From: Knoellia flava TL1 | GTDB taxonomy: Bacteria > Actinomycetota > Actinomycetes > Actinomycetales > Dermatophilaceae | Length of the DNA: 64,000 nucleotides | Reading direction: 5' to 3' | Assembly (NCBI RefSeq): GCF_000768675.1 | Contig: NZ_AVPI01000001.1 | Location: 62,001 to 126,000, forward strand | Shown: in pieces, positions 1 to 64,000 of the stretch | Layout of the letters: each line of letters starts with the position of its first letter | Numbering within the stretch: position 1 is the stretch's first letter | The notes under the pieces: generated by a model | The model's database searches: none | Seen by the model: the letters and a program-made list of their open reading frames with translations, nothing else | What the model was told of the DNA's origin: nothing | Program-made: the position numbers and the translations under genes

Positions 1-18
1 TCGCCGGCCACCGGGCAG

Positions 19-24
19 TAGCCT
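19..24 (+). promoter_or_regulatory. -10 box of a leaderless promoter for the ACBP gene
   Basis: TAGCCT fits the actinobacterial -10 pattern TANNNT and ends 7 nt before the ATG at 32, so transcription would start at or next to the start codon. No Shine-Dalgarno is visible, which agrees with a leaderless mRNA. Confidence 0.55.
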
Positions 25-31
25 CGGACCC

Positions 32-286
32 ATGGCAGGCACCGAGTTCGACAAGGCCGTCAAGGCCGTGGACGCCCTCGACGAGGACCCCGGCAGCGAC
101 ACCAAGCTGCGCCTCTACGCGCTCTACAAGCAGGCCACGGTCGGCGACGTCGACGGCAAGCGCCCCGGCTTCACCAACCCGGTGGGCCGGGCGAAGTACG
201 ACGCGTGGGCTGCGCTGGCCGGCACGTCGACCGAGCAGGCGGAGGCCGACTACGTCGCCGAAGCGGGCCGTCTCACCGGCGCCTGA
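32..286 (+). CDS. Acyl-CoA-binding protein (ACBP family)
   Basis: An 84-residue protein of the usual ACBP length (about 86). It shows the family signature YALYKQATVGD near residues 29-39 and KYDAWAAL near 55-62, which in the family form the acyl-CoA pocket on a four-helix bundle. The family binds medium- and long-chain acyl-CoA esters in the cytosol and buffers or delivers them to lipid enzymes. The ATG at 32 gives the full domain and fits a leaderless promoter just upstream. It stands alone, converging on the rpf gene. Bacterial members are patchily distributed. The identification is secure; the acyl chain preference cannot be read from sequence. Confidence 0.9.
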   Translation: MAGTEFDKAVKAVDALDEDPGSDTKLRLYALYKQATVGDVDGKRPGFTNPVGRAKYDAWAALAGTSTEQAEADYVAEAGRLTGA

Positions 287-339
287 CTCGTTTCAGGGCT
301 CACCGGCGCGGAGGCGCGCAGCGGCGGATGCTCCCTCGC

Positions 340-1071
<732 letters not shown>

Positions 1072-1164
1072 TCACTTCTGTCACATAATTCAATCAAGTC
1101 ACAGAACTACACAAATGTAACTCACGTACCACGCTGGTGCAACCGCACGCCTACGGCGTGTCCC

Positions 1165-1176
1165 GTATGCCGTCCG
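1165..1176 (+). repeat. Copy of the 12-mer GTATGCCGTCCG (intergenic)
   Basis: Exact copy of the over-represented 12-mer, between the thrE homologue and rpf. Confidence 0.7.
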
Positions 1177-1235
1177 CCCTCGCCATGCGCCCACCTCCGT
1201 CCGCCACCTCCCCCACGGCGAGGGCGGACAGCGGC

Positions 1236-2690
1236 TCAGACGCGGGCGCGGCGGCGCGCCCGGCCGACGCGGCTGTCCCACCGCGAGGCGACGATCTCGC
1301 CGAGCGTCGTCCCCGTCGCGATGGCGAGGAGGACGCCGGCCGCCCCGAGCAGGGTGGCGACACCGGCCTGGAACGACAGCGTGCCGATGGACGAGGCGCT
1401 CTCCCCCACGAGCTCGTAGAGACCACGGAAGATCGTCAGACCCGGCAACAGCCCGAACGTCGCCGGGACGACGACGACCATCGCCGGCGCCCCGAGCCGT
1501 AGCGCGACGAGCCGGCCGACGAGGCCGAGGCTCACGGCGGCGATCCCGGTCGCAGTCACCGACCCCACCTCGGCCACGCGGGTCAGGGCGGCGAAGACGC
1601 CGGTGCCGGCGAGCGAGAGGAGCGCCGTGGGCAGGAGGAGCCCGCGCCGACTCTGCATCGTGATCGCACCGCACGAGCCGACGATGAGCGAGCCGAGGAC
1701 GGCGGCCCACCACTCCGACTGCGAGGTCCGCAGGTCGAGCACCGACGGCGAGACGAAGGAGACGTCCAGGGCGTCGGTGAGCCGGATCGTCAGACCCAGC
1801 GCGACAGCGATGCCGATGATGAGGCCGGTGAGCGACACGATGACGGCGAGCAGACGGCCGGCGCCGGTCACGGCATACCCCGAGATGACGTCCTCGACCG
1901 CGGAGGCCATCGTCCGTCCGGGAAGGAGGGCGACGATGCCGCCGGCGACGATGAACGCGAAGTCCTTGCCCCCCACCGGTATCCACCCCATCGCACCTGC
2001 GGCGTAGGCGACCCAGGCGAGCAGGGTGGCGACGAAGGCCGAGACGGCGTTCGAGTAGAAGTCGGGCAGGCGCATCGGCCCCATCGCCCGCTCGACGGCG
2101 GAGACGCCGAGGACGACGAGCACGGTGAGGAAGCCGGTGAAGAGCGAGGCGCCGATCATCACAGCGACCGCGGCGGCGAGCATCGCCGTCGCGAGGGTCA
2201 CCGACCAGTCGGGCCAGGTCCGCGGGGTGCGCTTGAGGTCACGCAGCTGCTCGGTGGCCTCGTGCATCTCGATGTGACCGTTGACGAAGGCGTCGATGAG
2301 CTCGTGGACCGCGACGAGCCGCGCGTAGTCGTGCCGGGTCGAGCGGACGACGCGCAGCGCGGTGACCGAGTGGACCGCGTCGATCCGCGCGTGCACGAGC
2401 AGGGACTGGAGGGTGATGTCGATCTCGACGTCGTTGAGCCCGGCGGCGGCGCACACCGCGGCGACGGAGCCCTCGACTTGGGGCGCACCGGCACCGCAGC
2501 GCAGCATGAGCTCGCCGAGCCGCACCGCGAGCTCGAGCGCCTCACGGACCCGGGCCTCCTCGGCGCCCTCGCTCGCGACACGGGCGTTGCGGTAGGGCGT
2601 GCGCCGCAGCAGGTCGACGAGCGGCATCGGCTCGGTCGGCGGGCCACCCTGGAGCCGCCACTGCCGACGTCGGCGGACCTCGTCGCTCAC
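1236..2690 (-). CDS. Threonine/serine exporter family membrane protein (ThrE-like)
   Basis: A 484-residue protein with a cytosolic first part (residues 1-160, including LGELMLRCGAGAPQVE, typical of the ThrE / DUF1212 domain). Two blocks of about five membrane helices follow, the second matching the ThrE_2 (DUF3815) half. ThrE of Corynebacterium glutamicum exports threonine and serine driven by the proton gradient. I chose GTG 2690 over an upstream start at 2735 because GTGA overlaps the stop of the kinase gene, implying coupled translation. The tail is basic (RVGRARRRARV). The substrate is inferred from the family only. Confidence 0.85.
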   Translation of the reverse strand: MSDEVRRRRQWRLQGGPPTEPMPLVDLLRRTPYRNARVASEGAEEARVREALELAVRLGELMLRCGAGAPQVEGSVAAVCAAAGLNDVEIDITLQSLLVHARIDAVHSVTALRVVRSTRHDYARLVAVHELIDAFVNGHIEMHEATEQLRDLKRTPRTWPDWSVTLATAMLAAAVAVMIGASLFTGFLTVLVVLGVSAVERAMGPMRLPDFYSNAVSAFVATLLAWVAYAAGAMGWIPVGGKDFAFIVAGGIVALLPGRTMASAVEDVISGYAVTGAGRLLAVIVSLTGLIIGIAVALGLTIRLTDALDVSFVSPSVLDLRTSQSEWWAAVLGSLIVGSCGAITMQSRRGLLLPTALLSLAGTGVFAALTRVAEVGSVTATGIAAVSLGLVGRLVALRLGAPAMVVVVPATFGLLPGLTIFRGLYELVGESASSIGTLSFQAGVATLLGAAGVLLAIATGTTLGEIVASRWDSRVGRARRRARV

Positions 2691-4447
2691 GGGAGCGTGA
2701 GCCGGTCGGCCCACGCCGTGCCCGTGGGCCACCACGACGGTTCACCGGTGACGACACCGGCCGCGGCCACCGCGGCCGCGGTGACGAGGAGGAGCAGCAC
2801 GACGACCCGGCTGGCGCTCGGGCCCGGTGTGAGGCCGCGGACGATGCTGCGCGTCCCGCGCCGCACGCTCGCGCCACCCGGACCCCACCACGCCATGAGA
2901 CCGGCGAGGAGACCGCCGACAGCAAGCGGCACGAGCGCGTTGGGCTCGGGCGAACCCGTCCCCTGGACCGCGACGACCACGAGCGCCGCGCAGAAGACGC
3001 CCGAGACGGCGATGAGGGCGGGCATCACCGCGCCGAAGAGCGAGGCCAGCAGCCCCACGAGGAGGTGCCACGGGCCGGCGAGCACGGCGACGGGCACGTC
3101 ACTGCGCCGGACGCCTCGGTCGTGCCTGCGCATGATGAGCGAGGTCACCGAGCGGTCGGTCGTGCGCGCGAGCACGAGCCAGAGCAGCAGGCCGGCTGCG
3201 GCGACGACGGGTGCCGTCGCCGCCGCCGCGACGAGGACCGCGAGCAGGGCGCCGACGGTGCCGCTGCGGCTCGCACGGCCGATGCGCGGGTCGAGCCGTT
3301 GCTCGCCCGCCCACGGTGCGTTGCCGTCCTGCCCGTATGCCGTCCCGTCACCACCGGGGCCCGGTCCGAGCTGGTCGTGGCGCGGTCCGAAGACGAGGTC
3401 GGCGGGGTCCTGCCTCGCGGGCAGCAGGGTCTGCGCCGGCATCGGAGCCGGGCGGATCGGCGTCACGGGCGCGAGACCGGCGATCGGGGCCGCCGTGACG
3501 GCGCGGGACAACGGCATCACGGCCGTGCGTGGCACCGAGAAGGACTGGGTCGCGGCCGGCGGCGGCACCGGAGGGCGGACCTGGATGACGTCGGTGACGA
3601 GCCCGCCGTGGGCATAGCGCTCGAGTGCCGCGACGACATCGCGCTGGTCCGGCCGGTCCTGCGGGTCCGGCGAGAGCGCGGCATACAGGAGGGGCGAGAT
3701 CCGCTCGTCGACTCCGCGGAGGTCGGGGTCGCCCGTCGTGACGCGGTTGAGGACGACGTCCATCGGTCCGCGCCCGAAGGGCGGGTGCCCCGACGCGGCA
3801 TACGCGAGAGTGGCGGCCCAGCCCCACCAGTCGGTCGCGGGCGAGACCGGCTGGCCCTCGACGACCTCGGGCGAGAGGTAGCCGGGCGTGCCCATGACGA
3901 GGCCCGTCATCGTGAGGCGGATGTCGTCGGTGACGTGGGCGATGCCGAAGTCGATGACGACCGGGTCACCGTCGACCATGAGGACGTTGCCCGGCTTGAG
4001 GTCGCGGTGGACGACGTCGCTCTCATGGATGACGTCGAGCGCCTCGGCGAGGCCGCGCCCGAGGCGGTGCAGGTCGTCCGCGCCCATGGGACCGCTCGAC
4101 CCGACGACCTCGTCGAGCGGCGGGCCCGGGACGTAGCGGGTGACGATGAACGGGCGCTCGCCGTCGATGTCGGCGTCGATGACCGGTGCCACACGGGGGC
4201 TGCGGATGCGGCTCAACGTGTCGACCTCGCGCGAGAGCCGGGCGCGCGCGGCGGGGTCGTGCGCGACGTGTGGGCGCAGCACCTTGATGGCGACGGCCTT
4301 GCCCTGGCGGTCGAGGGCGAGGTGGACCACACCCATCCCACCCTCGCCGAGGCGCTGGACGAGGCGATAGGAGCCCAGCAGCGAGTGCTCGGGCAGGGCG
4401 TCCCTCCCCTCCGGCTCGTCGAGGATCTCGGCGGTCATGACAGACAC
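2687..4447 (-). CDS. Membrane-anchored Ser/Thr protein kinase
   Basis: A 586-residue Hanks-type kinase. The glycine loop GEGGMGVVH is at 34-42, the ATP lysine K55 in AIK, the catalytic HRDLKPGN at 147-154, DFG at 166-168, and GTPGYLSPE in the activation region. All catalytic residues are present. After residue 285 comes a proline/alanine-rich linker, then several hydrophobic helices (from about residue 395) and a very hydrophobic C-terminus. It lacks PASTA or other sensor repeats, so it differs from PknB. The start is GTG 4447 or ATG 4438; neither has a clear ribosome site. Its stop overlaps the ThrE-like exporter start, so the exporter is a candidate partner or substrate, by inference only. 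Confidence 0.88.
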   Translation of the reverse strand: MSVMTAEILDEPEGRDALPEHSLLGSYRLVQRLGEGGMGVVHLALDRQGKAVAIKVLRPHVAHDPAARARLSREVDTLSRIRSPRVAPVIDADIDGERPFIVTRYVPGPPLDEVVGSSGPMGADDLHRLGRGLAEALDVIHESDVVHRDLKPGNVLMVDGDPVVIDFGIAHVTDDIRLTMTGLVMGTPGYLSPEVVEGQPVSPATDWWGWAATLAYAASGHPPFGRGPMDVVLNRVTTGDPDLRGVDERISPLLYAALSPDPQDRPDQRDVVAALERYAHGGLVTDVIQVRPPVPPPAATQSFSVPRTAVMPLSRAVTAAPIAGLAPVTPIRPAPMPAQTLLPARQDPADLVFGPRHDQLGPGPGGDGTAYGQDGNAPWAGEQRLDPRIGRASRSGTVGALLAVLVAAAATAPVVAAAGLLLWLVLARTTDRSVTSLIMRRHDRGVRRSDVPVAVLAGPWHLLVGLLASLFGAVMPALIAVSGVFCAALVVVAVQGTGSPEPNALVPLAVGGLLAGLMAWWGPGGASVRRGTRSIVRGLTPGPSASRVVVLLLLVTAAAVAAAGVVTGEPSWWPTGTAWADRLTLP

Positions 4448-4549
4448 GGTATGCCGTCACCCTGAGCGGAACCTGTCCGAACCGCCGAGTGGGCATGGGG
4501 CGGGTGTGACCAGTGTGGCGAAGGGACCACGTCCCGGACGGCCCGTGAG

Positions 4550-4978
4550 CTACTGCTGGATGTAGGCGCTCAGCTGGTCGCGCTCGGCCTGGAGGTCGGT
4601 GATCCGGTGCTTGACGACATCACCGATGCTCACGATCGCCGCCAGCCGGCCGTCGACGACGACCGGCACGTGGCGGAAGCGGTTCTCGGTCATCGTGTGC
4701 TCGAGCGCGACGAGCTCGTCCTCGGGCGAACACGTCTGCACCTCGGCGGTCATGATCGCGCTCACCGGGCCCTCGAGGATGCCGGCGCCGTCCTTCTGGA
4801 GGTGGCGCACGACATCGCGCTCGCTGACGATCCCGGCGATCGTCGCGTCGTCGTCACTGACGACGACGGCGCCGATGCGGTGCTCGGCGAGCAGGTCGAG
4901 GAGGTCGGTGACACTGGCGTCGGAGCGCACCGTGACGACGGTGCCTCCCTTGCGCTTCACGACATCGGAGATCCTCAT
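4550..4978 (-). CDS. Two-CBS-domain protein
   Basis: A 142-residue soluble protein built of two CBS repeats: residues 8-60 (TVRSDASVTDLLDLLAEHR, then IAGIVSERDVVR) and about 72-128 (IMTAEVQTCSPEDELVALEH, then LAAIVSIGDVVK). A short charged tail follows. Tandem CBS modules bind adenine nucleotides and usually regulate something else; this stand-alone form has no known target here. I start it at ATG 4978 (MRISDVVK); the longer open frame upstream is composition-driven and unlike the family. It diverges from the sugar-ABC ATPase gene at 5182. Confidence 0.88.
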   Translation of the reverse strand: MRISDVVKRKGGTVVTVRSDASVTDLLDLLAEHRIGAVVVSDDDATIAGIVSERDVVRHLQKDGAGILEGPVSAIMTAEVQTCSPEDELVALEHTMTENRFRHVPVVVDGRLAAIVSIGDVVKHRITDLQAERDQLSAYIQQ

Positions 4979-5071
4979 GTGCCGACGGTAGTGCTCCGCG
5001 CGGGAGCGCGCCAGACTTCCGCGAAGGCACCCCGCCGAGGCGTCCCGGTGCGCGGCCCGAGCGTGACAGGG

Positions 5072-5083
5072 CGGACGGCATAC
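5072..5083 (-). repeat. Copy of the 12-mer GTATGCCGTCCG (intergenic)
   Basis: Exact copy on the minus strand, between the divergent CBS and ABC ATPase genes, followed by a partial second copy (CGGCATGC). Confidence 0.7.
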
Positions 5084-5181
5084 GGCATGCTGAACGCACC
5101 GCTGACACCGACGTCGGCGGGTTTTCCCTTTACAACGGATCGTCCGGCACGTTCCTGCCGGTGAAGGAAGGCAATGACGCC

Positions 5182-6288
5182 ATGGCAACTGTGAAGTTCG
5201 ACGAAGCGACCCGGATCTACCCGGGCAACGACAAGCCCTCGGTCGACCGGCTCAACATCGACATCCAGGACGGCGAGTTCCTCGTCCTCGTCGGCCCGTC
5301 CGGATGTGGCAAGTCCACGTCCCTGCGCATGCTGGCCGGCCTCGAGGAGGTCAACGGCGGCAAGATCTGGATCGGCGACCGCGACGTCACGAACCTGTCC
5401 CCCAAGGACCGCGACGTGGCCATGGTCTTCCAGAACTACGCGCTCTACCCGCACATGAGCGTCGCCGACAACATGGGCTTCGCGCTCAAGATCGCCGGCG
5501 TCGACAAGGGCGAGATCCGCAAGCGCGTCGAGGAGGCCGCCAAGATCCTCGACCTCACCCAGTACCTCGACCGCAAGCCGAAGGCCCTCTCCGGTGGCCA
5601 GCGCCAGCGCGTCGCCATGGGTCGCGCGATCGTCCGCTCGCCCCAGGTCTTCCTCATGGACGAGCCGCTGTCGAACCTCGACGCCAAGCTCCGCGTCCAG
5701 ACGCGCACCCAGATCGCCTCGCTGCAGCGCCGCCTCGGCGTCACCACGGTCTACGTCACCCACGACCAGACCGAGGCCATGACGATGGGTGACCGCATCG
5801 CGGTCCTCAAGGACGGCATCCTCCAGCAGTGCGCGACGCCGCGCGAGATGTACGACTCCCCGGCCAACGTCTTCGTCGCCGGCTTCATCGGCTCGCCGGC
5901 GATGAACCTCGTCTCGGTGCCCGTCACCGACGGTGGCGTGAAGTTCGGCTCGCACACCCTCCCCGTCGAGCGTGACTCGCTCGCCGGCGGCGGCAGCAAC
6001 GTCATCGTGGGCGTGCGCCCGGAGGACGTCGAGGTCGGCGGCGAGGGCGACGGTCTCGAGCTCACGGTCGACGTCGTCGAGGAGCTCGGCGCCGACGCCT
6101 ACGTCTACGGCACGCCCACCGACAGCGCCATCAAGCTCGAGGGTGGCGACGACGCGCTCGTCAAGCCGTTCATCGCCCGCGTCGACGGTCGCCGCGTGCC
6201 GATGAAGGGCGAGAAGATCTGGGTCCAGCCCAACTCGAGCCACATGCACGTCTTCAACTCGGAGTCCGGCGCGCGCCTCAGCCACTGA
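5182..6288 (+). CDS. Sugar ABC transporter ATP-binding protein (UgpC/MsmK/MsiK type)
   Basis: A 368-residue ATPase: Walker [10 protein letters not shown] near residues 37-45, Q-loop in MVFQNYALYPHMS, signature LSGGQRQR, Walker B VFLMDEPLSNLDAKLR, switch histidine in VTHDQTEAMT. A C-terminal TOBE/OB region (GVRPEDVEV) is typical of the carbohydrate CUT1 importers. I chose ATG 5182 because GAAGGAAGG lies 10 nt upstream; an in-frame GTG at 5161 has no such signal. No permease or binding protein gene is nearby. In Streptomyces the orphan MsiK energises several sugar importers, and the same role is likely here. Confidence 0.9.
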   Translation: MATVKFDEATRIYPGNDKPSVDRLNIDIQDGEFLVLVGPSGCGKSTSLRMLAGLEEVNGGKIWIGDRDVTNLSPKDRDVAMVFQNYALYPHMSVADNMGFALKIAGVDKGEIRKRVEEAAKILDLTQYLDRKPKALSGGQRQRVAMGRAIVRSPQVFLMDEPLSNLDAKLRVQTRTQIASLQRRLGVTTVYVTHDQTEAMTMGDRIAVLKDGILQQCATPREMYDSPANVFVAGFIGSPAMNLVSVPVTDGGVKFGSHTLPVERDSLAGGGSNVIVGVRPEDVEVGGEGDGLELTVDVVEELGADAYVYGTPTDSAIKLEGGDDALVKPFIARVDGRRVPMKGEKIWVQPNSSHMHVFNSESGARLSH

Positions 6289-6303
6289 GGTAGCCCACCC
6301 GTC

Positions 6304-6350
6304 GTCAGGGGTGCCAGGAGCCGGTATGCCGTGCTCCCGGCGCCCCTGAC
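6304..6350 (+). terminator. Strong hairpin after the ABC ATPase gene
   Basis: Arms of about 18 bp: GTCAGGGG, GCC and GGAGC pair with GCTCC, GGC and CCCCTGAC, with two unpaired positions. There is no U-run. The loop carries GTATGCC, the over-represented 7-mer. It lies 15 bp past the stop codon at 6288. Confidence 0.7.
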
Positions 6351-6415
6351 GCGTTCCGCCCCGCTCCACGCCCCGTCGTACCCAGCGTTCCCGCGTTCCT
6401 TTCCGGAGGTGGCCG

Positions 6416-7657
6416 ATGGCCCTCGAGATCACGACTGCGCGACCGGACCCGGCCCTGCTCGACCTGCCGTGGTCGCTGCCGCTCGAGGAGTGGCCGGAGG
6501 ACCAGCTCGCCGCCCTCCCCCGCGGCATCTCCCGCCACGTCGTGCGCTTCGTCAAGCTGTCCGGCCGCGTCCTCGCCGTCAAGGAGATCAAGGAGGACAT
6601 CGCCCGGCGCGAGTACGCCATGCTCCGCAACCTGCGGCGCCTCGACCAGCCGTCGGTCGAGCCGTTCGGCATCGTCAGCGGGCGGGTCGCCGCCGACGGC
6701 ACCCCGCTCGACGCCTGCCTGCTCACTCGGCACCTCAAGTTCTCCCTCCCCTACCGCGCGCTCTTCTCGCAGGGGCTGCGCCCCGGCACCGAGACCCGGC
6801 TCATCGACGCGCTCGCCGTGCTGCTCGTCCGGCTGCACCTCACCGGCTTCTGGTGGGGCGACGTGTCGCTGTCCAACACGCTCTTCCGCCGCGACGCCGG
6901 CAGCTTCGCCGCGTGGCTCGTCGATGCCGAGACCGGTGAGCTCTTCCCGAGTCTCACCAACGGCCAGCGCGCGCACGACCTCGACATCGCCCGCGTCAAC
7001 ATCGCGGGTGAGCTCATGGACCTTCAGGCCGGCGAGCTGCTCGACCCGACGATCGACCCGATCGACGTCTCCAACCGCATCGTCACGCGCTACGAGGAGC
7101 TGTGGCGCGAGCTCACCGCGACCGAGGAGTTCGACACCGGCGAGCGGTGGCGCGTCGAGGAGCGGATCCGCCGGCTCAACGCGGTCGGCTTCGACGTCGA
7201 CGAGCTCGCGATCTCGACCGACATCGACGGCACCCGCATCAGCATCCAGCCCAAGGTCGTCGACGCCGGGCACCACTCGCGCCGGCTCCTGCGGCTCACC
7301 GGCCTCGACGTCGGCGAGGGCCAGGCCCGCCGCCTGCTCAACGACCTCGACAACTACCGCGCCGCCTCCGACCGGCAGAACGACGACGAGGAGCTCGTCG
7401 CGCACGAGTGGCTCACGCGGATCTACGAGCCGATCACCCGCCGCGTGCCGCGCGAGCTGTCGGGCAAGCTCGAGCCGGCCGAGCTCTTCCACGAGGTGCT
7501 CGAGCACCGGTGGTACATGGCCGAGCGCGAGCAGCAGGACGTCCCCATCGAGCGGGCCATCGAGGACTACGTGAGGTCGATCCTGCCGACCAAGCCCGAC
7601 GAGGTCTCGGTCGTCGGCGTCGACACGGTCGAGATGCCGGTCATCGCCGCGGACTGA
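6416..7657 (+). CDS. DUF4032 domain protein, kinase-like fold
   Basis: A 413-residue soluble protein. The N-terminal half resembles lipopolysaccharide-kinase/RIO-like folds: VLAVKEIKEDIARREYAML supplies a lysine and acidic residues, and LTGFWWGDVSLSNTL resembles an HxDxxxxN catalytic loop in which D is kept (GDVSLSN). WLVDAETGE resembles the metal-binding segment. The C-terminal half (about 210-400) matches the DUF4032 region conserved in actinobacteria. A good ribosome site (GGAGG) precedes ATG 6416. No substrate is known, and the kinase activity is inference from motif order. It is monocistronic between hairpins. Confidence 0.8.
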   Translation: MALEITTARPDPALLDLPWSLPLEEWPEDQLAALPRGISRHVVRFVKLSGRVLAVKEIKEDIARREYAMLRNLRRLDQPSVEPFGIVSGRVAADGTPLDACLLTRHLKFSLPYRALFSQGLRPGTETRLIDALAVLLVRLHLTGFWWGDVSLSNTLFRRDAGSFAAWLVDAETGELFPSLTNGQRAHDLDIARVNIAGELMDLQAGELLDPTIDPIDVSNRIVTRYEELWRELTATEEFDTGERWRVEERIRRLNAVGFDVDELAISTDIDGTRISIQPKVVDAGHHSRRLLRLTGLDVGEGQARRLLNDLDNYRAASDRQNDDEELVAHEWLTRIYEPITRRVPRELSGKLEPAELFHEVLEHRWYMAEREQQDVPIERAIEDYVRSILPTKPDEVSVVGVDTVEMPVIAAD

Positions 7658-7726
7658 GTCCGCCCCCGGGCGCCGGTCACTAGGATCGGGGCGTCCATCG
7701 CCACGCCCACAGGGGGAACCACCCGC

Positions 7727-8476
7727 ATGTCCGAGCCGCACGACCCGAACCGACCGCAGGAGCCGGCGGAGCGACCTGCCTCGTCGTCGAGCGGGGGCTA
7801 CCAGCCTGAGCCGCCGTCGTGGTACCGCGAGCCCGGTGCACCGGGGCAGCAACCGCAGCAGCAGCCGTATGCCGGCGGCGCACCCTCGCAGCCCGCCTAC
7901 CAGGCCGCGCCGGGCTACCAAGCGGCCCCGGGCCTCAATCCCTATGGCGGCGCCCAGCAGGCGTGGCCGGGGTCCAAGGCCTACGTCGAGCAGCACTTCG
8001 GCCCGGTCGCCGGCTTCGGCAGCCGAGCCGGTGCGCTCATCATCGACACGCTGCTCACCCTGCTCGGCCTCATCCCCTTCATCCTCGGAGCGGTCCTGCT
8101 CGTCACCGCGGCACCGGACGTGGACGCCGCCGGCTACTCGGTGCCGGGCACCGCGGACGGAGGGCTGGCAGCGACGGGCGGCATCCTCATGGGCCTCGGC
8201 GTGCTGCTCATGATCGGCATCCAGATCTGGAACCGGATCTTCAAGATGGGCCGCACCGGCCAGAGCGTCGGCAAGAAGATGCTCGGCCTCAAGCTCGTCA
8301 ACGAGCAGAACGGCCAGCCGATCGGCGCGATGCAGTCGTTCCTGCGCGAGCTCGTCGGCGGCCTCATCAACCAGATCGTCTACCTCAGCTACCTCTGGAT
8401 GCTGTGGGACGACAACAAGCAGACCCTCGCCGACAAGGTCGTCCACTCGACGGTCATCGAGGTCCCCAAGTCCTGA
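7727..8476 (+). CDS. RDD family membrane protein
   Basis: A 249-residue protein. The first 85 residues are low complexity, rich in P, Q, G and Y (YRE, QQPQQQPY, GYQAAPG), and probably disordered. The RDD domain follows: RAGALIIDTLLTLLG opens the first membrane helix, helix two spans a region near residues 145-165, and the conserved tail GRTGQSVGKKMLGLKLV leads to a last helix (INQIVYLSYLWML) and LADKVV near the end. RDD proteins are small membrane proteins of mostly unknown role, some linked to Na+/H+ exchange. The start ATG 7727 has an AGGGGGA ribosome site. The gene ends just before a 73-bp palindrome. Confidence 0.85.
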   Translation: MSEPHDPNRPQEPAERPASSSSGGYQPEPPSWYREPGAPGQQPQQQPYAGGAPSQPAYQAAPGYQAAPGLNPYGGAQQAWPGSKAYVEQHFGPVAGFGSRAGALIIDTLLTLLGLIPFILGAVLLVTAAPDVDAAGYSVPGTADGGLAATGGILMGLGVLLMIGIQIWNRIFKMGRTGQSVGKKMLGLKLVNEQNGQPIGAMQSFLRELVGGLINQIVYLSYLWMLWDDNKQTLADKVVHSTVIEVPKS

Positions 8477-8487
8477 CCCCGGGCTCC

Positions 8488-8560
8488 CGACTTATTGCGA
8501 AAAAGCGACACTTCTGGGCCGATTTCGGCCCCGAATGTGTCGCCTTTTCGCAATAAGTCG
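8488..8560. repeat. 73-bp palindrome, family A copy 1
   Basis: Starts CGACTTATTGCGAAAA and ends TTTTCGCAATAAGTCG. The arms pair over about 24 bp with one internal mismatch, and the tip holds an inner hairpin (GGGCC/GGCCC). It fills the gap between two converging genes (RDD gene and the DUF2752 gene), so it probably terminates both. Confidence 0.85.
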
Positions 8561-8577
8561 CGGTCGGGATCCGCGGG

Positions 8578-9030
8578 TCACTCCGGGGAGAGCCAGGTCC
8601 AGCCTGGGACGTTGCGCAGCACCCAGAACGCCATGATGACCCAGAAGAGGCCGTAGAGCAGCCACGCCGGGGCTGCGGTCATCCGTCGCTCACCGCGCCA
8701 CTGGCGCCGGGTCCATCGCGCGAAGCCGAGGACCAAGACGACGAACGTCGCCACGGCGAGCGGGTTGCGGTGCAGGGCCTCGAGCACGTCGCCGTTGCTC
8801 AGCGCGTGGGTGGCGCGCAGGGTGCCACACCCCGGGCAGAAGGTGCCGGTGAGGAGGAGCCACGGGCACGTCGGGTAGTTGCCCGGCTGGTTGGGGTCGA
8901 GCAGGTGCGCGACGAGGACGAACCCCGTCGCGCCGGCGGCGGAGACCGCCGGCCACAGCAGACGACGCCCCCGCCCGACCGACGGGTCGGCGAGCAGGGG
9001 CGTCGAGGACTGCAGGGACGTCTGGATCAC
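8578..9030 (-). CDS. DUF2752 family membrane protein
   Basis: A 150-residue integral membrane protein with about three hydrophobic helices. The DUF2752 hallmark is present: CPWLLLTGTFCPGCGTLRA, with a CxxCG pair, near residues 60-80. Function unknown for the family. I start it at GTG 9030, which overlaps the stop of the upstream CD225-like gene (GTGA); the longer open frame would run antisense-like through that gene. The pairing with a CD225 protein suggests a common membrane role, but this is inference. It ends facing the 73-bp palindrome. Confidence 0.85.
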   Translation of the reverse strand: MIQTSLQSSTPLLADPSVGRGRRLLWPAVSAAGATGFVLVAHLLDPNQPGNYPTCPWLLLTGTFCPGCGTLRATHALSNGDVLEALHRNPLAVATFVVLVLGFARWTRRQWRGERRMTAAPAWLLYGLFWVIMAFWVLRNVPGWTWLSPE

Positions 9031-9452
9031 ATGCCCGTGGTCGAGGTGTCCGAGCTCAGCACGCCGGCGAAGATCAGGACGACGTAGATGAGCGTCGCGA
9101 TGATGCCGAGAACGAGGGCGATCGTCGCGAACTTCTTCGCCTTGGCCGCGGCCTCGACGGCGCCGGCCTGGTCGCCCGCGTTCCACTTGCCGTTGACCTG
9201 CGCGGCGAAGACGACGGCCGGGATGCCGAGCGGCCAGCAGCAGAGCAGGCCGAGGATCGCCAGGACGAGGTTGTTGCTCGGCGGCGGGCCCGCGGGAGCG
9301 CCACCGTAACCGCCGGAGGGCGGCGGCGGGGCGCCGTAGGAGCCGCCGTCGTAGCCGCCACCACTCGGCGGGGGCGGCGGGGTGGAGCCACCGTCGTTGC
9401 CGCTGCCGCCACCGGGCGGCGGGGGCGGCGGGGTGCTTCCGTAGTCAGACAT
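9027..9452 (-). CDS. CD225/dispanin-like membrane protein with Pro/Gly-rich N-terminus
   Basis: A 141-residue protein. Residues 1-65 are proline/glycine repeats (STPPPPPPGG, STPPPPPSGG, GAPPPPSGGYGG). Two membrane helices follow: LVLAILGLLCCWPLGIPAVVFA and FATIALVLGIIATLIYVVLIFAG, separated by QVNGKWNAGDQAGAVEAAAKAKK. This matches the CD225 layout, in which cysteine pairs next to helix one and a xKxxxGDxxGAxxxSxxAK loop recur. Bacterial members are common in actinobacteria and have no settled role. ATG 9452 has a GAGAGGGA ribosome site; I rejected the extension to 9527. Confidence 0.85.
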   Translation of the reverse strand: MSDYGSTPPPPPPGGGSGNDGGSTPPPPPSGGGYDGGSYGAPPPPSGGYGGAPAGPPPSNNLVLAILGLLCCWPLGIPAVVFAAQVNGKWNAGDQAGAVEAAAKAKKFATIALVLGIIATLIYVVLIFAGVLSSDTSTTGM

Positions 9453-9596
9453 TCTTGGTCCCTCTCGACTCATGAGCTGTGGGGAGGTTCCCCCTGTCGG
9501 AAACCCGACTGCCGCACATCGTGGCACAGGTCCCGGTCGGGAGGAGGGCGACGCACGGGCCGACCTCGCATCGTGACGGCATACGGAATCCGCTGG

Positions 9597-10544
9597 TCAG
9601 CGGCGGCGGCGGCGGGCGACCTCGTAGAGGGTGACGCCCGTGGCGATGCCGGCGTTGAGCGACTCGACCGCCGACGACATCGGCACCGAGACGATCTGGT
9701 CGCAGGTCTCGCGCACGAGCCGCGAGAGGCCCTTGCCCTCGGAGCCGACGACGACGACGAGCGGCTCGTCGGCGAGCTCGAGGTCGGGCAGCTCGACGTC
9801 ACCGTCCATGTCGAGGCCGACGACGAAGAACCCGGCCTTGCGGTAGTCCTCGAGCGCCCGGGTGAGGTTGGTCGCCTGCGCGACGGGGATGCGCGCAGCG
9901 GCGCCGGCGGACGTCTTCCACGCCGACGCGGTCATGCCGACGGAGCGCCGCGACGGCACGATGACGCCGTGGCCGCCGAAGGCCGCGACCGAGCGCACGA
10001 TGGCGCCGAGGTTGCGCGGGTCGGTGATGCCGTCGAGCGCGACGAGCAGCGGGATTCCCGGGATCTCAGGGTCGACGAGGTCGCTCGGGTGGGCGTACTC
10101 GTAGGGCGGCACCTGGAGGGCGAGGCCCTGGTGGACGGCCCCGTCGGTGAGCCGGTCCAGCTCACCGCGCGGCGTCTCGAGGATGGGGATGCTGCGCTCG
10201 GTGGCGATCTTGAGCGCCTCGCGCACGCGGTCGTCGCTGTCGATGCGCCCGGCGACATACATCGTCGTCACGGGCACGTCGGTGCGCAGCGCCTCGAGCA
10301 CCGAGTTGCGACCGGCGACGACCTCGCTCGACGCCTTGGCCTTGCGGCCGACCGTCGGACGGCCGCCCGAGCGACGCTCGGAGGCCTTCGCCGACTTGTG
10401 GGCCTTGTGGTAGGGCCGCTCCTCGGCGCGCGGGGTCGGGCCCTTGCCCTCGAGTCCCTTGCGGCGCTGGCCGCCCGAGCCGACGGTGGGCGCCTTCTTG
10501 CCGCCCTTGCGGACCGCTCCTCGTCGCTGGCTGTTGCCGGCCAT
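9597..10544 (-). CDS. rlmB: 23S rRNA (guanosine-2'-O-)-methyltransferase, TrmH/SpoU family
   Basis: A 315-residue protein. Residues 1-75 are a basic, probably disordered extension ([34 protein letters not shown]). Residues 76-150 are the substrate-binding domain ([13 protein letters not shown]). From about 165 comes the SpoU methylase: [20 protein letters not shown] (motif 1 with the catalytic arginine), [15 protein letters not shown] (motif 2) and [20 protein letters not shown] (motif 3), forming the SAM-binding knot. The family methylates a guanosine in 23S rRNA or a tRNA base. It lies 2 bp after cysS, the usual actinobacterial arrangement, and is probably co-transcribed. Confidence 0.9.
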
Positions 10545-10546
10545 GG

Positions 10547-11977
10547 CTACTCCCCTCGTCCTCGGGTCAACGACCAGCGGGCGCCGGCCGGGGTGTCCTC
10601 GATGGTGATGCCGGCCGCGGTGAGCTCGTCGCGGATGGCGTCGGACGTCGCCCAGTCGCGTGCCGAGCGTGCCGCGGTGCGGGCGGCGAGCCGCTCGCGC
10701 ACGAGCACGTCGAGGGCGGCGAGCGCGACCGTCGACGAGCTGTCGTCGCCCGACCACGACGGGTCGAGCGGGTTGACCCCGAGGACGTCGGTCATCGCGA
10801 CGACGACGGCGGCAACCTCCCGGGCCTCGTCGTTCTCGCCCTCGTCGAGCGCGGTGTTGCCCCGGGTCACGGCCTCGTGGACGGCGGCCAGCGCCCCGGA
10901 GACGCCGAGGTCGTCGTCCATCGCCTCGACGAAGTCGTCGGGCAGCTTCTCGTCGCCGGTCGGCACCGCGGAGCCCGAGCCCAGCGCGCGCCGCAGGAAG
11001 CCCTCGATGCGGTCGACCGCCGCCTCTGCCTCGGCGAGCGAGCCCTCGTGGAACTCGATCGTCGACCGGTAGTGCGCGGCGGTGAGGTAGTAGCGGACCG
11101 CGAGCGGGCGCGCCTTCTTGGTGACCTCGTGGATGAGCAGGCTGTTGCCGAGCGACTTGCTCATCTTCTCGCCACTGATCGTCACCCAGGCGTTGTGCAT
11201 CCACAGCGACGTGAACGGCAGGCCAGCCGCGCGCGACTGCGCCTGCTCGTTCTCGTGGTGCGGGAAGCGCAGGTCGACGCCGCCGCCGTGGATGTCGAAC
11301 GCGTCGCCGAGGTACTTGCGCGCCATCGCCGAGCACTCGAGGTGCCAGCCGGGGCGACCACGACCCCACGGGGTCGGCCAGCTCGCGGACGCGGGCTCGT
11401 CGGCCTTGGTCCCCTTCCACAGCGCGAAGTCGCGCGGGTCGCGCTTGCCACGCGGGTCGGCGTCCTCGGCCGCGGCCATGTCGTCGATCTTCTGGTTCGT
11501 CACTTCCCCGTATGCCGGCCACGACCTCACGTCGAAGTAGACGTCACCCGAGCCGTCCTCGGCGGGATAGGCGTGGCCGCGCTCGACGAGGGTCTCCATG
11601 AGCTCGACCATCTCGGTGATGTGGCCCATGGCGCGCGGCTCGTAGGTCGGCGGCAGCACGCCGAGCAGGCGCAGCGCCTCCGAGGTCGCGAGCTCGTTGC
11701 GGTAGGACAGGGCGAACCAGTCCTCACCCGACTCGGCCGACTTGCGAAGGATCTTGTCGTCGAGGTCCGTGACATTGCGGACGAGGGTGACGTCGTAGCC
11801 GTGGCCGCGCACGAGCCACCGGCGCAGCACGTCGAACGCGACGGCGAAGCGGACGTGGCCGATGTGCGGGGGTGCCTGCGTCGTGAGCCCACAGATGTAG
11901 ATCCCGACCCGGCCGGGCTGCAGCGGGGTGAAGTCGCGCAGGGCGCGCGACCGGGTGTCGAACAGTCTGAGAGTCAC
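10547..11977 (-). CDS. cysS: Cysteine--tRNA ligase
   Basis: A 476-residue class I aminoacyl-tRNA synthetase. The HIGH motif is in [15 protein letters not shown], the KMSKS motif in [10 protein letters not shown], and zinc ligands are suggested by IYICGLT near the N-terminus, WHLECSAM and the histidines of RFPHHENE. The C-terminal DALR-like domain closes the protein. It charges tRNA-Cys in the cytosol. I start it at GTG 11977 (VTLRLFDTR), the first position consistent with family alignments; the larger open frame covers an unrelated gene. It is followed after 2 bp by rlmB. Mycothiol biosynthesis uses a CysS paralogue, MshC; the full DALR-like end and the context favour the housekeeping enzyme. 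Confidence 0.93.
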
Positions 11978-12029
11978 CCGGCCAAGGGTACCGGCGGGCG
12001 AGCGCCGCCCCGACCACACGGCATACGGG

Positions 12030-12698
12030 TCAGTGACCGCGGGCGACCCACTCGTCGAGGTGGGGCTTCTCGGCGCCGATCGTCGTCGCGTCACCGTGTC
12101 CGGTGAGGACGACGGTGCCCGCCGGGAGGGTGAGTAGACGGGTGCGGATCGACTCGATGATCGTGTCGAAGCTGCTGAACGAGCGCCCGGTCGCACCCGG
12201 ACCGCCGTTGAAGAGGGTGTCGCCGGTGAAGACCGCGTGCAGGCCGGCTGCGTGGAAGGAGCATGCGCCCGGGGCGTGGCCCGGCGTGTGCAGCACGCGC
12301 AGGGAGACGTCGCCGACCTTGAACACCTGGCCGTCCTCGAGGAACGCGTCCGGCGGGGAGTCCTGGGTGAGCGCCCAGACCACGCGGCCCTCGGGGTGGA
12401 GGTGCACCAGGGCACCGGTCCGCTCGGCGAGGTCGGTCGCGACGTTGCAGTGGTCGTTGTGCGCGTGGGTGAGGAGGATCGCGCGGACCTTGCGCCCGGC
12501 GACGGCGGAGAGGATCGCGTCGGCGTCGTGGGCGGCGTCGACGACGAGGCACTCGCGCTCGTCACCGACGACCCAGACGTTGTTGTCGACCTCCCACGAG
12601 CCGCCGTCGAGCTCGAACGTGCCCGAGGTGACGACCCGGTCGACACGGACGCCGCCGTGCGAGGGAGCGATCTCCGCGAGGTTTGGGGAACCGGACAT
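12030..12698 (-). CDS. MBL-fold metallo-hydrolase coupled to the mycothiol dehydrogenase
   Basis: A 222-residue metallo-beta-lactamase fold protein. The metal motif is [10 protein letters not shown] (HxHxDH) with further ligands in [12 protein letters not shown] and FTGDTLF, and a final histidine in [12 protein letters not shown]. This is the glyoxalase II-like subgroup. The ATG at 12698 overlaps the stop of the S-(hydroxymethyl)mycothiol dehydrogenase by one base (TGATG). Related gene pairs in other actinobacteria suggest it may hydrolyse S-formylmycothiol or a related thioester after the dehydrogenase; that substrate is inference. The C-terminus ends [11 protein letters not shown], common in this subgroup. 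Confidence 0.88.
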
Positions 12699-13783
12699 CA
12701 GAGCACCACCACCGATCGGAGTACCTCTCCGCGCTCCATCTTCTCGAACGCCGACTCGACCTCGTCGAGCGCGATCCGCTCGGAGACGAAGCCGTCGAGG
12801 TCGAACCGGCCCTGGCGATAGAGGTCGACGAGCATCGGGAAGTCGCGGCTGGGAAGGCAGTCGCCGTACCAGCTCGACTTCAGCGAGCCTCCGCGGCCGA
12901 AGATCTCGATCATCGGCAGGGTGACCTGCTGCTCGGGTGTCGGGACGCCGACGAGGACGACCGTCCCGGCGAGGTCGCGGGCGTAGAACGCCTGCTCGTA
13001 GGTCTCGGGGCGGCCCACCGCCTCGACGACGACGTCGGCACCGAACCCGCCGGTGAGCTCGCGGACCCGCTCGACGACGTCCTCGGACCGGCCGTTGACG
13101 GTGTGCGTCGCCCCGAAGCCGCGTGCGGTCTCGAGCTTCGCGTCGTCGACGTCGACCGCGATGATCGTCGTCGCACCGACCGTGCGGGCGCCGGCGATGG
13201 CTGCGTTGCCGACGCCGCCGCACCCGATCACGGCGACCGAGTCGCCGCGCTGGACGCCACCGGTGTTGACGGCGGCGCCGAACCCGGCCATGACGCCGCA
13301 CCCGAGCAGGCCGACCGCGGCCGCGTCGGCCTCGGGGTCGACCTTGGTGCACTGGCCGGCGGCGACGAGCGTCTTCTCAATGAAGGCGCCGATGCCGAGC
13401 GCCGGTGACAGCTCCGTGCCGTCGGTGAGGGTCATGCGCTGCGTCGCGTTGTGGGTGTTGAAGCAGTACCACGGCTTGCCCTTGAGGCAGGCCCGGCACT
13501 GGCCGCACACGGCCCGCCAGTTGAGGATGACGAAGTCGCCCGGTGCCACCTCGGTGACGCCCTCGCCGACGGCCTCGACGACACCCGCGGCCTCGTGGCC
13601 GAGGAGGAAGGGGAACTCGTCGTTGATGCCGCCCTCGCGGTAGTGCAGGTCGGTGTGGCACACCCCGCACGACTGGACGGCGACGACCGCCTCGCCCGGT
13701 CCGGGGTCGGGGACGACGACGTCGACGACCTCGACCGGCGCACCCTTGGACAGGGCGACGACTCCCCTCACCGTCTGAGGCAC
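12698..13783 (-). CDS. mscR: S-(hydroxymethyl)mycothiol dehydrogenase (mycothiol-dependent formaldehyde dehydrogenase)
   Basis: A 361-residue zinc alcohol dehydrogenase of class III type. Catalytic zinc ligands are in [11 protein letters not shown] and LLGHEAAG; the structural zinc loop is [15 protein letters not shown]; the nucleotide motif is [15 protein letters not shown]. It oxidises S-(hydroxymethyl)mycothiol, formed from formaldehyde and mycothiol, with NAD+, and the same family reduces S-nitrosomycothiol. Start GTG 13783 has a GGAGGG ribosome site 5 nt upstream. It is first in a two-gene operon with the MBL hydrolase. The mycothiol genes mshA and mshD elsewhere in the window support the mycothiol rather than glutathione assignment. 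Confidence 0.9.
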
Positions 13784-13864
13784 TGGACCCTCCGTCGTGT
13801 CATTTTTCCGGTATGCCGGCCGCCCACCTCGGCGTGACCCACCCCGACGCTACCGCGAGCATGA

Positions 13865-14380
13865 TCAGTGTGCCGACCTGGGTGTGACCAGCGCGGACGC
13901 CACTGCGGCGACACCCTCCCCCCGACCGGTGAGACCGAGCCCGTCGGTGGTCGTGCCGCTCACCGAGACGTGCGCCCCACAGGCGCTCGACAGAGCCTCC
14001 TGGGCCTCCGCCCGACGGGTCCCGACCTTGGGCCGGTTGCCGATGACCTGGACCGCGACGTTGCCGATCTCGAAGCCGGCCTCGCGCACGAGACGGGCCG
14101 CCTCGGCGAGCAGCGTCACGCCGGACGCGCCGGCGAGCTCGGGCCGGGAGGTGCCGAAGTGCTCGCCGAGGTCGCCGATGCCTGCGGCCGAGAAGAGCGC
14201 GTCGCACGCGGCGTGCGCGGCGACGTCCGCGTCGGAGTGGCCGTCGAGACCGCGCTCACCCGGCCAGTGCAGCCCGGCGACCCAGAGCTCGCGGTCGGAC
14301 CCCTCTGGGGCGAGGGCGTGGACATCGACGCCGATACCGGTGCGGGGCAACGGGGCTGGGGCCGGCGTCGGCTCGGTCAC
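13865..14380 (-). CDS. ispF: 2-C-methyl-D-erythritol 2,4-cyclodiphosphate synthase
   Basis: A 171-residue enzyme of the MEP isoprenoid pathway that cyclises CDP-ME 2-phosphate to ME-2,4-cyclodiphosphate with release of CMP. It shows the family metal motif GIGVDVHAL (D-x-H), [28 protein letters not shown], and the C-terminal signature [20 protein letters not shown]. The start GTG 14380 overlaps the stop of the SDR gene (GTGA), so it is the last gene of the chain carD-ispD-SDR-ispF. Length and motifs are complete. IspF and IspD are normally adjacent; here a dehydrogenase gene separates them. Confidence 0.93.
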
Positions 14381-15147
14381 GACCCCTCCTTCCAGTCGAT
14401 CGGGCCGCGGTGGAGCAGGTGCGGCGCCGCCTGGGCGACCGGCTTGACGACGAGGGTGTCGATGTTGACGTGCTGGGGCAGCCCGACGGCGAAGGCGACG
14501 CAGGCGGCGACGTCGTCGGCGACGAGCGGGCGGTCGACGCCGTCGTAGACCTTGTCGGCCGCAGCCCGGTCGCCGTGGAGCCGGGTGAGCGAGAACTCCT
14601 CGGTGTGCACCATGCCGGGGCGGATGTCGACCACACGCACGTGCTCGCCGTTGAGCTCGAGGCGCAGCGTCTCGGAGACGACGGACTCGCCGTGCTTGGC
14701 GGCCACGTAGCCACCTCCACCGGCATAGACGCGCTCCCCCGCGATCGAGCTGACGTTGACGATCGTCGCGCGCGGCGAGCGGCGCAGCAGCGGCAGCGCG
14801 GCCTGGGTCACGCGGACCGTGCCGAGGACATTGGTGGCATACATGGCCTCCCACTCAGCGAGGTCACCGCTCTCGACGGGGCTGAGGCCGATGGCCCCGC
14901 CGGCGTTGTTGACGAGGACGTCGAGGCGGTCTAGCGAGCCGACGGTCGAGGCCACCGCGTCGGCGTCCGTGACGTCGAGCGGGAGGGCGGTCACCGCGTC
15001 GCCGAGCTCGTCGACGACGGCGTCGAGGCGGTCGCGTCGACGGCCGGCGACGACGACGGCATACCCGTCCTCGACGAGGCGGCGGGTGACGGCGGCACCG
15101 ATGCCGGTGCCACCTCCGGTGACGAGGGCGACGGGTCTCTGGCTCAC
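14377..15147 (-). CDS. SDR family oxidoreductase inserted between ispD and ispF
   Basis: A 256-residue classical short-chain dehydrogenase. The cofactor motif TGGGTGIG is at residues 10-17, NNAGG near 84, catalytic serine in NVSSIAGE and the YxxxK pair in YVAAKH. It resembles the NADP-dependent 3-hydroxy acid dehydrogenase (YdfG-like) group, but the substrate is not predictable. GTG 15147 overlaps the ispD stop (GTGA) and its own stop overlaps the ispF start (GTGA), so translation of all three is likely linked. Its place inside the isoprenoid pair is unusual; it has normal base composition and codon use. Confidence 0.87.
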
Positions 15148-15830
15148 GGGCCGAGGATACGGTCGGCGCGCTCGAGGTCGGCCGCGGTGGTGACCTTGAA
15201 GGCGAGGTCGTCGCCGTCGATGACGAGGACGCGCCCGCCCACCCGCTCGACGAGGCCGGCGTCGTCGGTGGCGTCCGCGCCCGAGGCGTGGGCCGCGACG
15301 AGGACCGAGCGACGGAAGGCCTGGGGAGTCTGGACCGCCCGCAACGTCGACCGGTCCGGCGTGCCCACGACGGCCCCGGTGGCGTCGACCACCTTGATCG
15401 TGTCGGCCACGGGCAGTCCCGGGACGACGGCGTCGGCGCCCTCGCGCACCGCCTCGACGAGGCGGTCGAAGAGGCTCGCGGGGGCGAGGCAGCGGGCGGC
15501 GTCGTGGACGAGCACGACGTCGACGTCGTCGCGCAGCGCGGCGAGACCGGCCGCGACCGAGGCGGTGCGCTCGGCGCCGCCACCGACGACGGTGACGTCA
15601 CCCGAGCGCGGGTGGGCGGACACGAGCGCGCCCGCCTCCACGAGGTGGGAGGCGGGCGCGACGACGACGACGTGTGCGGTGTCAGCGGCCCCGAGGGCCC
15701 GGGTGACGGCGTGCTCGAGCAGCGTGGACCCGGCGAGCCGGACGAACGCCTTGGGCTGGGCAGCACCGAGCCGCGTGCCCTGACCGGCGGCGACGATGAC
15801 GACGCCGACGGAGCCGGTGGACCGGCTCAG
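15144..15830 (-). CDS. ispD: 2-C-methyl-D-erythritol 4-phosphate cytidylyltransferase, probable CTG start
   Basis: A 228-residue enzyme that joins CTP to MEP in the isoprenoid pathway. The nucleotide-binding N-terminus [19 protein letters not shown] is complete only if translation begins upstream of 15790; other motifs are [17 protein letters not shown]-like [12 protein letters not shown] and [10 protein letters not shown]. No ATG, GTG or TTG exists in frame between the upstream stop at 15870 and this motif. The only initiator-like codon is CTG 15830-15828, which overlaps the carD stop as CTGA and has GAGG 10 nt upstream. An ATG-like start at 15641 would remove the active site, so it is rejected. 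Confidence 0.85.
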
Positions 15831-16309
15831 GACGCGAGGACCTCGTCGAGGATGGACTCGGCCTTGTCCTCATCGGTCTTCTCGGCGAGCGCGAGCTCGG
15901 AGACGAGGATCTGGCGGGCCTTGGAGAGCATGCGCTTCTCGCCGGCGGAGAGGCCGCGGTCCTTGTCACGACGCCAGAGGTCACGCACGACCTCGGCGAC
16001 CTTGATGACGTCACCGGAGGCGAGCTTCTCGAGGTTGGCCTTGAAGCGGCGCGACCAGTTGGTCGGCTCCTCGGCGAACGGGGCGCGGAGCACCTCGAAC
16101 ACCTTCTCGAGGCCGGCCTTGTCGACGACGTCACGCACGCCGACCAGGTCGCAGTTCTCTGCGGGGACCTCGATGACGAGATCTCCCTGGGCCACCTTGA
16201 GCTTGAGATAGAGCTTCTCGACACCCTTGATGGTGCGCTTGTTGATCTCTTCGATGCGCGCAGCCCCGTGGTGGGGGTACACGACCGTTTCGCCGACCTT
16301 GAAAACCAT
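15827..16309 (-). CDS. carD: CarD-family RNA polymerase-binding transcription regulator
   Basis: A 160-residue protein. The N-terminal RNA polymerase interaction domain shows [17 protein letters not shown] and [21 protein letters not shown]; the C-terminal helical DNA-binding part shows [25 protein letters not shown] and [21 protein letters not shown]. CarD stabilises the open promoter complex, notably at rRNA promoters, and is essential in mycobacteria. I start it at ATG 16309, 11 nt after AAAGGGG; the ATG at 16336 is only 1 nt from the -10 box and cannot be transcribed from it. Its stop overlaps the likely CTG start of ispD, the arrangement conserved in mycobacteria. Confidence 0.93.
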
Positions 16310-16336
16310 ATGCTGTTTGCCCCTTTCGCGACCCAT

Positions 16337-16342
16337 AGTTTA
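16337..16342 (-). promoter_or_regulatory. -10 box of the carD promoter
   Basis: TAAACT (minus strand) fits TANNNT, preceded by GTGT. It predicts a transcript start about 7 nt downstream and a leader of roughly 20 nt carrying the AAAGGGG ribosome site. No good -35 is visible. Confidence 0.5.
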
Positions 16343-16372
16343 ACACGCCGGGACCGACACGAGGAATCGGAG

Positions 16373-16384
16373 CGGACGGCATAC
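16373..16384 (-). repeat. Copy of the 12-mer GTATGCCGTCCG upstream of carD
   Basis: Exact minus-strand copy about 30 bp upstream of the carD -10 box. Confidence 0.7.
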
Positions 16385-16551
16385 GTGCAGGTCAGAGGCC
16401 TGAAATGCGTTGGGCTGCAGTGAAGTTGGGTCTTGACACAACGCCTTCGGCGTGCCTTCGCGAGCGCGCGCGGGAGCACTCCGGAAGCCCTTCGCGACCT
16501 CCTCGAGGGCCGAGCTGCCCGACCGTGCACGCCGGAGCGGCGAGCGCTCGC

Positions 16552-16557
16552 TACGCT
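16552..16557 (+). promoter_or_regulatory. -10 box of a leaderless promoter for the lipoprotein gene
   Basis: TACGCT ends 7 nt before GTG 16565; no Shine-Dalgarno is present. Confidence 0.5.
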
Positions 16558-16564
16558 GTGTCCC

Positions 16565-17098
16565 GTGACGACCGCCGCCCAGACGACTCCCCGCCACCGC
16601 CTCCGTGCCGTCCTCGGTGCCGCCGTGCTCGGCACGACGCTCCTCGGTGGGTGCGCCGTGTTCTCGCCGGTGCAGACCGACTACGCCTACCAGGCCGCCG
16701 ACGGCGTCAACGCCACCTTCGGCGACCTCGGCGTGCGCAACCTCGCGGTCGTCGCCGACGCGAAGGACGCCCCCGGCGCGCTCATCGGCCAGCTCGTCAA
16801 CACGAGCACCGAGGACATCGAGGTCTCCCTCTCGAGCGAGGGCAGCGAGCCCGTCGAGGTGACGGTGCCGCGCCATGGCACGGTCTCGCTCGGAGAGGAC
16901 GGCGAGTCCGCCACGCTCTCGACGGTCCCGGCCGCCCCGGGCGAGGTCATCACCATCTCGGTCGCGACCTCCGGCACGGGGCAGAACGTCCTCTCCACAC
17001 CCGTCCTTCCGCCGGTCGGCTACTACGAGGGCATCACGCCGGCACCCGCCCCCAGCTCGTCCGCGAGCCCCTCGGCGAGCGCGTCGACGAGCGGCTGA
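16565..17098 (+). CDS. Putative lipoprotein, unknown function
   Basis: A 177-residue exported protein. The signal peptide holds a basic start (TTPRHRLR), a hydrophobic core and the lipobox LLGGC, so the cysteine near residue 28 is probably lipidated. The mature part is an all-beta-looking domain (FGDLGVRNLAVVADAKDAPGALIGQLVNTS) resembling small actinobacterial lipoproteins with a copper-chaperone PCuAC-like look, but I see no His/Met metal motif. It ends in a Ser/Ala/Pro tail (PAPAPSSSASPSASAS). GTG 16565 is preferred over an upstream open frame because of the leaderless -10. Function unknown. It converges on regX3 across a strong hairpin. Confidence 0.75.
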   Translation: MTTAAQTTPRHRLRAVLGAAVLGTTLLGGCAVFSPVQTDYAYQAADGVNATFGDLGVRNLAVVADAKDAPGALIGQLVNTSTEDIEVSLSSEGSEPVEVTVPRHGTVSLGEDGESATLSTVPAAPGEVITISVATSGTGQNVLSTPVLPPVGYYEGITPAPAPSSSASPSASASTSG

Positions 17099-17121
17099 CG
17101 CCGCCCCTTCCCGTATGCCGG

Positions 17122-17156
17122 GAGCCCACCGAGCGCGACCGCGCGCCGGTGGGCTC
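17122..17156. terminator. Bidirectional hairpin between the lipoprotein gene and regX3
   Basis: GAGCCCACCG pairs with CGGTGGGCTC, with an inner GCGCG/CGCGC stem. It lies in an 81-bp gap between converging genes, directly after a GTATGCCG copy (17113). Confidence 0.75.
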
Positions 17157-17179
17157 TCGTGTTGTCCCCGACGCTGCGC

Positions 17180-17860
17180 TCAGGCCTCGAACTTGTAGCC
17201 GAGCCCGCGCACGGTGACGATGTGCTTCGGCTGGGCCGGGTCGGGCTCGACCTTGGCGCGCAGCCGCTTGACGTGGACGTCGAGCGTCTTGGTGTCGCCG
17301 ACGTAGTCGCTGCCCCAGACCCGGTCGATGAGCTGCATGCGGGTGAGGACGCGGCCGGTGTTGCGCAGCAGCATCTCGAGCAGCTCGAACTCCTTGAGCG
17401 GCAGCTGGGTCGTCGTGCCGCCGACGGTGACGACGTGGCGCTCGACGTCCATCCGGACCGGACCGGCCTCGAGGGTCGTCGGCAGCAGCTCCTCGGGCTC
17501 GCTGAGCCGGCGCAGCACGGCCTTGATGCGGGCGAGCAGCTCGCGCGAGGAGTAGGGCTTGGTGACGTAGTCGTCGGCGCCGAGCTCGAGGCCGACGACC
17601 TTGTCGATCTCGCTGTCCTTGGCCGTGAGCATGATGATCGGCACCGCGGACTTCTGGCGCAGCGACCGGCACACGTCGACCCCTGAGAGCCCGGGCAGCA
17701 TGAGGTCGAGCAGGACGAGGTCGGCTCCCGCGCTGTCGAACTCGACGAGGGCGTCGTTGCCGTTCTCGGCGACACTCACCTCGTAGCCCTCTTTGCGCAG
17801 GAGGTAGGACAGGGGGTCCGAGAAGGACACTTCGTCCTCGACGACGAGGATGCGGGTCAT
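17180..17860 (-). CDS. regX3: Response regulator of phosphate control (RegX3/PhoP type)
   Basis: A 226-residue OmpR-family regulator. The receiver domain has acidic residues in VVEDE, the phospho-acceptor aspartate in VLLDLMLPG, the T in MLTAKDSE and K in VTKPYSS. The winged-helix domain ends LDVHVKRLRAKVE and VRGLGYKFEA. With SenX3 it controls phosphate-starvation genes. The ATG at 17860 overlaps the senX3 stop (ATGA), so the kinase and regulator are made together. In mycobacteria the pair lies beside gpmA and mshA, also found in this window. Direct-repeat boxes at 19155, 43639 and 47030 are candidate binding sites. Confidence 0.92.
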   Translation of the reverse strand: MTRILVVEDEVSFSDPLSYLLRKEGYEVSVAENGNDALVEFDSAGADLVLLDLMLPGLSGVDVCRSLRQKSAVPIIMLTAKDSEIDKVVGLELGADDYVTKPYSSRELLARIKAVLRRLSEPEELLPTTLEAGPVRMDVERHVVTVGGTTTQLPLKEFELLEMLLRNTGRVLTRMQLIDRVWGSDYVGDTKTLDVHVKRLRAKVEPDPAQPKHIVTVRGLGYKFEA

Positions 17861-19095
17861 CGGTGCTGATCTCCTTGTGCCGTGCCTGGTGCCGTGGGTG
17901 CCCTGCCTGCCGTGCGTGGTGTCGTGCCTGGTGCCGTGCCGACCGCGGGTCGGTCCGAGTCTGCCGTGGTGCGGACCGCCGCCGCGGGAAGTCGCATCGT
18001 GAACGTCGAGCCACGCCCCTCCTCGCTCCACACCGACACGTCGCCGCCGTGGGTGGCGCACACGTGCTTGACGATGGCGAGGCCGAGCCCGGTGCCACCC
18101 GTCGCGCGCGACCGTGCGGCGTCGACGCGGTAGAAGCGCTCGAAGATCCGACCCTGCTCGGAGGCGGGGATGCCCTGCCCCTGGTCGGAGACGGTGACCT
18201 CCACGGTGTCGCCGACGCGTCGGGCTGCGACCGCGACGCGGGTGCCCGGCTCGGAGTAGTTGACGGCGTTCGAGACGAGGTTGGCGATTGCCGTGGCGAG
18301 GAGCTCGGCGTCGCCGAAGACGCTGGCGCGCTCGTCGGCGACGGTCTCGAGGCTGATCTGGCGCGACTCCGCGGCGACCCGCACGCGGTCGACGGCCTCC
18401 GCGACGACGGCGGGGATCGAGACGAGCTCGGGCTCGTGCAGCGTGTCGGCGACCTGGAGGCGCGAGAGGTCGACGATCTCCTTGACGAGCCGGGTGAGCC
18501 GGGTGGACTCGACCTGGATGCGAGCGGCGAAGCGCGACACCGCCTCCGGGTCGTCGCGCGCGTCGAGGACGGCCTCGGCCAGCAGGGCGATGCCACCGAC
18601 GGGCGTCTTGAGCTCGTGGGAGACGTTGGCGACGAAGTCGCGCCGGACCTCCTCGACCCGCCGGGCGTGGGTGTGGTCCTCGGCGAGGATGAGGACGTGG
18701 CTCGCTCCCAGCGGCGCGACCCGGGCCTTCATGAGGGCGTTGGTCGTCGTGCCGAACCCGCGCGAGAGCTCGAGGTCGACCTCGCGGATCTCGCCGTCGC
18801 GGCGCACCTGGCGGGCGAGCTGGCGCAGCTCGGCGTGGACGAGCTCGCCGTGGCGGACGAGCCCGTAGCTCACCGCGGAGGCCGAGCTGTTGACGACGGC
18901 GTCGGAGGCGTCGAGGACGATCGCGATCGAGCGGAGGACGGCGAGCACGTCGGTGACCCCGCTGGGCAGCGACGGCGGTGGCGTCGGCGGGATGGTCGTG
19001 AGCGTGCGTTCGCTGAACCGGCTCGCGGCGACGGCGACTGCCCCGATGACGAGACCCAGCGCGCCACCGACGATCCCGGCGAGCGTCGCATCCAC
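17857..19095 (-). CDS. senX3: Sensor histidine kinase of phosphate control
   Basis: A 412-residue kinase. It has an N-terminal membrane helix (IVGGALGLVIGAVAVAA), a PAS-like region (VLRSIAIVLDASDAVVNSS), the phospho-histidine in NVSHELKTPVGG, N-box NLVSNAVNYS, and G-boxes DQGQGIP and GGTGLGLAIVKH. I start it at GTG 19095, which keeps the helix at the N-terminus. The last 35 residues are an odd Ala/Pro/Gly/Thr tail (PGTTPRTAGRAPTAPGTAQG) encoded by an imperfect 42-bp DNA duplication (20-mers at 17877 and 17919) right before regX3. The PAS and phosphate-transport genes nearby support sensing through PhoU/Pst rather than direct phosphate binding. Confidence 0.9.
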   Translation of the reverse strand: MDATLAGIVGGALGLVIGAVAVAASRFSERTLTTIPPTPPPSLPSGVTDVLAVLRSIAIVLDASDAVVNSSASAVSYGLVRHGELVHAELRQLARQVRRDGEIREVDLELSRGFGTTTNALMKARVAPLGASHVLILAEDHTHARRVEEVRRDFVANVSHELKTPVGGIALLAEAVLDARDDPEAVSRFAARIQVESTRLTRLVKEIVDLSRLQVADTLHEPELVSIPAVVAEAVDRVRVAAESRQISLETVADERASVFGDAELLATAIANLVSNAVNYSEPGTRVAVAARRVGDTVEVTVSDQGQGIPASEQGRIFERFYRVDAARSRATGGTGLGLAIVKHVCATHGGDVSVWSEEGRGSTFTMRLPAAAVRTTADSDRPAVGTAPGTTPRTAGRAPTAPGTAQGDQHR

Positions 19096-19154
19096 GTGAC
19101 CAGCGTAATCCGAGGTCGAGGCCGCTCCGGACCACCGACGGGCGCACCAGCGTG

Positions 19155-19195
19155 CGGTCACCTCAATGTTCACCTTCGTGGTGGCGCGTGTTCAC
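19155..19195. promoter_or_regulatory. PHO-box-like direct repeats between senX3 and phoU
   Basis: GGTCACC (19155), GTTCACC (19167) and GTTCACC (19189). The last two lie exactly 22 nt apart, two 11-nt units. This matches the PhoP-type direct-repeat box of actinobacteria and could serve either divergent gene. Confidence 0.6.
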
Positions 19196-19289
19196 CACCT
19201 CGTGCCACGCTGCCGACGTCGGGCGCCGCGCGGGCTGCGCGGACCGGCGGAACGCGGGCGCACCGGCGCCCACCACTGAGAGGGAGCAG

Positions 19290-19997
19290 ATGCGCAAGGC
19301 ATTCCACGAGGAGCTCGACCGGGTCACCGAGGCTCTGGTCGAGATGACGCGGCTCGCGAGCTCGGCGATGTCGCGGGCGACGACGGCGCTCCTCGACGCC
19401 GACGTCCAGCTGGCCGAGTCGGTCATCGGGGCCGACGTCGAGATCGACGCGCTGCGCGAGGAGCTCGACCTGCTGTCGTTCGACCTGCTCGCGCTCCAGC
19501 AGCCGGTCGCCACCGACCTGCGCATGGTCGTCACCTCGATGCGGATGAGCTCGGACATCGAGCGCATGGGCGACCTCGCCCGCCACGTCGCCAAGGTCGC
19601 ACGACTGCGCTACCCCTCCTCGGCGGTGCCGCCCGAGCTGCGCTCGATCATCCTCGAGATGGGCCAGGTCGCCGAGCGCATCGTCACCAAGGCCGGCTCG
19701 GTCATCGCCGCGCGCGACGTCGAGGCCGCCCGCCAGATCGAGCGCGACGACGACGCCATGGACGACCTGCACCGGCAGCTCTTCGAGCGCCTCGCCTCCG
19801 ACTCGTGGGACCACCCGGCCGAGACGACCGTCGACATCACGCTCGTCGGCCGCTACTACGAGCGGTTCGGCGACCACGCGGTCTCAGTGGCGCGGCGCGT
19901 GATCTTCCTCGTCACCGGCGAGCAGAGCGCCGAGAGCGAGTCGAGCCACGAGGACGTCGAGGACGACGAGGCCTTCCCGGAGACGACGACTCCCTGA
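19290..19997 (+). CDS. phoU: Phosphate signalling regulator PhoU
   Basis: A 235-residue all-helical protein made of two PhoU repeats. Each carries the metal-binding E/DxxxD motif: DVEIDALREELD in the first and ERDDDAMDDLHRQLFE in the second, with MSSDIERMGDLARHVAK and YERFGDHAVSVARR as partner helices. PhoU links the Pst transporter to the sensor kinase and represses the regulon when phosphate is ample. ATG 19290 follows GAGAGGGAG. A short acidic tail (ESESSHEDVEDDEAFPE) is unusual. It diverges from senX3 across a PHO-like box. Confidence 0.92.
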   Translation: MRKAFHEELDRVTEALVEMTRLASSAMSRATTALLDADVQLAESVIGADVEIDALREELDLLSFDLLALQQPVATDLRMVVTSMRMSSDIERMGDLARHVAKVARLRYPSSAVPPELRSIILEMGQVAERIVTKAGSVIAARDVEAARQIERDDDAMDDLHRQLFERLASDSWDHPAETTVDITLVGRYYERFGDHAVSVARRVIFLVTGEQSAESESSHEDVEDDEAFPETTTP

Positions 19998-20015
19998 GCG
20001 GACCCTCTCGCTGAG

Positions 20016-20035
20016 CGGACGGCATACCCCGTCCG
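20016..20035 (+). terminator. Hairpin after phoU formed around a GTATGCCG-type motif
   Basis: CGGACGG pairs with CCGTCCG around the loop CATACC. The left half is the minus-strand 12-mer CGGACGGCATAC. Confidence 0.5.
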
Positions 20036-20169
20036 CGTCCGTACCGTCCGGTCGGCGCGTCGCCCTCGTGACCCGCCGAGCGGACGTGGTCGTATGCCGA
20101 CCTTAACCTTTCGCCCACCGGGTCGCGTTGAGACGGGTGACAGGGGTGGCTCGGCGCGAGGATGGGGAC

Positions 20170-20712
20170 GTGGACCAAGACAGCGAGGCGGCCTTCGCCG
20201 AGTTCGTGACTCGGGAGTGGTCGCGGCTCGTGCGGGTGGGCTACCTGCTCACCGGTGACCTCGGTCGCGCCGAGGACCTCGTCCAGCAGGCCCTGGTCAA
20301 GGTCCACCGGCACTGGCCCAGGCTCCTGCGCGACGGGTCACCCTACGCCTACACACGCGCAGCCGTGGCCAACGAGTCGGCGTCGTGGTGGCGTCGGCGC
20401 CGTGTTTCCGAGCACCTGGGCGACGTCCCGGCACGCGCGGAGCGGGTCGCCGGGGACACGTTCGCCGCGGTCGACGACCGGGCCGAGCTCATGGCCGCCC
20501 TCGGCACACTGCCGCCGCGGATGCGTGCCGTCGTCGTGCTGCGCTTCTACGACGACCTCTCCGAGGCCGAGACGGCGAAGGCCCTCGGCATCTCGGTCGG
20601 CTCGGTCAAGAGCCAGACCTCGCGAGGGCTCGTCCGCCTGCGCGACGAGCTCGGGCGGCGGGCACCCGACCCCTCCCCGGCGCAGACGAAGGGAGCGTCC
20701 CATGGGTTTTGA
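20170..20712 (+). CDS. ECF sigma factor, SigE-family of actinobacteria
   Basis: A 180-residue group 4 sigma factor. Region 2 covers FAEFVTREWSRLVRVGYLLTGD and RAEDLVQQALVKVHRHW; region 4 covers LPPRMRAVVVLRFYDDLSEAETAKAL followed by the helix-turn-helix GISVGSVKSQTSRGLVRLR. This matches the SigE family (TIGR02983-like) found in large numbers in actinobacteria. I chose GTG 20170 with GAGGATGGGG upstream; an open frame extends to 20128 without support. The ATG of the next gene lies inside its end (11-nt overlap), so the partner is probably its anti-sigma factor. Target genes are unknown. Confidence 0.88.
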   Translation: MDQDSEAAFAEFVTREWSRLVRVGYLLTGDLGRAEDLVQQALVKVHRHWPRLLRDGSPYAYTRAAVANESASWWRRRRVSEHLGDVPARAERVAGDTFAAVDDRAELMAALGTLPPRMRAVVVLRFYDDLSEAETAKALGISVGSVKSQTSRGLVRLRDELGRRAPDPSPAQTKGASHGF

Positions 20713-22063
20713 GTCAGAGCTCCGCACGGCGCTGAGGACCGCCGCGTCCGGCGTCACCCCCGTCGACGACCGGCCCTACGACCGTGTCAGCGCTGCCGTG
20801 GGGCGGAGCCGTCGCCGACGCCGGGGCGGGCTCGCCGTCGCGGTCGCGGTCGCAGTGGCGGTCGGCGCACCCCTCGCACTCTCGCGCCTCGCCGACGACC
20901 CCCCCGACGCCCTGCCCGCCTCGAGGAGCTCGCTCCCGGGGGCGTCGGACGCGGCCTGGGACGACATCTCCACCTGGCCGCTGCGTGGCGGCCTCGCGCG
21001 CGACGCCGCCCTCGTCGCCGACGTCGCCGACCGCTTCCGGGGCCGTCCGATCCTGCTCGCCGACCTCGACGGTCGCCGGGTCTCCGTCGTCGTCACCGAT
21101 GGTGAGATCATCGTGGCGACCGGGCCTCGCGGCGCCGACGCCGACGCCCTCGAGCGAGTCAACCCCGAGCAGCTCGGGATGGAGCACGGCGGCGCGATCG
21201 TCGTCCGGGGCGGGACGACCGGCCTCATTGCGACGACGCCGGACGTCAGGGCCGTCGACGTCTCGCGGCCACCGACGGTCGGCCTCGACGGCACGCTGAC
21301 CCGACGGTGGGACCGGGTCCGTCTCGCAGACGGCCTCGCCACGACGCCCATGAGCGAGTTCACCCGCGTCCGGCTCGACTCGGGGTGGCCGGTGCAGACC
21401 TTCACCACGGGCGAGGGAGACCAGTCCGCGCCCCCCGCGGAAGAGGTCTGTGCCAAGCCCTGCTCGGACGCGCAGCTCGCCGCCCTCCAGACAGCGGCGC
21501 TCAACGCCCGGGCGGCGCGGCTCCTCGGCCTGCGCGAGGAACAGCTGACGACCCGGACCATCCACCTCGGCCGCGTGCCCGACGACCTCCAGCGCGGAGT
21601 GCTCGCGGGCGGGCTCTCCGGCTCTCACGTCATGCTGCACATCGCGCTGACGACCCTCCCCCAGGGCCAGAACCTGCGCACCGTGTGGGTCACGCGGGTG
21701 CACCCGACGCGTGAGTCGCCCCCTCTCGGCTCCGATCCGATCCAGCTGCTCCAGCCCTTCCCCGGCGACACGGCCTCGGTCGACCCGGTGCTCGAGTACG
21801 AACGGGTCGCCGAGGGCGGCCCCCGCTCGGTCTCGGCGTGGGTCGTGTCCCCGGCGGGCACGGCCGTGCAGGCGGTGTCGAGCGACCCGTCGAGATGGCC
21901 GGCGTCCCCCGTCGTACCCCTCGTCGGCGGCAGCGCCCGGGTCACCGTCGTCGCGTCGGCCGCCGACCTCGCGGAGCACTACCAGGTGCGGGTCGTCGGT
22001 CCGGGCGGTGCGCTGCTCGGGACCTTCCCGGCCTCGGAGGAGGAGCGGGGGCTGTACGAGTGA
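20702..22063 (+). CDS. Single-pass membrane protein, probable anti-sigma partner
   Basis: A 453-residue protein with a cytosolic N-terminus of about 40 residues (SELRTALRTAASGVTP), one membrane helix at about residues 45-62 (GGLAVAVAVAVAVGAPLAL) preceded by RSRRRRR, and an outside domain of about 380 residues with a CAKPC motif near residue 255. This is the usual shape of a sigma regulator; no zinc HxxxCxxC anti-sigma motif is visible. The role is inferred from the 11-nt overlap with the sigma gene. I do not recognise the external domain. It ends at a strong 14-bp hairpin shared with gpmA. Confidence 0.75.
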   Translation: MGFESELRTALRTAASGVTPVDDRPYDRVSAAVGRSRRRRRGGLAVAVAVAVAVGAPLALSRLADDPPDALPASRSSLPGASDAAWDDISTWPLRGGLARDAALVADVADRFRGRPILLADLDGRRVSVVVTDGEIIVATGPRGADADALERVNPEQLGMEHGGAIVVRGGTTGLIATTPDVRAVDVSRPPTVGLDGTLTRRWDRVRLADGLATTPMSEFTRVRLDSGWPVQTFTTGEGDQSAPPAEEVCAKPCSDAQLAALQTAALNARAARLLGLREEQLTTRTIHLGRVPDDLQRGVLAGGLSGSHVMLHIALTTLPQGQNLRTVWVTRVHPTRESPPLGSDPIQLLQPFPGDTASVDPVLEYERVAEGGPRSVSAWVVSPAGTAVQAVSSDPSRWPASPVVPLVGGSARVTVVASAADLAEHYQVRVVGPGGALLGTFPASEEERGLYE

Positions 22064-22069
22064 GGTGCG

Positions 22070-22103
22070 CGGACGGCATACGCCGTCGTGCGTATGCCGT
22101 CCG
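22070..22103. terminator. Bidirectional hairpin made of two inverted 12-mer copies
   Basis: CGGACGGCATACGC pairs perfectly over 14 bp with GCGTATGCCGTCCG around a 6-nt loop. Each arm contains one copy of the 12-mer. It separates converging genes (membrane partner and gpmA). Confidence 0.8.
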
Positions 22104-22109
22104 GCCCGG

Positions 22110-22844
22110 TCAGCGGCCCTGGTTGGCGACCGCCGCGGCGGCCTCCGCGGCTGCCCCGGGGTCGAGGTAGTCGCCGGGCTTGGTCGGCATGAAGTCGTCG
22201 CCGAGCTCGTAGACGAGCGGCTGCCCGGTGGGGATGTTGAGAGCGGCGATGTCCTCGTCGCTGATGCCGTCGAGGTGCTTGACGAGGCCGCGCAGGCTGT
22301 TGCCGTGGGCGACGACGAGGACGGTCTCGCCGGCGACGAGGTCGTCGCGCAGCGGGCCCTCCCAGTAGGGCATGAAGCGCTCGATGACGTCCTTGAGGCA
22401 CTCGGTGCGCGGGACCTCGATGCCGGCGTAGCGCGGGTCGTCGGTCTGGTCGAACTCCGAGCCGACCTCGATCGCCGGTGGCGGGGTGTCGAACGACCGG
22501 CGCCAGAGCATGAACTGCTCGTCGCCGTACTTCTCGCGCGTCGCGGCCTTGTCGAGGCCCTGGAGCGCGCCGTAGTGGCGCTCGTTGAGCCGCCAGTCAC
22601 GACGCACCGGGATCCAGTGGCGGTCGGCGGCGTCGAGCGCGAGGTTCGCGGTCGTGATGGCACGGCGCAGCACCGACGTGTGCACGACGGTGGGCAGGAC
22701 ACCGCGCTCCTTGAGGAGCTCGCCGCCGTGGACGGCCTCCTCGCGACCCTGGTCGTTGAGGTCGACGTCGACCCAGCCGGTGAAGAGATTCTTGGCGTTC
22801 CACTCGGAGTGGCCGTGACGCAGCAGGATGAGGGTGTGTGCCAT
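22110..22844 (-). CDS. gpmA: 2,3-bisphosphoglycerate-dependent phosphoglycerate mutase
   Basis: A 244-residue enzyme converting 3-phosphoglycerate and 2-phosphoglycerate in glycolysis. The phospho-histidine motif [12 protein letters not shown] opens the protein, followed by [13 protein letters not shown]; the second histidine is in [19 protein letters not shown], and the substrate loop [11 protein letters not shown] is intact. ATG 22844 is supported by a leaderless -10 box 7 nt upstream. Its neighbours senX3-regX3 and mshA are the same as in mycobacteria, where gpm1 lies next to senX3. Monocistronic here. Confidence 0.94.
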
Positions 22845-22851
22845 GTGCGGC

Positions 22852-22857
22852 AGCCTA
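22852..22857 (-). promoter_or_regulatory. -10 box of a leaderless gpmA promoter
   Basis: TAGGCT on the minus strand ends 7 nt before ATG 22844; no ribosome site is present. Confidence 0.55.
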
Positions 22858-22956
22858 TCGACGCCGCGCCGGGCCGCGGCCGCAGTGTCCGTCCGCCGGT
22901 GGGCAGCCTCCGCGAAAACCGATGGGCAGCACCGGCCCGCTCTGGGACGATCGGGC

Positions 22957-23766
22957 ATGGGCAGAACCCTGGCAGGGGTCTGGGCTCACCCGGACGACGA
23001 GTGCTACGCGATGTTCGGTTCGGTCGTGAGGCACAGCACCGACCCGCGCTTCCGCCTCGTCGTGCTGCACGCGACCGACGGTGACGCGGGTGAGATCGCT
23101 CCCGGGGTGCCCGCCACCCGCGAGGGCCTCGGGGCGTGGCGACGGGCCGAGGACGTCGCCGCCTGGCGGGCGCTCGGCACCGAGCCGGAGCGGCACGTGT
23201 GGCTCGGGCACGGCGACGGTCGGCTCGTCGAGGTCGGGGCCGGGCTCGTCGACGAGGTCGCCGACTTCCTGCGGGCCGAGCGGCCGGACGTCGTCCTCAC
23301 GTTCGGGCCGGACGGGGTCACGGGGCACCCGGACCACGTCTCGATCGGTGCCGCGACCGCAGCGGCGTTCCAGCGGGTGCGGACCGAGGTCGCTGCGGGC
23401 GGTGGCCGTGCGCGCGACGACGGGCTGCAGCGGCTGCTCTTCGGATGCATCCCCCGGCGGGCCTGGCTCATCGCCCAGCGCCACCGCGTCATGGCGGGCC
23501 TCGGTGCGTGGGACCCGTCGGAGGTCTACCACCTGCGCGGCGTGCCCGACGAGGACGTCGGTGTCGTCGTCCGTCACCGCGAAGGCCTCGAGAGGATGCT
23601 CGCCGCCCACAAGGAGCACGCGAGCCAGCGGCACGTCATGTTCGACCCTGGCGGCTCGGACGAGCGCTGGATGAAGGCACTCTCCCTCGAGACCTGGGTC
23701 GTCGCGTGGCCGCCGCGGGAGCCGGGCGCGCCCGTGCTCACCGACGTCTTCGAGGGCCTGGACTAG
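22957..23766 (+). CDS. PIG-L family zinc deacetylase (MshB/Mca-like)
   Basis: A 269-residue zinc N-deacetylase. Zinc motif AHPDDE lies at about residues 10-15, and [11 protein letters not shown] supplies the second histidine pair; [11 protein letters not shown] and the HKEHASQ segment fit the family. MshB removes acetate from GlcNAc-inositol in mycothiol synthesis, and Mca cleaves mycothiol conjugates; this protein could be either or a different member, since it is shorter than typical MshB (about 300). mshA lies 1.6 kb away, which favours a mycothiol role but does not prove it. Start ATG 22957 places the first strand correctly. Confidence 0.75.
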
Positions 23767-23805
23767 CGACCGGGCGACGAAGCCTCCGGGCCCTCCGGGT
23801 GGGGC

Positions 23806-23852
23806 TTGCGTCCGGCAGGATGACGGCCAGGGCACCAGAGTTGCGGACGCAA
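23806..23852. repeat. 47-bp palindrome, family B copy 1
   Basis: TTGCGTCCGGCA at the left and TTGCGGACGCAA at the right; the terminal 9 bp pair perfectly (10 with the flanks). It lies between converging genes. A second copy of identical length is at 54421-54467. Confidence 0.75.
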
Positions 23853-23886
23853 GGGGTCGGGGGCGGCCGGCATACGGGAGGGAAGG

Positions 23887-24384
23887 TCAGCCCTTGTCGA
23901 GGAGGTGACGGAACGCCTCGAGGTTGCGCAGCGACTCGCCGCGCGAGACCCGCCAGTCCCACTCCTTCTGCATCGAGGTGAGGAAGCCGATGACGAGGAG
24001 CTCGTTGAAGGGCGCGTCGGCGGCCTCGAGGACGACGCCCAGGACCTGGTCGAGCCGGTCGGCGTCGACGCCCGCGAGGGGGACGCGGCCGGTGACGTAG
24101 ACGTCGCCGCTGCCGTCGATGGCGTAGGCCAGGCCCGGCAGCCGGAGGTTGCGCCGGAGGAGGCTGCGGTAGAACTCCTCGTGGTTCTCGTCGGGGTTGC
24201 GGATGACGAAGGCCGACACCGAGAGATCGGAGTCGCCGACGACGAGCGAGACGACCGTCCTGAGCTTCTTCTCGCCCGGCAGGGTGACGACGAACTCGCC
24301 GTCGCGCGCGCCGCGCTCCCATTCGATGCCGGTGTCGGTGAGGAAGTCCTCGACCGTGCCGGTCGCGTCGGTCACGCCGGTCAC
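23887..24384 (-). CDS. YbjN domain protein
   Basis: A 165-residue soluble protein of the YbjN / type III secretion chaperone-like fold: [70 protein letters not shown] and [20 protein letters not shown]. Start GTG 24384 overlaps the mshA stop (GTGA); a second GTG at 24375 is also possible. The same gene order, mshA then YbjN, occurs in mycobacteria (Rv0486-Rv0487). The function is unknown. The conserved order suggests a link to mycothiol metabolism, by inference. Confidence 0.87.
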
Positions 24385-25694
24385 GGGATCACCGCGGTCG
24401 GTATGCCGGCGAGCGAGTCGGAGTCGTTGATCGAGGCACGCAGTGGTGCGGCGAGGGCCGCCTCGTAGACGGTGGCGAGCCGTTCGGCGGTCGCCTCCCA
24501 CGAGAAGCCGGAGGCGTGCTCGACCGCGCGGGCGGAGAGCTCGGCCGCGCGGGCAGTGTCCTCGACGACGCCCTCGATGGCGTTGGCCCACTCGTGCGGG
24601 TCGTGGCCGTCGACGAGGACTCCCGCGTCGCCGACCGCCGTGGGCAGGCCGCCCACGTTGGTCGCCACGACGACGGCGCCGCACGCCTGCGCCTCGACGG
24701 CGACGAGCCCGAAGGACTCGTTGTGGGAGGGCACCGCGACGACGTCGGCGGCCCGCATCCACGCCGCGAGGGTCGCGCGGTCGGTCGGCGGCTCGAAGCG
24801 GACGAGGTCGCCGATGCCCTCGTCGTCGGCCAGCCGCTGGAGCGCCATCGGGGAGCGCACACCCGAGCCGCTCGCCCCGCCGAGGACACCGACGACGAGC
24901 CGGTTGCGCAGCGACGGGTCGCGCCGGACGAGGTTGCCCGCCGCCCGGATGAGGACGTCGGGTGCCTTGAGCGGCTGGATCCGGCCCACGAAGAGCAGGA
25001 GGACGGCGTCCTCGGGGACGCCGACGTCGCGTCGGGCCTCGCCACGGTCGCCCGGACGGAAGACGTCGAGGTCGACACCCGGGGAGACGACGTCGACACG
25101 CTCCGGGTCCGCGGCATAGAGGTCGATCAGCTCACGGGCCTCGTCGGTCGTGTTGGCGACGAGCCGGTCGGCGGCCTCGACGACCTGGGCCTCACCGATC
25201 TCGCGGCCCTTGGGCTCCTCGGGGTCACCCTCGGCCCGGTGGAGGTTCTTGACCCGGGCCATCGTGTGCATCGTGTGGACGAGAGGGACGTCCCAGCGGT
25301 CGGCGGCGAGCCAGCCGACCTGGCCCGAGAGCCAGTAGTGGGAGTGGACGAGGTCGTAGTGGCCCTCAGGGGCGTGCGCGGCGACGCGCATCATGCCGGC
25401 CGCGAAGGCGCAGAGCTGCCCGGGAAGGTCCTCCTTGTCGAGGCCTTCGTAGGGACCGGCGGAGATGTGGCGGACGACGACGCCGGGCTCGACCTCGACG
25501 ATCGGGGCGTCCGACGCCGTCGTGCGGCGCGTGAAGACGTCGACGGCCACCCCGCGTCGCGCCAGCCGTTTCGCCGACTCGAGGACGTAGACGTTCATCC
25601 CGCCGGCGTCCCCCGTCCCCGGCTGCGCCAGCGGCGAGGTGTGCACCGACACCATCGCGACCCGGAAGCGGGGCCGGGTCTGCTCGCTCGTCAT
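24381..25694 (-). CDS. mshA: D-inositol-3-phosphate glycosyltransferase (mycothiol step 1)
   Basis: A 437-residue GT4 glycosyltransferase. N-terminal motifs [20 protein letters not shown] (UDP-GlcNAc and inositol-phosphate binding) and [13 protein letters not shown]; the second half has [15 protein letters not shown] and [18 protein letters not shown], the E-x7-E motif of the nucleotide-sugar site. It joins GlcNAc from UDP-GlcNAc to inositol-1-phosphate, the first committed step to mycothiol. ATG 25694 fits; a near-match -10 (CAGACT) lies 6 nt upstream. It precedes the YbjN gene with a GTGA overlap. Complete length for the family. Confidence 0.92.
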
Positions 25695-25717
25695 CCCGTC
25701 AGTCTGACACGCAGGAG

Positions 25718-26473
25718 TCACCCCCGACGCGGCACGCCACTGAGGGTGAGGGTCGCGCGGTTCGACCACGCGTGGACGTCGAGCCGTCCGTCGGGACGGA
25801 GGTCGACGCCACGTGCCCGTGTCGCCGGACCGATGCCGACGACGGCGCGGCGGGCGGACGTGAAGGCCCGCTGCTCCCCCGATCCCGGAACGAGCCACCA
25901 GCCCTTCTTGCGCAGCGTGCGGTCGGGCAGCGCGGGCGGGAGGCCCGCCGTCGCGGGCAGGGCGTCGAGGTGGACGACGACGGCGTCGGCGCCCTGGGCG
26001 TGGGCGGTGACGTGCACCCCGGCCGTCGTGAGGAGGAAGACGAGCCGCAGCGGCATGCTCCTCGGCTCGCCGTCCACCTCGCCGTAGACCTCGCCGATGT
26101 AGGCGGCCCGCCCGGGCTCGACGCGCAGCTCGTCGATGCGGACGTGGTCGAGGCTCGCCTCGACGTCCTCGACCGGGTGGCCGTCACGCTCCCCCAGCTC
26201 CCCGAGGACTGCGCTCACCGGCGAGCCCCGCGTGATGGTGTCGGCGAGGGTGCCGCTCGCGGCGGACACCCGGAAGCCGGACTGGTAGGCCGCCACCGTG
26301 TAGCCGCGCCCGAGCGTCGCGACACCGCGCGCCGACTCGTCGACGGTGAGGAGGCCGGGTGCGACGGGGACGAGCCCGATGTCGGTGCGCAGCACGACGG
26401 GGAGCCAGCCCCAGAGGCCGAGGGCCGCGGCCGCGGCGACGGAGACGACGAGCGCCACCATGCTCCGGCTCAC
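25718..26473 (-). CDS. Conserved exported or membrane-anchored protein, unknown function
   Basis: A 251-residue protein with one N-terminal membrane helix ([23 protein letters not shown]) and a mostly beta external part ([20 protein letters not shown] and [22 protein letters not shown]). I do not recognise a family; no catalytic motif is visible. I start it at GTG 26473, which has GAGGTGG 8 nt upstream, rather than GTG 26512 without such a site. It lies upstream of mshA on the same strand with a 23-bp gap and could be co-transcribed. Codon use is normal, so it is likely real. Confidence 0.65.
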
Positions 26474-26557
26474 GTCGCGGCCACCTCGGCCGCCTGCACC
26501 CCGTCTGCCCACGTCAGCAGCCTAGGGGCGCGCCCTGTGGGTCGTGACCGCTGCTCG

Positions 26558-26563
26558 TACGCT
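26558..26563 (+). promoter_or_regulatory. -10 box of a leaderless promoter for the methyltransferase gene
   Basis: TACGCT ends 6 nt before GTG 26570. Confidence 0.5.
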
Positions 26564-26569
26564 GGCTCC

Positions 26570-27388
26570 GTGGCGAGGACGAGACCGGTCGGTGTGGTCA
26601 CCCGCGGCACGACCAACCCCAACCGGCTGCGTCGCTGCGACCGCTGGCTCGCCGGACCGGCGTCGTGGCGGCTGCGCCGGTCGGTGGATCCGCCGGTCGT
26701 CGTCGACCTCGGCTACGGAGCCTCCCCCGTCACCGCCGTGGAGCTTCACGAGCGGCTGCGCCGGGTCCGGCCCGACGTCGAGGTCGTCGGCATCGAGATC
26801 GAGCCCGACCGGGTGGCCGCGGGCCGGGCGTTGGCGCGACCGGGACTCTCCTTCAGGCGCGGTGGGTTCGAGGTCCCGCTCGACGGCCGGTCCGCGACGG
26901 TCGTGCGCGCCTTCAACGTCCTGCGCCAGTACGACGAGGCCGAGGTCGCCGACGCGTGGGCGACGGTGAGCAGCCGCCTCACCCCCGACGGCCTGCTCGT
27001 CGACGGCACGTGCGACGAGCTGGGGCGGCTCTCGACGTGGGTGGCGGTCGAGCCCGGTGGACCGGTGAGCCTCACTCTCTCGTGGCACCTGCGCGGCCTC
27101 GAGACGCCCTCGGTCATCGCCGAGCGCCTGCCCAAGGCGCTCATCCACCGCAACGTGCCCGGCGAGGGGGTCCACGTCTGGCTCGCCGACGTCGACCGGC
27201 ACTGGGCGCGCAGCGCGAGCCACGCGGCATACGGGGTCCGTCAGCGGTTCCTCGCGACGGCGCAGGCGCTGCGCGACGCGGGCTGGCCGCTGCTCGACGG
27301 GCCCTCGCGGTGGCGGCTCGGCGAGCTCACCGTCGCGTGGGACGCCGTCGCGCCGGGGTCACGCCCCGCCGCTCACCAGGGGCCGTAG
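26570..27388 (+). CDS. Class I SAM-dependent methyltransferase
   Basis: A 272-residue protein with a Rossmann-type SAM motif VVVDLGYGASPVTAVEL at about residues 44-60 and VVGIEIEPDRVAAG after it, then TVVRAFNVLRQYDEAEV, the usual post-motif segment. The substrate is unknown; the proline-rich start (RTRPVGVVTRGTTNPNRLRRCDRWL) is typical of a conserved actinobacterial group near mshA. GTG 26570 fits the leaderless box. The last 16 bp overlap, tail to tail, with the DUF2516 gene. Confidence 0.8.
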   Translation: MARTRPVGVVTRGTTNPNRLRRCDRWLAGPASWRLRRSVDPPVVVDLGYGASPVTAVELHERLRRVRPDVEVVGIEIEPDRVAAGRALARPGLSFRRGGFEVPLDGRSATVVRAFNVLRQYDEAEVADAWATVSSRLTPDGLLVDGTCDELGRLSTWVAVEPGGPVSLTLSWHLRGLETPSVIAERLPKALIHRNVPGEGVHVWLADVDRHWARSASHAAYGVRQRFLATAQALRDAGWPLLDGPSRWRLGELTVAWDAVAPGSRPAAHQGP

Positions 27389-27696
27389 GGACCTTGGTGC
27401 GAGCCGGTCCCCCGGCCCTGCACGGTCTCGACGGCAGGGCGGACGTCGGCGAGGTAGACCCCCGCCGCGACGACGCCGAGGATGGCGAGGAGACCGAGGC
27501 CGCCCATCGAGACGAACCCCAGCAGCATGGCGACACCGGTGACCGCGAGCCAGAAGTTCTTCGTGCGCTTGCCGGCGGCGACGAAGGCGTCGGGCCGCGT
27601 CTTGAGCGCGTGGACGAAGGCGAACACCTCGAGGGCGAGGGCCGCGATGGTGAGCGCAAGAGTGACGTAGTACTGCGCCTCGCCGAGTCCGAACAT
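27373..27696 (-). CDS. DUF2516 membrane protein
   Basis: A 107-residue membrane protein with about three hydrophobic segments (YYVTLALTIAALALEVFAFV, FWLAVTGVAMLLGFV, LLAILGVVAAGVYLADV) and the conserved FVHALKTRPDAFVAAGKRTKNFWL. It matches the DUF2516 family (Rv0476 in M. tuberculosis, beside hbhA Rv0475), so the local order hbhA-DUF2516 is old. Function unknown. Its ATG 27696 fits a leaderless -10 at 27703. The 3' end overlaps the convergent methyltransferase gene by 16 bp. Confidence 0.85.
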   Translation of the reverse strand: MFGLGEAQYYVTLALTIAALALEVFAFVHALKTRPDAFVAAGKRTKNFWLAVTGVAMLLGFVSMGGLGLLAILGVVAAGVYLADVRPAVETVQGRGTGSHQGPYGPW

Positions 27697-27702
27697 GCGT
27701 GC

Positions 27703-27708
27703 AGCCTA
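27703..27708 (-). promoter_or_regulatory. -10 box of a leaderless promoter for the DUF2516 gene
   Basis: TAGGCT on the minus strand ends 6 nt before ATG 27696 and overlaps the last codon of dtd. Confidence 0.5.
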
Positions 27709-28140
27709 CGGCGAAGAGCTGTCGACCACGATGGTCACCGGGCCATCGGCGACGATCTCGATGTCCATGTGGGCTCCGAAGCGTCCGGTCTCGACGGTGA
27801 GCCCGCGATCGCGCAGCGCCGAGACCACCTGTGCGACGACGGGTTCGGCGACGTCGCCCGGAGCGGCGGCGTTCCACGAGGGGCGGCGGCCCTTGCGCGT
27901 GTCGGCGAGGAGGGTGAACTGGCTGACGACGAGCACGGGCGCCCCGGCATCGGTCACCGACCGCTCACCGTCGAGCAGGCGCAGGTCGGCGACCTTGCGG
28001 GCGATGAGCTCGACCTCGGCGGGACCGTCCTCGTGGCCGACGCCGACGAGCACGAAGAGCCCCGGCCCGGTGATCTCGCCGACGGTCTCGCCCTCAACGA
28101 CGACGGCGGCCCGCCGGACCCGCTGGATGACCGCGCGCAC
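27706..28140 (-). CDS. dtd: D-aminoacyl-tRNA deacylase
   Basis: A 144-residue enzyme that removes D-amino acids (and glycine from tRNA-Ala) from mischarged tRNA. It shows the family motif SQFTLLADTRKGRRPSWNAAA and the C-terminal GPVTIVVDS containing the Gly-Pro used for chiral proofreading. Full family length. The start GTG 28140 directly follows the asparaginase stop (TGAGTG), so both are likely in one transcript. The DTD call is firm; the role in this organism may be larger because D-amino acids seem to be made here (racemase at 42898). Confidence 0.93.
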   Translation of the reverse strand: MRAVIQRVRRAAVVVEGETVGEITGPGLFVLVGVGHEDGPAEVELIARKVADLRLLDGERSVTDAGAPVLVVSQFTLLADTRKGRRPSWNAAAPGDVAEPVVAQVVSALRDRGLTVETGRFGAHMDIEIVADGPVTIVVDSSSP

Positions 28141-29124
28141 TCAGATGCCCACGGCGACGACCGAGCCCACCGGCTCGCCGTGGCCGAGGATCGGCGCGTC
28201 CTCGAGGGCCCCGATCGCCCCGGACTCGATGCCGAGCCGGCGCATCACGGCCGCGAGGATGACCGTGCGGGCGCGCTGCCCACCATCGGCGACCTTGAGG
28301 GCGATGCCGCGACCGTCGGCCAGCCCGACGGCATACACCGCTTCGGCGCCGTCCTTCGCGATCGCGCCGGGGGTGCGCTGGATCAGGGTGGTGACGTCGC
28401 GCCGGGTGCCGCCGAGGAACTCGGGGTGGCTGCGGATCGCGTCGGCGACGCGCGCCTCGTCAGTGCCGGGGGCGGCACTCGCGATGCGGCCGAAGGCACG
28501 CGCGAGCCCCGCGAGCGAGACGGCCATGACGGGCGCGCCGCACCCGTCGACGGCGGTCGCCGCGACCCTTTCCCCCGTGAGCTCGGCGAGGGTGTCGTCG
28601 CACGCGCGCTGCAGCGGGTGGTCGCGGTCGAGGTATGCCGTGTGGTCCCAGCCGTTGGCGACGCACGTCGCGAGCATGCCCGAGTGCTTGCCCGAGCAGT
28701 TCTGGGCGAGCGACTCCTTGCCGTGGCCGGCGCGGATCCACTCGAGCCGCGCCTCGTCGTCGATCGGGTAGTCAGGGGTGTTCTGCAGGTCGCGCACCGT
28801 GAGGCCCGCGCCGTCGAGGATCTCGCGCACCGCGTCGAGGTGGAACGGCTCTCCCGAGTGGCTCGCGCAGACGAGGGCGAGGTGGTGCGGGGCGACGTCG
28901 AGCCCGTGGCGCACCATGGCCAGGGCCTGGACCGGCTTGTTGGACGAGCGCGGGAAGATCGGGTCGCTCGCGCTCCCGAGCTCGAGCTCGACCGAGCCGT
29001 CGGGGGCGGTCACGGCAACGCTTGCGCGGTGGGCGGACTCGACGACGCCGCCCCGGATCGCGTGCGCGAGGACCGGGGCGGCGTCGAGGGCGGCAGGGGT
29101 GGACTCGAGGTTCTGGGCGCTCAC
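28141..29124 (-). CDS. Asparaginase (Asparaginase_II family)
   Basis: A 327-residue protein. It matches the actinobacterial Asparaginase_II family (Pfam): DPIFPRSSNKPVQALAMV, ALVCASHSGE near residues 75-90, QNCSGKHSGML, and DGCGAPVMAVSLAGLARA. It hydrolyses asparagine to aspartate and ammonia, or a related amide. Start GTG 29124 fits a leaderless -10 (29132). Downstream dtd follows without gap. The supply of aspartate could matter for the racemase/ligase locus at 41-43 kb, a speculative link. Confidence 0.88.
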   Translation of the reverse strand: MSAQNLESTPAALDAAPVLAHAIRGGVVESAHRASVAVTAPDGSVELELGSASDPIFPRSSNKPVQALAMVRHGLDVAPHHLALVCASHSGEPFHLDAVREILDGAGLTVRDLQNTPDYPIDDEARLEWIRAGHGKESLAQNCSGKHSGMLATCVANGWDHTAYLDRDHPLQRACDDTLAELTGERVAATAVDGCGAPVMAVSLAGLARAFGRIASAAPGTDEARVADAIRSHPEFLGGTRRDVTTLIQRTPGAIAKDGAEAVYAVGLADGRGIALKVADGGQRARTVILAAVMRRLGIESGAIGALEDAPILGHGEPVGSVVAVGI

Positions 29125-29131
29125 ACCGCCC

Positions 29132-29137
29132 AGACTA
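29132..29137 (-). promoter_or_regulatory. -10 box of a leaderless asparaginase promoter
   Basis: TAGTCT on the minus strand ends 7 nt before GTG 29124. Confidence 0.5.
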
Positions 29138-29155
29138 GGTCCGCTCCCGAAGAGG

Positions 29156-29857
29156 TCAGTCGCCGACCTTCTCGGCGGCCTTCTCGGCAGCCTTGGTCGA
29201 GGTGGCGGCCGTCTTCTTGGCGGCGGTCGTCGTCGCCTTGGCGCGCGTCGTCGTCTTCTTGGCGGCCTTGGTCGCGGTCGTGCTCGTGCGCTTGGCGGCG
29301 GTGCGGGTGCGCTTGGCCGACGCCTTGATGTCGGTCGCGGCGACCTCAACGTCCTCACGCACGGTGTCGACGACGATCTCGGCGACGTGCGCGGCCTCCT
29401 GGCGGCCGGTGGTGAAGGTGGCCAGGGCCGAGGTGCGCACGTCGAGGACGGCCTTGCGGGCGGTGGTGACGGCGCCCTTGCCGAGCGAGAGGGTGACCTC
29501 GGCCTGCTCGACGAGGTCCTTCGTGGCCTTCTGGTTCTTGATGCGGGTGACGAGCTTCTCGCCGCGGACGGCGAGGTCCTCGTAGCCCTTGGTGACCTGG
29601 TCGAGGGTGGCGACACCCTGGTCGAGGGCCTTGGCCGGGAGGGCCTTGACGTCCTCGATGACGACGCCGGCGCGCTTGGTGAAGGCGGCGGGGGCGAGCT
29701 CGGCGCGAACCTTGTCGGCGCGGACGCGGGCGTCGGCGACGGCCTTGTCGGCGTTGACGCGGGCCTCACGGGCGCGCTCGACGGCGAGGTCGGTGACGCC
29801 GACGACGGCGAAGAGCGGGGTGGCGGGCTTGGTGTTCTTGGTGGTCGTGGTGGCCAT
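29156..29857 (-). CDS. hbhA: Heparin-binding hemagglutinin-like protein (HbhA-like)
   Basis: A 233-residue helical protein. The N-terminus is followed by long coiled-coil-type helices (LAVERAREARVNADKAVADARVR; DQGVATLDQVTKGYEDLAVRGEK). The last 70 residues are lysine/alanine/threonine-rich (KRTRTAAKRTSTTATKAAKK), as in HbhA, where the tail binds sulfated sugars and is methylated. HbhA also binds lipid and affects cell division in mycobacteria. The same neighbour pair, HTH gene then hbhA then DUF2516, occurs in mycobacteria. ATG 29857 has a GGAGG ribosome site. An adhesin role in this organism is not shown by sequence. Confidence 0.85.
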   Translation of the reverse strand: MATTTTKNTKPATPLFAVVGVTDLAVERAREARVNADKAVADARVRADKVRAELAPAAFTKRAGVVIEDVKALPAKALDQGVATLDQVTKGYEDLAVRGEKLVTRIKNQKATKDLVEQAEVTLSLGKGAVTTARKAVLDVRTSALATFTTGRQEAAHVAEIVVDTVREDVEVAATDIKASAKRTRTAAKRTSTTATKAAKKTTTRAKATTTAAKKTAATSTKAAEKAAEKVGD

Positions 29858-29904
29858 GTGTTCCTCCTGGGAAGGGACGGGTGCTGCTTCGGGCGGGCGG
29901 GGCG

Positions 29905-30273
29905 TCAGGGCGTGGTCTCGGAGCCGACGAAGGACTCGTAGACGTCGAGCAGGGTCGCCTTCTGACGGGCGGTGAGGGCGGGGTCGGCGGCGATGGCGTC
30001 CCGCACGGTGGGGGTGGTGGCCTCGGCGCCGTGGTGCTCGTCGAGGATTCCGGCCTTGACGTAGAGCGTCTCGGCCGACACCTCCAGACCCTTGGCCAGT
30101 TGCTGGAGGATCTCGGCGCTCGGGCGCTTGAGTCCCCGCTCGATCTGGCTCAGGTAGGGGTTGGAGATGCCTGCGAGCTCGGAGAGCTGACGCAGCGACA
30201 GACGGTGCGACAGACGCTGCTCGCGCAGGTAGTCGCCCAGTCCGGCGAGGTCGTTCAGCGGGTTCCGGCTCAT
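29905..30273 (-). CDS. XRE-family transcription regulator upstream of hbhA
   Basis: A 122-residue protein. The N-terminal helix-turn-helix: LGDYLREQRLSHRLSLRQLSEL, then AGISNPYLSQIERGLKRPS (recognition helix) and ILQQLAKGLEVS. The C-terminal part (about 75-122) has an acidic helix DPALTARQKATLLDVYESF. It corresponds to Rv0474 next to hbhA in mycobacteria and is probably an autoregulator and regulator of hbhA. ATG 30273 lies below an AT-rich block with TTGC/GCAA inverted repeats, a likely operator and promoter. Confidence 0.88.
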   Translation of the reverse strand: MSRNPLNDLAGLGDYLREQRLSHRLSLRQLSELAGISNPYLSQIERGLKRPSAEILQQLAKGLEVSAETLYVKAGILDEHHGAEATTPTVRDAIAADPALTARQKATLLDVYESFVGSETTP

Positions 30274-30279
30274 GCCCCC

Positions 30280-30312
30280 ATTGTGCTTGCTTTAGTTAGC
30301 ATTTTGCAAACC
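30280..30312 (-). promoter_or_regulatory. AT-rich promoter/operator block of the XRE-hbhA unit
   Basis: Minus strand reads TTTGCAAAATGCTAACTAAAG then CAAGCAC. The TTGC ... GCAA inverted repeat and the AT-richness stand out in GC-rich DNA. It lies just before the XRE start, so autoregulation is likely. Confidence 0.5.
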
Positions 30313-30353
30313 GTGGCTAGCGTGACGTCCGCCACGCACTTCTGGTGCGCATC

Positions 30354-30398
30354 CGGCATACGGACTGATGTATGCCGCGTACTTCAGTCCGGCATAAT
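30354..30398 (+). promoter_or_regulatory. Three overlapping hairpins and a weak leaderless -10 box before the DUF4395 gene
   Basis: CGGCATAC (30354) pairs with GTATGCCG (30370); GGACTGA (30362) pairs with TCAGTCC (30384); TATGCCG (30371) pairs with CGGCATA (30390). These exclude one another. CATAAT (30393-30398) ends 8 nt before ATG 30407. Confidence 0.5.
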
Positions 30399-30406
30399 CT
30401 CGCGTT

Positions 30407-30928
30407 ATGTCCGTGCGCGAGCTCCTCGTCTTCCCCAACCCGGTGAACGAGAAGGCTGCCCGGGTCGTCGCGTCCGGGGTCGTCGTCCTCGCCGGGCTCA
30501 CGCTCGCCACCCAGTGGTGGTGGCTGGCCGTCGTCCTCGCAGCCGGTTTCGCGCTGCGGGTGGCCGGTGGGCCGAGGTTCAGCCCTCTCGGGAGGCTCGC
30601 CGTGCACGTCGTCGCGCCCCGGTTCGGGCGCCCCCGGTGGGTGCCCGGCCCGCCCAAGCGCTTCGCCCAGACCGTCGGCCTCCTGACGAGCTCGGCGGCG
30701 GCGGTGGCCGCCCTCACGTTCGGCGCGACGACCGTGGCGACGGTGCTGCTCGGCGTGCTCGTCGTCTTCGCGACGCTCGAGGCCGCGGTCGGGTTCTGTG
30801 CCGGGTGCTGGGCGTTCGGCCGGCTCATGCGGCTCGGTGTCATCCCCGAGGAGACCTGCGCCGCCTGCAACGACCTCACCCTGCGCCGACCGGAGAGCGA
30901 GCGCGCAGACGCCACCCAGCCCGCCTGA
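30407..30928 (+). CDS. DUF4395 membrane protein
   Basis: A 173-residue membrane protein with about four helices (ARVVASGVVVLAGLTLATQWWWLAVVLAAG, then a loop, TVGLLTSSAAAVAALTFG and VLLGVLVVFATLEAAVGFCAGC). It matches DUF4395: the N-terminal FPNPVNEKAARV, GPPKRFAQTVG, and GFCAGCWAFG with CxxC-like cysteines followed by EETCAACND. These cysteines suggest thiol chemistry or a metal, by inference. In relatives the family lies next to thioredoxin-like genes; none is adjacent here. No ribosome site; leaderless start likely. It ends at a 73-bp palindrome. Confidence 0.82.
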   Translation: MSVRELLVFPNPVNEKAARVVASGVVVLAGLTLATQWWWLAVVLAAGFALRVAGGPRFSPLGRLAVHVVAPRFGRPRWVPGPPKRFAQTVGLLTSSAAAVAALTFGATTVATVLLGVLVVFATLEAAVGFCAGCWAFGRLMRLGVIPEETCAACNDLTLRRPESERADATQPA

Positions 30929-30940
30929 CCGCAACCCCCT

Positions 30941-31013
30941 CGCGACTTATTGCGAAAGGGCGACACTTTCGGGGCCGAAACAGGGCCTCAAGTGTCGCCT
31001 TTTCGCAATAAGT
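30941..31013. repeat. 73-bp palindrome, family A copy 2
   Basis: Starts CGACTTATTGCGAAAGG and ends TTTTCGCAATAAGTCG, the same subgroup as the copy at 8488. Located between the converging DUF4395 and BKACE genes. Confidence 0.85.
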
Positions 31014-31061
31014 CGGGGCGGGTGAGGTGCGCGCGACCCGCCGCGTGAGGGCCAGCGCGTG

Positions 31062-31901
31062 TCAGCGGCGCTTGATGCCGAGGAGCTCGCGGGCCTGCGT
31101 CGTCGTCATCGGCGGGCGCTGCATCGTCGTCGCGAGCTCGGCGGCCCGGGCCACGAGCTCGGAGTTGTGCTCCACCTGCTGGCCGCGGGCGAAGACGACG
31201 TTGTCCTCCATGCCCACCCGGAGGTGGCCGCCGGCCGAGAGTGCGGCCGCGAGGACGGGGAGGTGGGTGCGCCCGATGCCCGTCGCCGACCACGACGTCA
31301 CCTCCTCGGGCAGCATCGCGACGCCGGCGAGCAGCGCCGCGGCCGTGCCGGGCATCGCACCGGGCACGCCGAGGACGAAGTCGACGTGCACCTTGCCGCC
31401 GAACGGGAGCCCGTGGGTGTCGAGCAGGCGCCGCAGCGCGTGGACGTGGCCCAGCTCGAAGAGCTCGAACTCGGGCACGACCTCGCGCTCCTGCGCCTGG
31501 ACGTAGAGGTCGGACATGAACCCCCACGGGTTGAGGAAGACGTCGTCGCCGAAGTTCGTCGTGCCGCAGGTGAGGCTGCACGAGTCCGGCTCGGCGTCGA
31601 GCACCGTCAGCCGCTGCTCGAGCGGGTCGTGCACGGAGCCGCCGGTCGAGAGCTGGACGACGAGGTCGGTCTCGGAACGGATGGCCTCGACCGCCGCCCT
31701 GAGCCTGCCGCCGTCGAGGGTCGGCCGGTGCTCGCCGTCGCGGATGTGCAGGTGGATGAGGGCGGCGCCCGCGGCCTCGCAGGTCCGCGCCGTCTCGACG
31801 AGCTCGTCGAGAGTCGTCGGCAGCTGCGGCAGGTCGGCCTTCGCGTGCTCGGCGCCGGTGGGCGCGACGGTGATGAGGGTCGCGGACGATGCGGGAGCCA
31901 T
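31062..31901 (-). CDS. BKACE-family beta-keto acid cleavage enzyme
   Basis: A 279-residue TIM-barrel enzyme of the 3-keto-5-aminohexanoate cleavage (BKACE) family. It shows PTGAEHAKADLP at the start, GAALIHLHIRD (metal-binding HxH), LVVQLSTGGS, FGDDVFLNPWG and GGHLRVGMEDNV near the end. The family condenses a beta-keto acid with acetyl-CoA and splits it into a CoA ester and acetoacetate, with Zn2+. The substrate varies within the family. ATG 31901 gives the typical length; a near-match -10 (CACACT) lies 7 nt upstream. It faces the palindrome at 30941. Confidence 0.87.
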   Translation of the reverse strand: MAPASSATLITVAPTGAEHAKADLPQLPTTLDELVETARTCEAAGAALIHLHIRDGEHRPTLDGGRLRAAVEAIRSETDLVVQLSTGGSVHDPLEQRLTVLDAEPDSCSLTCGTTNFGDDVFLNPWGFMSDLYVQAQEREVVPEFELFELGHVHALRRLLDTHGLPFGGKVHVDFVLGVPGAMPGTAAALLAGVAMLPEEVTSWSATGIGRTHLPVLAAALSAGGHLRVGMEDNVVFARGQQVEHNSELVARAAELATTMQRPPMTTTQARELLGIKRR

Positions 31902-31963
31902 GCGCGCCAGTGTGTCAGGCGACCCGTGCGTCACCGCCACGGGACCGAAAGATCCTGCGGCGG

Positions 31964-33007
31964 TCAGGGGGCGACGATGACGGTTTGGGCGCCTGCGACG
32001 GTCCCGGCGACAAGATCGGCGTCCACGGGGGTGTTGCGCTTGACGACGGCGAGGGCGATCGGACCCTCCTCGTGGTGGCGTGCGACGGTCGTGAGCCGAC
32101 CGACGACCCGGCCGTCGAGCGAGAGCTCGGCGCCTGCCTCGGGGAGGACGTGACCGGACCCGTCGAGGTGGAGGAACACGATCCGACGCGGTGGACGCCC
32201 GAGGTTGTGCACGCGAGCGATGGTCTCCTGGCCGCGGTAGCAGCCCTTGTGCAGGTGGACCGCCGTGCGCAGCCAGTCGACCTCGTGGGCGATCGTCCGG
32301 TGGTCGGTCTCGAGGCCGAGACGAGGACGCCACGCGGCCACGCGCAGCGCCTCGGCGGCCCACGTGCCGGCGAGCGGCCGGTCGCCGACGGCGGACTCGA
32401 GGTCCGCGCGCGCGACGATGAGCTCCCGCCAGCGACGCGCCTCACCCGGGTGCCCCTTCTCAGGCCCGTATGCCGCGGTGTCGCCGACGAGGGCCGGCCA
32501 CGGGTCGACCCACGCGAGGGGCTCACCCTCGGCACTGGCGGCCGACAGCGGCTCGCCGAGGACGGCATACGAGGCAGTGACGTCGGCGACATCGACGCGG
32601 AGCATGAAGCGCATCGAGTCGAGCCAGGCAGCGAGCGCCGGGGCGGTGCCGGGTTCGACGGTGAGCCACGTCGTCTCGCCGTCGTCGACGACGTGGAGGG
32701 CGTGCTCGACGTGGCCCTTGGGCGAGAGGACGAGCGACTCGGCACCCACGCGCGGCGCGAGTCCGGTGAGGTGCTGCGAGGTGATCGAGTGCAGCCACGA
32801 GAGGCGGTCCGGTCCGGTGACCGTGACGACCCCGCGGTGGGACAGGTCGACGACAGCGAGGCCCTCCTCGAGGAGGCGCTGCTCGCGCCCGGGGTCGCCG
32901 TAGTGCGCGGCCACACCGGCGTCGAGCCCCTCACCCGCGACCGCGCCGGGGCGGGAGAGGAGCGGGGAGGACGGTGCAGCGGCCGGAGCCGTGGTGGTGT
33001 CGGTCAT
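31964..33007 (-). CDS. ygfZ: Folate-binding YgfZ-like Fe-S assembly/repair protein
   Basis: A 347-residue protein with glycine cleavage T-protein fold. It has the YgfZ signature KGCYRGQETIAR near residue 258 and, earlier, VVDLSHRGVVTVTGPDRLSWLHSITSQ. YgfZ uses folate and helps maintain some Fe-S enzymes under oxidative stress. The ATG at 33007 overlaps the fur stop (ATGA), so the protein is translationally coupled to the metal regulator. The N-terminal 30 residues are a Pro/Ala-rich extension. Complete length. Confidence 0.9.
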   Translation of the reverse strand: MTDTTTAPAAAPSSPLLSRPGAVAGEGLDAGVAAHYGDPGREQRLLEEGLAVVDLSHRGVVTVTGPDRLSWLHSITSQHLTGLAPRVGAESLVLSPKGHVEHALHVVDDGETTWLTVEPGTAPALAAWLDSMRFMLRVDVADVTASYAVLGEPLSAASAEGEPLAWVDPWPALVGDTAAYGPEKGHPGEARRWRELIVARADLESAVGDRPLAGTWAAEALRVAAWRPRLGLETDHRTIAHEVDWLRTAVHLHKGCYRGQETIARVHNLGRPPRRIVFLHLDGSGHVLPEAGAELSLDGRVVGRLTTVARHHEEGPIALAVVKRNTPVDADLVAGTVAGAQTVIVAP

Positions 33008-33423
33008 GTCTGCTTCCTGCAGTCGCGGCAGAGTCCGTGGATCGCCGCGTGCGTGACGTCGGCCTCGAACCCCAGAGAACGGTCGAGCCGCTCGACGAAT
33101 TCCTCGGCGACGTCGACGGGCGCCTCGCCCACCGACCCGCACCCACGGCACACGACGTGGACGTGGGTCGCGTGGGAGGTGAGGTGGTAGCTCGGGACGC
33201 GGTGGTCGACGTGCGTGTGGCTCACGAGGCCGAGGTCCGAGAGGGCGTCGAGCGAGCGGTAGACGGTCGAGAGCGCCATCGGCGACCCGCCTCGCGCGGA
33301 GACGGCGTCGACGATCTGCTCGGGCGTGGCGTGGCCGAGGGACTCGACGGCGTCGAGCACCTGCTGGCGCTGCGGGGTGAGCCGCCGCCCGGCGGCCCGC
33401 AGACGCGTGCCCAGATCGCTCAC
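33004..33423 (-). CDS. Fur-family metal-dependent repressor
   Basis: A 139-residue repressor. The winged helix shows RRLTPQRQQVLDAVESLGHATPEQIV, recognition part ALSTVYRSLDAL, and the metal-site region HTHVDHRVPSYH, followed by structural zinc CRGCG and CRDC. Fur-family members sense Fe, Zn, Ni or peroxide; the exact metal cannot be read from this. The start GTG 33423 is fixed by a leaderless -10 box (TACATT) 6 nt upstream. Stop overlaps the ygfZ start. The divergent LCP gene shares the 58-bp control region. Confidence 0.9.
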   Translation of the reverse strand: MSDLGTRLRAAGRRLTPQRQQVLDAVESLGHATPEQIVDAVSARGGSPMALSTVYRSLDALSDLGLVSHTHVDHRVPSYHLTSHATHVHVVCRGCGSVGEAPVDVAEEFVERLDRSLGFEADVTHAAIHGLCRDCRKQT

Positions 33424-33429
33424 CACACC

Positions 33430-33474
33430 AATGTATGCCGGTCGCCGGTGGCCGCCGAAGTGCCCACCTACACT
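33430..33474. promoter_or_regulatory. Divergent leaderless promoters for fur and the LCP gene
   Basis: TACATT (33430-33435, minus) lies 6 nt before fur GTG 33423 and overlaps a GTATGCCG copy. TACACT (33469-33474, plus) lies 7 nt before the LCP GTG 33482. Confidence 0.55.
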
Positions 33475-33481
33475 GGGCCGG

Positions 33482-34513
33482 GTGCTGGAGGAGTTCGAGA
33501 CCGACGAGAACCAGACCGCCCGTCGCGAGGGGAAGAGGCCGCGGTGGGGCCGGCGCCTGCTCCTCTTCGTCGCGTCGTTCCTCGCACTCTGCCTCGTCGC
33601 GGTGGGCGGCTTCGTCGTCTTCCTCGACCGCAAGGCGTCCAGCAACATCAGCCAGGAGGACCTGCTGCCGCCGGCCGCCGCAGCGCCCTCCGCGACGCTG
33701 CCCGACGGCTCGGTCGTCGAGCTGCCGAAGGATGCCGGGCAGAACTATCTGCTCATCGGGTCGGACGCCAGGCCCGGCGAGACCGCGAGCCGCTCCGACG
33801 TCATCGTGCTCGTCCACGTGCCCGAGGACAAGCAGTCGGTCCAGCTCATCCACTTCCCGCGAGACCTCTACGTCGCGATCCCGGGTCGTGGCAAGAACAA
33901 GATCAACGCGGCCTACGCCTTCGGTGGCGCACCCCTGCTCGTGAGCACCCTCCAGAATTTGCTCGGCGTGAGGATCGACCACGTCGCCAAGACCGACTTC
34001 GAGGGCTTCAAGCGGATGACGGACGCCGTGGGCGGGGTCCGGGTCTATGCCGAGGAGGCCAGCGACGAGGGCAGCTTCCAGGTGCGCGAGGGCTGGAACG
34101 ACTTCAACGGCGAGCAGGCGCTCGCCTTCGTGCGCGAGCGCTACAGCCTCTCCGAGGGCGACATCTCGCGCGGCCGGCGCCAGCAGGCGTTCATCAAGGC
34201 GCTGATGATCAAGACGCTCACGCCCTCGGTCATCGCCAACCCGGTCACCCTCACGAGGTTCGTCGATGCCGCGACGAGCAACCTCGTCGTCGACAAGGGG
34301 CTCGACGTCGGCGTCATGCGCGGCGAGGCGATCGGGCTGCGCAACATCCGCGGCGACGACATCGTCTTCATCACCGCGCCCTTCACGGGCTTCGGCACCG
34401 CTCCGGACGGCGGCTCCATCGAGATCGTCGACGAGGCGAGCATGGCGGCCCTGGGCAAGGCGCTGCGCACCGACACGATGGACGAGTACGGCGACGTCAC
34501 CGTCACCCCGTGA
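33482..34513 (+). CDS. LytR-CpsA-Psr family wall polymer transferase
   Basis: A 343-residue membrane-anchored enzyme. Cytosolic N-terminus, a single helix (LLLFVASFLALCLVAVGGFVVFL), then the LCP domain: GQNYLLIGSDAR, SRSDVIVLVHVP (metal and phosphate contacts), LIHFPRDLYV, INAAYAFGG and LAFVRERYSLSEGDISRGRRQQAF. LCP proteins transfer teichoic acid, arabinogalactan or similar polymers from lipid carriers to peptidoglycan. GTG 33482 is supported by the leaderless box. The polymer is not known. It ends near a short family A-like hairpin. Confidence 0.9.
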   Translation: MLEEFETDENQTARREGKRPRWGRRLLLFVASFLALCLVAVGGFVVFLDRKASSNISQEDLLPPAAAAPSATLPDGSVVELPKDAGQNYLLIGSDARPGETASRSDVIVLVHVPEDKQSVQLIHFPRDLYVAIPGRGKNKINAAYAFGGAPLLVSTLQNLLGVRIDHVAKTDFEGFKRMTDAVGGVRVYAEEASDEGSFQVREGWNDFNGEQALAFVRERYSLSEGDISRGRRQQAFIKALMIKTLTPSVIANPVTLTRFVDAATSNLVVDKGLDVGVMRGEAIGLRNIRGDDIVFITAPFTGFGTAPDGGSIEIVDEASMAALGKALRTDTMDEYGDVTVTP

Positions 34514-34526
34514 CCCGATGGATCCC

Positions 34527-34556
34527 CGACTGATTGCCCAAACGCGACATCAGTCG
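34527..34556. repeat. Short family A-related hairpin (30 bp)
   Basis: CGACTGAT pairs with ATCAGTCG around TGCCCAAACGCGAC. The left 10 bases resemble the start of the 73-bp palindromes. Located between the converging LCP and nitrobindin genes. Confidence 0.6.
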
Positions 34557-34569
34557 CCGGGGATGAGGC

Positions 34570-35079
34570 TCACTCGACGCGCTTGAGCTCCGCCGAGAGG
34601 TGCGAGGTGAGCGGCTGGCCGACGGCCGCCATGTCCATGACCCAGAGCAGGTTCGACTGGACGTAGCCATACATCCGGTGGCCCGCGGTGTACTCCTTGG
34701 CGTGGGGGCTGCGCATCACCCCGTCGGTGCGGAGCTCGACCTTCGCGGGCTGGGCGTGACCGGCATACATCTCGACGATGCCGGTCGGGTGGGTGAGGAG
34801 CAGCTCGACGTTGGTGCCGTCGGGCGTCTCGGGCACGGGGCGCCAGAACCCGACCTCGGTCGCGAGCGGGCGGACCTTGTCACCGGCCTCGTCGAGGAGC
34901 CAGGTCTGGCTGCGCCACTCGAGGAACGGGCGGCCGTCGTGCCAGCAGTGCACCTCTTGGCCGAAGTTCGCCGATTCGATCGTCGGGTAGCCGACGACGC
35001 CTGCGCCGGCCCACTTGCCGACGAGCCAGGCGAGGGGGGCGAGCTCGGAGGGGAGGTTGGTGTCGAGGTGGAATGCCAC
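34570..35079 (-). CDS. Nitrobindin/FABP-like heme-binding protein
   Basis: A 169-residue beta-barrel protein of the nitrobindin (DUF1794, FABP-like) family. It shows WLVGKWAGAGVVGYPTIESANFGQEV at the N-terminus, HDGRPFLEWRSQTW, the GIVEMYAGHAQP segment, and the C-terminal WVMDMAAVGQPLTSHLSAELKRVE with a conserved histidine that binds heme in the family. It may bind NO or isomerise peroxynitrite. I start at GTG 35079 because a TACGAT -10 box ends 7 nt upstream; the frame is open to 35130. Divergent from the DsrE gene. Confidence 0.85.
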   Translation of the reverse strand: MAFHLDTNLPSELAPLAWLVGKWAGAGVVGYPTIESANFGQEVHCWHDGRPFLEWRSQTWLLDEAGDKVRPLATEVGFWRPVPETPDGTNVELLLTHPTGIVEMYAGHAQPAKVELRTDGVMRSPHAKEYTAGHRMYGYVQSNLLWVMDMAAVGQPLTSHLSAELKRVE

Positions 35080-35086
35080 GAGTGGG

Positions 35087-35092
35087 ATCGTA
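35087..35092 (-). promoter_or_regulatory. -10 box of a leaderless nitrobindin promoter
   Basis: TACGAT on the minus strand ends 7 nt before GTG 35079. Confidence 0.5.
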
Positions 35093-35114
35093 GCCGCAGA
35101 CCTCAGGAGGCCCC

Positions 35115-35519
35115 ATGTCGCTGACCCCACCCGCCACCCCCGCCGAGATGCGGACCGGCACCCGGCCGCTCGTCGTCAAGATCACCTGCGGCGAGGAGGC
35201 CCTCGAGCGGCTCAACCAGGGCCTCACCGTCGCATCGACCGCGCTCGCCACGGGCGCCGACGTGAGCGTCTGGCTCACCGGCGACGCCACGTGGATCGCG
35301 GTGGCGGGTCGCGCCGAGCAGCTGACCCTCCCCCACGGTGCACCCCTGCACGAGCTGCGCGACTCCCTCCTCGAGGGCGGCACCGTCACCGTCTGCGGGC
35401 AGTGCGCGGCTCGTCGCGACCTCGGCCCCGACGACCTTCTCGAGGGAGCAGCCATCCGCGGGGCCGCGGCCTACGTCGAGGAGATCCTCCGCCCCGACGC
35501 CCAGGCGATCGTCTACTGA
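35115..35519 (+). CDS. DsrE-family sulfur-relay-like protein
   Basis: A 134-residue protein with the DsrE-like fold: LVVKITCGEEALERLNQGLTVASTALATGADVSVWL, then GGTVTVCGQCAARRDL with a CxxC motif (residues near 94-97) and IRGAAAYVEEIL. In DsrE proteins a conserved cysteine carries persulfide; here there are two possible ones. It probably shuttles sulfur or handles thiols, with no sulfur-relay partners next to it except the MoaD-like gene 1 kb away. ATG 35115 has a good CAGGAGG ribosome site. It converges on a palindrome at 35549. Confidence 0.83.
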   Translation: MSLTPPATPAEMRTGTRPLVVKITCGEEALERLNQGLTVASTALATGADVSVWLTGDATWIAVAGRAEQLTLPHGAPLHELRDSLLEGGTVTVCGQCAARRDLGPDDLLEGAAIRGAAAYVEEILRPDAQAIVY

Positions 35520-35529
35520 CACAGGCGGC

Positions 35530-35541
35530 GTATGCCGTCCG
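35530..35541 (+). repeat. Copy of the 12-mer GTATGCCGTCCG (intergenic)
   Basis: Exact copy 11 bp past the DsrE stop and 8 bp before the 62-bp palindrome. Confidence 0.7.
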
Positions 35542-35548
35542 CTTCTCT

Positions 35549-35610
35549 CGACTTCTTGCCCTTCCGGGACGGCGAGCGCCAGCGAGCCGTCCCAGCAGGG
35601 CAAGAAGTCG
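35549..35610. repeat. 62-bp palindrome related to family A
   Basis: CGACTTCTTGCCCT pairs with AGGGCAAGAAGTCG (14 bp), then GGGACGGC pairs with GCCGTCCC. It shares the CGACT...TTGC ends and the position between converging genes, but the interior is unrelated. Confidence 0.65.
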
Positions 35611-35622
35611 GAACCGAGGGCG

Positions 35623-36471
35623 TCAGCCGACGAGGATCATCGCGAGGACGTAGACCGGCACGCCGGTGACGAGCACGGAGGCAGCCGCTGCGGTGAGCTG
35701 GCCGCGCAGCCCACGGATCGGCGGCAGCACGCAGAGGACCCGTCGCATGACGTGGGCGAGCGTCGCTGAGACCGCGCCGAGGACGACACCGGCGACGACC
35801 CCGACCTCGTCGACGACCAGGCCACTGACCCCGCCGGCGAGGAAGCCGAGCAGCGCCGCGACGGCGATCATCCACGGCCGCACTCTGGCGATGCTCGCGC
35901 CGAGGTCGGTGAGCGCGGAGACAGCGAGCGCGACGGCGACGACGACGACGACCTCCGGCCCGCCGGAGGTGCGTCCGAGCGGGACCCACGCGGCGCCGAT
36001 CGTCGCGATGGCGATGCCGGCCGCGCTGATCGCGACCGAGCGGGTGAGCCGTGGCCGGCCGTCCTTGCGGACGATCTGGTGGAGGAACATCGTGAGCACG
36101 GCTGCCGCGACGACGACCGGGACGTGCCGGAGGAAGGGGTCGTCGGGCGTGGCGGCCACGGTCGCCGGGGCGAGCACTCCTGCGACGCCGACGGCGAAGG
36201 ACGACCCGAAGCGGCTGGGTGACCCGAGCAGCTCCGGCCACCCCCACGCGAGCGCGAGTCCCAGCCACGCGACCGCGGCAGCGCCGATGGCGTGGTCGGA
36301 GGTCGTGCCGATGGCGAGCAGCACGGCGAGGACGGCCGTCGCCAGGACGATGGGGATGCGTCGCTCGGTCGCCATCGGCGGGAGGATCGGGTTGCGGAGG
36401 TGCGCCTCGCGGGCCGCCCGGCGGGCGGCGCGGGACTCGCTCACCGGCTCGGACGCTTCCACGGTCGGCAT
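35623..36471 (-). CDS. Multi-pass membrane protein, unknown function
   Basis: A 282-residue membrane protein with about 8 hydrophobic segments (for example [78 protein letters not shown], and C-terminal [16 protein letters not shown]) and a basic N-terminal tail ([12 protein letters not shown]). I do not recognise a named family. ATG 36471 is 7 bp after the MoaD-like gene, so they may be co-transcribed. Codon use and membrane pattern make it a real gene. Confidence 0.75.
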
Positions 36472-36478
36472 CCTGCCA

Positions 36479-36751
36479 TCACCCCCCGGCGAAGGGCGGG
36501 AGCACTTCGAGGACCTGCCCGTCGGCGACGACGGCCTCGCGCCCGACGGCGCGCCCCTCGAGGAGGACCGAGCAGACGGCGACGACGTCGCGCAGGTCGG
36601 GGTGCATGGCCACGGCGTCATCGAGGACGTCACCCACGGTGGGCCCGGTCTCGATGGTCTCCTCGGTCACGCCTGCCGCCGCCCGAGCACCCGCCCAGTA
36701 GCGCAGGGTCACCGGTCTCAGAGCCCGGCGAGCGCCGTCGATCGTGGTCAT
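36479..36751 (-). CDS. MoaD/ThiS-family small sulfur carrier
   Basis: A 90-residue ubiquitin-like protein: [61 protein letters not shown]. The C-terminal GG needed for thiocarboxylate formation is present (ends PFAGG). MoaD serves molybdopterin, ThiS thiamine; related proteins serve other sulfur transfers. The start ATG 36751 (or GTG 36757) lies next to the divergent glnR. Its activating enzyme is not in the window. The molybdopterin oxidoreductase at 57.5 kb is a possible, distant client. Confidence 0.85.
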
Positions 36752-36758
36752 GTCCACC

Positions 36759-36764
36759 TATTCT
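36759..36764 (+). promoter_or_regulatory. -10 box of a leaderless glnR promoter
   Basis: TATTCT ends 7 nt before ATG 36772; no ribosome site is present. Confidence 0.55.
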
Positions 36765-36771
36765 GTGCTGG

Positions 36772-37482
36772 ATGGCCCACCTCTTGCTGCTGACCAACGC
36801 CTTGGCGCCGAGCGCCGAGGTGCTGCCAGCCTTGGGCCTGCTCAGCCACCATGTTCGCATCCTCCCGGCGGAGGCGACGGCCCTCATCGACGCGCCGGCC
36901 GCGGACGCGGTGCTCGTCGACGCCCGTCGCGAGCTCGCCATGGCCCGTTCGCTGTGCCGCGTCATCCGCACGACCGGGCTGTCAGCACCGCTCTTCGCGG
37001 TCCTCACCGAGGGCGGTCTCGCCGGCCTCACCCCCGAGTGGGGCGTCGACGACGTGCTGCTCGACACCGCCGGGCCGGCCGAGGTCGAGGCCCGCCTGCG
37101 GCTCGCGATCGCCCGTGCCCTCGAGGGTGACGGCTCCCCCGACGACGACGTGCGGATCACCGCCGGCGTCCTCGTCATCGACGAGGCGACCTACTCCGTG
37201 CGGCTGCGCGGCAGCGTCCTCGACCTCACCTACAAGGAGTTCGAGCTCCTCAAGTACCTCGCGCAGCACCCGGGCCGGGTCTTCACCCGGGCCCAGCTGC
37301 TCCAGGAGGTCTGGGGCTACGACTACTTCGGCGGCACGCGCACCGTCGACGTCCACGTCCGGCGGCTGCGCGCGAAGCTCGGCTCCGACCACGAGTCCCT
37401 CATCGGCACGGTCCGCAACGTCGGCTACCGCTTCGTCCCCGAGGAGGCCGAGGACACCGAGGCCGCCGAGGTGCCGTCGTGA
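36772..37482 (+). CDS. glnR: Winged-helix response regulator, GlnR-like
   Basis: A 236-residue OmpR-family regulator. The receiver half is atypical: [26 protein letters not shown] at the start, [12 protein letters not shown] supplies one aspartate, but the usual acidic pair and conserved Thr/Lys pocket are weak, as in GlnR which acts without a cognate kinase. The C-terminal half is a complete DNA-binding domain ([53 protein letters not shown]). GlnR controls nitrogen assimilation. The neighbour mshD is the same as in mycobacteria (Rv0818-Rv0819), which supports the name. Stop overlaps the mshD start (GTGA). Confidence 0.87.
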
Positions 37483-38441
37483 GCGACGTGCGCACCGAGA
37501 CCTCGACCTCGCTCGAGCAGGGCGCCGTCGACGACGTCCTCGCGCTCGTCCGCCGGGCCACCGACGCCGACGGCGTCGAGGCGGTCTCCGAGGCCTTCCG
37601 CATCGCGCTCACCTCCGGACGTGGCGGGGTCTCGCACACCCTCGCGTATGCCGGCCCGTCACCGTCCGCGGACCTCCTCGGCTATGCCGCGCTCGACCCG
37701 TCCGGGTCGGCCGAGCTCGTCGTGGACCCCCCGGCTCGTCGTCGAGGTGTCGGCCGGGCACTGCTGCGATCGGTGCTCGACGCCGGGGCCACTGGCGTCT
37801 GGGCGCACGGGGACCTCCCGGCGGCGCGTGCCCTCGCGGCGTCCGAAGGTCTCGTCCCGACCCGCGAGCTGCACGTCATGGAACGACCGGTCCGAGAAGG
37901 CGACGACGTCGACCCTGAGCTCCCTGCGGGCTTCTCGGTCCGGCCCTTCGAGCCCGGCCGCGACGAGCAGGCGTGGCTCGAGGTCAACCGGCTCGCCTTC
38001 GCCTCGCACCCCGAGCAGGGCTCGATCACGCTCGAGGACCTCACCGAGCGCATGGGGCAGGACTGGTTCGATCCCGCAGGCTTCCTCCTCGTCGAGGACA
38101 CCACCGCGACCTCGGACGGGGGCGCGCACCCGCTGGCCGCGTTCCACTGGACGAAGCGTGAGGTCCGCAGCGCTATGGGGCGGGCCCACGCGGCGAACAG
38201 CGACGAAGGAGCTGGACGCCGCGGGGAGGTGTATGTCGTCGGAGTGCACCCGGCATACCAAGGGCGTGGTCTGGCGGGACCGCTCACGGGACTCGGCACG
38301 GCATACCTCGCCCGCCAGGGCGTGACGACGATCGAGCTCTACGTCGACGGCGACAACACGCGGGCGCTCGCGACCTACCGGCGCGCCGGGTTCGAGGACG
38401 CGGCCGTCCACGTGGTCTACGGGCGACCGACCGCGCCGTAG
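37479..38441 (+). CDS. mshD: Mycothiol synthase (acetyltransferase)
   Basis: A 320-residue protein with two GNAT domains. The first (about 1-130) has [17 protein letters not shown]; the second carries [23 protein letters not shown], the acetyl-CoA site, and [20 protein letters not shown]. MshD acetylates Cys-GlcN-Ins, the final mycothiol step. The GTG start overlaps the glnR stop. With mshA at 24.4 kb and the mycothiol dehydrogenase at 12.7 kb the window has several parts of this pathway; mshC is absent. Complete for the family. Confidence 0.92.
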
Positions 38442-38483
38442 AGTGGGCCGGTCCATCCGAGGGCTGACCGCGAGGAAGAGCAC

Positions 38484-40181
38484 GTGACCGACACCCGTCC
38501 CGAGGGCGCCGAGGCCGACCCCGAGGGCGCCGGACCGCCGCCGCAGGTCGCCGCCAAGGTCGACAGCGTCGCGCGCAACAGCGCGGTCATGGCGATCGGC
38601 ACGTTCGGCTCGCGCATCCTCGGCTTCATCCGTGGGGCCCTCCTCACGGTGGCGATCGGCGCCGGCGTCGCGGCCGACTCGTTCACGATCTCCAACACGC
38701 TGCCGACCCAGCTCTTCGTCCTCATCAACGGCGGGCTCATCTCCGCGCTGCTCATCCCCCAGCTCACCAAGGCGATGCTGCGCAAGGACGGCGGGCAGGA
38801 CTTCAGCGACCGGCTCATCACGCTGTGCCTGCTCGTCCTCGGCGGCGCGACGCTCCTCTCGGTGGCGATGACCCCGTGGATCGTCGACTGGCTCACCAAG
38901 GAGAACGCGGGCGAGGCGTTCGTCGACCTCACGACGTTCATGGCTTACATCTGCATGCCGCAGCTCTTCTTCTACGGCCTGTATGCCGTCCTCGGCCAGG
39001 TCCTGCAGGCGCGAGGCAGCTTCCTCGCGTTCGCGTGGGCGCCGGCCTGGGCCAACATCGTCCAGATCGCCGGGCTCGGCTGGTTCATCTCGCAGTGGGG
39101 GCGCCAGCCCGACGTCGACCCGTGGACGACCGAGATGATCCTCGTCCTCGGCCTGAGCACGACCCTCGGCATCGTCATCCAGGGCCTCAGCCTCGCGTGG
39201 CCGCTGTGGCGCTCGGGCTTCCGCTACCGGCCGCGGTTCGGCTGGCGCGGCTACGGCTTCGGCGACATGTCGCGGATGACGGGCTGGACCGTCGCGGCGC
39301 TCGTCATCTCGCAGTTCTACGGGTTCGTGAGCACGAAGGTCATGTCGCCCGAGAGCGTCGGCGGACCGTCCGTCGCGGGCAACGCCGTGCAGGGCTACGC
39401 CTACAGCCTCTACATCCTCCCCCACTCGATCATCACGACCTCGATCGTCACGGCGCTCTTCCCCGCCATGTCGAGGGCGCACGAGACCGGTGACCTCGCC
39501 GAGCTGCGCCGCCGCGTCGTCAGCGGGCTCACGAGCCCGGCGGTGCTGCTCCTCCCTGCCGTCGCGGCGTTCATCGCGCTCGGGCGGCCGATGGCGAAGA
39601 CGCTCTTCTGGGGCACCCGCTACGCCCCGAGCCGGGGCATCGACGAGCCGGGCAGCATCGCCCTCGTCCTCGCGATCATGGCGGTCGGGCTCATGCCGTT
39701 CGGGATCACCGCGCTCAAGCAGCGCTACTGCTTCGCCCGCGGCGACGGGTGGATGAACTTCTGGCTCGTCGCCCTCATGACGGCGGTCAACCTCGCCGGT
39801 GCGGCCGTCGCCTACTGGGTCTCGCCGCCGGAGTACGTCGTCGCGACGGTGGCCGCCGGTGCGTCCATCGCCAACATCGTCTCGGCCGCGGCGTTCCTCG
39901 TCGTCGCCAGGGGCCAGCTCGACGGGCTCGGGATGGGGCGGGTCCTCAACCTGTGGGCGCGACTCGCACTCGCGTCGGCCGTGGCCGGTGTCGCCGGGTG
40001 GGGCGCCTCGACGCTCGTCTTCGACCCGGCGAGCCCGCTGCTCGCCCACGTGCTCGCCCTCGCCGTCGGCGGTGCCGTCCTCGGCGTCGTCTTCCTCGCG
40101 CTGGCGAAGGCGCTGCGGATCCGCGAGGTCGACGACATGCTCGCGCCAATCCTGCGCCGCCTCCCCCTCCCCGGCCGCTGA
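38484..40181 (+). CDS. murJ: Lipid II flippase, MurJ/MviN family
   Basis: A 565-residue membrane protein with about 14 helices. Family features: SVARNSAVMAIGTFGSRILGFIRGALL at the N-terminus, NTLPTQLFVLINGGLISALLIPQL, FFYGLYAVLGQVLQARGSF, and LPHSIITTSIVTALFPAMSR. MurJ moves lipid II across the membrane for peptidoglycan assembly. Unlike the long mycobacterial MviN there is no pseudokinase or extracellular extension. GTG 38484 has a GAGGAAG ribosome site; a TAGAGT box at 38439 may be the promoter. The gene ends near a palindrome, facing the peptidoglycan-bridge genes. Confidence 0.9.
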   Translation: MTDTRPEGAEADPEGAGPPPQVAAKVDSVARNSAVMAIGTFGSRILGFIRGALLTVAIGAGVAADSFTISNTLPTQLFVLINGGLISALLIPQLTKAMLRKDGGQDFSDRLITLCLLVLGGATLLSVAMTPWIVDWLTKENAGEAFVDLTTFMAYICMPQLFFYGLYAVLGQVLQARGSFLAFAWAPAWANIVQIAGLGWFISQWGRQPDVDPWTTEMILVLGLSTTLGIVIQGLSLAWPLWRSGFRYRPRFGWRGYGFGDMSRMTGWTVAALVISQFYGFVSTKVMSPESVGGPSVAGNAVQGYAYSLYILPHSIITTSIVTALFPAMSRAHETGDLAELRRRVVSGLTSPAVLLLPAVAAFIALGRPMAKTLFWGTRYAPSRGIDEPGSIALVLAIMAVGLMPFGITALKQRYCFARGDGWMNFWLVALMTAVNLAGAAVAYWVSPPEYVVATVAAGASIANIVSAAAFLVVARGQLDGLGMGRVLNLWARLALASAVAGVAGWGASTLVFDPASPLLAHVLALAVGGAVLGVVFLALAKALRIREVDDMLAPILRRLPLPGR

Positions 40182-40195
40182 CCCCGCTCGCGTTC

Positions 40196-40268
40196 CGACT
40201 AATTGCGCAGGAGCGACACAAAACCCGTGGTTTCGGGCTGATTTGTGTCGCTCCTGCGCAATAAGTCG
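40196..40268. repeat. 73-bp palindrome, family A copy 3
   Basis: CGACTAATTGCGCAGGAGCG begins it and CGCTCCTGCGCAATAAGTCG ends it; 27-bp arms with one mismatch, tip hairpin CCCG/CGGG. Between converging murJ and the ATP-grasp gene. Confidence 0.87.
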
Positions 40269-40275
40269 GGGTCTG

Positions 40276-41589
40276 TCAGCGGCGGGGGAGGTCGCTGTCG
40301 GCGGGCTCGCCGCCGGGGTGGTAGGCCGCCTCGGGGTCGTAGTACTGGTGGAACTTGCGGTCGTAGCTCACGCCCGCCGCGAGGATCTTGGCCCACCGCA
40401 CGGGGTTCTTCTCGGCGCGGTAGTGCAGCGGGTTGCGCAGCCCTCCGGCCTTGATGACCCGCTTCGTGCGCGCCCACAGGTCGGGGTGACGCGCGATCGC
40501 CCACCTGATCGTCCGCACGGGCACGACGGAGTAGACCGTCTCGGTGTCGGCCTCGACGATCTCGAACTCCTCGGGGAGGTTGTCGTGGACGTACTCGTCG
40601 ACGTACCACCGCACCGGGTTGAAGCCGGTCCCCGTGACGTAGTAGTTCGACCGGCCCAGCCGCGGGTTGAGCTCGAAGAACTTCGTCTTCCCGTCGCGCG
40701 GGTCGTACTTGAGGTCGAAGTTCGCGTAACCGACCCATTTCAGCTCGGCGAGCAGCCGCACCGCCTCGTCGACGATCTCGCGGTTCTGGCCGGTGAGGAT
40801 CGCGGCCGGGACCCCGAGCAGCCCGGGCGAGTGCTCCTCGATGAGCGTGCGGCCGTAGGACGCGAACCGCACCCGCGAGTCCCGGTCGCAGTAACAGGTG
40901 AGGATCCGCATGCCCGTGTCGTCACCGGGGATCCGGTCCTGGACGATGAGCGTCTCGCGGTAGCCGGACGCCTGCACCCGCCGCACGAGGTCGCGCAGCT
41001 CGTCGGGCGAGGCGACCGTGTGCACCTTGGCCTGGCCCTCGAAGGTCACGGCGTTCCACGCCGCCGGAGCGGTCGGCTTGACGATGAGCGGGTAGCCCTC
41101 GCTGGGCAGCTCCGCCGCCGAGACGTCGTATGCCGTGTCGCCCAGGTCGATGAACGTCGTCGCCGGGGTCGTCACGCCCGCCGCCTGCGCCGCCTCCTCG
41201 AAGGTGTGCTTGCGGGTTGCCCGGGCGAGCGGACCGGCGCCGACGTAGGGCACCTTCCAGGAGGCGTCGAGCCGGTCGCGCATGAGGGCGATGACGTCGA
41301 CGAGGGAGTCGGAGGTAGCGAGCAGGATCTTGGGCTGGTCGAGCTCGGCGAACGGCGAGCCCAGCAGCGCCTCGGCGAGCACGTCGGGGTCGTGGGCGTC
41401 CTTGCAGTCGACCACCTCGAGGATCGCCGAGTTCTCGACGACCCACGACGTGGCGCCGGTGACGACGAGGGAGCGGACGGCATACGCCTCGTGGAAGGCG
41501 CGCACGAGCGAGTAGCCACCCACGTGCGCGCCTACGATGACCGGCACGAAGGGCTGGTCGGCAATGGAGTCGAAAGCGCTGTCGGACAA
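40276..41589 (-). CDS. ATP-grasp ligase, D-aspartate-ligase-like
   Basis: A 437-residue protein. The N-terminal PreATP-like part VPVIVGAHVGGYSLVRAFHEAY precedes an ATP-grasp core: YPLIVKPTAPAAWNAV (lysine for ATP), LIVQDRIPGDD (adenine/Mg region), YANFDLKYDPRDGKTKFFELNPRLG (Mg-binding E-x-N). The fold resembles Asl(fm), the ligase that adds D-Asp to the peptidoglycan lysine in Enterococcus. The start is TTG 41589 with GAGGGGCGG upstream, 13 nt after the femX stop. It is cotranscribed with femX, with an aspartate racemase divergent from femX. The amino acid is inferred. Confidence 0.7.
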   Translation of the reverse strand: MSDSAFDSIADQPFVPVIVGAHVGGYSLVRAFHEAYAVRSLVVTGATSWVVENSAILEVVDCKDAHDPDVLAEALLGSPFAELDQPKILLATSDSLVDVIALMRDRLDASWKVPYVGAGPLARATRKHTFEEAAQAAGVTTPATTFIDLGDTAYDVSAAELPSEGYPLIVKPTAPAAWNAVTFEGQAKVHTVASPDELRDLVRRVQASGYRETLIVQDRIPGDDTGMRILTCYCDRDSRVRFASYGRTLIEEHSPGLLGVPAAILTGQNREIVDEAVRLLAELKWVGYANFDLKYDPRDGKTKFFELNPRLGRSNYYVTGTGFNPVRWYVDEYVHDNLPEEFEIVEADTETVYSVVPVRTIRWAIARHPDLWARTKRVIKAGGLRNPLHYRAEKNPVRWAKILAAGVSYDRKFHQYYDPEAAYHPGGEPADSDLPRR

Positions 41590-41602
41590 CGGAACCCGCC
41601 CC

Positions 41603-42829
41603 TCAGCGACGCTTGTAGACGCGGACGAGGAGGTCGACGAGCCGACCTGCGAGGGGACGGAGACTCTTGGTGAACTCACCGGCATACTCGCGTCGTTCCG
41701 GGTTCCACTGGCGCTTGAACTCCTCGAGGCCCTCGGAGGCGTCGATGCCGCCGAAGTCGAAGGTCGTCACGCCCTTGGCCGCCGCGTCCTGCATGATCCG
41801 CCAGACCATGAGGTAGTTGGGGCGCAGGTTGCGGTGCTCGTCGGACGACGCGGCGTAGAGGTAGGAGCCGCGGGTGCCGCACGTCGCGAAGATCGACCCG
41901 GCGAGGTACTGGCCGTCGGGGTGCTGCGCGTGCGCCGCCTCGAAGCCGGGGATCGACTCCTCCTTCTTGGCGATCGTCTCCTCGAGCTGGGCCACTTGGC
42001 GGTCGGCCTTCTCGGAGGGGTACTTCTCGCGCTTGGCCCGCGCCTTCTCGAGCTGGGCGCGGGTGTCCTCGACGGCCTTGCGGGCCTTGGCCGCCGCGGC
42101 GCCGTGGTCGAGCTTGACGAGGGAGACGACGATGTCGTCGGTCGGCGAAAGAACGTCGACGAGGGTCGTGAAGTAGTCCTTGCTGCGGATGCCGAAGCCG
42201 TCGCGCGCACCGGTGACCTTCATGAGCTCGTAGAAGGCGTCGATGCCGTCGCGTCCGGCGGACTCGTAGACGAGGCCGGACTTCTCGCCCTTGCGGATCG
42301 ACTGGCGGGTGCCCTGCGAGAGCTCCTTCTCGAGCCGGTCAAGGTCGCTGATGTCGGTGACCATGCGCAATGCGGGCTGGGCGAGGGTCTTCGCGGCGTC
42401 CTCGCCGGGGTCGGTCCGGGTGAAGCCGCGCGACTCGAGAGCCGGGCGCACGTCGGGGTCGTCGATGCGGACGGCCGGGTCGATGCGGAGCAGGACGCCT
42501 CGGTTGGCCTTGGCGACCCGGCTCACCTCGCCGAGGAGCGCGTCGACGGACTCGCCGTCGGCCCAGTCGACGACGAACCCGCGCGGGCAGTAGGCGAGCG
42601 CCAGCGGGAGCACCGGGGTGCGGCGGAAGAGGATGAGCGCTGCGCCGGTGACCTCGTCACCGCCGTCAGGTCCCGCACCCTTGCGGCCGACGGCAACCGT
42701 GCGCCAGGTCCAGCCGGTGTGCTCCTTCTCCCGGCCCCATGGGGTCGTTTGCATGAGGTGCCCGTGGGGGTGGTCACGGACGAAGTCGTCGTGCTCGCGG
42801 TCGGTGAGGTCGAGGGCGGCGAGTGCCAC
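41603..42829 (-). CDS. FemX/FemAB-family peptidoglycan bridge aminoacyltransferase
   Basis: A 408-residue protein with two acetyltransferase-type folds: HGHLMQTTPWGREKEHTGW and RGFVVDWADGESVD in the first, YLMVWRIMQDAAAKGVTTFDFGGI in the second. A charged helical coiled-coil arm (about residues 255-310: KARKAVEDTRAQLEKARAKREK) is typical of FemX/FemAB. The family adds an amino acid (Gly, Ser or Ala) from aminoacyl-tRNA onto the side chain of lipid II stem peptide. GTG 42829 has GGAG 5 nt upstream. First gene of a unit with the ATP-grasp ligase. Confidence 0.85.
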   Translation of the reverse strand: MALAALDLTDREHDDFVRDHPHGHLMQTTPWGREKEHTGWTWRTVAVGRKGAGPDGGDEVTGAALILFRRTPVLPLALAYCPRGFVVDWADGESVDALLGEVSRVAKANRGVLLRIDPAVRIDDPDVRPALESRGFTRTDPGEDAAKTLAQPALRMVTDISDLDRLEKELSQGTRQSIRKGEKSGLVYESAGRDGIDAFYELMKVTGARDGFGIRSKDYFTTLVDVLSPTDDIVVSLVKLDHGAAAAKARKAVEDTRAQLEKARAKREKYPSEKADRQVAQLEETIAKKEESIPGFEAAHAQHPDGQYLAGSIFATCGTRGSYLYAASSDEHRNLRPNYLMVWRIMQDAAAKGVTTFDFGGIDASEGLEEFKRQWNPERREYAGEFTKSLRPLAGRLVDLLVRVYKRR

Positions 42830-42885
42830 GGAGCTCCTACGTCGGGGGCCGGTCAAGGATCGCTCGCGAGTCTATCGGCCGGGGT

Positions 42886-42891
42886 TAGGCT
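42886..42891 (+). promoter_or_regulatory. -10 box of a leaderless racemase promoter
   Basis: TAGGCT ends 6 nt before GTG 42898; the divergent femX starts at 42829. Confidence 0.5.
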
Positions 42892-42897
42892 CGATCC

Positions 42898-43605
42898 GTG
42901 CGCAACGAACCAGTCGGCATCCTCGGCGGGATCGGGCCGATGGCCACCGTCTACTTCATGCGGCGCGTCCTCGACCTGACCGACGCCTCCCGCGACCAGG
43001 ACCACGTCGACATGCTCGTGTGGAACCACGCGAGCATCCCGGACCGGACGGCATACCTCGTGGGCGACTCGCCCGACAGCCCGGGACCGGTGATGGCGCA
43101 GGACGCGAGGGAGCTCGAGCGCGCGGGCGCGAAGTTCATCGCCGTGCCGTGCAACACCGCCCAGGCCTTCCAGGACGAGGTCGCGGCCGCCGTGGACATC
43201 CCGGTCATCGACATCGTCCAGGAGACGATCGCCGCCGCCCGCGCCGCCGTGCCCGGGCTCTCGGCCGTCGGCATCCTCGCGACCGACGGCACGCTGCGCG
43301 CCGAGACCTACCACCGGGCGGCGCGTGCCGCCGGGCTCACGCCCGTCGCTCCGGACGACGTCGTCCAGAAGGACGTCATGTCGATGATCTACGACGGGGT
43401 GAAGGCCGGTATGCCGGTCGAGCGTGACCGCTTCGACGCGGCGGTCACGCACCTGCGCGACAAAGGCGCCGGCGCGGTCCTGCTGGCCTGCACCGAGCTC
43501 TCGATCCTGCGCACCGACCTCGCGGTCGACGACCACGACGTTGTCGACTCGCTCGACGCGCTCGCCGCGCGCACCGTGACGATGGCCGGCGGACGCCTGC
43601 GCTGA
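42898..43605 (+). CDS. Aspartate/glutamate racemase family protein
   Basis: A 235-residue racemase of the cofactor-independent two-cysteine type. C85 in FIAVPCNTAQAF and the second cysteine in AVLLACTELSIL are both present; the N-terminal GILGGIGPMATVYFM is the family signature. It converts L- and D-aspartate or glutamate. It is divergent from femX and the ATP-grasp ligase, so it probably supplies D-Asp for the bridge. The start is fixed by the leaderless box. MurI-type glutamate racemases are a different branch; the name racD is not used because the substrate is unproven. Confidence 0.85.
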   Translation: MRNEPVGILGGIGPMATVYFMRRVLDLTDASRDQDHVDMLVWNHASIPDRTAYLVGDSPDSPGPVMAQDARELERAGAKFIAVPCNTAQAFQDEVAAAVDIPVIDIVQETIAAARAAVPGLSAVGILATDGTLRAETYHRAARAAGLTPVAPDDVVQKDVMSMIYDGVKAGMPVERDRFDAAVTHLRDKGAGAVLLACTELSILRTDLAVDDHDVVDSLDALAARTVTMAGGRLR

Positions 43606-43638
43606 GCGGAGACCGCCCTGTGGCGCACGTCTCCCGTT

Positions 43639-43660
43639 GTTCACCCGATGCTGACACGAT
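43639..43660 (+). promoter_or_regulatory. PHO-box-like repeats upstream of ppk
   Basis: GTTCACCCGAT followed directly by GCTGACACGAT, two 11-nt units, the second weaker. Ends 6 nt before ATG 43667. Confidence 0.4.
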
Positions 43661-43666
43661 GAACCC

Positions 43667-45982
43667 ATGACGACGTCGACCACGCCCGGAACCCGCGACG
43701 TCGAGCGTGCGGACGCCGCTGACGGGCCGACCGAGACGGACACGACGACGGACAGCAGCTTCGTCACCGAGGTCTCGATCGCGAGCGCCTCGGCAACGGA
43801 GGCCCGGGCCGCCCAGCCGCGCGCGTCGAACGGACGGTTCGTGCGCCCGTCGGCTGCGGCACACGCCGACGAGTCCGAGGGCCTGCCCGCCGACCGCTTC
43901 CTCGACCGCGAGATCTCGTGGCTCCAGTTCAACGAGCGGGTCCTCCAGCTCGCCGCCGACGAGAACGTGCCGCTCCTCGAGCGGGCCCGCTTCCTCGCGA
44001 TCTTCACCTCGAACCTCGACGAGTTCTTCATGGTGCGGGTCGCCGGCCTGAAGCGGCGCATCGCGACCGGTCTCGCGGTCCGCTCGGCGTCGGGTCTCGA
44101 GCCGCGCGAGGTCCTCGAGCAGATCTCCGTGGTGAGCCACGAGCTGCTCGCCATGCAGGCGCGCGTCTACGACGACCTCGTCCAGCCCGCCCTCGAGGCG
44201 GAGGGCATCGAGGTCGTCCGATGGGACGAGCTCTCCGAGGAGGAGCAGGCCAGCCTCGGCGAGCTCTTCACCGAGCGGGTGTTCCCGGTGCTCACGCCGC
44301 TGGCCGTCGACCCGGCCCACCCGTTCCCCTACATCTCCGGCCTGTCGCTCAACCTCGCCGTGCTCCTCATCAACCCCAAGACGGGCAAGGAGCACTTCGC
44401 CCGGGTCAAGGTGCCGCCACTGCTCCCGCGCCTGCTCCGCGTGGGCGAGGGCGACGCGTCGACCGACGTCTACGACGTGCGGTTCGTCCCCCTCGAGGAC
44501 GTCATGGCGGCCCACCTCGACCAGCTCTTCCCGGGGATGGAGGTGCACGAGCACTACACCTTCCGCGTGACGCGCAACGAGGACCTCGAGGTCGAGGAGG
44601 ACGACGCCGAGAACCTCCTCACCGCGCTCGAGAAGGAGCTGACCCGGCGCCGGTTCGGCCCGCCCGTCCGGCTCGAGGTCGACCACGAGATGGACGACCA
44701 CGTCATGGACCTGCTCGTGCGGGAGCTCGGGGTCACGAACCAGGAGGTCTACCGGCTGCCGGCGCCGCTCGACCTGCGCGGGCTCAACATCATCGCCGAC
44801 CTCGAGCGGTCCGAGCTGCACTACCCGGCGTTCGTGGCCCGCACCAACAGCGACCTCGCGCCGACCGAGAGCGCCAAGGCCCGCGACCTCTTCGCGAGCA
44901 TCCGCAAGCAGGACGTCCTGCTCCAGCACCCCTACGACTCGTTCTCGACGTCGGTGCAGGCCTTCATCGAGCAGGCGGCGGCCGACCCCAACGTCCTCGC
45001 CATCAAGCAGACCCTCTACCGCACGAGCGGCGACTCCCCCATCATCGACGCCCTCATCGACGCGGCCGACAGCGGCAAGCAGGTCCTCGCGGTCGTCGAG
45101 ATCAAGGCGCGCTTCGACGAGCAGAACAACATCTCGTGGGCCCGCAAGCTCGAGCGCGCGGGCGTCCACGTCGTCTACGGCATCGTCGGGCTCAAGACCC
45201 ACTCCAAGCTCAGCCTCGTCGTCCGCCAGGAGGAGGACGGGCTGCGCCGCTACTGCCACATCGGCACCGGCAACTACAACCCCAAGACGGCGCGCATCTA
45301 CGAGGACTTCGGCCTCCTCACCGTCGACCCCCAGGTCGGCGACGACCTCACTCGTCTCTTCAACCAGCTCTCCGGCGTCGCGCCGCGAAGCAAGTTCAAG
45401 CGGCTCCTCGTCGCCCCGAGATCGGTCCGCAGCGGGCTCGTCGAGCGCATCGAGGGCCAGGTGGCAGCCGAGCGCGACAAGCCCGGCAGCGGCTACATCG
45501 GCATCAAGGTCAACTCGATCGTCGACGAGCAGGTCATCGACGCGCTCTACCGGGCCTCGATGGCCGGCGTGAAGGTCGACGTCTGGGTGCGCGGCATCTG
45601 CGCCCTGCGCCCCGGCGTCGAGGGCCTGTCCGAGAACGTCACCGTGCACTCGGTCCTCGGCCGCTTCCTCGAGCACTCGCGGGTCTTCCTCTTCGGGACC
45701 GGCGACGACCTCGAGGCGTGGATCGGCAGCGCCGACATGATGCACCGCAACCTCGACCGCCGGGTCGAGTGCCTCGTCCGCCTCGCCGACCCGCGCCACC
45801 TCGACGACCTCCGCTCCCTCATTGCCCAGGGCATGAGCGGCAAGTTCTCGCACTGGTCGCTCGGGGCCGACGGCCGCTGGAGCCGCCGCCACCTCGACGC
45901 CGACGGCGAGCCGCTGCCCGACATCCAGGCGGCGCTCATCGAGATGCACGCCAAGCGCCGACGCAAGGCGCGGCGCCGCTGA
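43667..45982 (+). CDS. ppk: Polyphosphate kinase 1
   Basis: A 771-residue PPK1 with an N-terminal extension of about 65 residues, low in conservation, then [45 protein letters not shown], and the catalytic part: [15 protein letters not shown] with the autophosphorylated histidine, [22 protein letters not shown], and [18 protein letters not shown]. It makes polyphosphate from ATP. ATG 43667 lies just after a PHO-type repeat. The MutT1-like gene overlaps its end, as in mycobacteria (ppk1, mutT1). Complete length. Confidence 0.95.
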
Positions 45983-46953
45983 GCCCGTCGGAGCGGCCCG
46001 AGAGGCCCGAGGTCATCCCCGCGGCGGGCACGCTGCCGTGGCGGGTGCGCAAGGGCGTGCTCCAGGTGGCGCTCGTCCACCGTCCCCGCTACGACGACTG
46101 GTCGTGGGCCAAGGGCAAGCTCGACCCCGGTGAGGACTGGGCCGCGGCCGCGGTGCGCGAGACCTTCGAGGAGACCGGACTCGCGGTGCGCCTCGGGCCC
46201 CCGCTGCCCGAGGCCCGCTACCTCGTCCTCACCAAAGCCGGGACCCGCGGCGAGAAGGTCGTCCACTACTGGTCGGCCACCGTGACCGGCGGCCACGGCC
46301 GCCTCGAGAACGAGATCGACGCCGTCGACTGGCTCGACGTCGCCGAGGCCAACGTCCGCCTCGACTACGCCCACGACCGCGAGCAGCTGCGGGCGCTCGT
46401 GCGAGCCCACGGCGACGGCGCCCTCGACACCTGGCCCCTCGTCGTCGTCCGCCACGCCAAGTCCGTCGCCCGCTCGGACTGGGACGGTGACGACCGCGAG
46501 CGCCCCCTCGACGCGCGGGGCACGCAAAGGGCACGCGACCTCGTGCCGGTGCTCACGGCATACGGGATCACCCGCGTGCTCACGTCGCCTTCGCTGCGGT
46601 GTCTCGACACGATCGCCCCGTATGCCGTGTCCCTGGGGATCGAGCCGCGCACCCGTCGTGGGCTGTCGGAGGAGGGGCACGAGGCTGAGCCCGGGCGGGC
46701 GGTCGAGCACGTCGAGCGGCTGCTCGAGCGCGGGGAGCCGGCCGCCGTGTGCACCCACGGTCCGGTCATGGCGGCCGTGCTCGGCGTGCTCGCCGAGCGG
46801 CTCCACCTCGAGGGCGGGGACGCGGTGGCGATGCTCGAGCGGTTCGTCGAGGCGCGTGACGACGACCTCGCCAAGGGTGAGGCGCTCGTGTGCCACGTCG
46901 CCGGGGTGGGCGCGGACGCCCGGGTCGTCGCCGTGGAGCGCCACCTGCCCTGA
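45979..46953 (+). CDS. mutT1: MutT1-like Nudix hydrolase/histidine phosphatase fusion, probable CTG start
   Basis: A 324-residue fusion. Residues 10-140: Nudix domain, with AAGTLPWRV and the Nudix box [20 protein letters not shown]. Residues 150-310: histidine phosphatase ([35 protein letters not shown]). This is the architecture of mycobacterial MutT1, which hydrolyses oxidised and diadenosine nucleotides. In frame, no ATG, GTG or TTG lies between the ppk 3' part and the first strand of the fold. The only start-like codon is CTG 45979, overlapping the ppk stop as CTGA, with AAGG 10 nt upstream. The next in-frame GTG would remove the first strand. Confidence 0.85.
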
Positions 46954-47029
46954 GGCGGCACCCGTCGTGGCGGCGCGGCCGCTGCGGCGCGCTTCGCTTG
47001 AACAACGCGACAGCCAATGGCCGAGCACC

Positions 47030-47051
47030 GTTCACGCCTCGTTCACCCTGC
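47030..47051 (+). promoter_or_regulatory. PHO box upstream of pstS
   Basis: GTTCACGCCTC and GTTCACCCTGC, two tandem 11-nt direct repeats. This fits the actinobacterial PhoP box well. Confidence 0.7.
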
Positions 47052-47144
47052 ACGGGCGAACCGGACACCAGCTCTGCCTACCTTCGCACTGTCGGTACAC
47101 CACGTCCCGACCCAGACTCCCTGCTCCACGTGAGAGGTATGACA

Positions 47145-48266
47145 GTGAAGATTTCGCGTCTCGGTGCGATGGCCTCCCTGGCCCTCGTCGGCTCCATCGC
47201 CCTGACCGGCTGCGGTTCTGACAACACCGGCGGCGACTCCGCCGCCGCGGACTCGACCGCCAGCGGCTCGGCCGGCGCCGAGTGCTTCGACGGCACGCTC
47301 AGCGCGGAGGGCTCCTCCGCCCAGAAGAACGCCTTCGAGGAGGTCGCCGCAGGCTTCAAGTCCGAGTGCTCCGGCGCCCAGGTGAACTACAACCCGTCGG
47401 GCTCCGGCGCCGGCATCAAGCAGTTCATCGCCGGCCAGGTCGACTTCGCGGGCTCCGACTCGGCGCTCAAGACCGTGGAGAAGGACGGCAAGATCGAGGC
47501 CAAGGAGGCCGAGGCCGCCTGCGGTTCGCCCGCGTGGAACATCCCGATGGTCACCGGCCCCATCGCCGTCGCCTACAACGTCAAGGGCGTCGACAAGCTC
47601 AACCTCACCCCGGCCGTCGCCGGCGACATCTTCATGGGCAAGATCACCACCTGGAACGACCCGAAGATCGCCGCGGCCAACTCCGGCGTCCAGCTGCCTG
47701 CCACCGCCATCAAGGTCTTCTTCCGCTCCGACGAGTCGGGAACGACCGAGAACTTCACGAAGTACCTCAAGGCCGCGGCCCCCGCGAACTGGCCGGGCGA
47801 GCCCGCCAAGACGTGGGACGGCAAGGGCGAGGGCAAGGCCAAGTCGGCCGGTGTCGCTGAGGGCGTGAAGTCCACCGACGGTGGCATCACCTACGTCGAG
47901 TGGAGCTACGCCAAGGACAACGACCTCGGCGTCGCCGCGATCGACAACGGCGCCGGCCCGGTCGAGCTCACCAGCGAGTCGGTCGGCAAGGCCGTCGCCA
48001 CCGCAGAGCAGACCGGCACGGGCAACGACCTCGCGCTCAAGCTCGACTACGCCACGAAGGAGGCCGGGGCCTACCCGATCAACCTCGTGACCTACGAGAT
48101 CGTCTGCTCGAAGGGCAAGGACGCCGAGAAGCAGAAGAACATCAAGGCGTTCCTGAAGTACTTCGCCTCGGAGGAGGCGCAGAAGACCATCGAGGAGATC
48201 GGCTACGCGCCGCTCCCCGCCGAGGTCCAGACCAAGGTCGCGACCGCGATCGACGCGATCTCCTGA
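47145..48266 (+). CDS. pstS: Phosphate-binding lipoprotein PstS
   Basis: A 373-residue lipoprotein. The signal ends in the lipobox LTGCGS; the mature domain carries LSAEGSSAQKNAFEEV, NPSGSGAGIKQFIAGQVDFAGSDSAL (phosphate-binding loop), FFRSDESGTTENFTKYL and GYAPLPAEV. PstS captures inorganic phosphate outside the membrane. The start is ATG 47139 or GTG 47145. GAGAGG sits only 1 nt from the first but 7 nt from the second, so GTG 47145 (VKISRLGAM) is preferred. It is first in pstSCAB, with an upstream PHO box. Confidence 0.93.
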   Translation: MKISRLGAMASLALVGSIALTGCGSDNTGGDSAAADSTASGSAGAECFDGTLSAEGSSAQKNAFEEVAAGFKSECSGAQVNYNPSGSGAGIKQFIAGQVDFAGSDSALKTVEKDGKIEAKEAEAACGSPAWNIPMVTGPIAVAYNVKGVDKLNLTPAVAGDIFMGKITTWNDPKIAAANSGVQLPATAIKVFFRSDESGTTENFTKYLKAAAPANWPGEPAKTWDGKGEGKAKSAGVAEGVKSTDGGITYVEWSYAKDNDLGVAAIDNGAGPVELTSESVGKAVATAEQTGTGNDLALKLDYATKEAGAYPINLVTYEIVCSKGKDAEKQKNIKAFLKYFASEEAQKTIEEIGYAPLPAEVQTKVATAIDAIS

Positions 48267-48370
48267 CCGACTCCCAGCGGACGCGTCGGCCCCCTCGGGT
48301 CGACTGAGGGGGCGTGGCCGACGGCCTCGCCCCCTCACCCCTGCTCCCACCCCTGGAAGGAACCGACCTC

Positions 48371-49384
48371 GTGTCATCGATCACCGGGCACAGCGCGATC
48401 GACGAGCTGCCCAGCGGCGACGGCCGCCCGCCCCTCGAGGCCGACCGGGCCGGGACCGGACGCCTCGGCGACCGGATCTTCGGCGGGCTGGCCACCGGCT
48501 CGGGCATCCTCGTCCTCGCCCTCGTGACCCTCGTCGGGCTCTTCCTCGTCATCCAGGCAGTCCCCTCGCTGCTCAACAACGAGGCGAACTTCCTCACCTC
48601 TCGCGAGTGGGTTCCGAGTGGCGCCCAGCCCCGCTTCGGCATCGTCGACCTGCTCTGGGCGACGATCGTCACGTCGATCATCGCGATGTTCATCGCCGTG
48701 CCGCTCGGCGTGGCGGTGGCGCTCTTCATCACCCAGTACGCACCGGGCTGGCTCAACAAGCCGGCGGCCACCCTCGTCGACCTGCTCGCCGCGGTGCCCT
48801 CGATCGTCTACGGGTTCTGGGGCCTCCAGGTCGCCGGACAGTACTTCGAGCCGGTCGCCACGGTCATCGACCGGGTGCTCGGCTGGCTGCCGTTCTTCGA
48901 GTACACCGGCACGCCGAGCGCCAAGAGCACCCTGGCCTTCGCCGGCGTCATCCTCGCCATCATGATCCTGCCGATCGTCACGGCGATCTCGCGCGAGGTC
49001 TTCAGCCAGGTGCCGACCGCCCACAAGGAGGGCGCCCTCGCCCTCGGCGCGACGAAGTGGGAGATGATCCGCACCGCCGTCATCCCCTTCGGCAAGCCCG
49101 GCATCATCTCGGCGGCCATGCTCGGCCTCGGTCGCGCCCTCGGCGAGACGCTGGCCGTCACCCTGCTGCTGTCCGCGCTCAACACGTCGAGTGCCTTCTC
49201 GTTCTCGATCTTCGGTGGCGGGGAGACCTTCGCGTCGCGCATCGCCAACGACGCGGGCGAGTTCGACTCGGCGCAGAAGACGGGCGCCTACATCGCGGCG
49301 GGCCTCGTCCTCTTCCTCCTCACGTTCATCGTCAACGCGGCGGCCCGGGTCGTCATCGAGCGCCGGAAGGCCTTCACCGAATGA
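48371..49384 (+). CDS. pstC: Phosphate ABC transporter permease PstC
   Basis: A 337-residue membrane protein with about 6 helices: ILVLALVTLVGLFLVIQAVPSLL, then the permease core LLWATIVTSIIAMFIAVPLGVAVALFIT and LVDLLAAVPSIVYGFWG, the EAA-like loop in VPTAHKEGALALGATKWEMIRTAVIP, and GLGRALGETLAVTLL. It forms the channel with PstA. I start it at GTG 48371 with GGAAGGA upstream; the frame is open to 48314. Its stop overlaps the pstA start (ATGA). Confidence 0.93.
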   Translation: MSSITGHSAIDELPSGDGRPPLEADRAGTGRLGDRIFGGLATGSGILVLALVTLVGLFLVIQAVPSLLNNEANFLTSREWVPSGAQPRFGIVDLLWATIVTSIIAMFIAVPLGVAVALFITQYAPGWLNKPAATLVDLLAAVPSIVYGFWGLQVAGQYFEPVATVIDRVLGWLPFFEYTGTPSAKSTLAFAGVILAIMILPIVTAISREVFSQVPTAHKEGALALGATKWEMIRTAVIPFGKPGIISAAMLGLGRALGETLAVTLLLSALNTSSAFSFSIFGGGETFASRIANDAGEFDSAQKTGAYIAAGLVLFLLTFIVNAAARVVIERRKAFTE

Positions 49385-50310
49385 GCACCCTGAGCACCGT
49401 CGACGAGTCGGCGCCGCCCACCACCCCCGCGACCCCGGTGGGTGACGACTTCGGCGGCCGGTCCGGTGGCCGGGCGTTCCGCGACCAGCTGGCCCGCGTC
49501 GTCATGTGGACCGCCTTCGTCGTCGCCCTCATCCCCCTCGTGTGGATCCTCGGCGCCACGATCGTCAAGGGTGGCCAGATCATCGCCAGCGTCGACTGGT
49601 GGTCGCTCTCCCAGTCCGGCATCACCGCCCGGCGAGAGGGCGGCGGCGCCGTCCACGCGATCCAGGGCACGCTCATCCAGGCTGCCGTCACCGCGCTCAT
49701 CTCCGTGCCGATCGGCGTCCTCACGGCGGTCTACCTCGTCGAGTACGGGCGCGGCCGGCTCGCGAAGGTCGTGTCCTTCATGGTCGACATCCTCACCGGC
49801 ATCCCGTCGATCGTCGCCGGCCTCTTCATCTACGCCCTGTGGGTGACGACGCTGGGTTTCCAGCGCATCGGCTTCGCCGTGTGCCTCGCCCTGACGATGC
49901 TCATGATCCCCACGGTGGTCCGCTCGACCGAGGAGATGCTCAAGCTCGTCCCCAACGAGCTGCGCGAGGCGTCCTACGCGCTCGGCGTGCCCAAGTGGAA
50001 GACGATCATGAAGATCGTCATCCCGACGTCGTTCTCGGGCATCGTCACCGGCGTCCTGCTCGGCCTCGCCCGCGTCATGGGTGAGACGGCGCCGCTCATC
50101 ATCCTCGGCCCCTACACCGCCGTCATCGCGACGAACCTCTTCGACGGCCTCATGCCGACGCTGCCGACGATGATCTACCAGAACTACAGCGAAAACCTCC
50201 AGCCGGCGATCGACCGCACCTGGGGCGCCGCCCTCACCCTCATCCTCATCATCTTCGTGCTGAACATCGCGGGCCGTTTCATCGGCCGGTTCAGCAAGGT
50301 GAAGAGCTGA
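49381..50310 (+). CDS. pstA: Phosphate ABC transporter permease PstA
   Basis: A 309-residue permease partner with about 6 helices: [67 protein letters not shown], the EAA loop in [27 protein letters not shown], and [18 protein letters not shown] 49381 overlaps the pstC stop. The short N-terminal extension ([20 protein letters not shown]) is polar. Third gene of the pst operon. Complete. Confidence 0.93.
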
Positions 50311-50374
50311 CGCCAGGCCGCGCACACGGCATACCCCCTGCACTTCGCACCCCAAGAGAGAAACGACAGCACCC

Positions 50375-51151
50375 ATGGCAAAGCGCATCGACGTCAAGGA
50401 CCTCGACATCTACTACGGCGACTTCAAGGCCGTCGAGGGCGTGTCCCTCACCGTCGAGCCCCGCTCCGTGACGGCCTTCATCGGCCCGTCCGGCTGCGGC
50501 AAGTCGACCGTCCTCCGCACGCTCAACCGCATGCACGAGGTCATCCCCGGCGGCCGCGTCGAGGGCAAGGTCGCGCTCGACGACCAGGACCTCTACGCCT
50601 CCTCGATGGACCCGGTGGCGGTGCGTCGCACCGTCGGCATGGTCTTCCAGCGGCCGAACCCGTTCCCGACGATGTCGATCCGCGACAACGTCGCCGCCGG
50701 CCTCAGACTCAACGGCGTCAAGAACAAGAAGCAGCTCGACGAGGTCGTCGAGCGCTCGCTCAAGGGTGCGAACCTGTGGAACGAGGTCAAGGACCGCCTC
50801 GACAAGCCCGGCGCCGGGCTCTCCGGTGGTCAGCAGCAGCGGCTCTGCATCGCGCGCGCCATCGCGGTCGAGCCGCAGGTGCTGCTCATGGACGAGCCGT
50901 GCTCGGCGCTCGACCCGATCTCGACGCTCGCCATCGAGGACCTCATCAACGACCTCAAGAGCCAGTACACGATCGTCATCGTCACCCACAACATGCAGCA
51001 GGCGGCGCGGGTGTCGGACCAGACGGCGTTCTTCAACCTCAAGGCGACGGGACAGCCGGGCCGGCTCGTCGAGGTCGACGACACGCAGCGCATCTTCAGC
51101 AACCCGTCCGAGAAGGCCACCGAGGACTACATCTCCGGCCGCTTCGGCTGA
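50375..51151 (+). CDS. pstB: Phosphate ABC transporter ATP-binding protein PstB
   Basis: A 258-residue ATPase: [21 protein letters not shown] (Walker A), [13 protein letters not shown] (Q-loop), [16 protein letters not shown] (signature), [15 protein letters not shown] (Walker B) and [18 protein letters not shown] (switch histidine). It powers phosphate import by PstSCA. ATG 50375; GAGAGAAACG lies upstream. The operon ends with a palindrome of family A, copy 4. Complete and typical. Confidence 0.95.
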
Positions 51152-51177
51152 CCCCCTCCCCTTCCCCCTCCTTTCCG

Positions 51178-51250
51178 CGACTGATTGCGCAGGAGCGACA
51201 CCAGACCGCCGATTTCGGCCCTGTTCTTGTCGCTCCTGCGCAATCAGTTG
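51178..51250. repeat. 73-bp palindrome, family A copy 4
   Basis: CGACTGATTGCGCAGGAGCG starts and CGCTCCTGCGCAATCAGTTG ends it. The base at position 6 (G) and its partner (C) have changed together against copy 1 (T/A). Follows pstB, on the upstream side of the AbiEi-like gene. Confidence 0.85.
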
Positions 51251-51363
51251 GTGCGGGTGCGGCGGCGCGCCGTTTGTCCACACGGCCTCGTCGCGCCCCT
51301 CGTTGTCCACAGGGCGCCGTCCACGCGCGGCGCATCGTGCCTTGGGCGCTGAGCCTTGAGGGC

Positions 51364-52404
51364 ATGCAGGACTTCAGCGGCCTCCCCCAGCCCTTCGGGC
51401 GCGCCGAGGCGGCCGGCGCCGGCTTCACCGTCCGCGGGGTGGAGAGGGCTGCGGTCTCCGGTCACCTCACGCGCCTCGCCCCAAGCCTGTATGCCGTCCG
51501 CTCGGCCTGGGAGGAGCTCGCACCGTGGGTGCGGCACGCTCAACTGGCCCGGGCGGCGGTGCGACTCACACCGGATGCGATGGTGAGCCACCTCAGTCTG
51601 GCGGTCCTCATGGGACTGCCACACCCGGCATACACGGTCTCGAAGGTCTCCATGACGTTGCTCGACGACCGCAGGACCAGTCGAGCCGACGAGTGGCGCC
51701 AGTTCCATCGCGGGCGGACGCCACCCGGTCATGTGGTCGTGGCGAGCCGTCGTGCACACCTCACGCCGACGCGAACGGTCGTCGACTGCGCCCGCGACCT
51801 TCACCCACGAGACGCCCTCGCCATCATGGACGCTGCGATGCGCCGAGGGCTGACCTCGCTTCCTCAGCTGCGCGACATGCGCCGCCACCAGCGCCAGTTG
51901 CCGGGGATTTCCGGCGTCGACACGCTGCTCCGAATCTGCGATCCGCTGCGCGAGAACTGGCTGGAGTCAGCCTCGGCCTGGGCAGTCCATGCCTCCGGGC
52001 TTCCTGCCGGAGTGCCTCAGGTGACCGTCCTCGATGCGGCGGGGAGGTTCGTTGCACGGGTGGACGCGTTGTGGCCGGAGCTGGGCGTCGTCGGCGAGGC
52101 GGACGGCCGGGGCAAGTACGAGATCGGGGCGGAACCCGGTGAAGGCACAGACGTCTTCTCGATCATGCGGACGGCGATCCACGAACAGCGCGAGCGCGAG
52201 GACCGATTGGGAGACCTCGGACTCGTGGTCTGCCGGTGGGGGCAGCGCGATGCGCTGGCGATGACCCCGCTGGCGGACCGCCTGCGGTCAGCCATCGAGC
52301 GGGCCGAGCCCGCGCGGGTCACTGCCCGCTACCGGTGCTCATGCTGCAGCCGCGACCTGACTGATTGCGCAGGAGCGACACGAATCGCCCGTCTGGGGGC
52401 CTGA
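51364..52404 (+). CDS. AbiEi/DUF559-like protein flanked by palindromes
   Basis: A 346-residue protein. The N-terminal half shows a winged-helix-like layout (GLPQPFGRAEAAGAGFTVRG, LAPSLYAVRSAWEELAP, AMVSHLSLAVLMGLP), typical of type IV toxin-antitoxin AbiEi-like domains. The C-terminal half has a restriction-endonuclease-like DUF559 motif: FVARVDALWPELGVVGEADGRGKY and REREDRLGDLGLVVCRWGQ. Such proteins are abundant in actinobacteria with unproven function. The last 16 codons (DLTDCAGATRIARLGA) are encoded by the palindrome at 52358, so the repeat supplies the C-terminus. Start ATG 51364. Confidence 0.7.
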   Translation: MQDFSGLPQPFGRAEAAGAGFTVRGVERAAVSGHLTRLAPSLYAVRSAWEELAPWVRHAQLARAAVRLTPDAMVSHLSLAVLMGLPHPAYTVSKVSMTLLDDRRTSRADEWRQFHRGRTPPGHVVVASRRAHLTPTRTVVDCARDLHPRDALAIMDAAMRRGLTSLPQLRDMRRHQRQLPGISGVDTLLRICDPLRENWLESASAWAVHASGLPAGVPQVTVLDAAGRFVARVDALWPELGVVGEADGRGKYEIGAEPGEGTDVFSIMRTAIHEQREREDRLGDLGLVVCRWGQRDALAMTPLADRLRSAIERAEPARVTARYRCSCCSRDLTDCAGATRIARLGA

Positions 52405-52430
52405 AACTGTCGCTCCTGCGCAATAAGTCG
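52358..52430. repeat. 73-bp palindrome, family A copy 5
   Basis: TGACTGATTGCGCAGGAGCG starts and CGCTCCTGCGCAATAAGTCG ends it. It overlaps the last 47 bases of the AbiEi-like gene and faces the convergent pit gene. Confidence 0.85.
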
Positions 52431-52446
52431 GGATCAGCGCGGGGGG

Positions 52447-53451
52447 TCAGAGGCCGATGATGAGCTTGAGGAGGAGGAAGGTGAGGGCGGCGACGATGCC
52501 GGCGCCGGGGAAGGTGAAGATCCACGCGCCGACGATGTTCTTGGCCACGCCCCAACGCACTGCCTTGACCGACTTCGTCGAGCCGACGCCCATGATCGCC
52601 GAGGTGATGGCGTGGGTCGTCGAGATCGGGGCACCCGTGGCGGTCGCAACGTAGAGCACGGCGGCAGCCGTCGTCTCCGCCGCGAAGCCCTGCGGCGGGT
52701 CGAGGTGGATGATGCGGCGGCCGAGCGTACGCATGATCCGCCACCCACCGGCATACGTGCCGGCGGAGATGACCACGGCGCTCATGACGAGGACCCACAA
52801 AGGGATCGCGTCGTCGCCCTCGGCGGCGAACCCACCGACCGTGAGCGCGAGCACGACGACACCGGCGGTCTTCGCGGCGTCCTGCATCCCGTGACCGAAC
52901 GCCATGGCGGCAGCGGACACGGTCTGCGCGTAGCGGAAGTTGCGGTTGACCTTGCCCGGGTGTCCACCCTTGAACAGCCACAGGATGGCCGTCATGACGA
53001 GGAAGCCCACGATGAGCCCGACGATCGGGGAGGCGATCATCGGCAGGATGACCTTCTCGAGCACCGCTCCCCAGTGCACGGTGGACGAGGCAGCGATCGC
53101 CGCCCCGCCGAGGCCGCCGATGAGGGCGTGCGAGGAGGACGAGGGCAGGCCGTACCACCACGTGAGCATGTTCCACGCGATGGCGCCGACGAGGCCGGCG
53201 GCACAGATCGTCAGGCCGACCTTGCCGGCGGGCGCGTCGATGATGCCGCTGCCGACCGTCTTGGCGACCTTGGTGCCGAGGAACGCTCCGGCGAGGTTGG
53301 CGATGGCCGCCATGCCGAGCGCGATGCGCGGGGTGAGGGCACGGGTTGACACCGACGTCGCGATCGCGTTCGCGGCGTCGTGAAAGCCGTTGGTGTAGTT
53401 GAAGCCCATCGCCAGCGCGACGACGAGGGCCACCGGGATCCAGCTCTCCAC
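52447..53451 (-). CDS. pit: Low-affinity inorganic phosphate transporter (PiT family)
   Basis: A 334-residue membrane protein of the PiT family with about 10 helices and the paired signatures GFNYTNGFHDAANAIATSVSTRAL (N-terminal) and AFGHGMQDAAKTAGVVVLAL (C-terminal), both with the conserved aspartate and asparagine or glutamine used for phosphate and cation. It imports metal-phosphate with protons or Na+. It follows the DUF47 gene after 5 bp. It is the low-affinity counterpart of pstSCAB in the same region. Confidence 0.92.
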   Translation of the reverse strand: MESWIPVALVVALAMGFNYTNGFHDAANAIATSVSTRALTPRIALGMAAIANLAGAFLGTKVAKTVGSGIIDAPAGKVGLTICAAGLVGAIAWNMLTWWYGLPSSSSHALIGGLGGAAIAASSTVHWGAVLEKVILPMIASPIVGLIVGFLVMTAILWLFKGGHPGKVNRNFRYAQTVSAAAMAFGHGMQDAAKTAGVVVLALTVGGFAAEGDDAIPLWVLVMSAVVISAGTYAGGWRIMRTLGRRIIHLDPPQGFAAETTAAAVLYVATATGAPISTTHAITSAIMGVGSTKSVKAVRWGVAKNIVGAWIFTFPGAGIVAALTFLLLKLIIGL

Positions 53452-53456
53452 GGTGG

Positions 53457-54083
53457 TCAGGACTCCTTGACGGCGATGCTCTCGACCTTGTGGGCCACGG
53501 TCTCGAAGGCGTCGGCCGCGGCCTCGAGCTCGTCGATGAGCTCCTTGTGCTTCATCACCGTGATGGCGTCGGCACCCTCGGCGTTGAAGAGCTCGGCGAG
53601 CATGCGGCGGTAGGCCTTGTCGGCGGAGTTCTCGAGGCGGTTGATCTCGATCCAGAAGGAGCTGAGGTCCTTCATCGAGCGCAGCCGCGGCATCGCCTCG
53701 ACGGTGACCTCGGCCATCCGCGAGAGGATCTCGACCTGCTTGACGACGCCCTTGGGGAACGTGTCGATCCGGTAGAGCGCCACGAGGTCGGCCGCGGCGT
53801 CCATGTGGTCGACGCAGTCGTCGAGCGCACTGGCCAGACCGTGGATGTCCTCACGGTCGAAGGGCGTGATGAACGAGCTGTTCACCTTGCGGATGAGCTC
53901 GTGCGTGGACTCGTCGGCGGAGGTCTCCACCTCGTCCATGCGCTTGGCGATCGCCTCGCGCTCCTCCTGGCTCTGTGCGCCGAGGATGGCGGTGAGCTCG
54001 GCGGCGCCTTCGACGAGGTGCGCGGCGGACTGGGAGAACAGGTCGTAGAACCCGGTGTCCTGGGGGGTCAGGCGGAAGCCCAC
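53457..54083 (-). CDS. DUF47 family protein, Pit accessory (PhoU-like)
   Basis: A 208-residue helical protein of the DUF47 family, related to PhoU: VGFRLTPQDTGFYDLFSQSA, KRMDEVETSADESTHELIRKVNSSFITPFDREDIHGLASALDDCVDHMDA, then LENSADKAYRRMLAELF. It likely tunes the Pit transporter next to it. GTG 54083 with GGAG 7 nt upstream is chosen; the frame runs open to 54125. The pair DUF47-pit is widely conserved. Confidence 0.9.
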   Translation of the reverse strand: MGFRLTPQDTGFYDLFSQSAAHLVEGAAELTAILGAQSQEEREAIAKRMDEVETSADESTHELIRKVNSSFITPFDREDIHGLASALDDCVDHMDAAADLVALYRIDTFPKGVVKQVEILSRMAEVTVEAMPRLRSMKDLSSFWIEINRLENSADKAYRRMLAELFNAEGADAITVMKHKELIDELEAAADAFETVAHKVESIAVKES

Positions 54084-54369
54084 GTGAGTGCTCCGAAAAG
54101 GCTCGAGGTCAACGGTCGCGGACAAGGCTACGGCCTCCCGGCCAGATCCACGTCATCGGCCGTTACCGCTCGGTTCGCCTTCGCGCAACCCGTGCGACTC
54201 GTGTGACGCGGGAGGCCCCCGGGACGAGAAGCGGTGCCGGACCGGGAGCGCCTCACGGCGCGTGGCCGCTCGTAGCGGCTGAATTTGGGACCCGGGGCTG
54301 CCGCGGTCCGGCACCACCACGAGAGCCTAACGCGCCGATGCCCCGAGTCTGTTCCCGAACCACAATCCC

Positions 54370-54381
54370 GTATGCCGTCCG
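54370..54381 (+). repeat. Copy of the 12-mer GTATGCCGTCCG (intergenic)
   Basis: Exact copy in the long non-coding region, 40 bp from the 47-bp palindrome. Confidence 0.7.
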
Positions 54382-54420
54382 CCCACCGACACTCTCGTCC
54401 CACCGGAGCTTCGGTCACCG

Positions 54421-54467
54421 TTGCGTCCGGCAAGATGCCGGTGGAGCCACCACAGTTGCGGACGCAA
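54421..54467. repeat. 47-bp palindrome, family B copy 2
   Basis: Same length and ends as the copy at 23806 (TTGCGTCCGGCA ... TTGCGGACGCAA); interior also keeps GATG, CGG and CACCA. Lies 3 bp after the stop of the gene at 54471, a terminator position. Confidence 0.75.
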
Positions 54468-54470
54468 GCG

Positions 54471-55112
54471 TCAGTCGAGCTCGTCGGCCCGCCACAGCCG
54501 GGCGCACGCGACGAGGTCCTCGCCGGTGCGTTGCATCGCCGCGGCGCTCGTCGTGAGGGCTCCGGCCCAGGCCGGGTCGGTGTCGTCGCGGTCGTGTGCG
54601 AGGTCGGCCCGGCCTGCGGCGACGACCGAAGCGAAGGCCGCCGCACGCTCCAGCGCGACCGCGAGGTCACCCTCGAAGACGCCCGTGAGGATCTCGTCCG
54701 CGAGCGACTTCACCTCCTCCGGACCCGGGGGCTCGGCCACCCCGGCGACGGCGTGGGCGACGTCGGTGTACCGCACCCCCGCGGCGTACTGCCTGCTCGC
54801 CTCGACCGGCTGGCGACGCACCCACTCGCGGACGGCATACAGGCGCCAGAGGGCACCGGGCAGGCTGCGCGCGGGTCGTCCGGCCCACAGGTCGGCGACC
54901 GTCGACAGGCCCAGCTCGTCGACGAGCGCGACGAGTCGTGCGGTGACCTCGGGGTCGTGGGCGGCTCGCCCGGTGCCGACGAGGACGGCGGCGGTCTGGT
55001 GGGCGATCTCGGTCGTCTCGGCGGGACCCGGAAGGGTGCCACCGTGCGCCTCGAGCGCGTCGGGACCGAAGTGCACGGGACGCCGAGGAAGGCTGCGGCC
55101 ACTGTCTGTCAC
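54471..55112 (-). CDS. Conserved hypothetical protein
   Basis: A 213-residue soluble, mainly helical protein. N-terminal part RRPVHFGPDALEAHGGTLPGPAETTEIAHQTAAVLV; middle LSTVADLWAGRPARSLPGALWRLYAVREWVRRQP; later FEGDLAVALERAAAFASVVAAGRADLAHD. I do not recognise the family. GTG 55112 is the first plausible start. It diverges from the crotonase gene across 29 bp. Steady codon use supports a real gene. It is followed by a family B palindrome. Confidence 0.7.
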   Translation of the reverse strand: MTDSGRSLPRRPVHFGPDALEAHGGTLPGPAETTEIAHQTAAVLVGTGRAAHDPEVTARLVALVDELGLSTVADLWAGRPARSLPGALWRLYAVREWVRRQPVEASRQYAAGVRYTDVAHAVAGVAEPPGPEEVKSLADEILTGVFEGDLAVALERAAAFASVVAAGRADLAHDRDDTDPAWAGALTTSAAAMQRTGEDLVACARLWRADELD

Positions 55113-55129
55113 GCTCCCATCCTGCCCCG

Positions 55130-55135
55130 TACGTT
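55130..55135 (+). promoter_or_regulatory. -10 box upstream of the crotonase gene
   Basis: TACGTT ends 6 nt before ATG 55142, with GGGGAG between, so a leaderless start or an SD-led start are both possible. Confidence 0.45.
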
Positions 55136-55141
55136 GGGGAG

Positions 55142-56041
55142 ATGATGTCCACCGACGGCCCGCCCGCCTACGAGACCCTGCTCTGGGAGGTCTCCGACGA
55201 CGGGATCCTCACGCTCACGCTCCACCGGCCCGACGCGCTCAACGCCTTCACGGTGACGATGGCGCGCGAGCTCGAGGACGCCTTCAGGCGGGTCAACGAC
55301 AACGACACGGTGGCCGCCGTCGTCGTCACCGGCTCGGGGCGCGCCTTCTGCGCCGGAATGGATCTGTCGCGCGAGGGCAACGTCTTCGGGCTCGACGAGT
55401 CGCTGGCGCCGACGCTCGACGACATGCGCGAGCGCCTCGACTCCCCTGAGATCGCGGACGGCGTGCGCGACACCGGCGGTCGCGTCGTGCTCGCCATCTA
55501 TGACTGCACCAAGCCGGTCATCGCCGCGATCAACGGCCCCGCCGTCGGCATCGGCGCGACGATGACCCTGCCGATGGACGTGCGGCTCGCATCGACGTCG
55601 GCGCGGATCGGCTTCGTCTTCGGACGGCTCGGGATCGTGCCCGAGGCCTGCTCATCGTGGTTCCTGCCGCGGCTCGTCGGCATCTCGCGGGCGCTGGAAT
55701 GGACCTACTCCGCCGACGTCCTCACCGCCGAGGAGGCCCTCGACGGAGGCCTGCTGCGCTCGGTGGTGGAGCCGGAAGCGTTGCTGGACACGGCATACGG
55801 GCTCGCTCGTCGCTTCGTCTCGGGACGCTCGCCGGTCGCGACCGCACTGACCCGGCAGATGATGTGGCGCAACGCCGCTCAGCCGCACCCGCTCGAGGCG
55901 CACCGCGTCGACTCGCTCGCGATGTGGTGGACGAGCGTGCACGACGGCCGCGAAGGCGTGGCGGCGTTCCGCGAGAAGCGCGCGCCGGAGTTCACGTCCG
56001 CGGCATCGCGAGACTTGCCGAAGTGGTTGCCGTGGGACTGA
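55142..56041 (+). CDS. Enoyl-CoA hydratase/isomerase (crotonase) family protein
   Basis: A 299-residue crotonase-fold protein. Oxyanion-hole motifs FCAGMDLS near residue 70 and AINGPAVGIGATMTLPMDVRLAS near residue 130; the catalytic glutamate is likely the E in GIVPEACSSWFLPRLVG. It acts on an acyl-CoA, hydrating or isomerising the double bond in fatty acid or amino acid breakdown; substrate not predictable. Its last 10 bases overlap the DUF1810 gene. An extra loop (DESLAPTLDDMRERLDSPEIAD) is common in this subgroup. Confidence 0.88.
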   Translation: MMSTDGPPAYETLLWEVSDDGILTLTLHRPDALNAFTVTMARELEDAFRRVNDNDTVAAVVVTGSGRAFCAGMDLSREGNVFGLDESLAPTLDDMRERLDSPEIADGVRDTGGRVVLAIYDCTKPVIAAINGPAVGIGATMTLPMDVRLASTSARIGFVFGRLGIVPEACSSWFLPRLVGISRALEWTYSADVLTAEEALDGGLLRSVVEPEALLDTAYGLARRFVSGRSPVATALTRQMMWRNAAQPHPLEAHRVDSLAMWWTSVHDGREGVAAFREKRAPEFTSAASRDLPKWLPWD

Positions 56042-56454
56042 ACCGGTTCGTCGAGGCGCAGGACGCCGGCGGCACCTATGCGACGGCGCTCGCCGAGCTG
56101 CGCCGCGGCCGCAAGACGAGCCACTGGATGTGGTTCGTCTTCCCCCAGGTCGAGGGGCTCGGCCGCAGCGAGATGGCGCAGAGGTATGCCGTGTCGGGGC
56201 TTGCGGAGGCGCGCGCCTACCTCGCGGATCCCGTTCTCGGACAGCGGTTGCGCGAGTGCGCCGAGGTGCTGCTCGAGCTCGACGAGCCGGATGCGGTGGC
56301 GGTATTCGGGTCCGTCGACGCGATGAAGCTGCGGTCGTCGATGACGCTCCTCTCGTGCGCTGCGGAGGTCGAGCTCGACCGGGCGCTGTTCGACGGGGTG
56401 CTCGAGAAGTGGTTCGACGGCGAGCCGGACCCCGCGACCCTCGAGCTGCTGTGA
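56032..56454 (+). CDS. DUF1810 family protein
   Basis: A 140-residue soluble protein matching DUF1810: FVEAQDAGGTYATALAELRRGRKTSHWMWFVFPQVEGLGRSEMAQRYAV, then FGSVDAMKLRSSMTLL and EKWFDGEPDPATLELL. Function unknown. GTG 56032 overlaps the crotonase end by 10 nt, so it may be translated by coupling; the length fits the family. Confidence 0.85.
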   Translation: MGLNRFVEAQDAGGTYATALAELRRGRKTSHWMWFVFPQVEGLGRSEMAQRYAVSGLAEARAYLADPVLGQRLRECAEVLLELDEPDAVAVFGSVDAMKLRSSMTLLSCAAEVELDRALFDGVLEKWFDGEPDPATLELL

Positions 56455-56511
56455 CGGTCCCTAGGACCACATCCGGCCAGGCTCTTCGGAGAACGAACCC
56501 ATATTGTGCGC

Positions 56512-56826
56512 ATGACGAAGGAGACGCGAGCAGCCGCGAACAGCCGCCTGCGGATCTCTCTGGCGGTGGTCGGGGTTGGGCTCGTGGCCGCAAGCATGTT
56601 CGCCTTCGCCGACGGTGAGGTCGGCCCGGGCGCGGGCATCCTCACGGTCGGGGTGGTATTCCTCATCGCTGCGGCCGCCGCCTGGTCGCCGCGTGGTCCC
56701 GCGTCCTTGGCGAACCTCAACCGCTACCAGACGTCGTCCGACAGTGGCTACGTCCCTCCCGTCGGCGACAGCGGTGGGGACAGCCGCGGCGGGGACGGTG
56801 GCGGCGGGGGCGGAGGCGGGGACTGA
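56512..56826 (+). CDS. Small membrane protein with Gly-rich tail
   Basis: A 104-residue protein: two hydrophobic helices (ISLAVVGVGLVAASMFAF and GILTVGVVFLIAAAAAW) and a glycine/aspartate-rich C-terminus (GGDGGGGGGGGD). No recognised family. The start could also be GTG 56506. Composition-rich tail and small size lower confidence, but the helix pattern and codon use support it. Ends 100 bp before tRNA-Lys. Confidence 0.6.
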   Translation: MTKETRAAANSRLRISLAVVGVGLVAASMFAFADGEVGPGAGILTVGVVFLIAAAAAWSPRGPASLANLNRYQTSSDSGYVPPVGDSGGDSRGGDGGGGGGGGD

Positions 56827-56925
56827 CCCACGACAGGGAGCTCGACCTGGTGGCGCACGACCGGCTCTGCCGTCGCCCGCGGAGTGCCGGGTATCGTCGG
56901 CGCACGTGCGAGCCGGGCTCGCGCA

Positions 56926-56998
56926 GGGCCTCTAGCTCAATTGGCAGAGCTGCGGACTTTTAATCCGTAGGTTGTGGGTTCGAGTCCCACGGGGCCCA
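56926..56998 (+). tRNA. tRNA-Lys (anticodon TTT)
   Basis: A 73-nt cloverleaf: acceptor GGGCCTC pairs with GGGGCCC (one T-G pair), D-arm GCTC..GAGC, anticodon loop CTTTTAA giving TTT, T-loop GGTTCGAGTCC. The 3' CCA is not encoded (ACCG follows). Discriminator base A at 56998. No integrase or att-like repeat lies nearby. Confidence 0.95.
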
Positions 56999-57004
56999 CC
57001 GACG

Positions 57005-57526
57005 TCAGCCGGTGACCATGATCTGCGCGGCTGACTCCTTGAGCTTCGCCTCGGCCCACTTCATCTGGCGGACCGTCTCGGGGTGGCAGTCCTCGGCGAG
57101 CTTCTGGAGCTCGCTGTCCTTGAGCGCCTTGGCCGTCTGCAGGAGCACCTCCCAGTCGAGCGAGACTCCTGCTGCCTCGCGGTGCAGGTGGCGCAGGTCG
57201 GCGAGCAGGAGCAGACCCGGCTCGTGGAACCGGCCCATGAGCTCGGACCCCTTCTGCTTCGCGGTCGCGAGGAGGCCGCCGGGCTCGGCCGGCTCCGCGT
57301 CGAGGTCGAGGCCGCGCGAGCGCCCGACCTCGGCGAGACGACGGACGTGTTCCTGGGACCAGCCGGCCAGGTCGCGCGCGACGTGGAACACCTCGTGGTC
57401 GGCCTTCTGCTGGTCGGCCAGGCTGAGCAGCGCCTCGACGAGGCCGTTCTCGGCGCGGTGCAACTCCTCGACCGCCGCACCGACCTTGTTGCCCCTGAGG
57501 CTGCGCAGGGTCTGGGTGATCTTCAC
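57005..57526 (-). CDS. Conserved helical protein coupled to the molybdoenzyme
   Basis: A 173-residue helical, soluble protein (MKITQTLRSLRGNKVGAAVEELHRAENGLVEALLSL; DHEVFHVARDLAGWSQEHVRRLAEVG; GLLLLADLRHLHREAAGVSLDWEVLLQTAKALKDSELQKLAEDCH). It looks ferritin-like (four-helix bundle with H/E residues), without a confident family. The GTG start overlaps the stop of the molybdopterin gene (GTGA), so it is made with it and may be an assembly or electron partner. Function unknown. Confidence 0.7.
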   Translation of the reverse strand: MKITQTLRSLRGNKVGAAVEELHRAENGLVEALLSLADQQKADHEVFHVARDLAGWSQEHVRRLAEVGRSRGLDLDAEPAEPGGLLATAKQKGSELMGRFHEPGLLLLADLRHLHREAAGVSLDWEVLLQTAKALKDSELQKLAEDCHPETVRQMKWAEAKLKESAAQIMVTG

Positions 57527-60024
57527 GACTCCTCCTCGCTGGTCCCGATGCGTTCGTCGACAGCGGCTGACTCCCCACCCCGGGTCGCCTGGACGGACCC
57601 ACCCACGGGGCGGGAGGCGGTCGTCGTCGGCGCCGGGGCCGGGGTGCCGTCAGTGCGGGAGACGAGCGTGGCCGATGCCGCGGCCGTCTTGAAGATCGGC
57701 TGCTTGGACGCGGGGTCCCACTCGGTGATCGTGAGCTCGTTCGCCGCTCGGTCGCGCGCCGGCTGACCGCCGTTCTCACCGCCGTTCCCGCCGGCCGACG
57801 CTCCCGTGTCACCCGTGTCCCGGTCCCAGTAGCCGTAGTGGAACGGCAGGAAGAGCACGCCGTCCCGCACGCCACTCACCCGGACCCGTGCAGTCACCTC
57901 GCCGCGCGGGGTCGCCACGCGCAGCACGTCGCCCTCCGACCAGCCCTCGCGGGCGGCGTCGCGCTCCGACGCCTCGACCCACACCTCCGGCGCCGCCGCC
58001 GCGAGCTGCGGGGCGCGACCCGTCTTGGTGCGCGTGTGGAAGTGGTAGAGCGTCCGGCCGGTGATGAGCTGGTAGGGGTACTCCGCCGAGGGCAGCTCGT
58101 GCGGCGGCAGGTAGTCGGCGGACCGGAGGATCGCCCGGCCCTCCGGGTTGAGCGCCTTGTAGGCGTCGGCGTCCTCGGGGGCGCCGGTCACCATGTCCTT
58201 GCCGTAGCTCTCGCAGTCGTCCGGCGCGGCCCGGAACGCACCGTCCACGTAGATCCGCTCCGTGCCGTCGGGTGCGTCCTCGGTACACGGCCACTGGATG
58301 CCGCTCGGCCCACGCAGCTTCTCGTAGGTCATGCCCGAGTAGTCGCAGGGGCGTCCGCGGCTGCACTCCTTCCACGCCTCGAACGCCTCCTCGGGCGTGC
58401 TCCACTTGACGAGCGGGGCTCCGTCCTTGTCGCGCAGTCCGAGCCGGTGCGCGTAGTCGACGAGGATGTCGAGGTCCGGGCGGGCCTCGCCGGGCGGCTC
58501 GACGGCCTTCTCGGAGAGGTGGACCGTGCGGTCGACGTTGGTGAAGGTTCCGGTCTTCTCGCCCCAGGTTGCCGCCGGCAGCACGACGTCGGCGAGCTCG
58601 GCCGTCTCCGTGAGGAAGAGGTCCTGCACGACGAGGAACAGTCGGTCCTGCGACAGGATCGACCTGATCCGCTCGAGCTCTGGCAGCGAGACGGCCGGGT
58701 TCGTGCCGGTGACGTAGAGGAAGCGGATCGACCCGTCCTCGACGTAGCGCATGATCTGCATCGCATGGGTGGGCGACGTCCAGTGCGGGATGTCGGTCGG
58801 CTCGATGTTCCACACCTTCGCCAGTTCGGCGATGTGGCTCTCGTTGTGCCAGTTGCGGAACCCCGGCAGGTCGCCGTCCGCGCCGGCCTCGCGCGTGTTC
58901 TCGGCGGTCGGCTGGCCGTTCATCTGCAGGACGCCGCACCCGGGGCGCCCCAGCATCCCTCGCAGGATGTGGATGTTGTTCACCTGCACCGACGCGGCGG
59001 TCGCCTGGTGCGACTGGTAGAAGCCCTGCAGCACCGTCGACATCAGCCGCTCGGCAGTCCCGATGACCCGTGCCGCCTCGCGGACGTCCTCGACCGGCAC
59101 GTCGCAGACCTCGGCCGCGCGCTCCGGCGGGTACTTCGCCACGACCTTCTCGAGATCCGCGAGCCCCACCGCGTGCTTCTCCACGTATGCCGTGTCGACC
59201 CATCCGTTCTCGACGAGCTCGTGGATGAGGGCGTTGAGGAGCACGAGGTTGGTGCCCGGACGGGGAGCAAGGTGGACCGTCGCCCGCTCGGCGACCGGTG
59301 TCCGGCGCGGGTCGACGCAGACGAGCCGCGGTGGGTCCACGCCGTCGAGCCGGTCGAGCATGCGCGACCACAGCACGGTCTGCGTCTCGGCGACGTTGTG
59401 CCCGAAGAGTGCGATGACGTCTGCGTGGTCCACGTCCGTGTAGGAGCCGGGCTGGCCGTCGCATCCGAACGACTGCTTCAGTGCCTCCGCGGCGGTCGCG
59501 GTGCACAGGCGCGTGTTGCCGTCGACGTGGATCGTCCCGATCCCGCCGTGCGCGATGAGCCCGAGCGTGTAGTACTCCTCGAGGAAGAGCTGCCCGGTCG
59601 TGTAGAACGCGACCGAGCTCGGCCCGCGCTCCTCGAGGAGCTCTGTCGTGCGGCCGGCCACCGCCGCCATCGCGGTGTCCCAGTCGGTCTCGACGAGCCG
59701 GCCGTCGCGGCGGACGAGTGGTCTCGTCAGCCGGTCGGCGGACGCGTTCGCCTGCCACCCGAAGAGGTCCTTGGGTCCCAGTCGTCCGTGGTTGACGCGG
59801 TCACCGGCCCGGCCCCGGACACCGACGATCCGTCCGTCCTTGACGGCGATGTCCATGGCGTCGCCGTTCGAGTGCAGCAGCGAGGCCGACTGCACCCACG
59901 CGTCGACGTCGGACTCGGCCAGACCGTCCTCGAGGCGACAGTCGACCCTGACCGGCCACGGCTCCCCAACGGCATACGGTGTGCGGCTCCCCCACGGTTC
60001 GGCAATGCGGTCGATGGACGTCAC
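57523..60024 (-). CDS. Molybdopterin oxidoreductase lacking Fe-S cysteines
   Basis: An 833-residue protein of the nitrate reductase/formate dehydrogenase (BisC-NapA) superfamily. Related molybdopterin enzymes begin with a CxxCxxxC cluster motif; here the same segment reads ASLLHSNGDAMDIAVKDG, with S48, H51 and D55 in the places of the cysteines, so no [4Fe-4S] cluster is likely. The molybdenum ligand region NTRLCTATAAEAL keeps cysteine C174. The C-terminal half has the molybdopterin dinucleotide-binding domain (LITGRTLYHFHTRTKTGRAP, LPFHYGYWDRD). The GTG start is at 60024. The acceptor, donor and substrate are unknown. It is upstream of, and coupled to, the helical protein gene. Confidence 0.8.
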   Translation of the reverse strand: MTSIDRIAEPWGSRTPYAVGEPWPVRVDCRLEDGLAESDVDAWVQSASLLHSNGDAMDIAVKDGRIVGVRGRAGDRVNHGRLGPKDLFGWQANASADRLTRPLVRRDGRLVETDWDTAMAAVAGRTTELLEERGPSSVAFYTTGQLFLEEYYTLGLIAHGGIGTIHVDGNTRLCTATAAEALKQSFGCDGQPGSYTDVDHADVIALFGHNVAETQTVLWSRMLDRLDGVDPPRLVCVDPRRTPVAERATVHLAPRPGTNLVLLNALIHELVENGWVDTAYVEKHAVGLADLEKVVAKYPPERAAEVCDVPVEDVREAARVIGTAERLMSTVLQGFYQSHQATAASVQVNNIHILRGMLGRPGCGVLQMNGQPTAENTREAGADGDLPGFRNWHNESHIAELAKVWNIEPTDIPHWTSPTHAMQIMRYVEDGSIRFLYVTGTNPAVSLPELERIRSILSQDRLFLVVQDLFLTETAELADVVLPAATWGEKTGTFTNVDRTVHLSEKAVEPPGEARPDLDILVDYAHRLGLRDKDGAPLVKWSTPEEAFEAWKECSRGRPCDYSGMTYEKLRGPSGIQWPCTEDAPDGTERIYVDGAFRAAPDDCESYGKDMVTGAPEDADAYKALNPEGRAILRSADYLPPHELPSAEYPYQLITGRTLYHFHTRTKTGRAPQLAAAAPEVWVEASERDAAREGWSEGDVLRVATPRGEVTARVRVSGVRDGVLFLPFHYGYWDRDTGDTGASAGGNGGENGGQPARDRAANELTITEWDPASKQPIFKTAAASATLVSRTDGTPAPAPTTTASRPVGGSVQATRGGESAAVDERIGTSEEES

Positions 60025-60120
60025 CCCGACGACTTACCCGACATCTGTGCCCACAAACGCGGACGTCCGCACTCTCCCGTGCCACCCTTCTGGGCGTGCC
60101 GTGGTGTCGTCAGCCACGCA

Positions 60121-60126
60121 TAGCAT
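60121..60126 (+). promoter_or_regulatory. -10 box of a leaderless promoter
   Basis: TAGCAT ends 7 nt before ATG 60134. Confidence 0.5.
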
Positions 60127-60133
60127 CGGGGTC

Positions 60134-60568
60134 ATGCGATCCGTCGACGAGGCCCACTCCCGCCCCGAGGGCACCAGCGACGCGACGGTCGAGGCCGTCG
60201 GGAAGCTGTCCGAGGCGTTCGAGGTGATCGAGGAGGCACGTGGCTCGCTCTATGCCTTCCACCGCAACCTCGGTCGCGCCGACCTCACCCTCGGCGAGGC
60301 CGTCAACAAGCTCCGCGAGGCGGGCCACGACGAGATCGCCGACGAGATCGAGGCCGACCTCCTCGGCCGCAACGTCCTCGCCGGGCGGTGGACCTTCCAG
60401 GTCGTCGAGGAGTTCGACGACGGCTACTACACCGCGTTCCGCGAGCACGACCGTCGGGTGCGCGACGCGCTCATGGGCGGCCGGCGCCACGTCTTCGAGG
60501 CCGAGATGAAGCAGGAGCGGCGGACCTACGATCGTCCGGGACACGAGGCCACGCCCGACGACGTGTGA
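60134..60568 (+). CDS. Conserved hypothetical helical protein
   Basis: A 144-residue soluble protein: VEAVGKLSEAFEVIEEARGSLYAFHRNLGRADLTLGEAVNKLREAGHDEIADEIEADLLGRNVLAGRWTFQVVEEFDDGYY and AEMKQERRTYDRPGH. I do not recognise the fold by name; similar sequences seem widespread in actinobacteria. The leaderless box fixes the ATG at 60134. No neighbours suggest a role. It converges on the membrane protein at 60581. Confidence 0.7.
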   Translation: MRSVDEAHSRPEGTSDATVEAVGKLSEAFEVIEEARGSLYAFHRNLGRADLTLGEAVNKLREAGHDEIADEIEADLLGRNVLAGRWTFQVVEEFDDGYYTAFREHDRRVRDALMGGRRHVFEAEMKQERRTYDRPGHEATPDDV

Positions 60569-60580
60569 GGGCGCAACGCC

Positions 60581-61429
60581 TCACATCGGCAGTGGAACTC
60601 CCTTGTCCCGCAACGTGTGCGCCAGGGCGAGCAGCACCATCGAGACGAGGATCGATCCGAGGAAGCCGCGCAGACCGCTGATCCGCCGGTCGAGGGGCCG
60701 GTCGGGGCGGCGACGGATCCCGACGAGCTCGAGGACGGCATACGCGAGCACGCCGGAGGCGGCCGGAAGGGTGAGCGTCACCCAGAACCAGAACCACCGG
60801 GTCCCCACCCGCGGCGCCGGCCCCAGGACGAGGAACGCGAAGAGCGCCAGCCCACCGAACGACACGGCGTTGGTGACCCACGACCCCTCGGAGAACTCGA
60901 AGGGCTTCATCGGCACCTGGGCCTCGCGGAGCTGTCCGACGATGGCGGTGGACTCCTCCGTCGCGGGCTCCTGGTAGTCGTCACCCCTGCTGCTCACACC
61001 GGTGGACGAGGCGACCTGCCAGCCGGGGTCGCCCCAGGAGCGCCACACGAGGATGCCGCCGAGCGGGTCGCCCTTCGGCGGGAGATAGACACCCTCGCCC
61101 GTCTCGTCGAGGTCGCCACGCATCGTGGACGCCTGGGCACGCGTGAGGTCGAGTGGCCCCGACTCAAGCCGCTCGGCGGCGTACCACTGCTGGACCGAGC
61201 CGTCGGCGATGTCCCTCTGCAGCTGCTCGAAGGTCGAGGCCCGCAGTCCGGTCTGCCACGCGGATGCGAGGAGGACGGCGACGACCGCCACGACCACGCC
61301 GCCGAGGGCGACGACGAGGCGGTCGCGCCACCCAGCCCACGTGCGTGGTTGCTCCGGCGTCGCCGCGGGCGGCGCCGAGATCGGCGCCGCCGGGCCCTGC
61401 TTGGCCTCGTCCCCCACCCCGACCGTCAT
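60581..61429 (-). CDS. Membrane protein of unknown function
   Basis: A 282-residue protein: one N-terminal helix (VVALGGVVVAVVAVLLASAW), an outside domain (STFEQLQRDIADGSVQQWYAAERLESG, and VWRSWGDPGWQVASSTG), then three to four C-terminal helices (SFGGLALFAFLVLGPAP, WFWFWVTLTLPAASGVLAYAVLEL, FLGSILVSMVLLALAHTL). ATG 61429 is chosen; the frame is open to 61450. No family recognised. Confidence 0.7.
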   Translation of the reverse strand: MTVGVGDEAKQGPAAPISAPPAATPEQPRTWAGWRDRLVVALGGVVVAVVAVLLASAWQTGLRASTFEQLQRDIADGSVQQWYAAERLESGPLDLTRAQASTMRGDLDETGEGVYLPPKGDPLGGILVWRSWGDPGWQVASSTGVSSRGDDYQEPATEESTAIVGQLREAQVPMKPFEFSEGSWVTNAVSFGGLALFAFLVLGPAPRVGTRWFWFWVTLTLPAASGVLAYAVLELVGIRRRPDRPLDRRISGLRGFLGSILVSMVLLALAHTLRDKGVPLPM

Positions 61430-61511
61430 GGATGAAGAGTGGCACGACAAACCCCCGCTGACCAGATGTCAGCGAGGGCCTGCGAGTCAGTGGCGCCGAG
61501 CGCCTCGCAGA

Positions 61512-61871
61512 TCAGTCGAAGAGCTCGCCGAGGAAGGACTTCTTGCGGCGGTAGCCGGGCTGGCCGTAGTAGCCCCGGCCCGAGGTGGAGTAGCGCGGCG
61601 CGTGGCCGTAGGGCTGGGCCGCGGGCTGGCCGTAGGGGCCCTGCCCGTATGCCGGTTGCTGCGGCGCCGCTGCGGGCGGCGGTGCCTGCTGGGACTGCTG
61701 CCCCTGCTGGGAGGGCCCGGCGTAGTAAGCCGCCTCGGCGTTGACGAGCGCCTCGAGCTCACCACGGTCGAGGAAGAGGCCACCACAGCCGGTGCACTGG
61801 TCGACGTGGACCTGGTTGCGCTCGTAGCTGCGCATCTCGGATCCGCACTTGGGACACGTCAGGGTGCTCAT
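61512..61871 (-). CDS. TFIIB-type zinc-ribbon protein with Q/P/Y-rich tail
   Basis: A 119-residue protein with a zinc ribbon at the N-terminus: LTCPKCGSEM and CTGCGGLFLDRGELEAL (two CxxC pairs). The tail is disordered (QQGQQSQQAPPPAAAPQQPAYGQ, YGHAPRYSTSGRGYYGQPGYRRKK) and ends SFLGELFD. Matches the zf-TFIIB family of small bacterial proteins, whose function is unclear. ATG 61871. Downstream of the CPBP gene on the same strand. Confidence 0.83.
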   Translation of the reverse strand: MSTLTCPKCGSEMRSYERNQVHVDQCTGCGGLFLDRGELEALVNAEAAYYAGPSQQGQQSQQAPPPAAAPQQPAYGQGPYGQPAAQPYGHAPRYSTSGRGYYGQPGYRRKKSFLGELFD

Positions 61872-61934
61872 GCCCGCTCAACGACCGACACCCACGGCGA
61901 GTGCCCGGTCGGCGTCCCGACTTCCGACGAGCCG

Positions 61935-62660
61935 TCAGCGGGCCGCGTCGAGCACGACCGGCAGGAGGAAGAGCATGCCGAGCGACCACGTGAGGTGGGT
62001 GACGATCGGGCCGAGAATGCCGCCGGTGACGCGTCGCTGGAGCCCGACGACCATCCCGACGAGCGCCGCGGCGAGGACGAGCAGGGCGATTCCCGAGCCG
62101 GCGACGACGAGCGCATAGACCACGGTCGTCACGAGCACCGCGTGCCGGCGGCCGACCGCGGCGAAGAGCGAGCCACGGAAGAAGAGCTCCTCCGCGACAC
62201 CGTTGACCGCGGTGATGACGGCGACGACCGCGAACGACCCGAACCGGGCGTGGTCGAGGAGGCGGTCGACCGGCTCACGGAGCCCGGGGATCCGTGCGAC
62301 AGCGACGGCCCCGACGAGGAAGAGTCCCAGCAGCATCGTGCCGAGGACGAGCGACTGCACCACGGACCTGCTCGGGCGGTCGCCCGCGCGCGTGTGCGCG
62401 AACCCGAGGTGGAGCGGCCCGGACATCAGCGCGCCGAAGGTCCACACGGCCGCGAGTGCGAGGGTCGCCGGATAGAAGAGGTCGTTGCCCGGTTCGATCC
62501 GCAGTGCCCAGGCGTTGACGCCCAGCCCGACGACGAGGGTGGCGAGTGCGACGACCCGACGCCGCTTGAACGCCCAGTCGCTCTCGGTGTGGTCGCGCGG
62601 GACCGGCGTCACGAGGGCAGCGTTGAGGAATCTCCGCAGTTCGTCGACCGGATTCGCCAT
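61935..62660 (-). CDS. CPBP-family intramembrane protease-like protein
   Basis: A 241-residue membrane protein with about 7 helices. The CPBP (Abi) motif EELFFR is in NGVAEELFFRGSLFAAVG near residue 157, and the later motif is in GGILGPIVTHLTW (conserved histidine). CPBP proteins act as intramembrane glutamic proteases or immunity factors. ATG 62660 shares the CATG with an ATG on the opposite strand at 62659. Target unknown. Confidence 0.83.
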   Translation of the reverse strand: MANPVDELRRFLNAALVTPVPRDHTESDWAFKRRRVVALATLVVGLGVNAWALRIEPGNDLFYPATLALAAVWTFGALMSGPLHLGFAHTRAGDRPSRSVVQSLVLGTMLLGLFLVGAVAVARIPGLREPVDRLLDHARFGSFAVVAVITAVNGVAEELFFRGSLFAAVGRRHAVLVTTVVYALVVAGSGIALLVLAAALVGMVVGLQRRVTGGILGPIVTHLTWSLGMLFLLPVVLDAAR

Positions 62661-62682
62661 GACGAGTGAGACGATGCCACAG

Positions 62683-63675
62683 ATGACTTCCTCCCAGCAG
62701 CCTTCAGTCCTCGTGACGGGCGCGACCGGCTACATCGGGTCCCGTCTCGTGCCGGTGCTCCTCGACGCCGGGCTGCGGGTCCGCGTCCTCACCCGCTCCG
62801 CCGACCGGCTGCGCGCCCGTCGCTGGGCCGACGACGTCGAGGTCGTCGAGGGTGACGCGACCTCGCGCCAGGACCTCGACCGAGCCCTCGAGGGCATCGA
62901 CGTCGCCTACTACCTCCTGCACTCGATGGACGGCAAGGACGACTTCGAGCAGCGCGATCGCGACCTCGCCCGCACCTTCGGGCTCGCCGCGCAGGGTGCC
63001 GACGTCGGCCGCATCGTCTACCTCTCCGGGTTGCACCCCGACAGTGGCCACCTCTCCCCCCACCTCGCGTCTCGGGTCGAGGTCGGTGACCTGCTCATGG
63101 CCTCGGGCGTGCCCACGGTGGTGCTCCAGGCAGCGATCATCATCGGCTCGGGGTCGGCGTCGTTCGAGATGCTGCGCCACCTCACCCGCAAGCTGCCGGT
63201 CATGGTGACGCCGAAGTGGGTCAACAACCGGATCCAGCCGATCGCCATCGCCGACATCCTCCACTACCTCGTCGGTGCGGCGACCGTCGAGGGCGACGTC
63301 AACCGCACCTTCGACGTGGGCGGGCCCGAGGTCCTCACCTACCGCGAGATGATCCAGCGCTTCGCCCGCGTCGCCGGGCTGCGAGAGCGGGCGATCCGCA
63401 CCGTCCCCGTCCTCACCCCGGGCCTCGCGAGCCACTGGGTCGGGCTCGTCACCCCCGTGCCGTCGGGCATCGCCAAGCCGCTCGTCGGCAGCCTCATCCA
63501 CGAGGTCGTCTGCCAGGAGGACGACATCGACGACGTCGTCGGACCCCCGCGGGGCGGCAAGACGGGCTTCGACGACGCCGTCCGCGCGGCGCTCGACGGT
63601 GCCAAGGACCGCCCCGAGCCGGGCACGGTTGACCCGGCCCGGCTCACGGCCGCCGACCCCGACTGGGCCGGCTGA
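62683..63675 (+). CDS. NAD(P)H-binding epimerase-like protein
   Basis: A 330-residue Rossmann protein: TGATGYIGSRLVPVLLDAGLRVRVLTRS at the N-terminus, VEGDATSRQDLDRALEGIDVAYYLLHSM, then NRIQPIAIADILHYLVGA and FDVGGPEVLTYREMIQRFA. Typical of extended or atypical SDRs of the NmrA/DUF2867-linked type. Substrate unknown. Three starts are possible (62659, 62674, 62683); ATG 62683 has a weak -10-like GACGAT 7 nt upstream and the best position before the glycine loop. Faces the cyclopropane synthase end. Confidence 0.8.
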   Translation: MTSSQQPSVLVTGATGYIGSRLVPVLLDAGLRVRVLTRSADRLRARRWADDVEVVEGDATSRQDLDRALEGIDVAYYLLHSMDGKDDFEQRDRDLARTFGLAAQGADVGRIVYLSGLHPDSGHLSPHLASRVEVGDLLMASGVPTVVLQAAIIIGSGSASFEMLRHLTRKLPVMVTPKWVNNRIQPIAIADILHYLVGAATVEGDVNRTFDVGGPEVLTYREMIQRFARVAGLRERAIRTVPVLTPGLASHWVGLVTPVPSGIAKPLVGSLIHEVVCQEDDIDDVVGPPRGGKTGFDDAVRAALDGAKDRPEPGTVDPARLTAADPDWAG

Positions 63676-63702
63676 GCGACGACCCCGCCGCCCGGCCGCG
63701 GG

Positions 63703-64000
63703 TCAGTCGCGGCGCATCGTCACCTGGGCGACGTCGAGGTAGCCGGACGCGAACCCCGCCTCGCAGTAGGCGAGGTAGAACTCCCACATCCGCTTGAACG
63801 TCTCGTCGAAGCCGCCGCCCTCGATCCGCGGCCACGCCTCGAGGAACTGCATCCGCCACCGGCGCAGCGTCTCGGCGTAGTCGCCGCCGAACGCCCGGAC
63901 CCCGCGCACCCGCAGACCCGTATGCCGTCCGGTCACCTCCGAGATCGCGTCCAGCGACGGGATGAGGCCACCGGGGAAGATGTACTTCTGGATCCAGCCG
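63703..64000 (-). CDS. Cyclopropane-fatty-acyl-phospholipid synthase (3' part, truncated by window end)
   Basis: Only the last 99 codons lie in the window; the gene continues beyond position 64000. Visible residues include WIQKYIFPGGLIPSLDAI, typical of the CFA synthase family, and LRRWRMQFLEAWPRIE with WEFYLAYCEAGFASGYLDVAQ near the C-terminus. The enzyme adds a methylene or methyl group from SAM to unsaturated acyl chains in phospholipids. A 12-mer copy (63920-63931) lies inside the gene. Confidence 0.85.
   Translation of the reverse strand, partial: GWIQKYIFPGGLIPSLDAISEVTGRHTGLRVRGVRAFGGDYAETLRRWRMQFLEAWPRIEGGGFDETFKRMWEFYLAYCEAGFASGYLDVAQVTMRRD

Follow-up and report, generated by a model that had tools for sequence, protein, structure and literature searches.

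A short motif spread over the genomes of one actinobacterial family has features of a DNA uptake sequence

The octamer GTATGCCG is over-represented over the whole of the genome from which our 64,000-nucleotide stretch of DNA (the window) was taken, and its genomic signature is that of a DNA uptake sequence. The motif is abundant on both strands genome-wide, overrides codon choice, is nearly missing from an acquired island and missing from sister lineages, and has dialects differing by a single base. From these sequence patterns we consider it fairly probable that GTATGCCG is an uptake or self-recognition signal of natural transformation in the Intrasporangiaceae/Dermatophilaceae, read in one direction.

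The 12-mer GTATGCCGTCCG has 13 exact copies in the window (shuffle mean 0.01), one at every position given by the first-pass annotation. By-eye estimates made there for the shorter words were also accurate: the 10-mer GTATGCCGTC is present 21 times against an order-2 expectation of 0.10, and GTATGCC 57 times (27 on the plus and 30 on the minus strand) against a shuffle mean of 1.66. The next base is G after 56 of these 57 copies; GTATGCCG is therefore the core and TCCG a softer flank. Among 202 copies from the same genome, the base following GTATGCCG is T in 61% and G in 26%. The copies in the window (Table 1) are both genic and intergenic, as had been noted, with 34 of the 56 located within the 70 called genes.

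Table 1. The 56 copies of GTATGCCG in the window, in window coordinates; the longer entries span the full GTATGCCGTCCG.
Feature	Position	Strand	Basis
GTATGCCG with full GTATGCCGTCCG	1165..1176	+	exact word match
GTATGCCG copy	1871..1878	-	word match
GTATGCCG copy	3335..3342	+	word match
GTATGCCG copy	3679..3686	-	word match
GTATGCCG copy	3796..3803	-	word match
GTATGCCG copy	4449..4456	+	word match
GTATGCCG with full GTATGCCGTCCG	5072..5083	-	exact word match
GTATGCCG copy	6324..6331	+	word match
GTATGCCG copy	7867..7874	+	word match
GTATGCCG copy	9577..9584	-	word match
GTATGCCG copy	11510..11517	+	word match
GTATGCCG copy	12019..12026	-	word match
GTATGCCG copy	13811..13818	+	word match
GTATGCCG copy	15057..15064	-	word match
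GTATGCCG with full GTATGCCGTCCG	16373..16384	-	exact word match
GTATGCCG copy	17113..17120	+	word match
GTATGCCG with full GTATGCCGTCCG	20016..20027	-	exact word match
GTATGCCG copy	20092..20099	+	word match
GTATGCCGTCCG, left half of close inverted pair	22070..22081	-	exact word match
GTATGCCGTCCG, right half of close inverted pair	22092..22103	+	exact word match
GTATGCCG copy	23868..23875	-	word match
GTATGCCG copy	24401..24408	+	word match
GTATGCCG copy	27225..27232	-	word match
GTATGCCG copy	28329..28336	-	word match
GTATGCCG copy	28633..28640	+	word match
GTATGCCG copy, close inverted pair with 30370	30354..30361	-	word match
GTATGCCG copy, close inverted pair with 30354	30370..30377	+	word match
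GTATGCCG copy	32468..32475	+	word match
GTATGCCG copy	32563..32570	-	word match
GTATGCCG copy	33433..33440	+	word match
GTATGCCG copy	34761..34768	-	word match
GTATGCCG with full GTATGCCGTCCG	35530..35541	+	exact word match
GTATGCCG copy	37646..37653	+	word match
GTATGCCG copy	38251..38258	-	word match
GTATGCCG copy	38299..38306	-	word match
GTATGCCG copy	38981..38988	+	word match
GTATGCCG copy	41128..41135	+	word match
GTATGCCG with full GTATGCCGTCCG	41474..41485	-	exact word match
GTATGCCG copy	41680..41687	-	word match
GTATGCCG with full GTATGCCGTCCG	43045..43056	-	exact word match
GTATGCCG copy	43409..43416	+	word match
GTATGCCG copy	46556..46563	-	word match
GTATGCCG copy	46620..46627	+	word match
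GTATGCCG copy	50327..50334	-	word match
GTATGCCG with full GTATGCCGTCCG	51489..51500	+	exact word match
GTATGCCG copy	51626..51633	-	word match
GTATGCCG copy	52749..52756	-	word match
GTATGCCG with full GTATGCCGTCCG	54370..54381	+	exact word match
GTATGCCG with full GTATGCCGTCCG	54829..54840	-	exact word match
GTATGCCG copy	55791..55798	-	word match
GTATGCCG copy	56184..56191	+	word match
GTATGCCG copy	59185..59192	+	word match
GTATGCCG copy	59970..59977	-	word match
GTATGCCG copy	60736..60743	-	word match
GTATGCCG copy	61647..61654	+	word match
GTATGCCG with full GTATGCCGTCCG	63920..63931	+	exact word match

Enrichment confined to the window is ruled out, since the 3.56 Mb genome holds 2,541 copies of GTATGCCG (strands 1268/1273) against 94 of the reversed word (44/50). 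The copies are evenly spaced, at a mean of 1.25 kb, and are found in every stretch of this genome that was sampled, the minimum being in the stretch that contains part of a low-GC island (GC 0.63-0.68). A copy-free gap of 19,350 bp coincides with this island, which has at its edge an integrase-core (rve/HTH_21) gene, IS3-type by our reading. Depletion in acquired DNA is thus observed, from this one island only. Even spacing would also suit a site for chromosome organisation or segregation (KOPS-, matS-, SMC- or Noc-like), and Karlin is reported to have proposed that the Pasteurellaceae uptake signal, USS, serves replication, repair or compaction (PMC1939737). The motif however lacks the local strand polarity of KOPS, the strands of contig C1 being split 15/14 over one stretch of 60 kb and 74/74 over another of 184 kb; copies in all sampled stretches, fewest where the island lies, speak against such a site, and neither single-base dialects within a family nor absence from sisters would be expected of it. 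We regard this explanation as improbable.

The effect on codon choice was assessed in 278,573 bases of the same genome, with 277 called genes and 202 GTATGCCG copies. The genes hold 151 copies, whereas 30 synonymous-codon shuffles gave a mean of 6.0 and a maximum of 12, which bears out the earlier proposal that selection on the DNA overrides codon bias. Sense copies encode Tyr-Ala (TAT GCC) in 71 of 81 cases and antisense copies Ala-Tyr (GCA TAC) in 53 of 70, using codons that are, as previously remarked, otherwise rare: TAT occurs 132 times against 1222 for TAC, with 71 of the 132 lying within the motif, and GCA 604 times against 5527 for GCC. Tyr-Ala-G is encoded with TAT-GCC in 71 of 84 instances after G and in 7 of 43 after C. 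This prevalence of Tyr-Ala and Ala-Tyr would be expected if the motif merely followed from the codon pairs or the amino acids that a GC-rich genome uses, but that idea is refuted by the synonymous shuffling, by the depletion of the synonymous neighbour GTACGCCG (12 observed, 43 expected) and by the 51 of 202 copies outside called genes; we give it practically no weight. An apparent depletion of one-mismatch words was set aside because the order-2 background included the motif; the synonymous shuffle is the proper control.

Copies in the same orientation avoid one another up to about 1 kb, whereas copies in opposite orientation do not, and among neighbouring pairs from other genomes 241 of 395 are in opposite orientation. 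Avoidance between same-orientation copies without avoidance between opposite ones is new here. It is the reverse of E. coli Chi (GCTGGTGG and others), for which 400 kb of MG1655 contains 20 pairs in the same orientation at distances of 500-1000 bp where 6.8 would be expected, with an unbalanced strand split of 62/41. The function of the motif therefore depends on its orientation. In a sample of 131 copies of the dialect GGATGCCG this avoidance was weak or absent.

HIP1, the palindromic octamer of cyanobacteria, is likewise highly over-represented and patchily distributed. A comparable word that plays no part in DNA transfer and is maintained by methylation or by biased mutation or repair would match the very strong over-representation and the patchiness between genera seen here. 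GTATGCCG, however, is not its own reverse complement, and mutation or methylation cannot explain avoidance restricted to one orientation over about 1 kb, which makes this account very improbable. Chi words, for their part, vary between species, and Chi resembles our motif in being a short non-palindromic word read one way. An AdnAB-type helicase-nuclease that resects DNA ends might read the motif in one direction and switch to recombination; because both break ends are processed, each orientation would be needed separately. Orientation dependence fits, as do the reach of about 1 kb and the equal numbers on the two strands, and Chi regulation of AdnAB was described as an open question in 2016 (PMC4824097). 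The strand balance, which the first-pass annotation took as an argument against Chi or KOPS, does count against KOPS and against a Chi of the E. coli kind; a two-ended signal of this sort is compatible with it. We nevertheless find it unlikely, as E. coli Chi is clustered on its strand and unbalanced, and a housekeeping enzyme predicts neither absence of the signal from several sister lineages nor so strong a codon override. RecC, a component of the Chi enzyme, was rejected as the reader: none of 9 genomes searched from the window's genus gave a match, and it is present in genomes both with and without the motif.

The motif is a property of one actinobacterial family. At least 800 copies are present in 80 of 149 genomes of the Intrasporangiaceae/Dermatophilaceae, whereas none of 195 genomes elsewhere in the phylum exceeds 386 copies or reaches four times its own reversed-word control. 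There are four genome-wide dialects related by single-base changes, GTATGCCG, GGATGCCG, GAATGCCG and GTATGCGG. GGATGCCG has 3,816-4,480 copies in four genomes and GTATGCGG 878-1,204 in three g34 genomes; two genomes carry two dialects each, G065 with 2,195 GGATGCCG and 1,217 GTATGCCG, and G020 with 3,135 GAATGCCG and 1,025 GTATGCCG. A word in g9, CGATGCGG (29 against 7.3 in 40 kb), is a weak candidate for a further one. GTACGCC(G) in g37, g38, g54 and g62 was dropped: Kribbella and Nocardioides loci show an excess of it too, which suggests codon context. The word GTACGGCG, found 56 times against 18 in the genes of G089, was set aside likewise. In 40-140 kb samples, which a rarer motif could escape, no motif of comparable strength was found in one genome each of g2, g3, g7, g10, g11, g14, g15, g42, g52, g55, g59 and g63, or in G142. 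In 40 kb of G023 the motif falls short of the top of the list of over-represented words.

In a tree built from 52 ComEC rows GGATGCCG is seen in two places, motif-less genomes adjoin motif-rich sisters and the motif state changes at least 13 times, counts that cannot separate gain from loss. Aligned genic GTATGCCG copies are identical in a congener at 13 of 16 sites. In two motif-less genomes they are identical at 0 of 12 and 0 of 7, with several of the residues kept by means of another codon; in the motif-bearing, more distant G046/G115 the figure is 2 of 13.

A comEA-comEC and a tad locus are present in the window's own genome. Across the family comEC is found in 145 of 149 genomes and a TadA-family match in 147 (135 above the family cut-off), with or without the motif, and thus no gene among those searched was found to track it. 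Presence of comEC and of TadA were accordingly rejected as the motif switch, and an accessory tad locus in G003 (TadC query) was rejected on the same ground. PilM, a marker of type IV pili, occurs in only 5 of 149 genomes; a type IVa pilus was therefore rejected, and a ComP-like pilin is unlikely. The first-pass proposal of an uptake sequence is supported in part: the genomic signature agrees with it, and no receptor was found among the genes searched in the 149 genomes, where no candidate replaces a ComP-like pilin. Neither competence nor preferential uptake is reported for this family in the literature matches listed. Another actinobacterium, Micrococcus luteus, transforms by means of Flp pili and resembles our genome in its comEA, comEC and tad genes; no uptake sequence of M. 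luteus was seen in that paper, which does not mention sequence specificity (PMC4322843).

If GTATGCCG is an uptake signal, a surface protein, which most likely belongs to the Tad/Flp pilus or to the ComEA/ComEC import complex, would bind extracellular DNA that bears it. Recombination of the imported DNA would spread and maintain the motif, so that copies would build up throughout the genome in spite of codon preference. A changed receptor would shift the motif by one base, creating dialects, and loss of the uptake system would lead to its decay. One-way reading, for example if orientation sets the strand or flank entering through ComEC, would produce a separate evenly spaced series for each orientation. 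Uptake, the receptor, the comEC/tad link and loss (as opposed to primary absence) in sister lineages are what we infer from the genomic pattern.

The uptake sequences (DUS) of the Neisseriaceae are alike in occurring in thousands of copies, in dialects that track phylogeny and are in some cases one base apart, in co-occurring as two dialects within a genome (that of S. muelleri, as in G065 and G020 here), in being scarce in inserted DNA and in a mean spacing of about 1.1-1.5 kb, against 1.25 kb here (PMC3630211, PMC2397512). They differ in that the family word here is GNATGC(C/G)G, without a CTG core, that our hosts are monoderm actinobacteria with PilM found in 5 of 149 genomes and no ComP, and that only same-orientation copies avoid each other here. 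Uptake in Neisseria is described as requiring the CTG core (PMC3630211). This core is absent here, and the TC of the likeness belongs to a local flank, which differs from genus to genus; the resemblance to ATGCCGTCTGAA, which the first-pass annotation had said might be fortuitous, is probably chance. The USS, a word unrelated to ours, is reported to be significantly evenly spaced, yet less evenly than a compaction site needs, and its uptake in H. influenzae is orientation-independent, whereas spacing here depends on orientation (PMC1939737). The observations we counted against the uptake reading include this difference from the H. influenzae USS, the weak or absent avoidance among the sampled GGATGCCG copies and the 2 of 13 sites shared with G046/G115, besides the presence of comEC and TadA irrespective of the motif, the rarity of PilM and the literature matches that name no competence in this family.

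A review from 2016 attributes sequence-specific uptake of DNA to two families, Pasteurellaceae and Neisseriaceae (PMC5031613). Both are Gram-negative. The chances seem to us about even that the motif represents a third, independently evolved and orientation-specific family of uptake signals, which would be the first from a Gram-positive lineage and would comprise four or more single-base dialects, with a signal that selects the strand or flank imported at a single membrane. The orientation-dependent spacing makes a role of the signal after binding testable by genome sequence alone. A third case, in monoderm actinobacteria, would mean convergent evolution of species-specific bacterial sex; the whole family would offer a natural laboratory in which to study how dialects change and disappear, and competence would be predicted for genera from soil and wastewater, among them Knoellia, Phycicoccus and Tetrasphaera.

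All 13 copies of the 12-mer reported in the first-pass annotation are found at the positions claimed (0.01 expected from shuffles), and its figure of 57 copies of GTATGCC in the window is exact, with 1.66 expected. The base following GTATGCC is G in 56 of these 57 copies; the core is therefore the 8-base word GTATGCCG. The TCCG flank on its 3′ side is a preference, the next base being T in 61% of copies, then C, C and G. The window's own genome (3,561,699 bases, 94 contigs) holds 1268 forward and 1273 reverse copies, or 0.71 per kb, against 44 forward and 50 reverse copies of the reversed word, our control. The enrichment is thus not confined to the window, and the claimed lack of strand bias extends to the whole genome.

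Codon choice was examined in 278,573 bases (the window and 11 further stretches of the same genome), where a simple codon-based caller gave 277 genes covering 84%. The sample contains 202 copies, 151 within called genes and 51 outside, in keeping with the earlier observation that both kinds of site are used. Thirty synonymous-codon shuffles, which leave the proteins unchanged, gave a mean of 6.0 and a maximum of 12 genic copies against the 151 observed; the synonymous neighbour GTACGCCG occurs 12 times against 43 by the same shuffling. The tyrosine codon of the motif is otherwise rare, as had been proposed (132 TAT, 1222 TAC), and 71 of the 132 TAT codons lie within GTATGCCG. Where Tyr-Ala precedes a codon starting with G, TAT-GCC is used in 71 of 84 cases after G and in 7 of 43 after C. 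Aligned genic copies were then compared in genes with at least 55% protein identity: 13 of 16 are identical in the congener G003, none is kept in the motif-less genomes G103 (0 of 12) and G089 (0 of 7), several of the lost copies retaining their residues through a different codon, and 2 of 13 are kept in the more distant, motif-bearing G046 and G115. Selection acts on GTATGCCG as a DNA word.

Adjacent copies point in opposite directions in 141 of 198 pairs in the window's genome (P = 2e-9) and in 241 of 395 pairs in further GTATGCCG-bearing genomes and loci, with no region counted twice (P = 1.4e-5). A 184-kb stretch with 148 copies has 74 on each strand, at mean spacings of 2,455 bp (+ strand, CV 0.50) and 2,465 bp (− strand, CV 0.58); random placement gives a CV of 0.98, and none of 5000 simulations was as low as either series. 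Sliding one strand set along the other keeps alternation near that observed (103 ± 4 against 107, P = 0.22), so that the two strands resemble two independent regular series. Strand-wise CVs over 80 kb of G003 are 0.74 and 0.54. A pooled set of 771 copies (1.118 Mb) gave pair counts in bins of 30–100, 100–250, 250–500 and 500–1000 bp. Observed over expected same-orientation pairs are 7/19.3, 17/42.3, 33/69.8 and 83/136.9, a deficit in every bin (P 0.000 in each, 500 simulations) that approaches expectation beyond 1.5 kb; excluding the window's genome (573 copies) the values are 5/14.5, 12/31.1, 30/50.2 and 69/100.1. Opposite pairs (31/20.5, 35/44.3, 91/73.8, 174/145.9) are not avoided, three of the four bins being slightly in excess. 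No consistent avoidance was seen for four other frequent 8-mers (a single low bin of one word, 11/19.4) or for GTACGCCG in motif-less genomes. The effect is weak or absent in genomes of the single-base variant GGATGCCG (131 copies; 18/12.7, 13/15.2 and 21/29.3 at 30–250, 250–500 and 500–1000 bp), and the 27 sampled copies of another variant, GTATGCGG, are too few to judge. Avoidance of same-orientation but not opposite neighbours implies that a further copy less than about 1 kb away contributes little if it points the same way, and that an opposite copy is no substitute.

This dependence on orientation bears on the main alternative, that GTATGCCG is a Chi-like signal for an AdnAB-type enzyme. 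Uptake of the H. influenzae USS is independent of orientation, according to the part of PMC1939737 available, whereas GTATGCCG spacing is not; the spacing thus calls for something beyond uptake as such. Import might be directed to one strand or flank, or the motif might have a one-way reader, for example a resection enzyme. Chi itself, in 400 kb of E. coli MG1655 (103 sites, 62/41), has same-orientation pairs in excess, the opposite of GTATGCCG, and we regard a Chi-like role as unlikely.

Copies lie about 1.25 kb apart on average, yet contig C1 of the window's genome has none between 30,273 and 49,623, which leaves 19,350 bp empty (the second-largest gap is 8,116 bp). GC at about 32–56 kb is 0.625–0.678 against about 0.70–0.74 in the neighbourhood; depletion in low-GC DNA is based on this one island. 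At its left edge lies an integrase-core gene (rve, HTH_21), in our own reading IS3-type. The nearly motif-free island (about 31–56 kb; loci L022 and L023) encodes DUF6994, TY-Chap2 and OmpA-family domains, together with an ORF of 1475 aa that weakly matches beta-propellers. The window also carries three hairpins (−51.8 to −55.8 kcal/mol as RNA), whose 12-base end recurs in stretches of G003 and G103. The 1.25-kb stretch has four ORFs, none with a Pfam match; it looks like a small mobile element, and the hairpins could be its solo ends.

Hairpins and related stretch in the window
Feature	Window position	Ends
73-bp near-perfect hairpin	8488–8560	like CGACTTATTGCG...CGCAATAAGTCG
73-bp near-perfect hairpin	30943–31015	like CGACTTATTGCG...CGCAATAAGTCG
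73-bp near-perfect hairpin	40196–40268	like CGACTTATTGCG...CGCAATAAGTCG
1.25-kb stretch	51178–52430	23-bp terminal inverted repeats, same kind as hairpins

Knoellia is a genus of Intrasporangiaceae (Micrococcales), and the closest named match of the ComEC of the window's genome is that of Knoellia remsis (73%). Genome G088 does not differ from Phycicoccus elongatus Lp2 in the 20 kb compared. Among 149 genomes of the family, 80 hold at least 800 copies of GTATGCCG, 15 hold 150–799 and 54 fewer than 150. A phylum-wide draw of 198 genomes included three from the family; the 195 others reach at most 386 copies and none attains four times its own reversed-word control, some lying between twofold and nearly fourfold. 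An 8-mer scan covered the 72 of 79 named actinobacterial loci whose length allowed it. GTATGCCG is the top word in 12, shares first place in L048 (Intrasporangium oryzae) and comes after GAATGCCG alone in L044 (a Phycicoccus MAG). All 14 are unplaced actinobacterial MAGs or carry names from the Intrasporangiaceae (Knoellia, Phycicoccus, Intrasporangium, Arsenicicoccus, Tetrasphaera, Humibacillus, Ornithinimicrobium, Terrabacter). The word is outside the top three in the remaining 58, among them an uncultured Phycicoccus (L042), Intrasporangium flavum (L054) and an Ornithinimicrobium (L076).

Single-base dialects emerged from counting words de novo in the sampled genomes and the named loci, and were then counted genome-wide. 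In 73 genomes, a set outside which G099 and G136 fall, GGATGCCG reaches 4,480 (G122), 3,949 (G047), 3,838 (G085), 3,816 (G024) and 2,195 (G065), the next-highest genome having 1,336 against a control of 310. GTATGCGG in the same set reaches 1,204 (G041), 988 (G130) and 878 (G086), followed by 459 against 312. Across all 149, GAATGCCG counts (controls) are 3,135 (27) in G020, 730 (22) in G072 and 388 (5) in G064, followed by 352 (51). Two genomes hold two dialects, G065 with 1,217 GTATGCCG beside its GGATGCCG and G020 with 1,025 beside its GAATGCCG. The Neisseriaceae DUS presents a similar picture of dialects, some of them one base apart, including two within one genome (PMC3630211, in the portion consulted). 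CGATGCGG (29 against 7.3 in 40 kb) is a possible further dialect in group g9 (L039, L154, G078). Other words are raised elsewhere: CGAAGGGG in g51 (G058; L202, L203; 36 against 5.6), GGACGCCG in an actinomycete MAG (L119; 27 against 4.3) and CTAGCAGA in g8 (L215–L216; 12 against 0.07).

On a ComEC tree of 52 rows made by a quick method (of its 48 inner branches 27 are starred and 13 open), GGATGCCG occupies two separate places, each close to GTATGCCG relatives. Motif-less rows adjoin motif-rich ones (G089/G046, G142/G118, G049/G146, g2 genomes/g58 and, at lower support, G101/G132 and G044/G012). At least 13 changes of motif state are needed, gain and loss being undistinguished, on a single gene tree that may differ from the species tree and with outgroups and the mixed or weak-signal rows G065, G136 and G123 left out. 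The 189 copies of GTATGCCG in G101 (control 41), a row labelled motif-less, are thus a remnant.

A search for competence genes found comEA (SLBB and helix-hairpin-helix domains) immediately before comEC in the window's genome, together with a tad locus whose small genes we read as Flp-, TadE- and TadF-like. In Micrococcus luteus two tad loci are required for transformation and Flp pili are made (PMC4322843, accessible text). Of the 149 family genomes, 145 have comEC (the four misses are assemblies of 330–760 contigs, and three of these are motif-rich), 147 have a TadA-family match and five have PilM of type IVa pili; the tad locus occurs in motif-rich and motif-poor genomes alike (13 of 20 tad regions compared). 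None of these genes separates motif-rich from motif-poor family genomes. We note that comEC of motif-less G089 is matched in two reading frames (L032, about 9066–11428) and may be disrupted towards the C-terminal part. In the window's genome the interval from tadC to the Flp-like gene (L144, 12219–13597) encodes, by eye, a putatively secreted protein of 186 aa and a putative sortase-like one; a congener has different genes there, plus a second tad locus.

A 2016 review (PMC5031613, in the part available) places sequence-specific uptake in two families, Pasteurellaceae and Neisseriaceae. The literature matches listed, with subscription journals and preprints outside their scope, include no paper on GTATGCCG and none on an uptake sequence from actinobacteria or from Gram-positive bacteria. 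The pattern is real and strong; it is specific to a single family and is selected at the level of the DNA. The original likening to an uptake sequence stood in every genomic respect that could be tested, the function itself being a prediction from genomes: GTATGCCG is probably an uptake or transformation signal.
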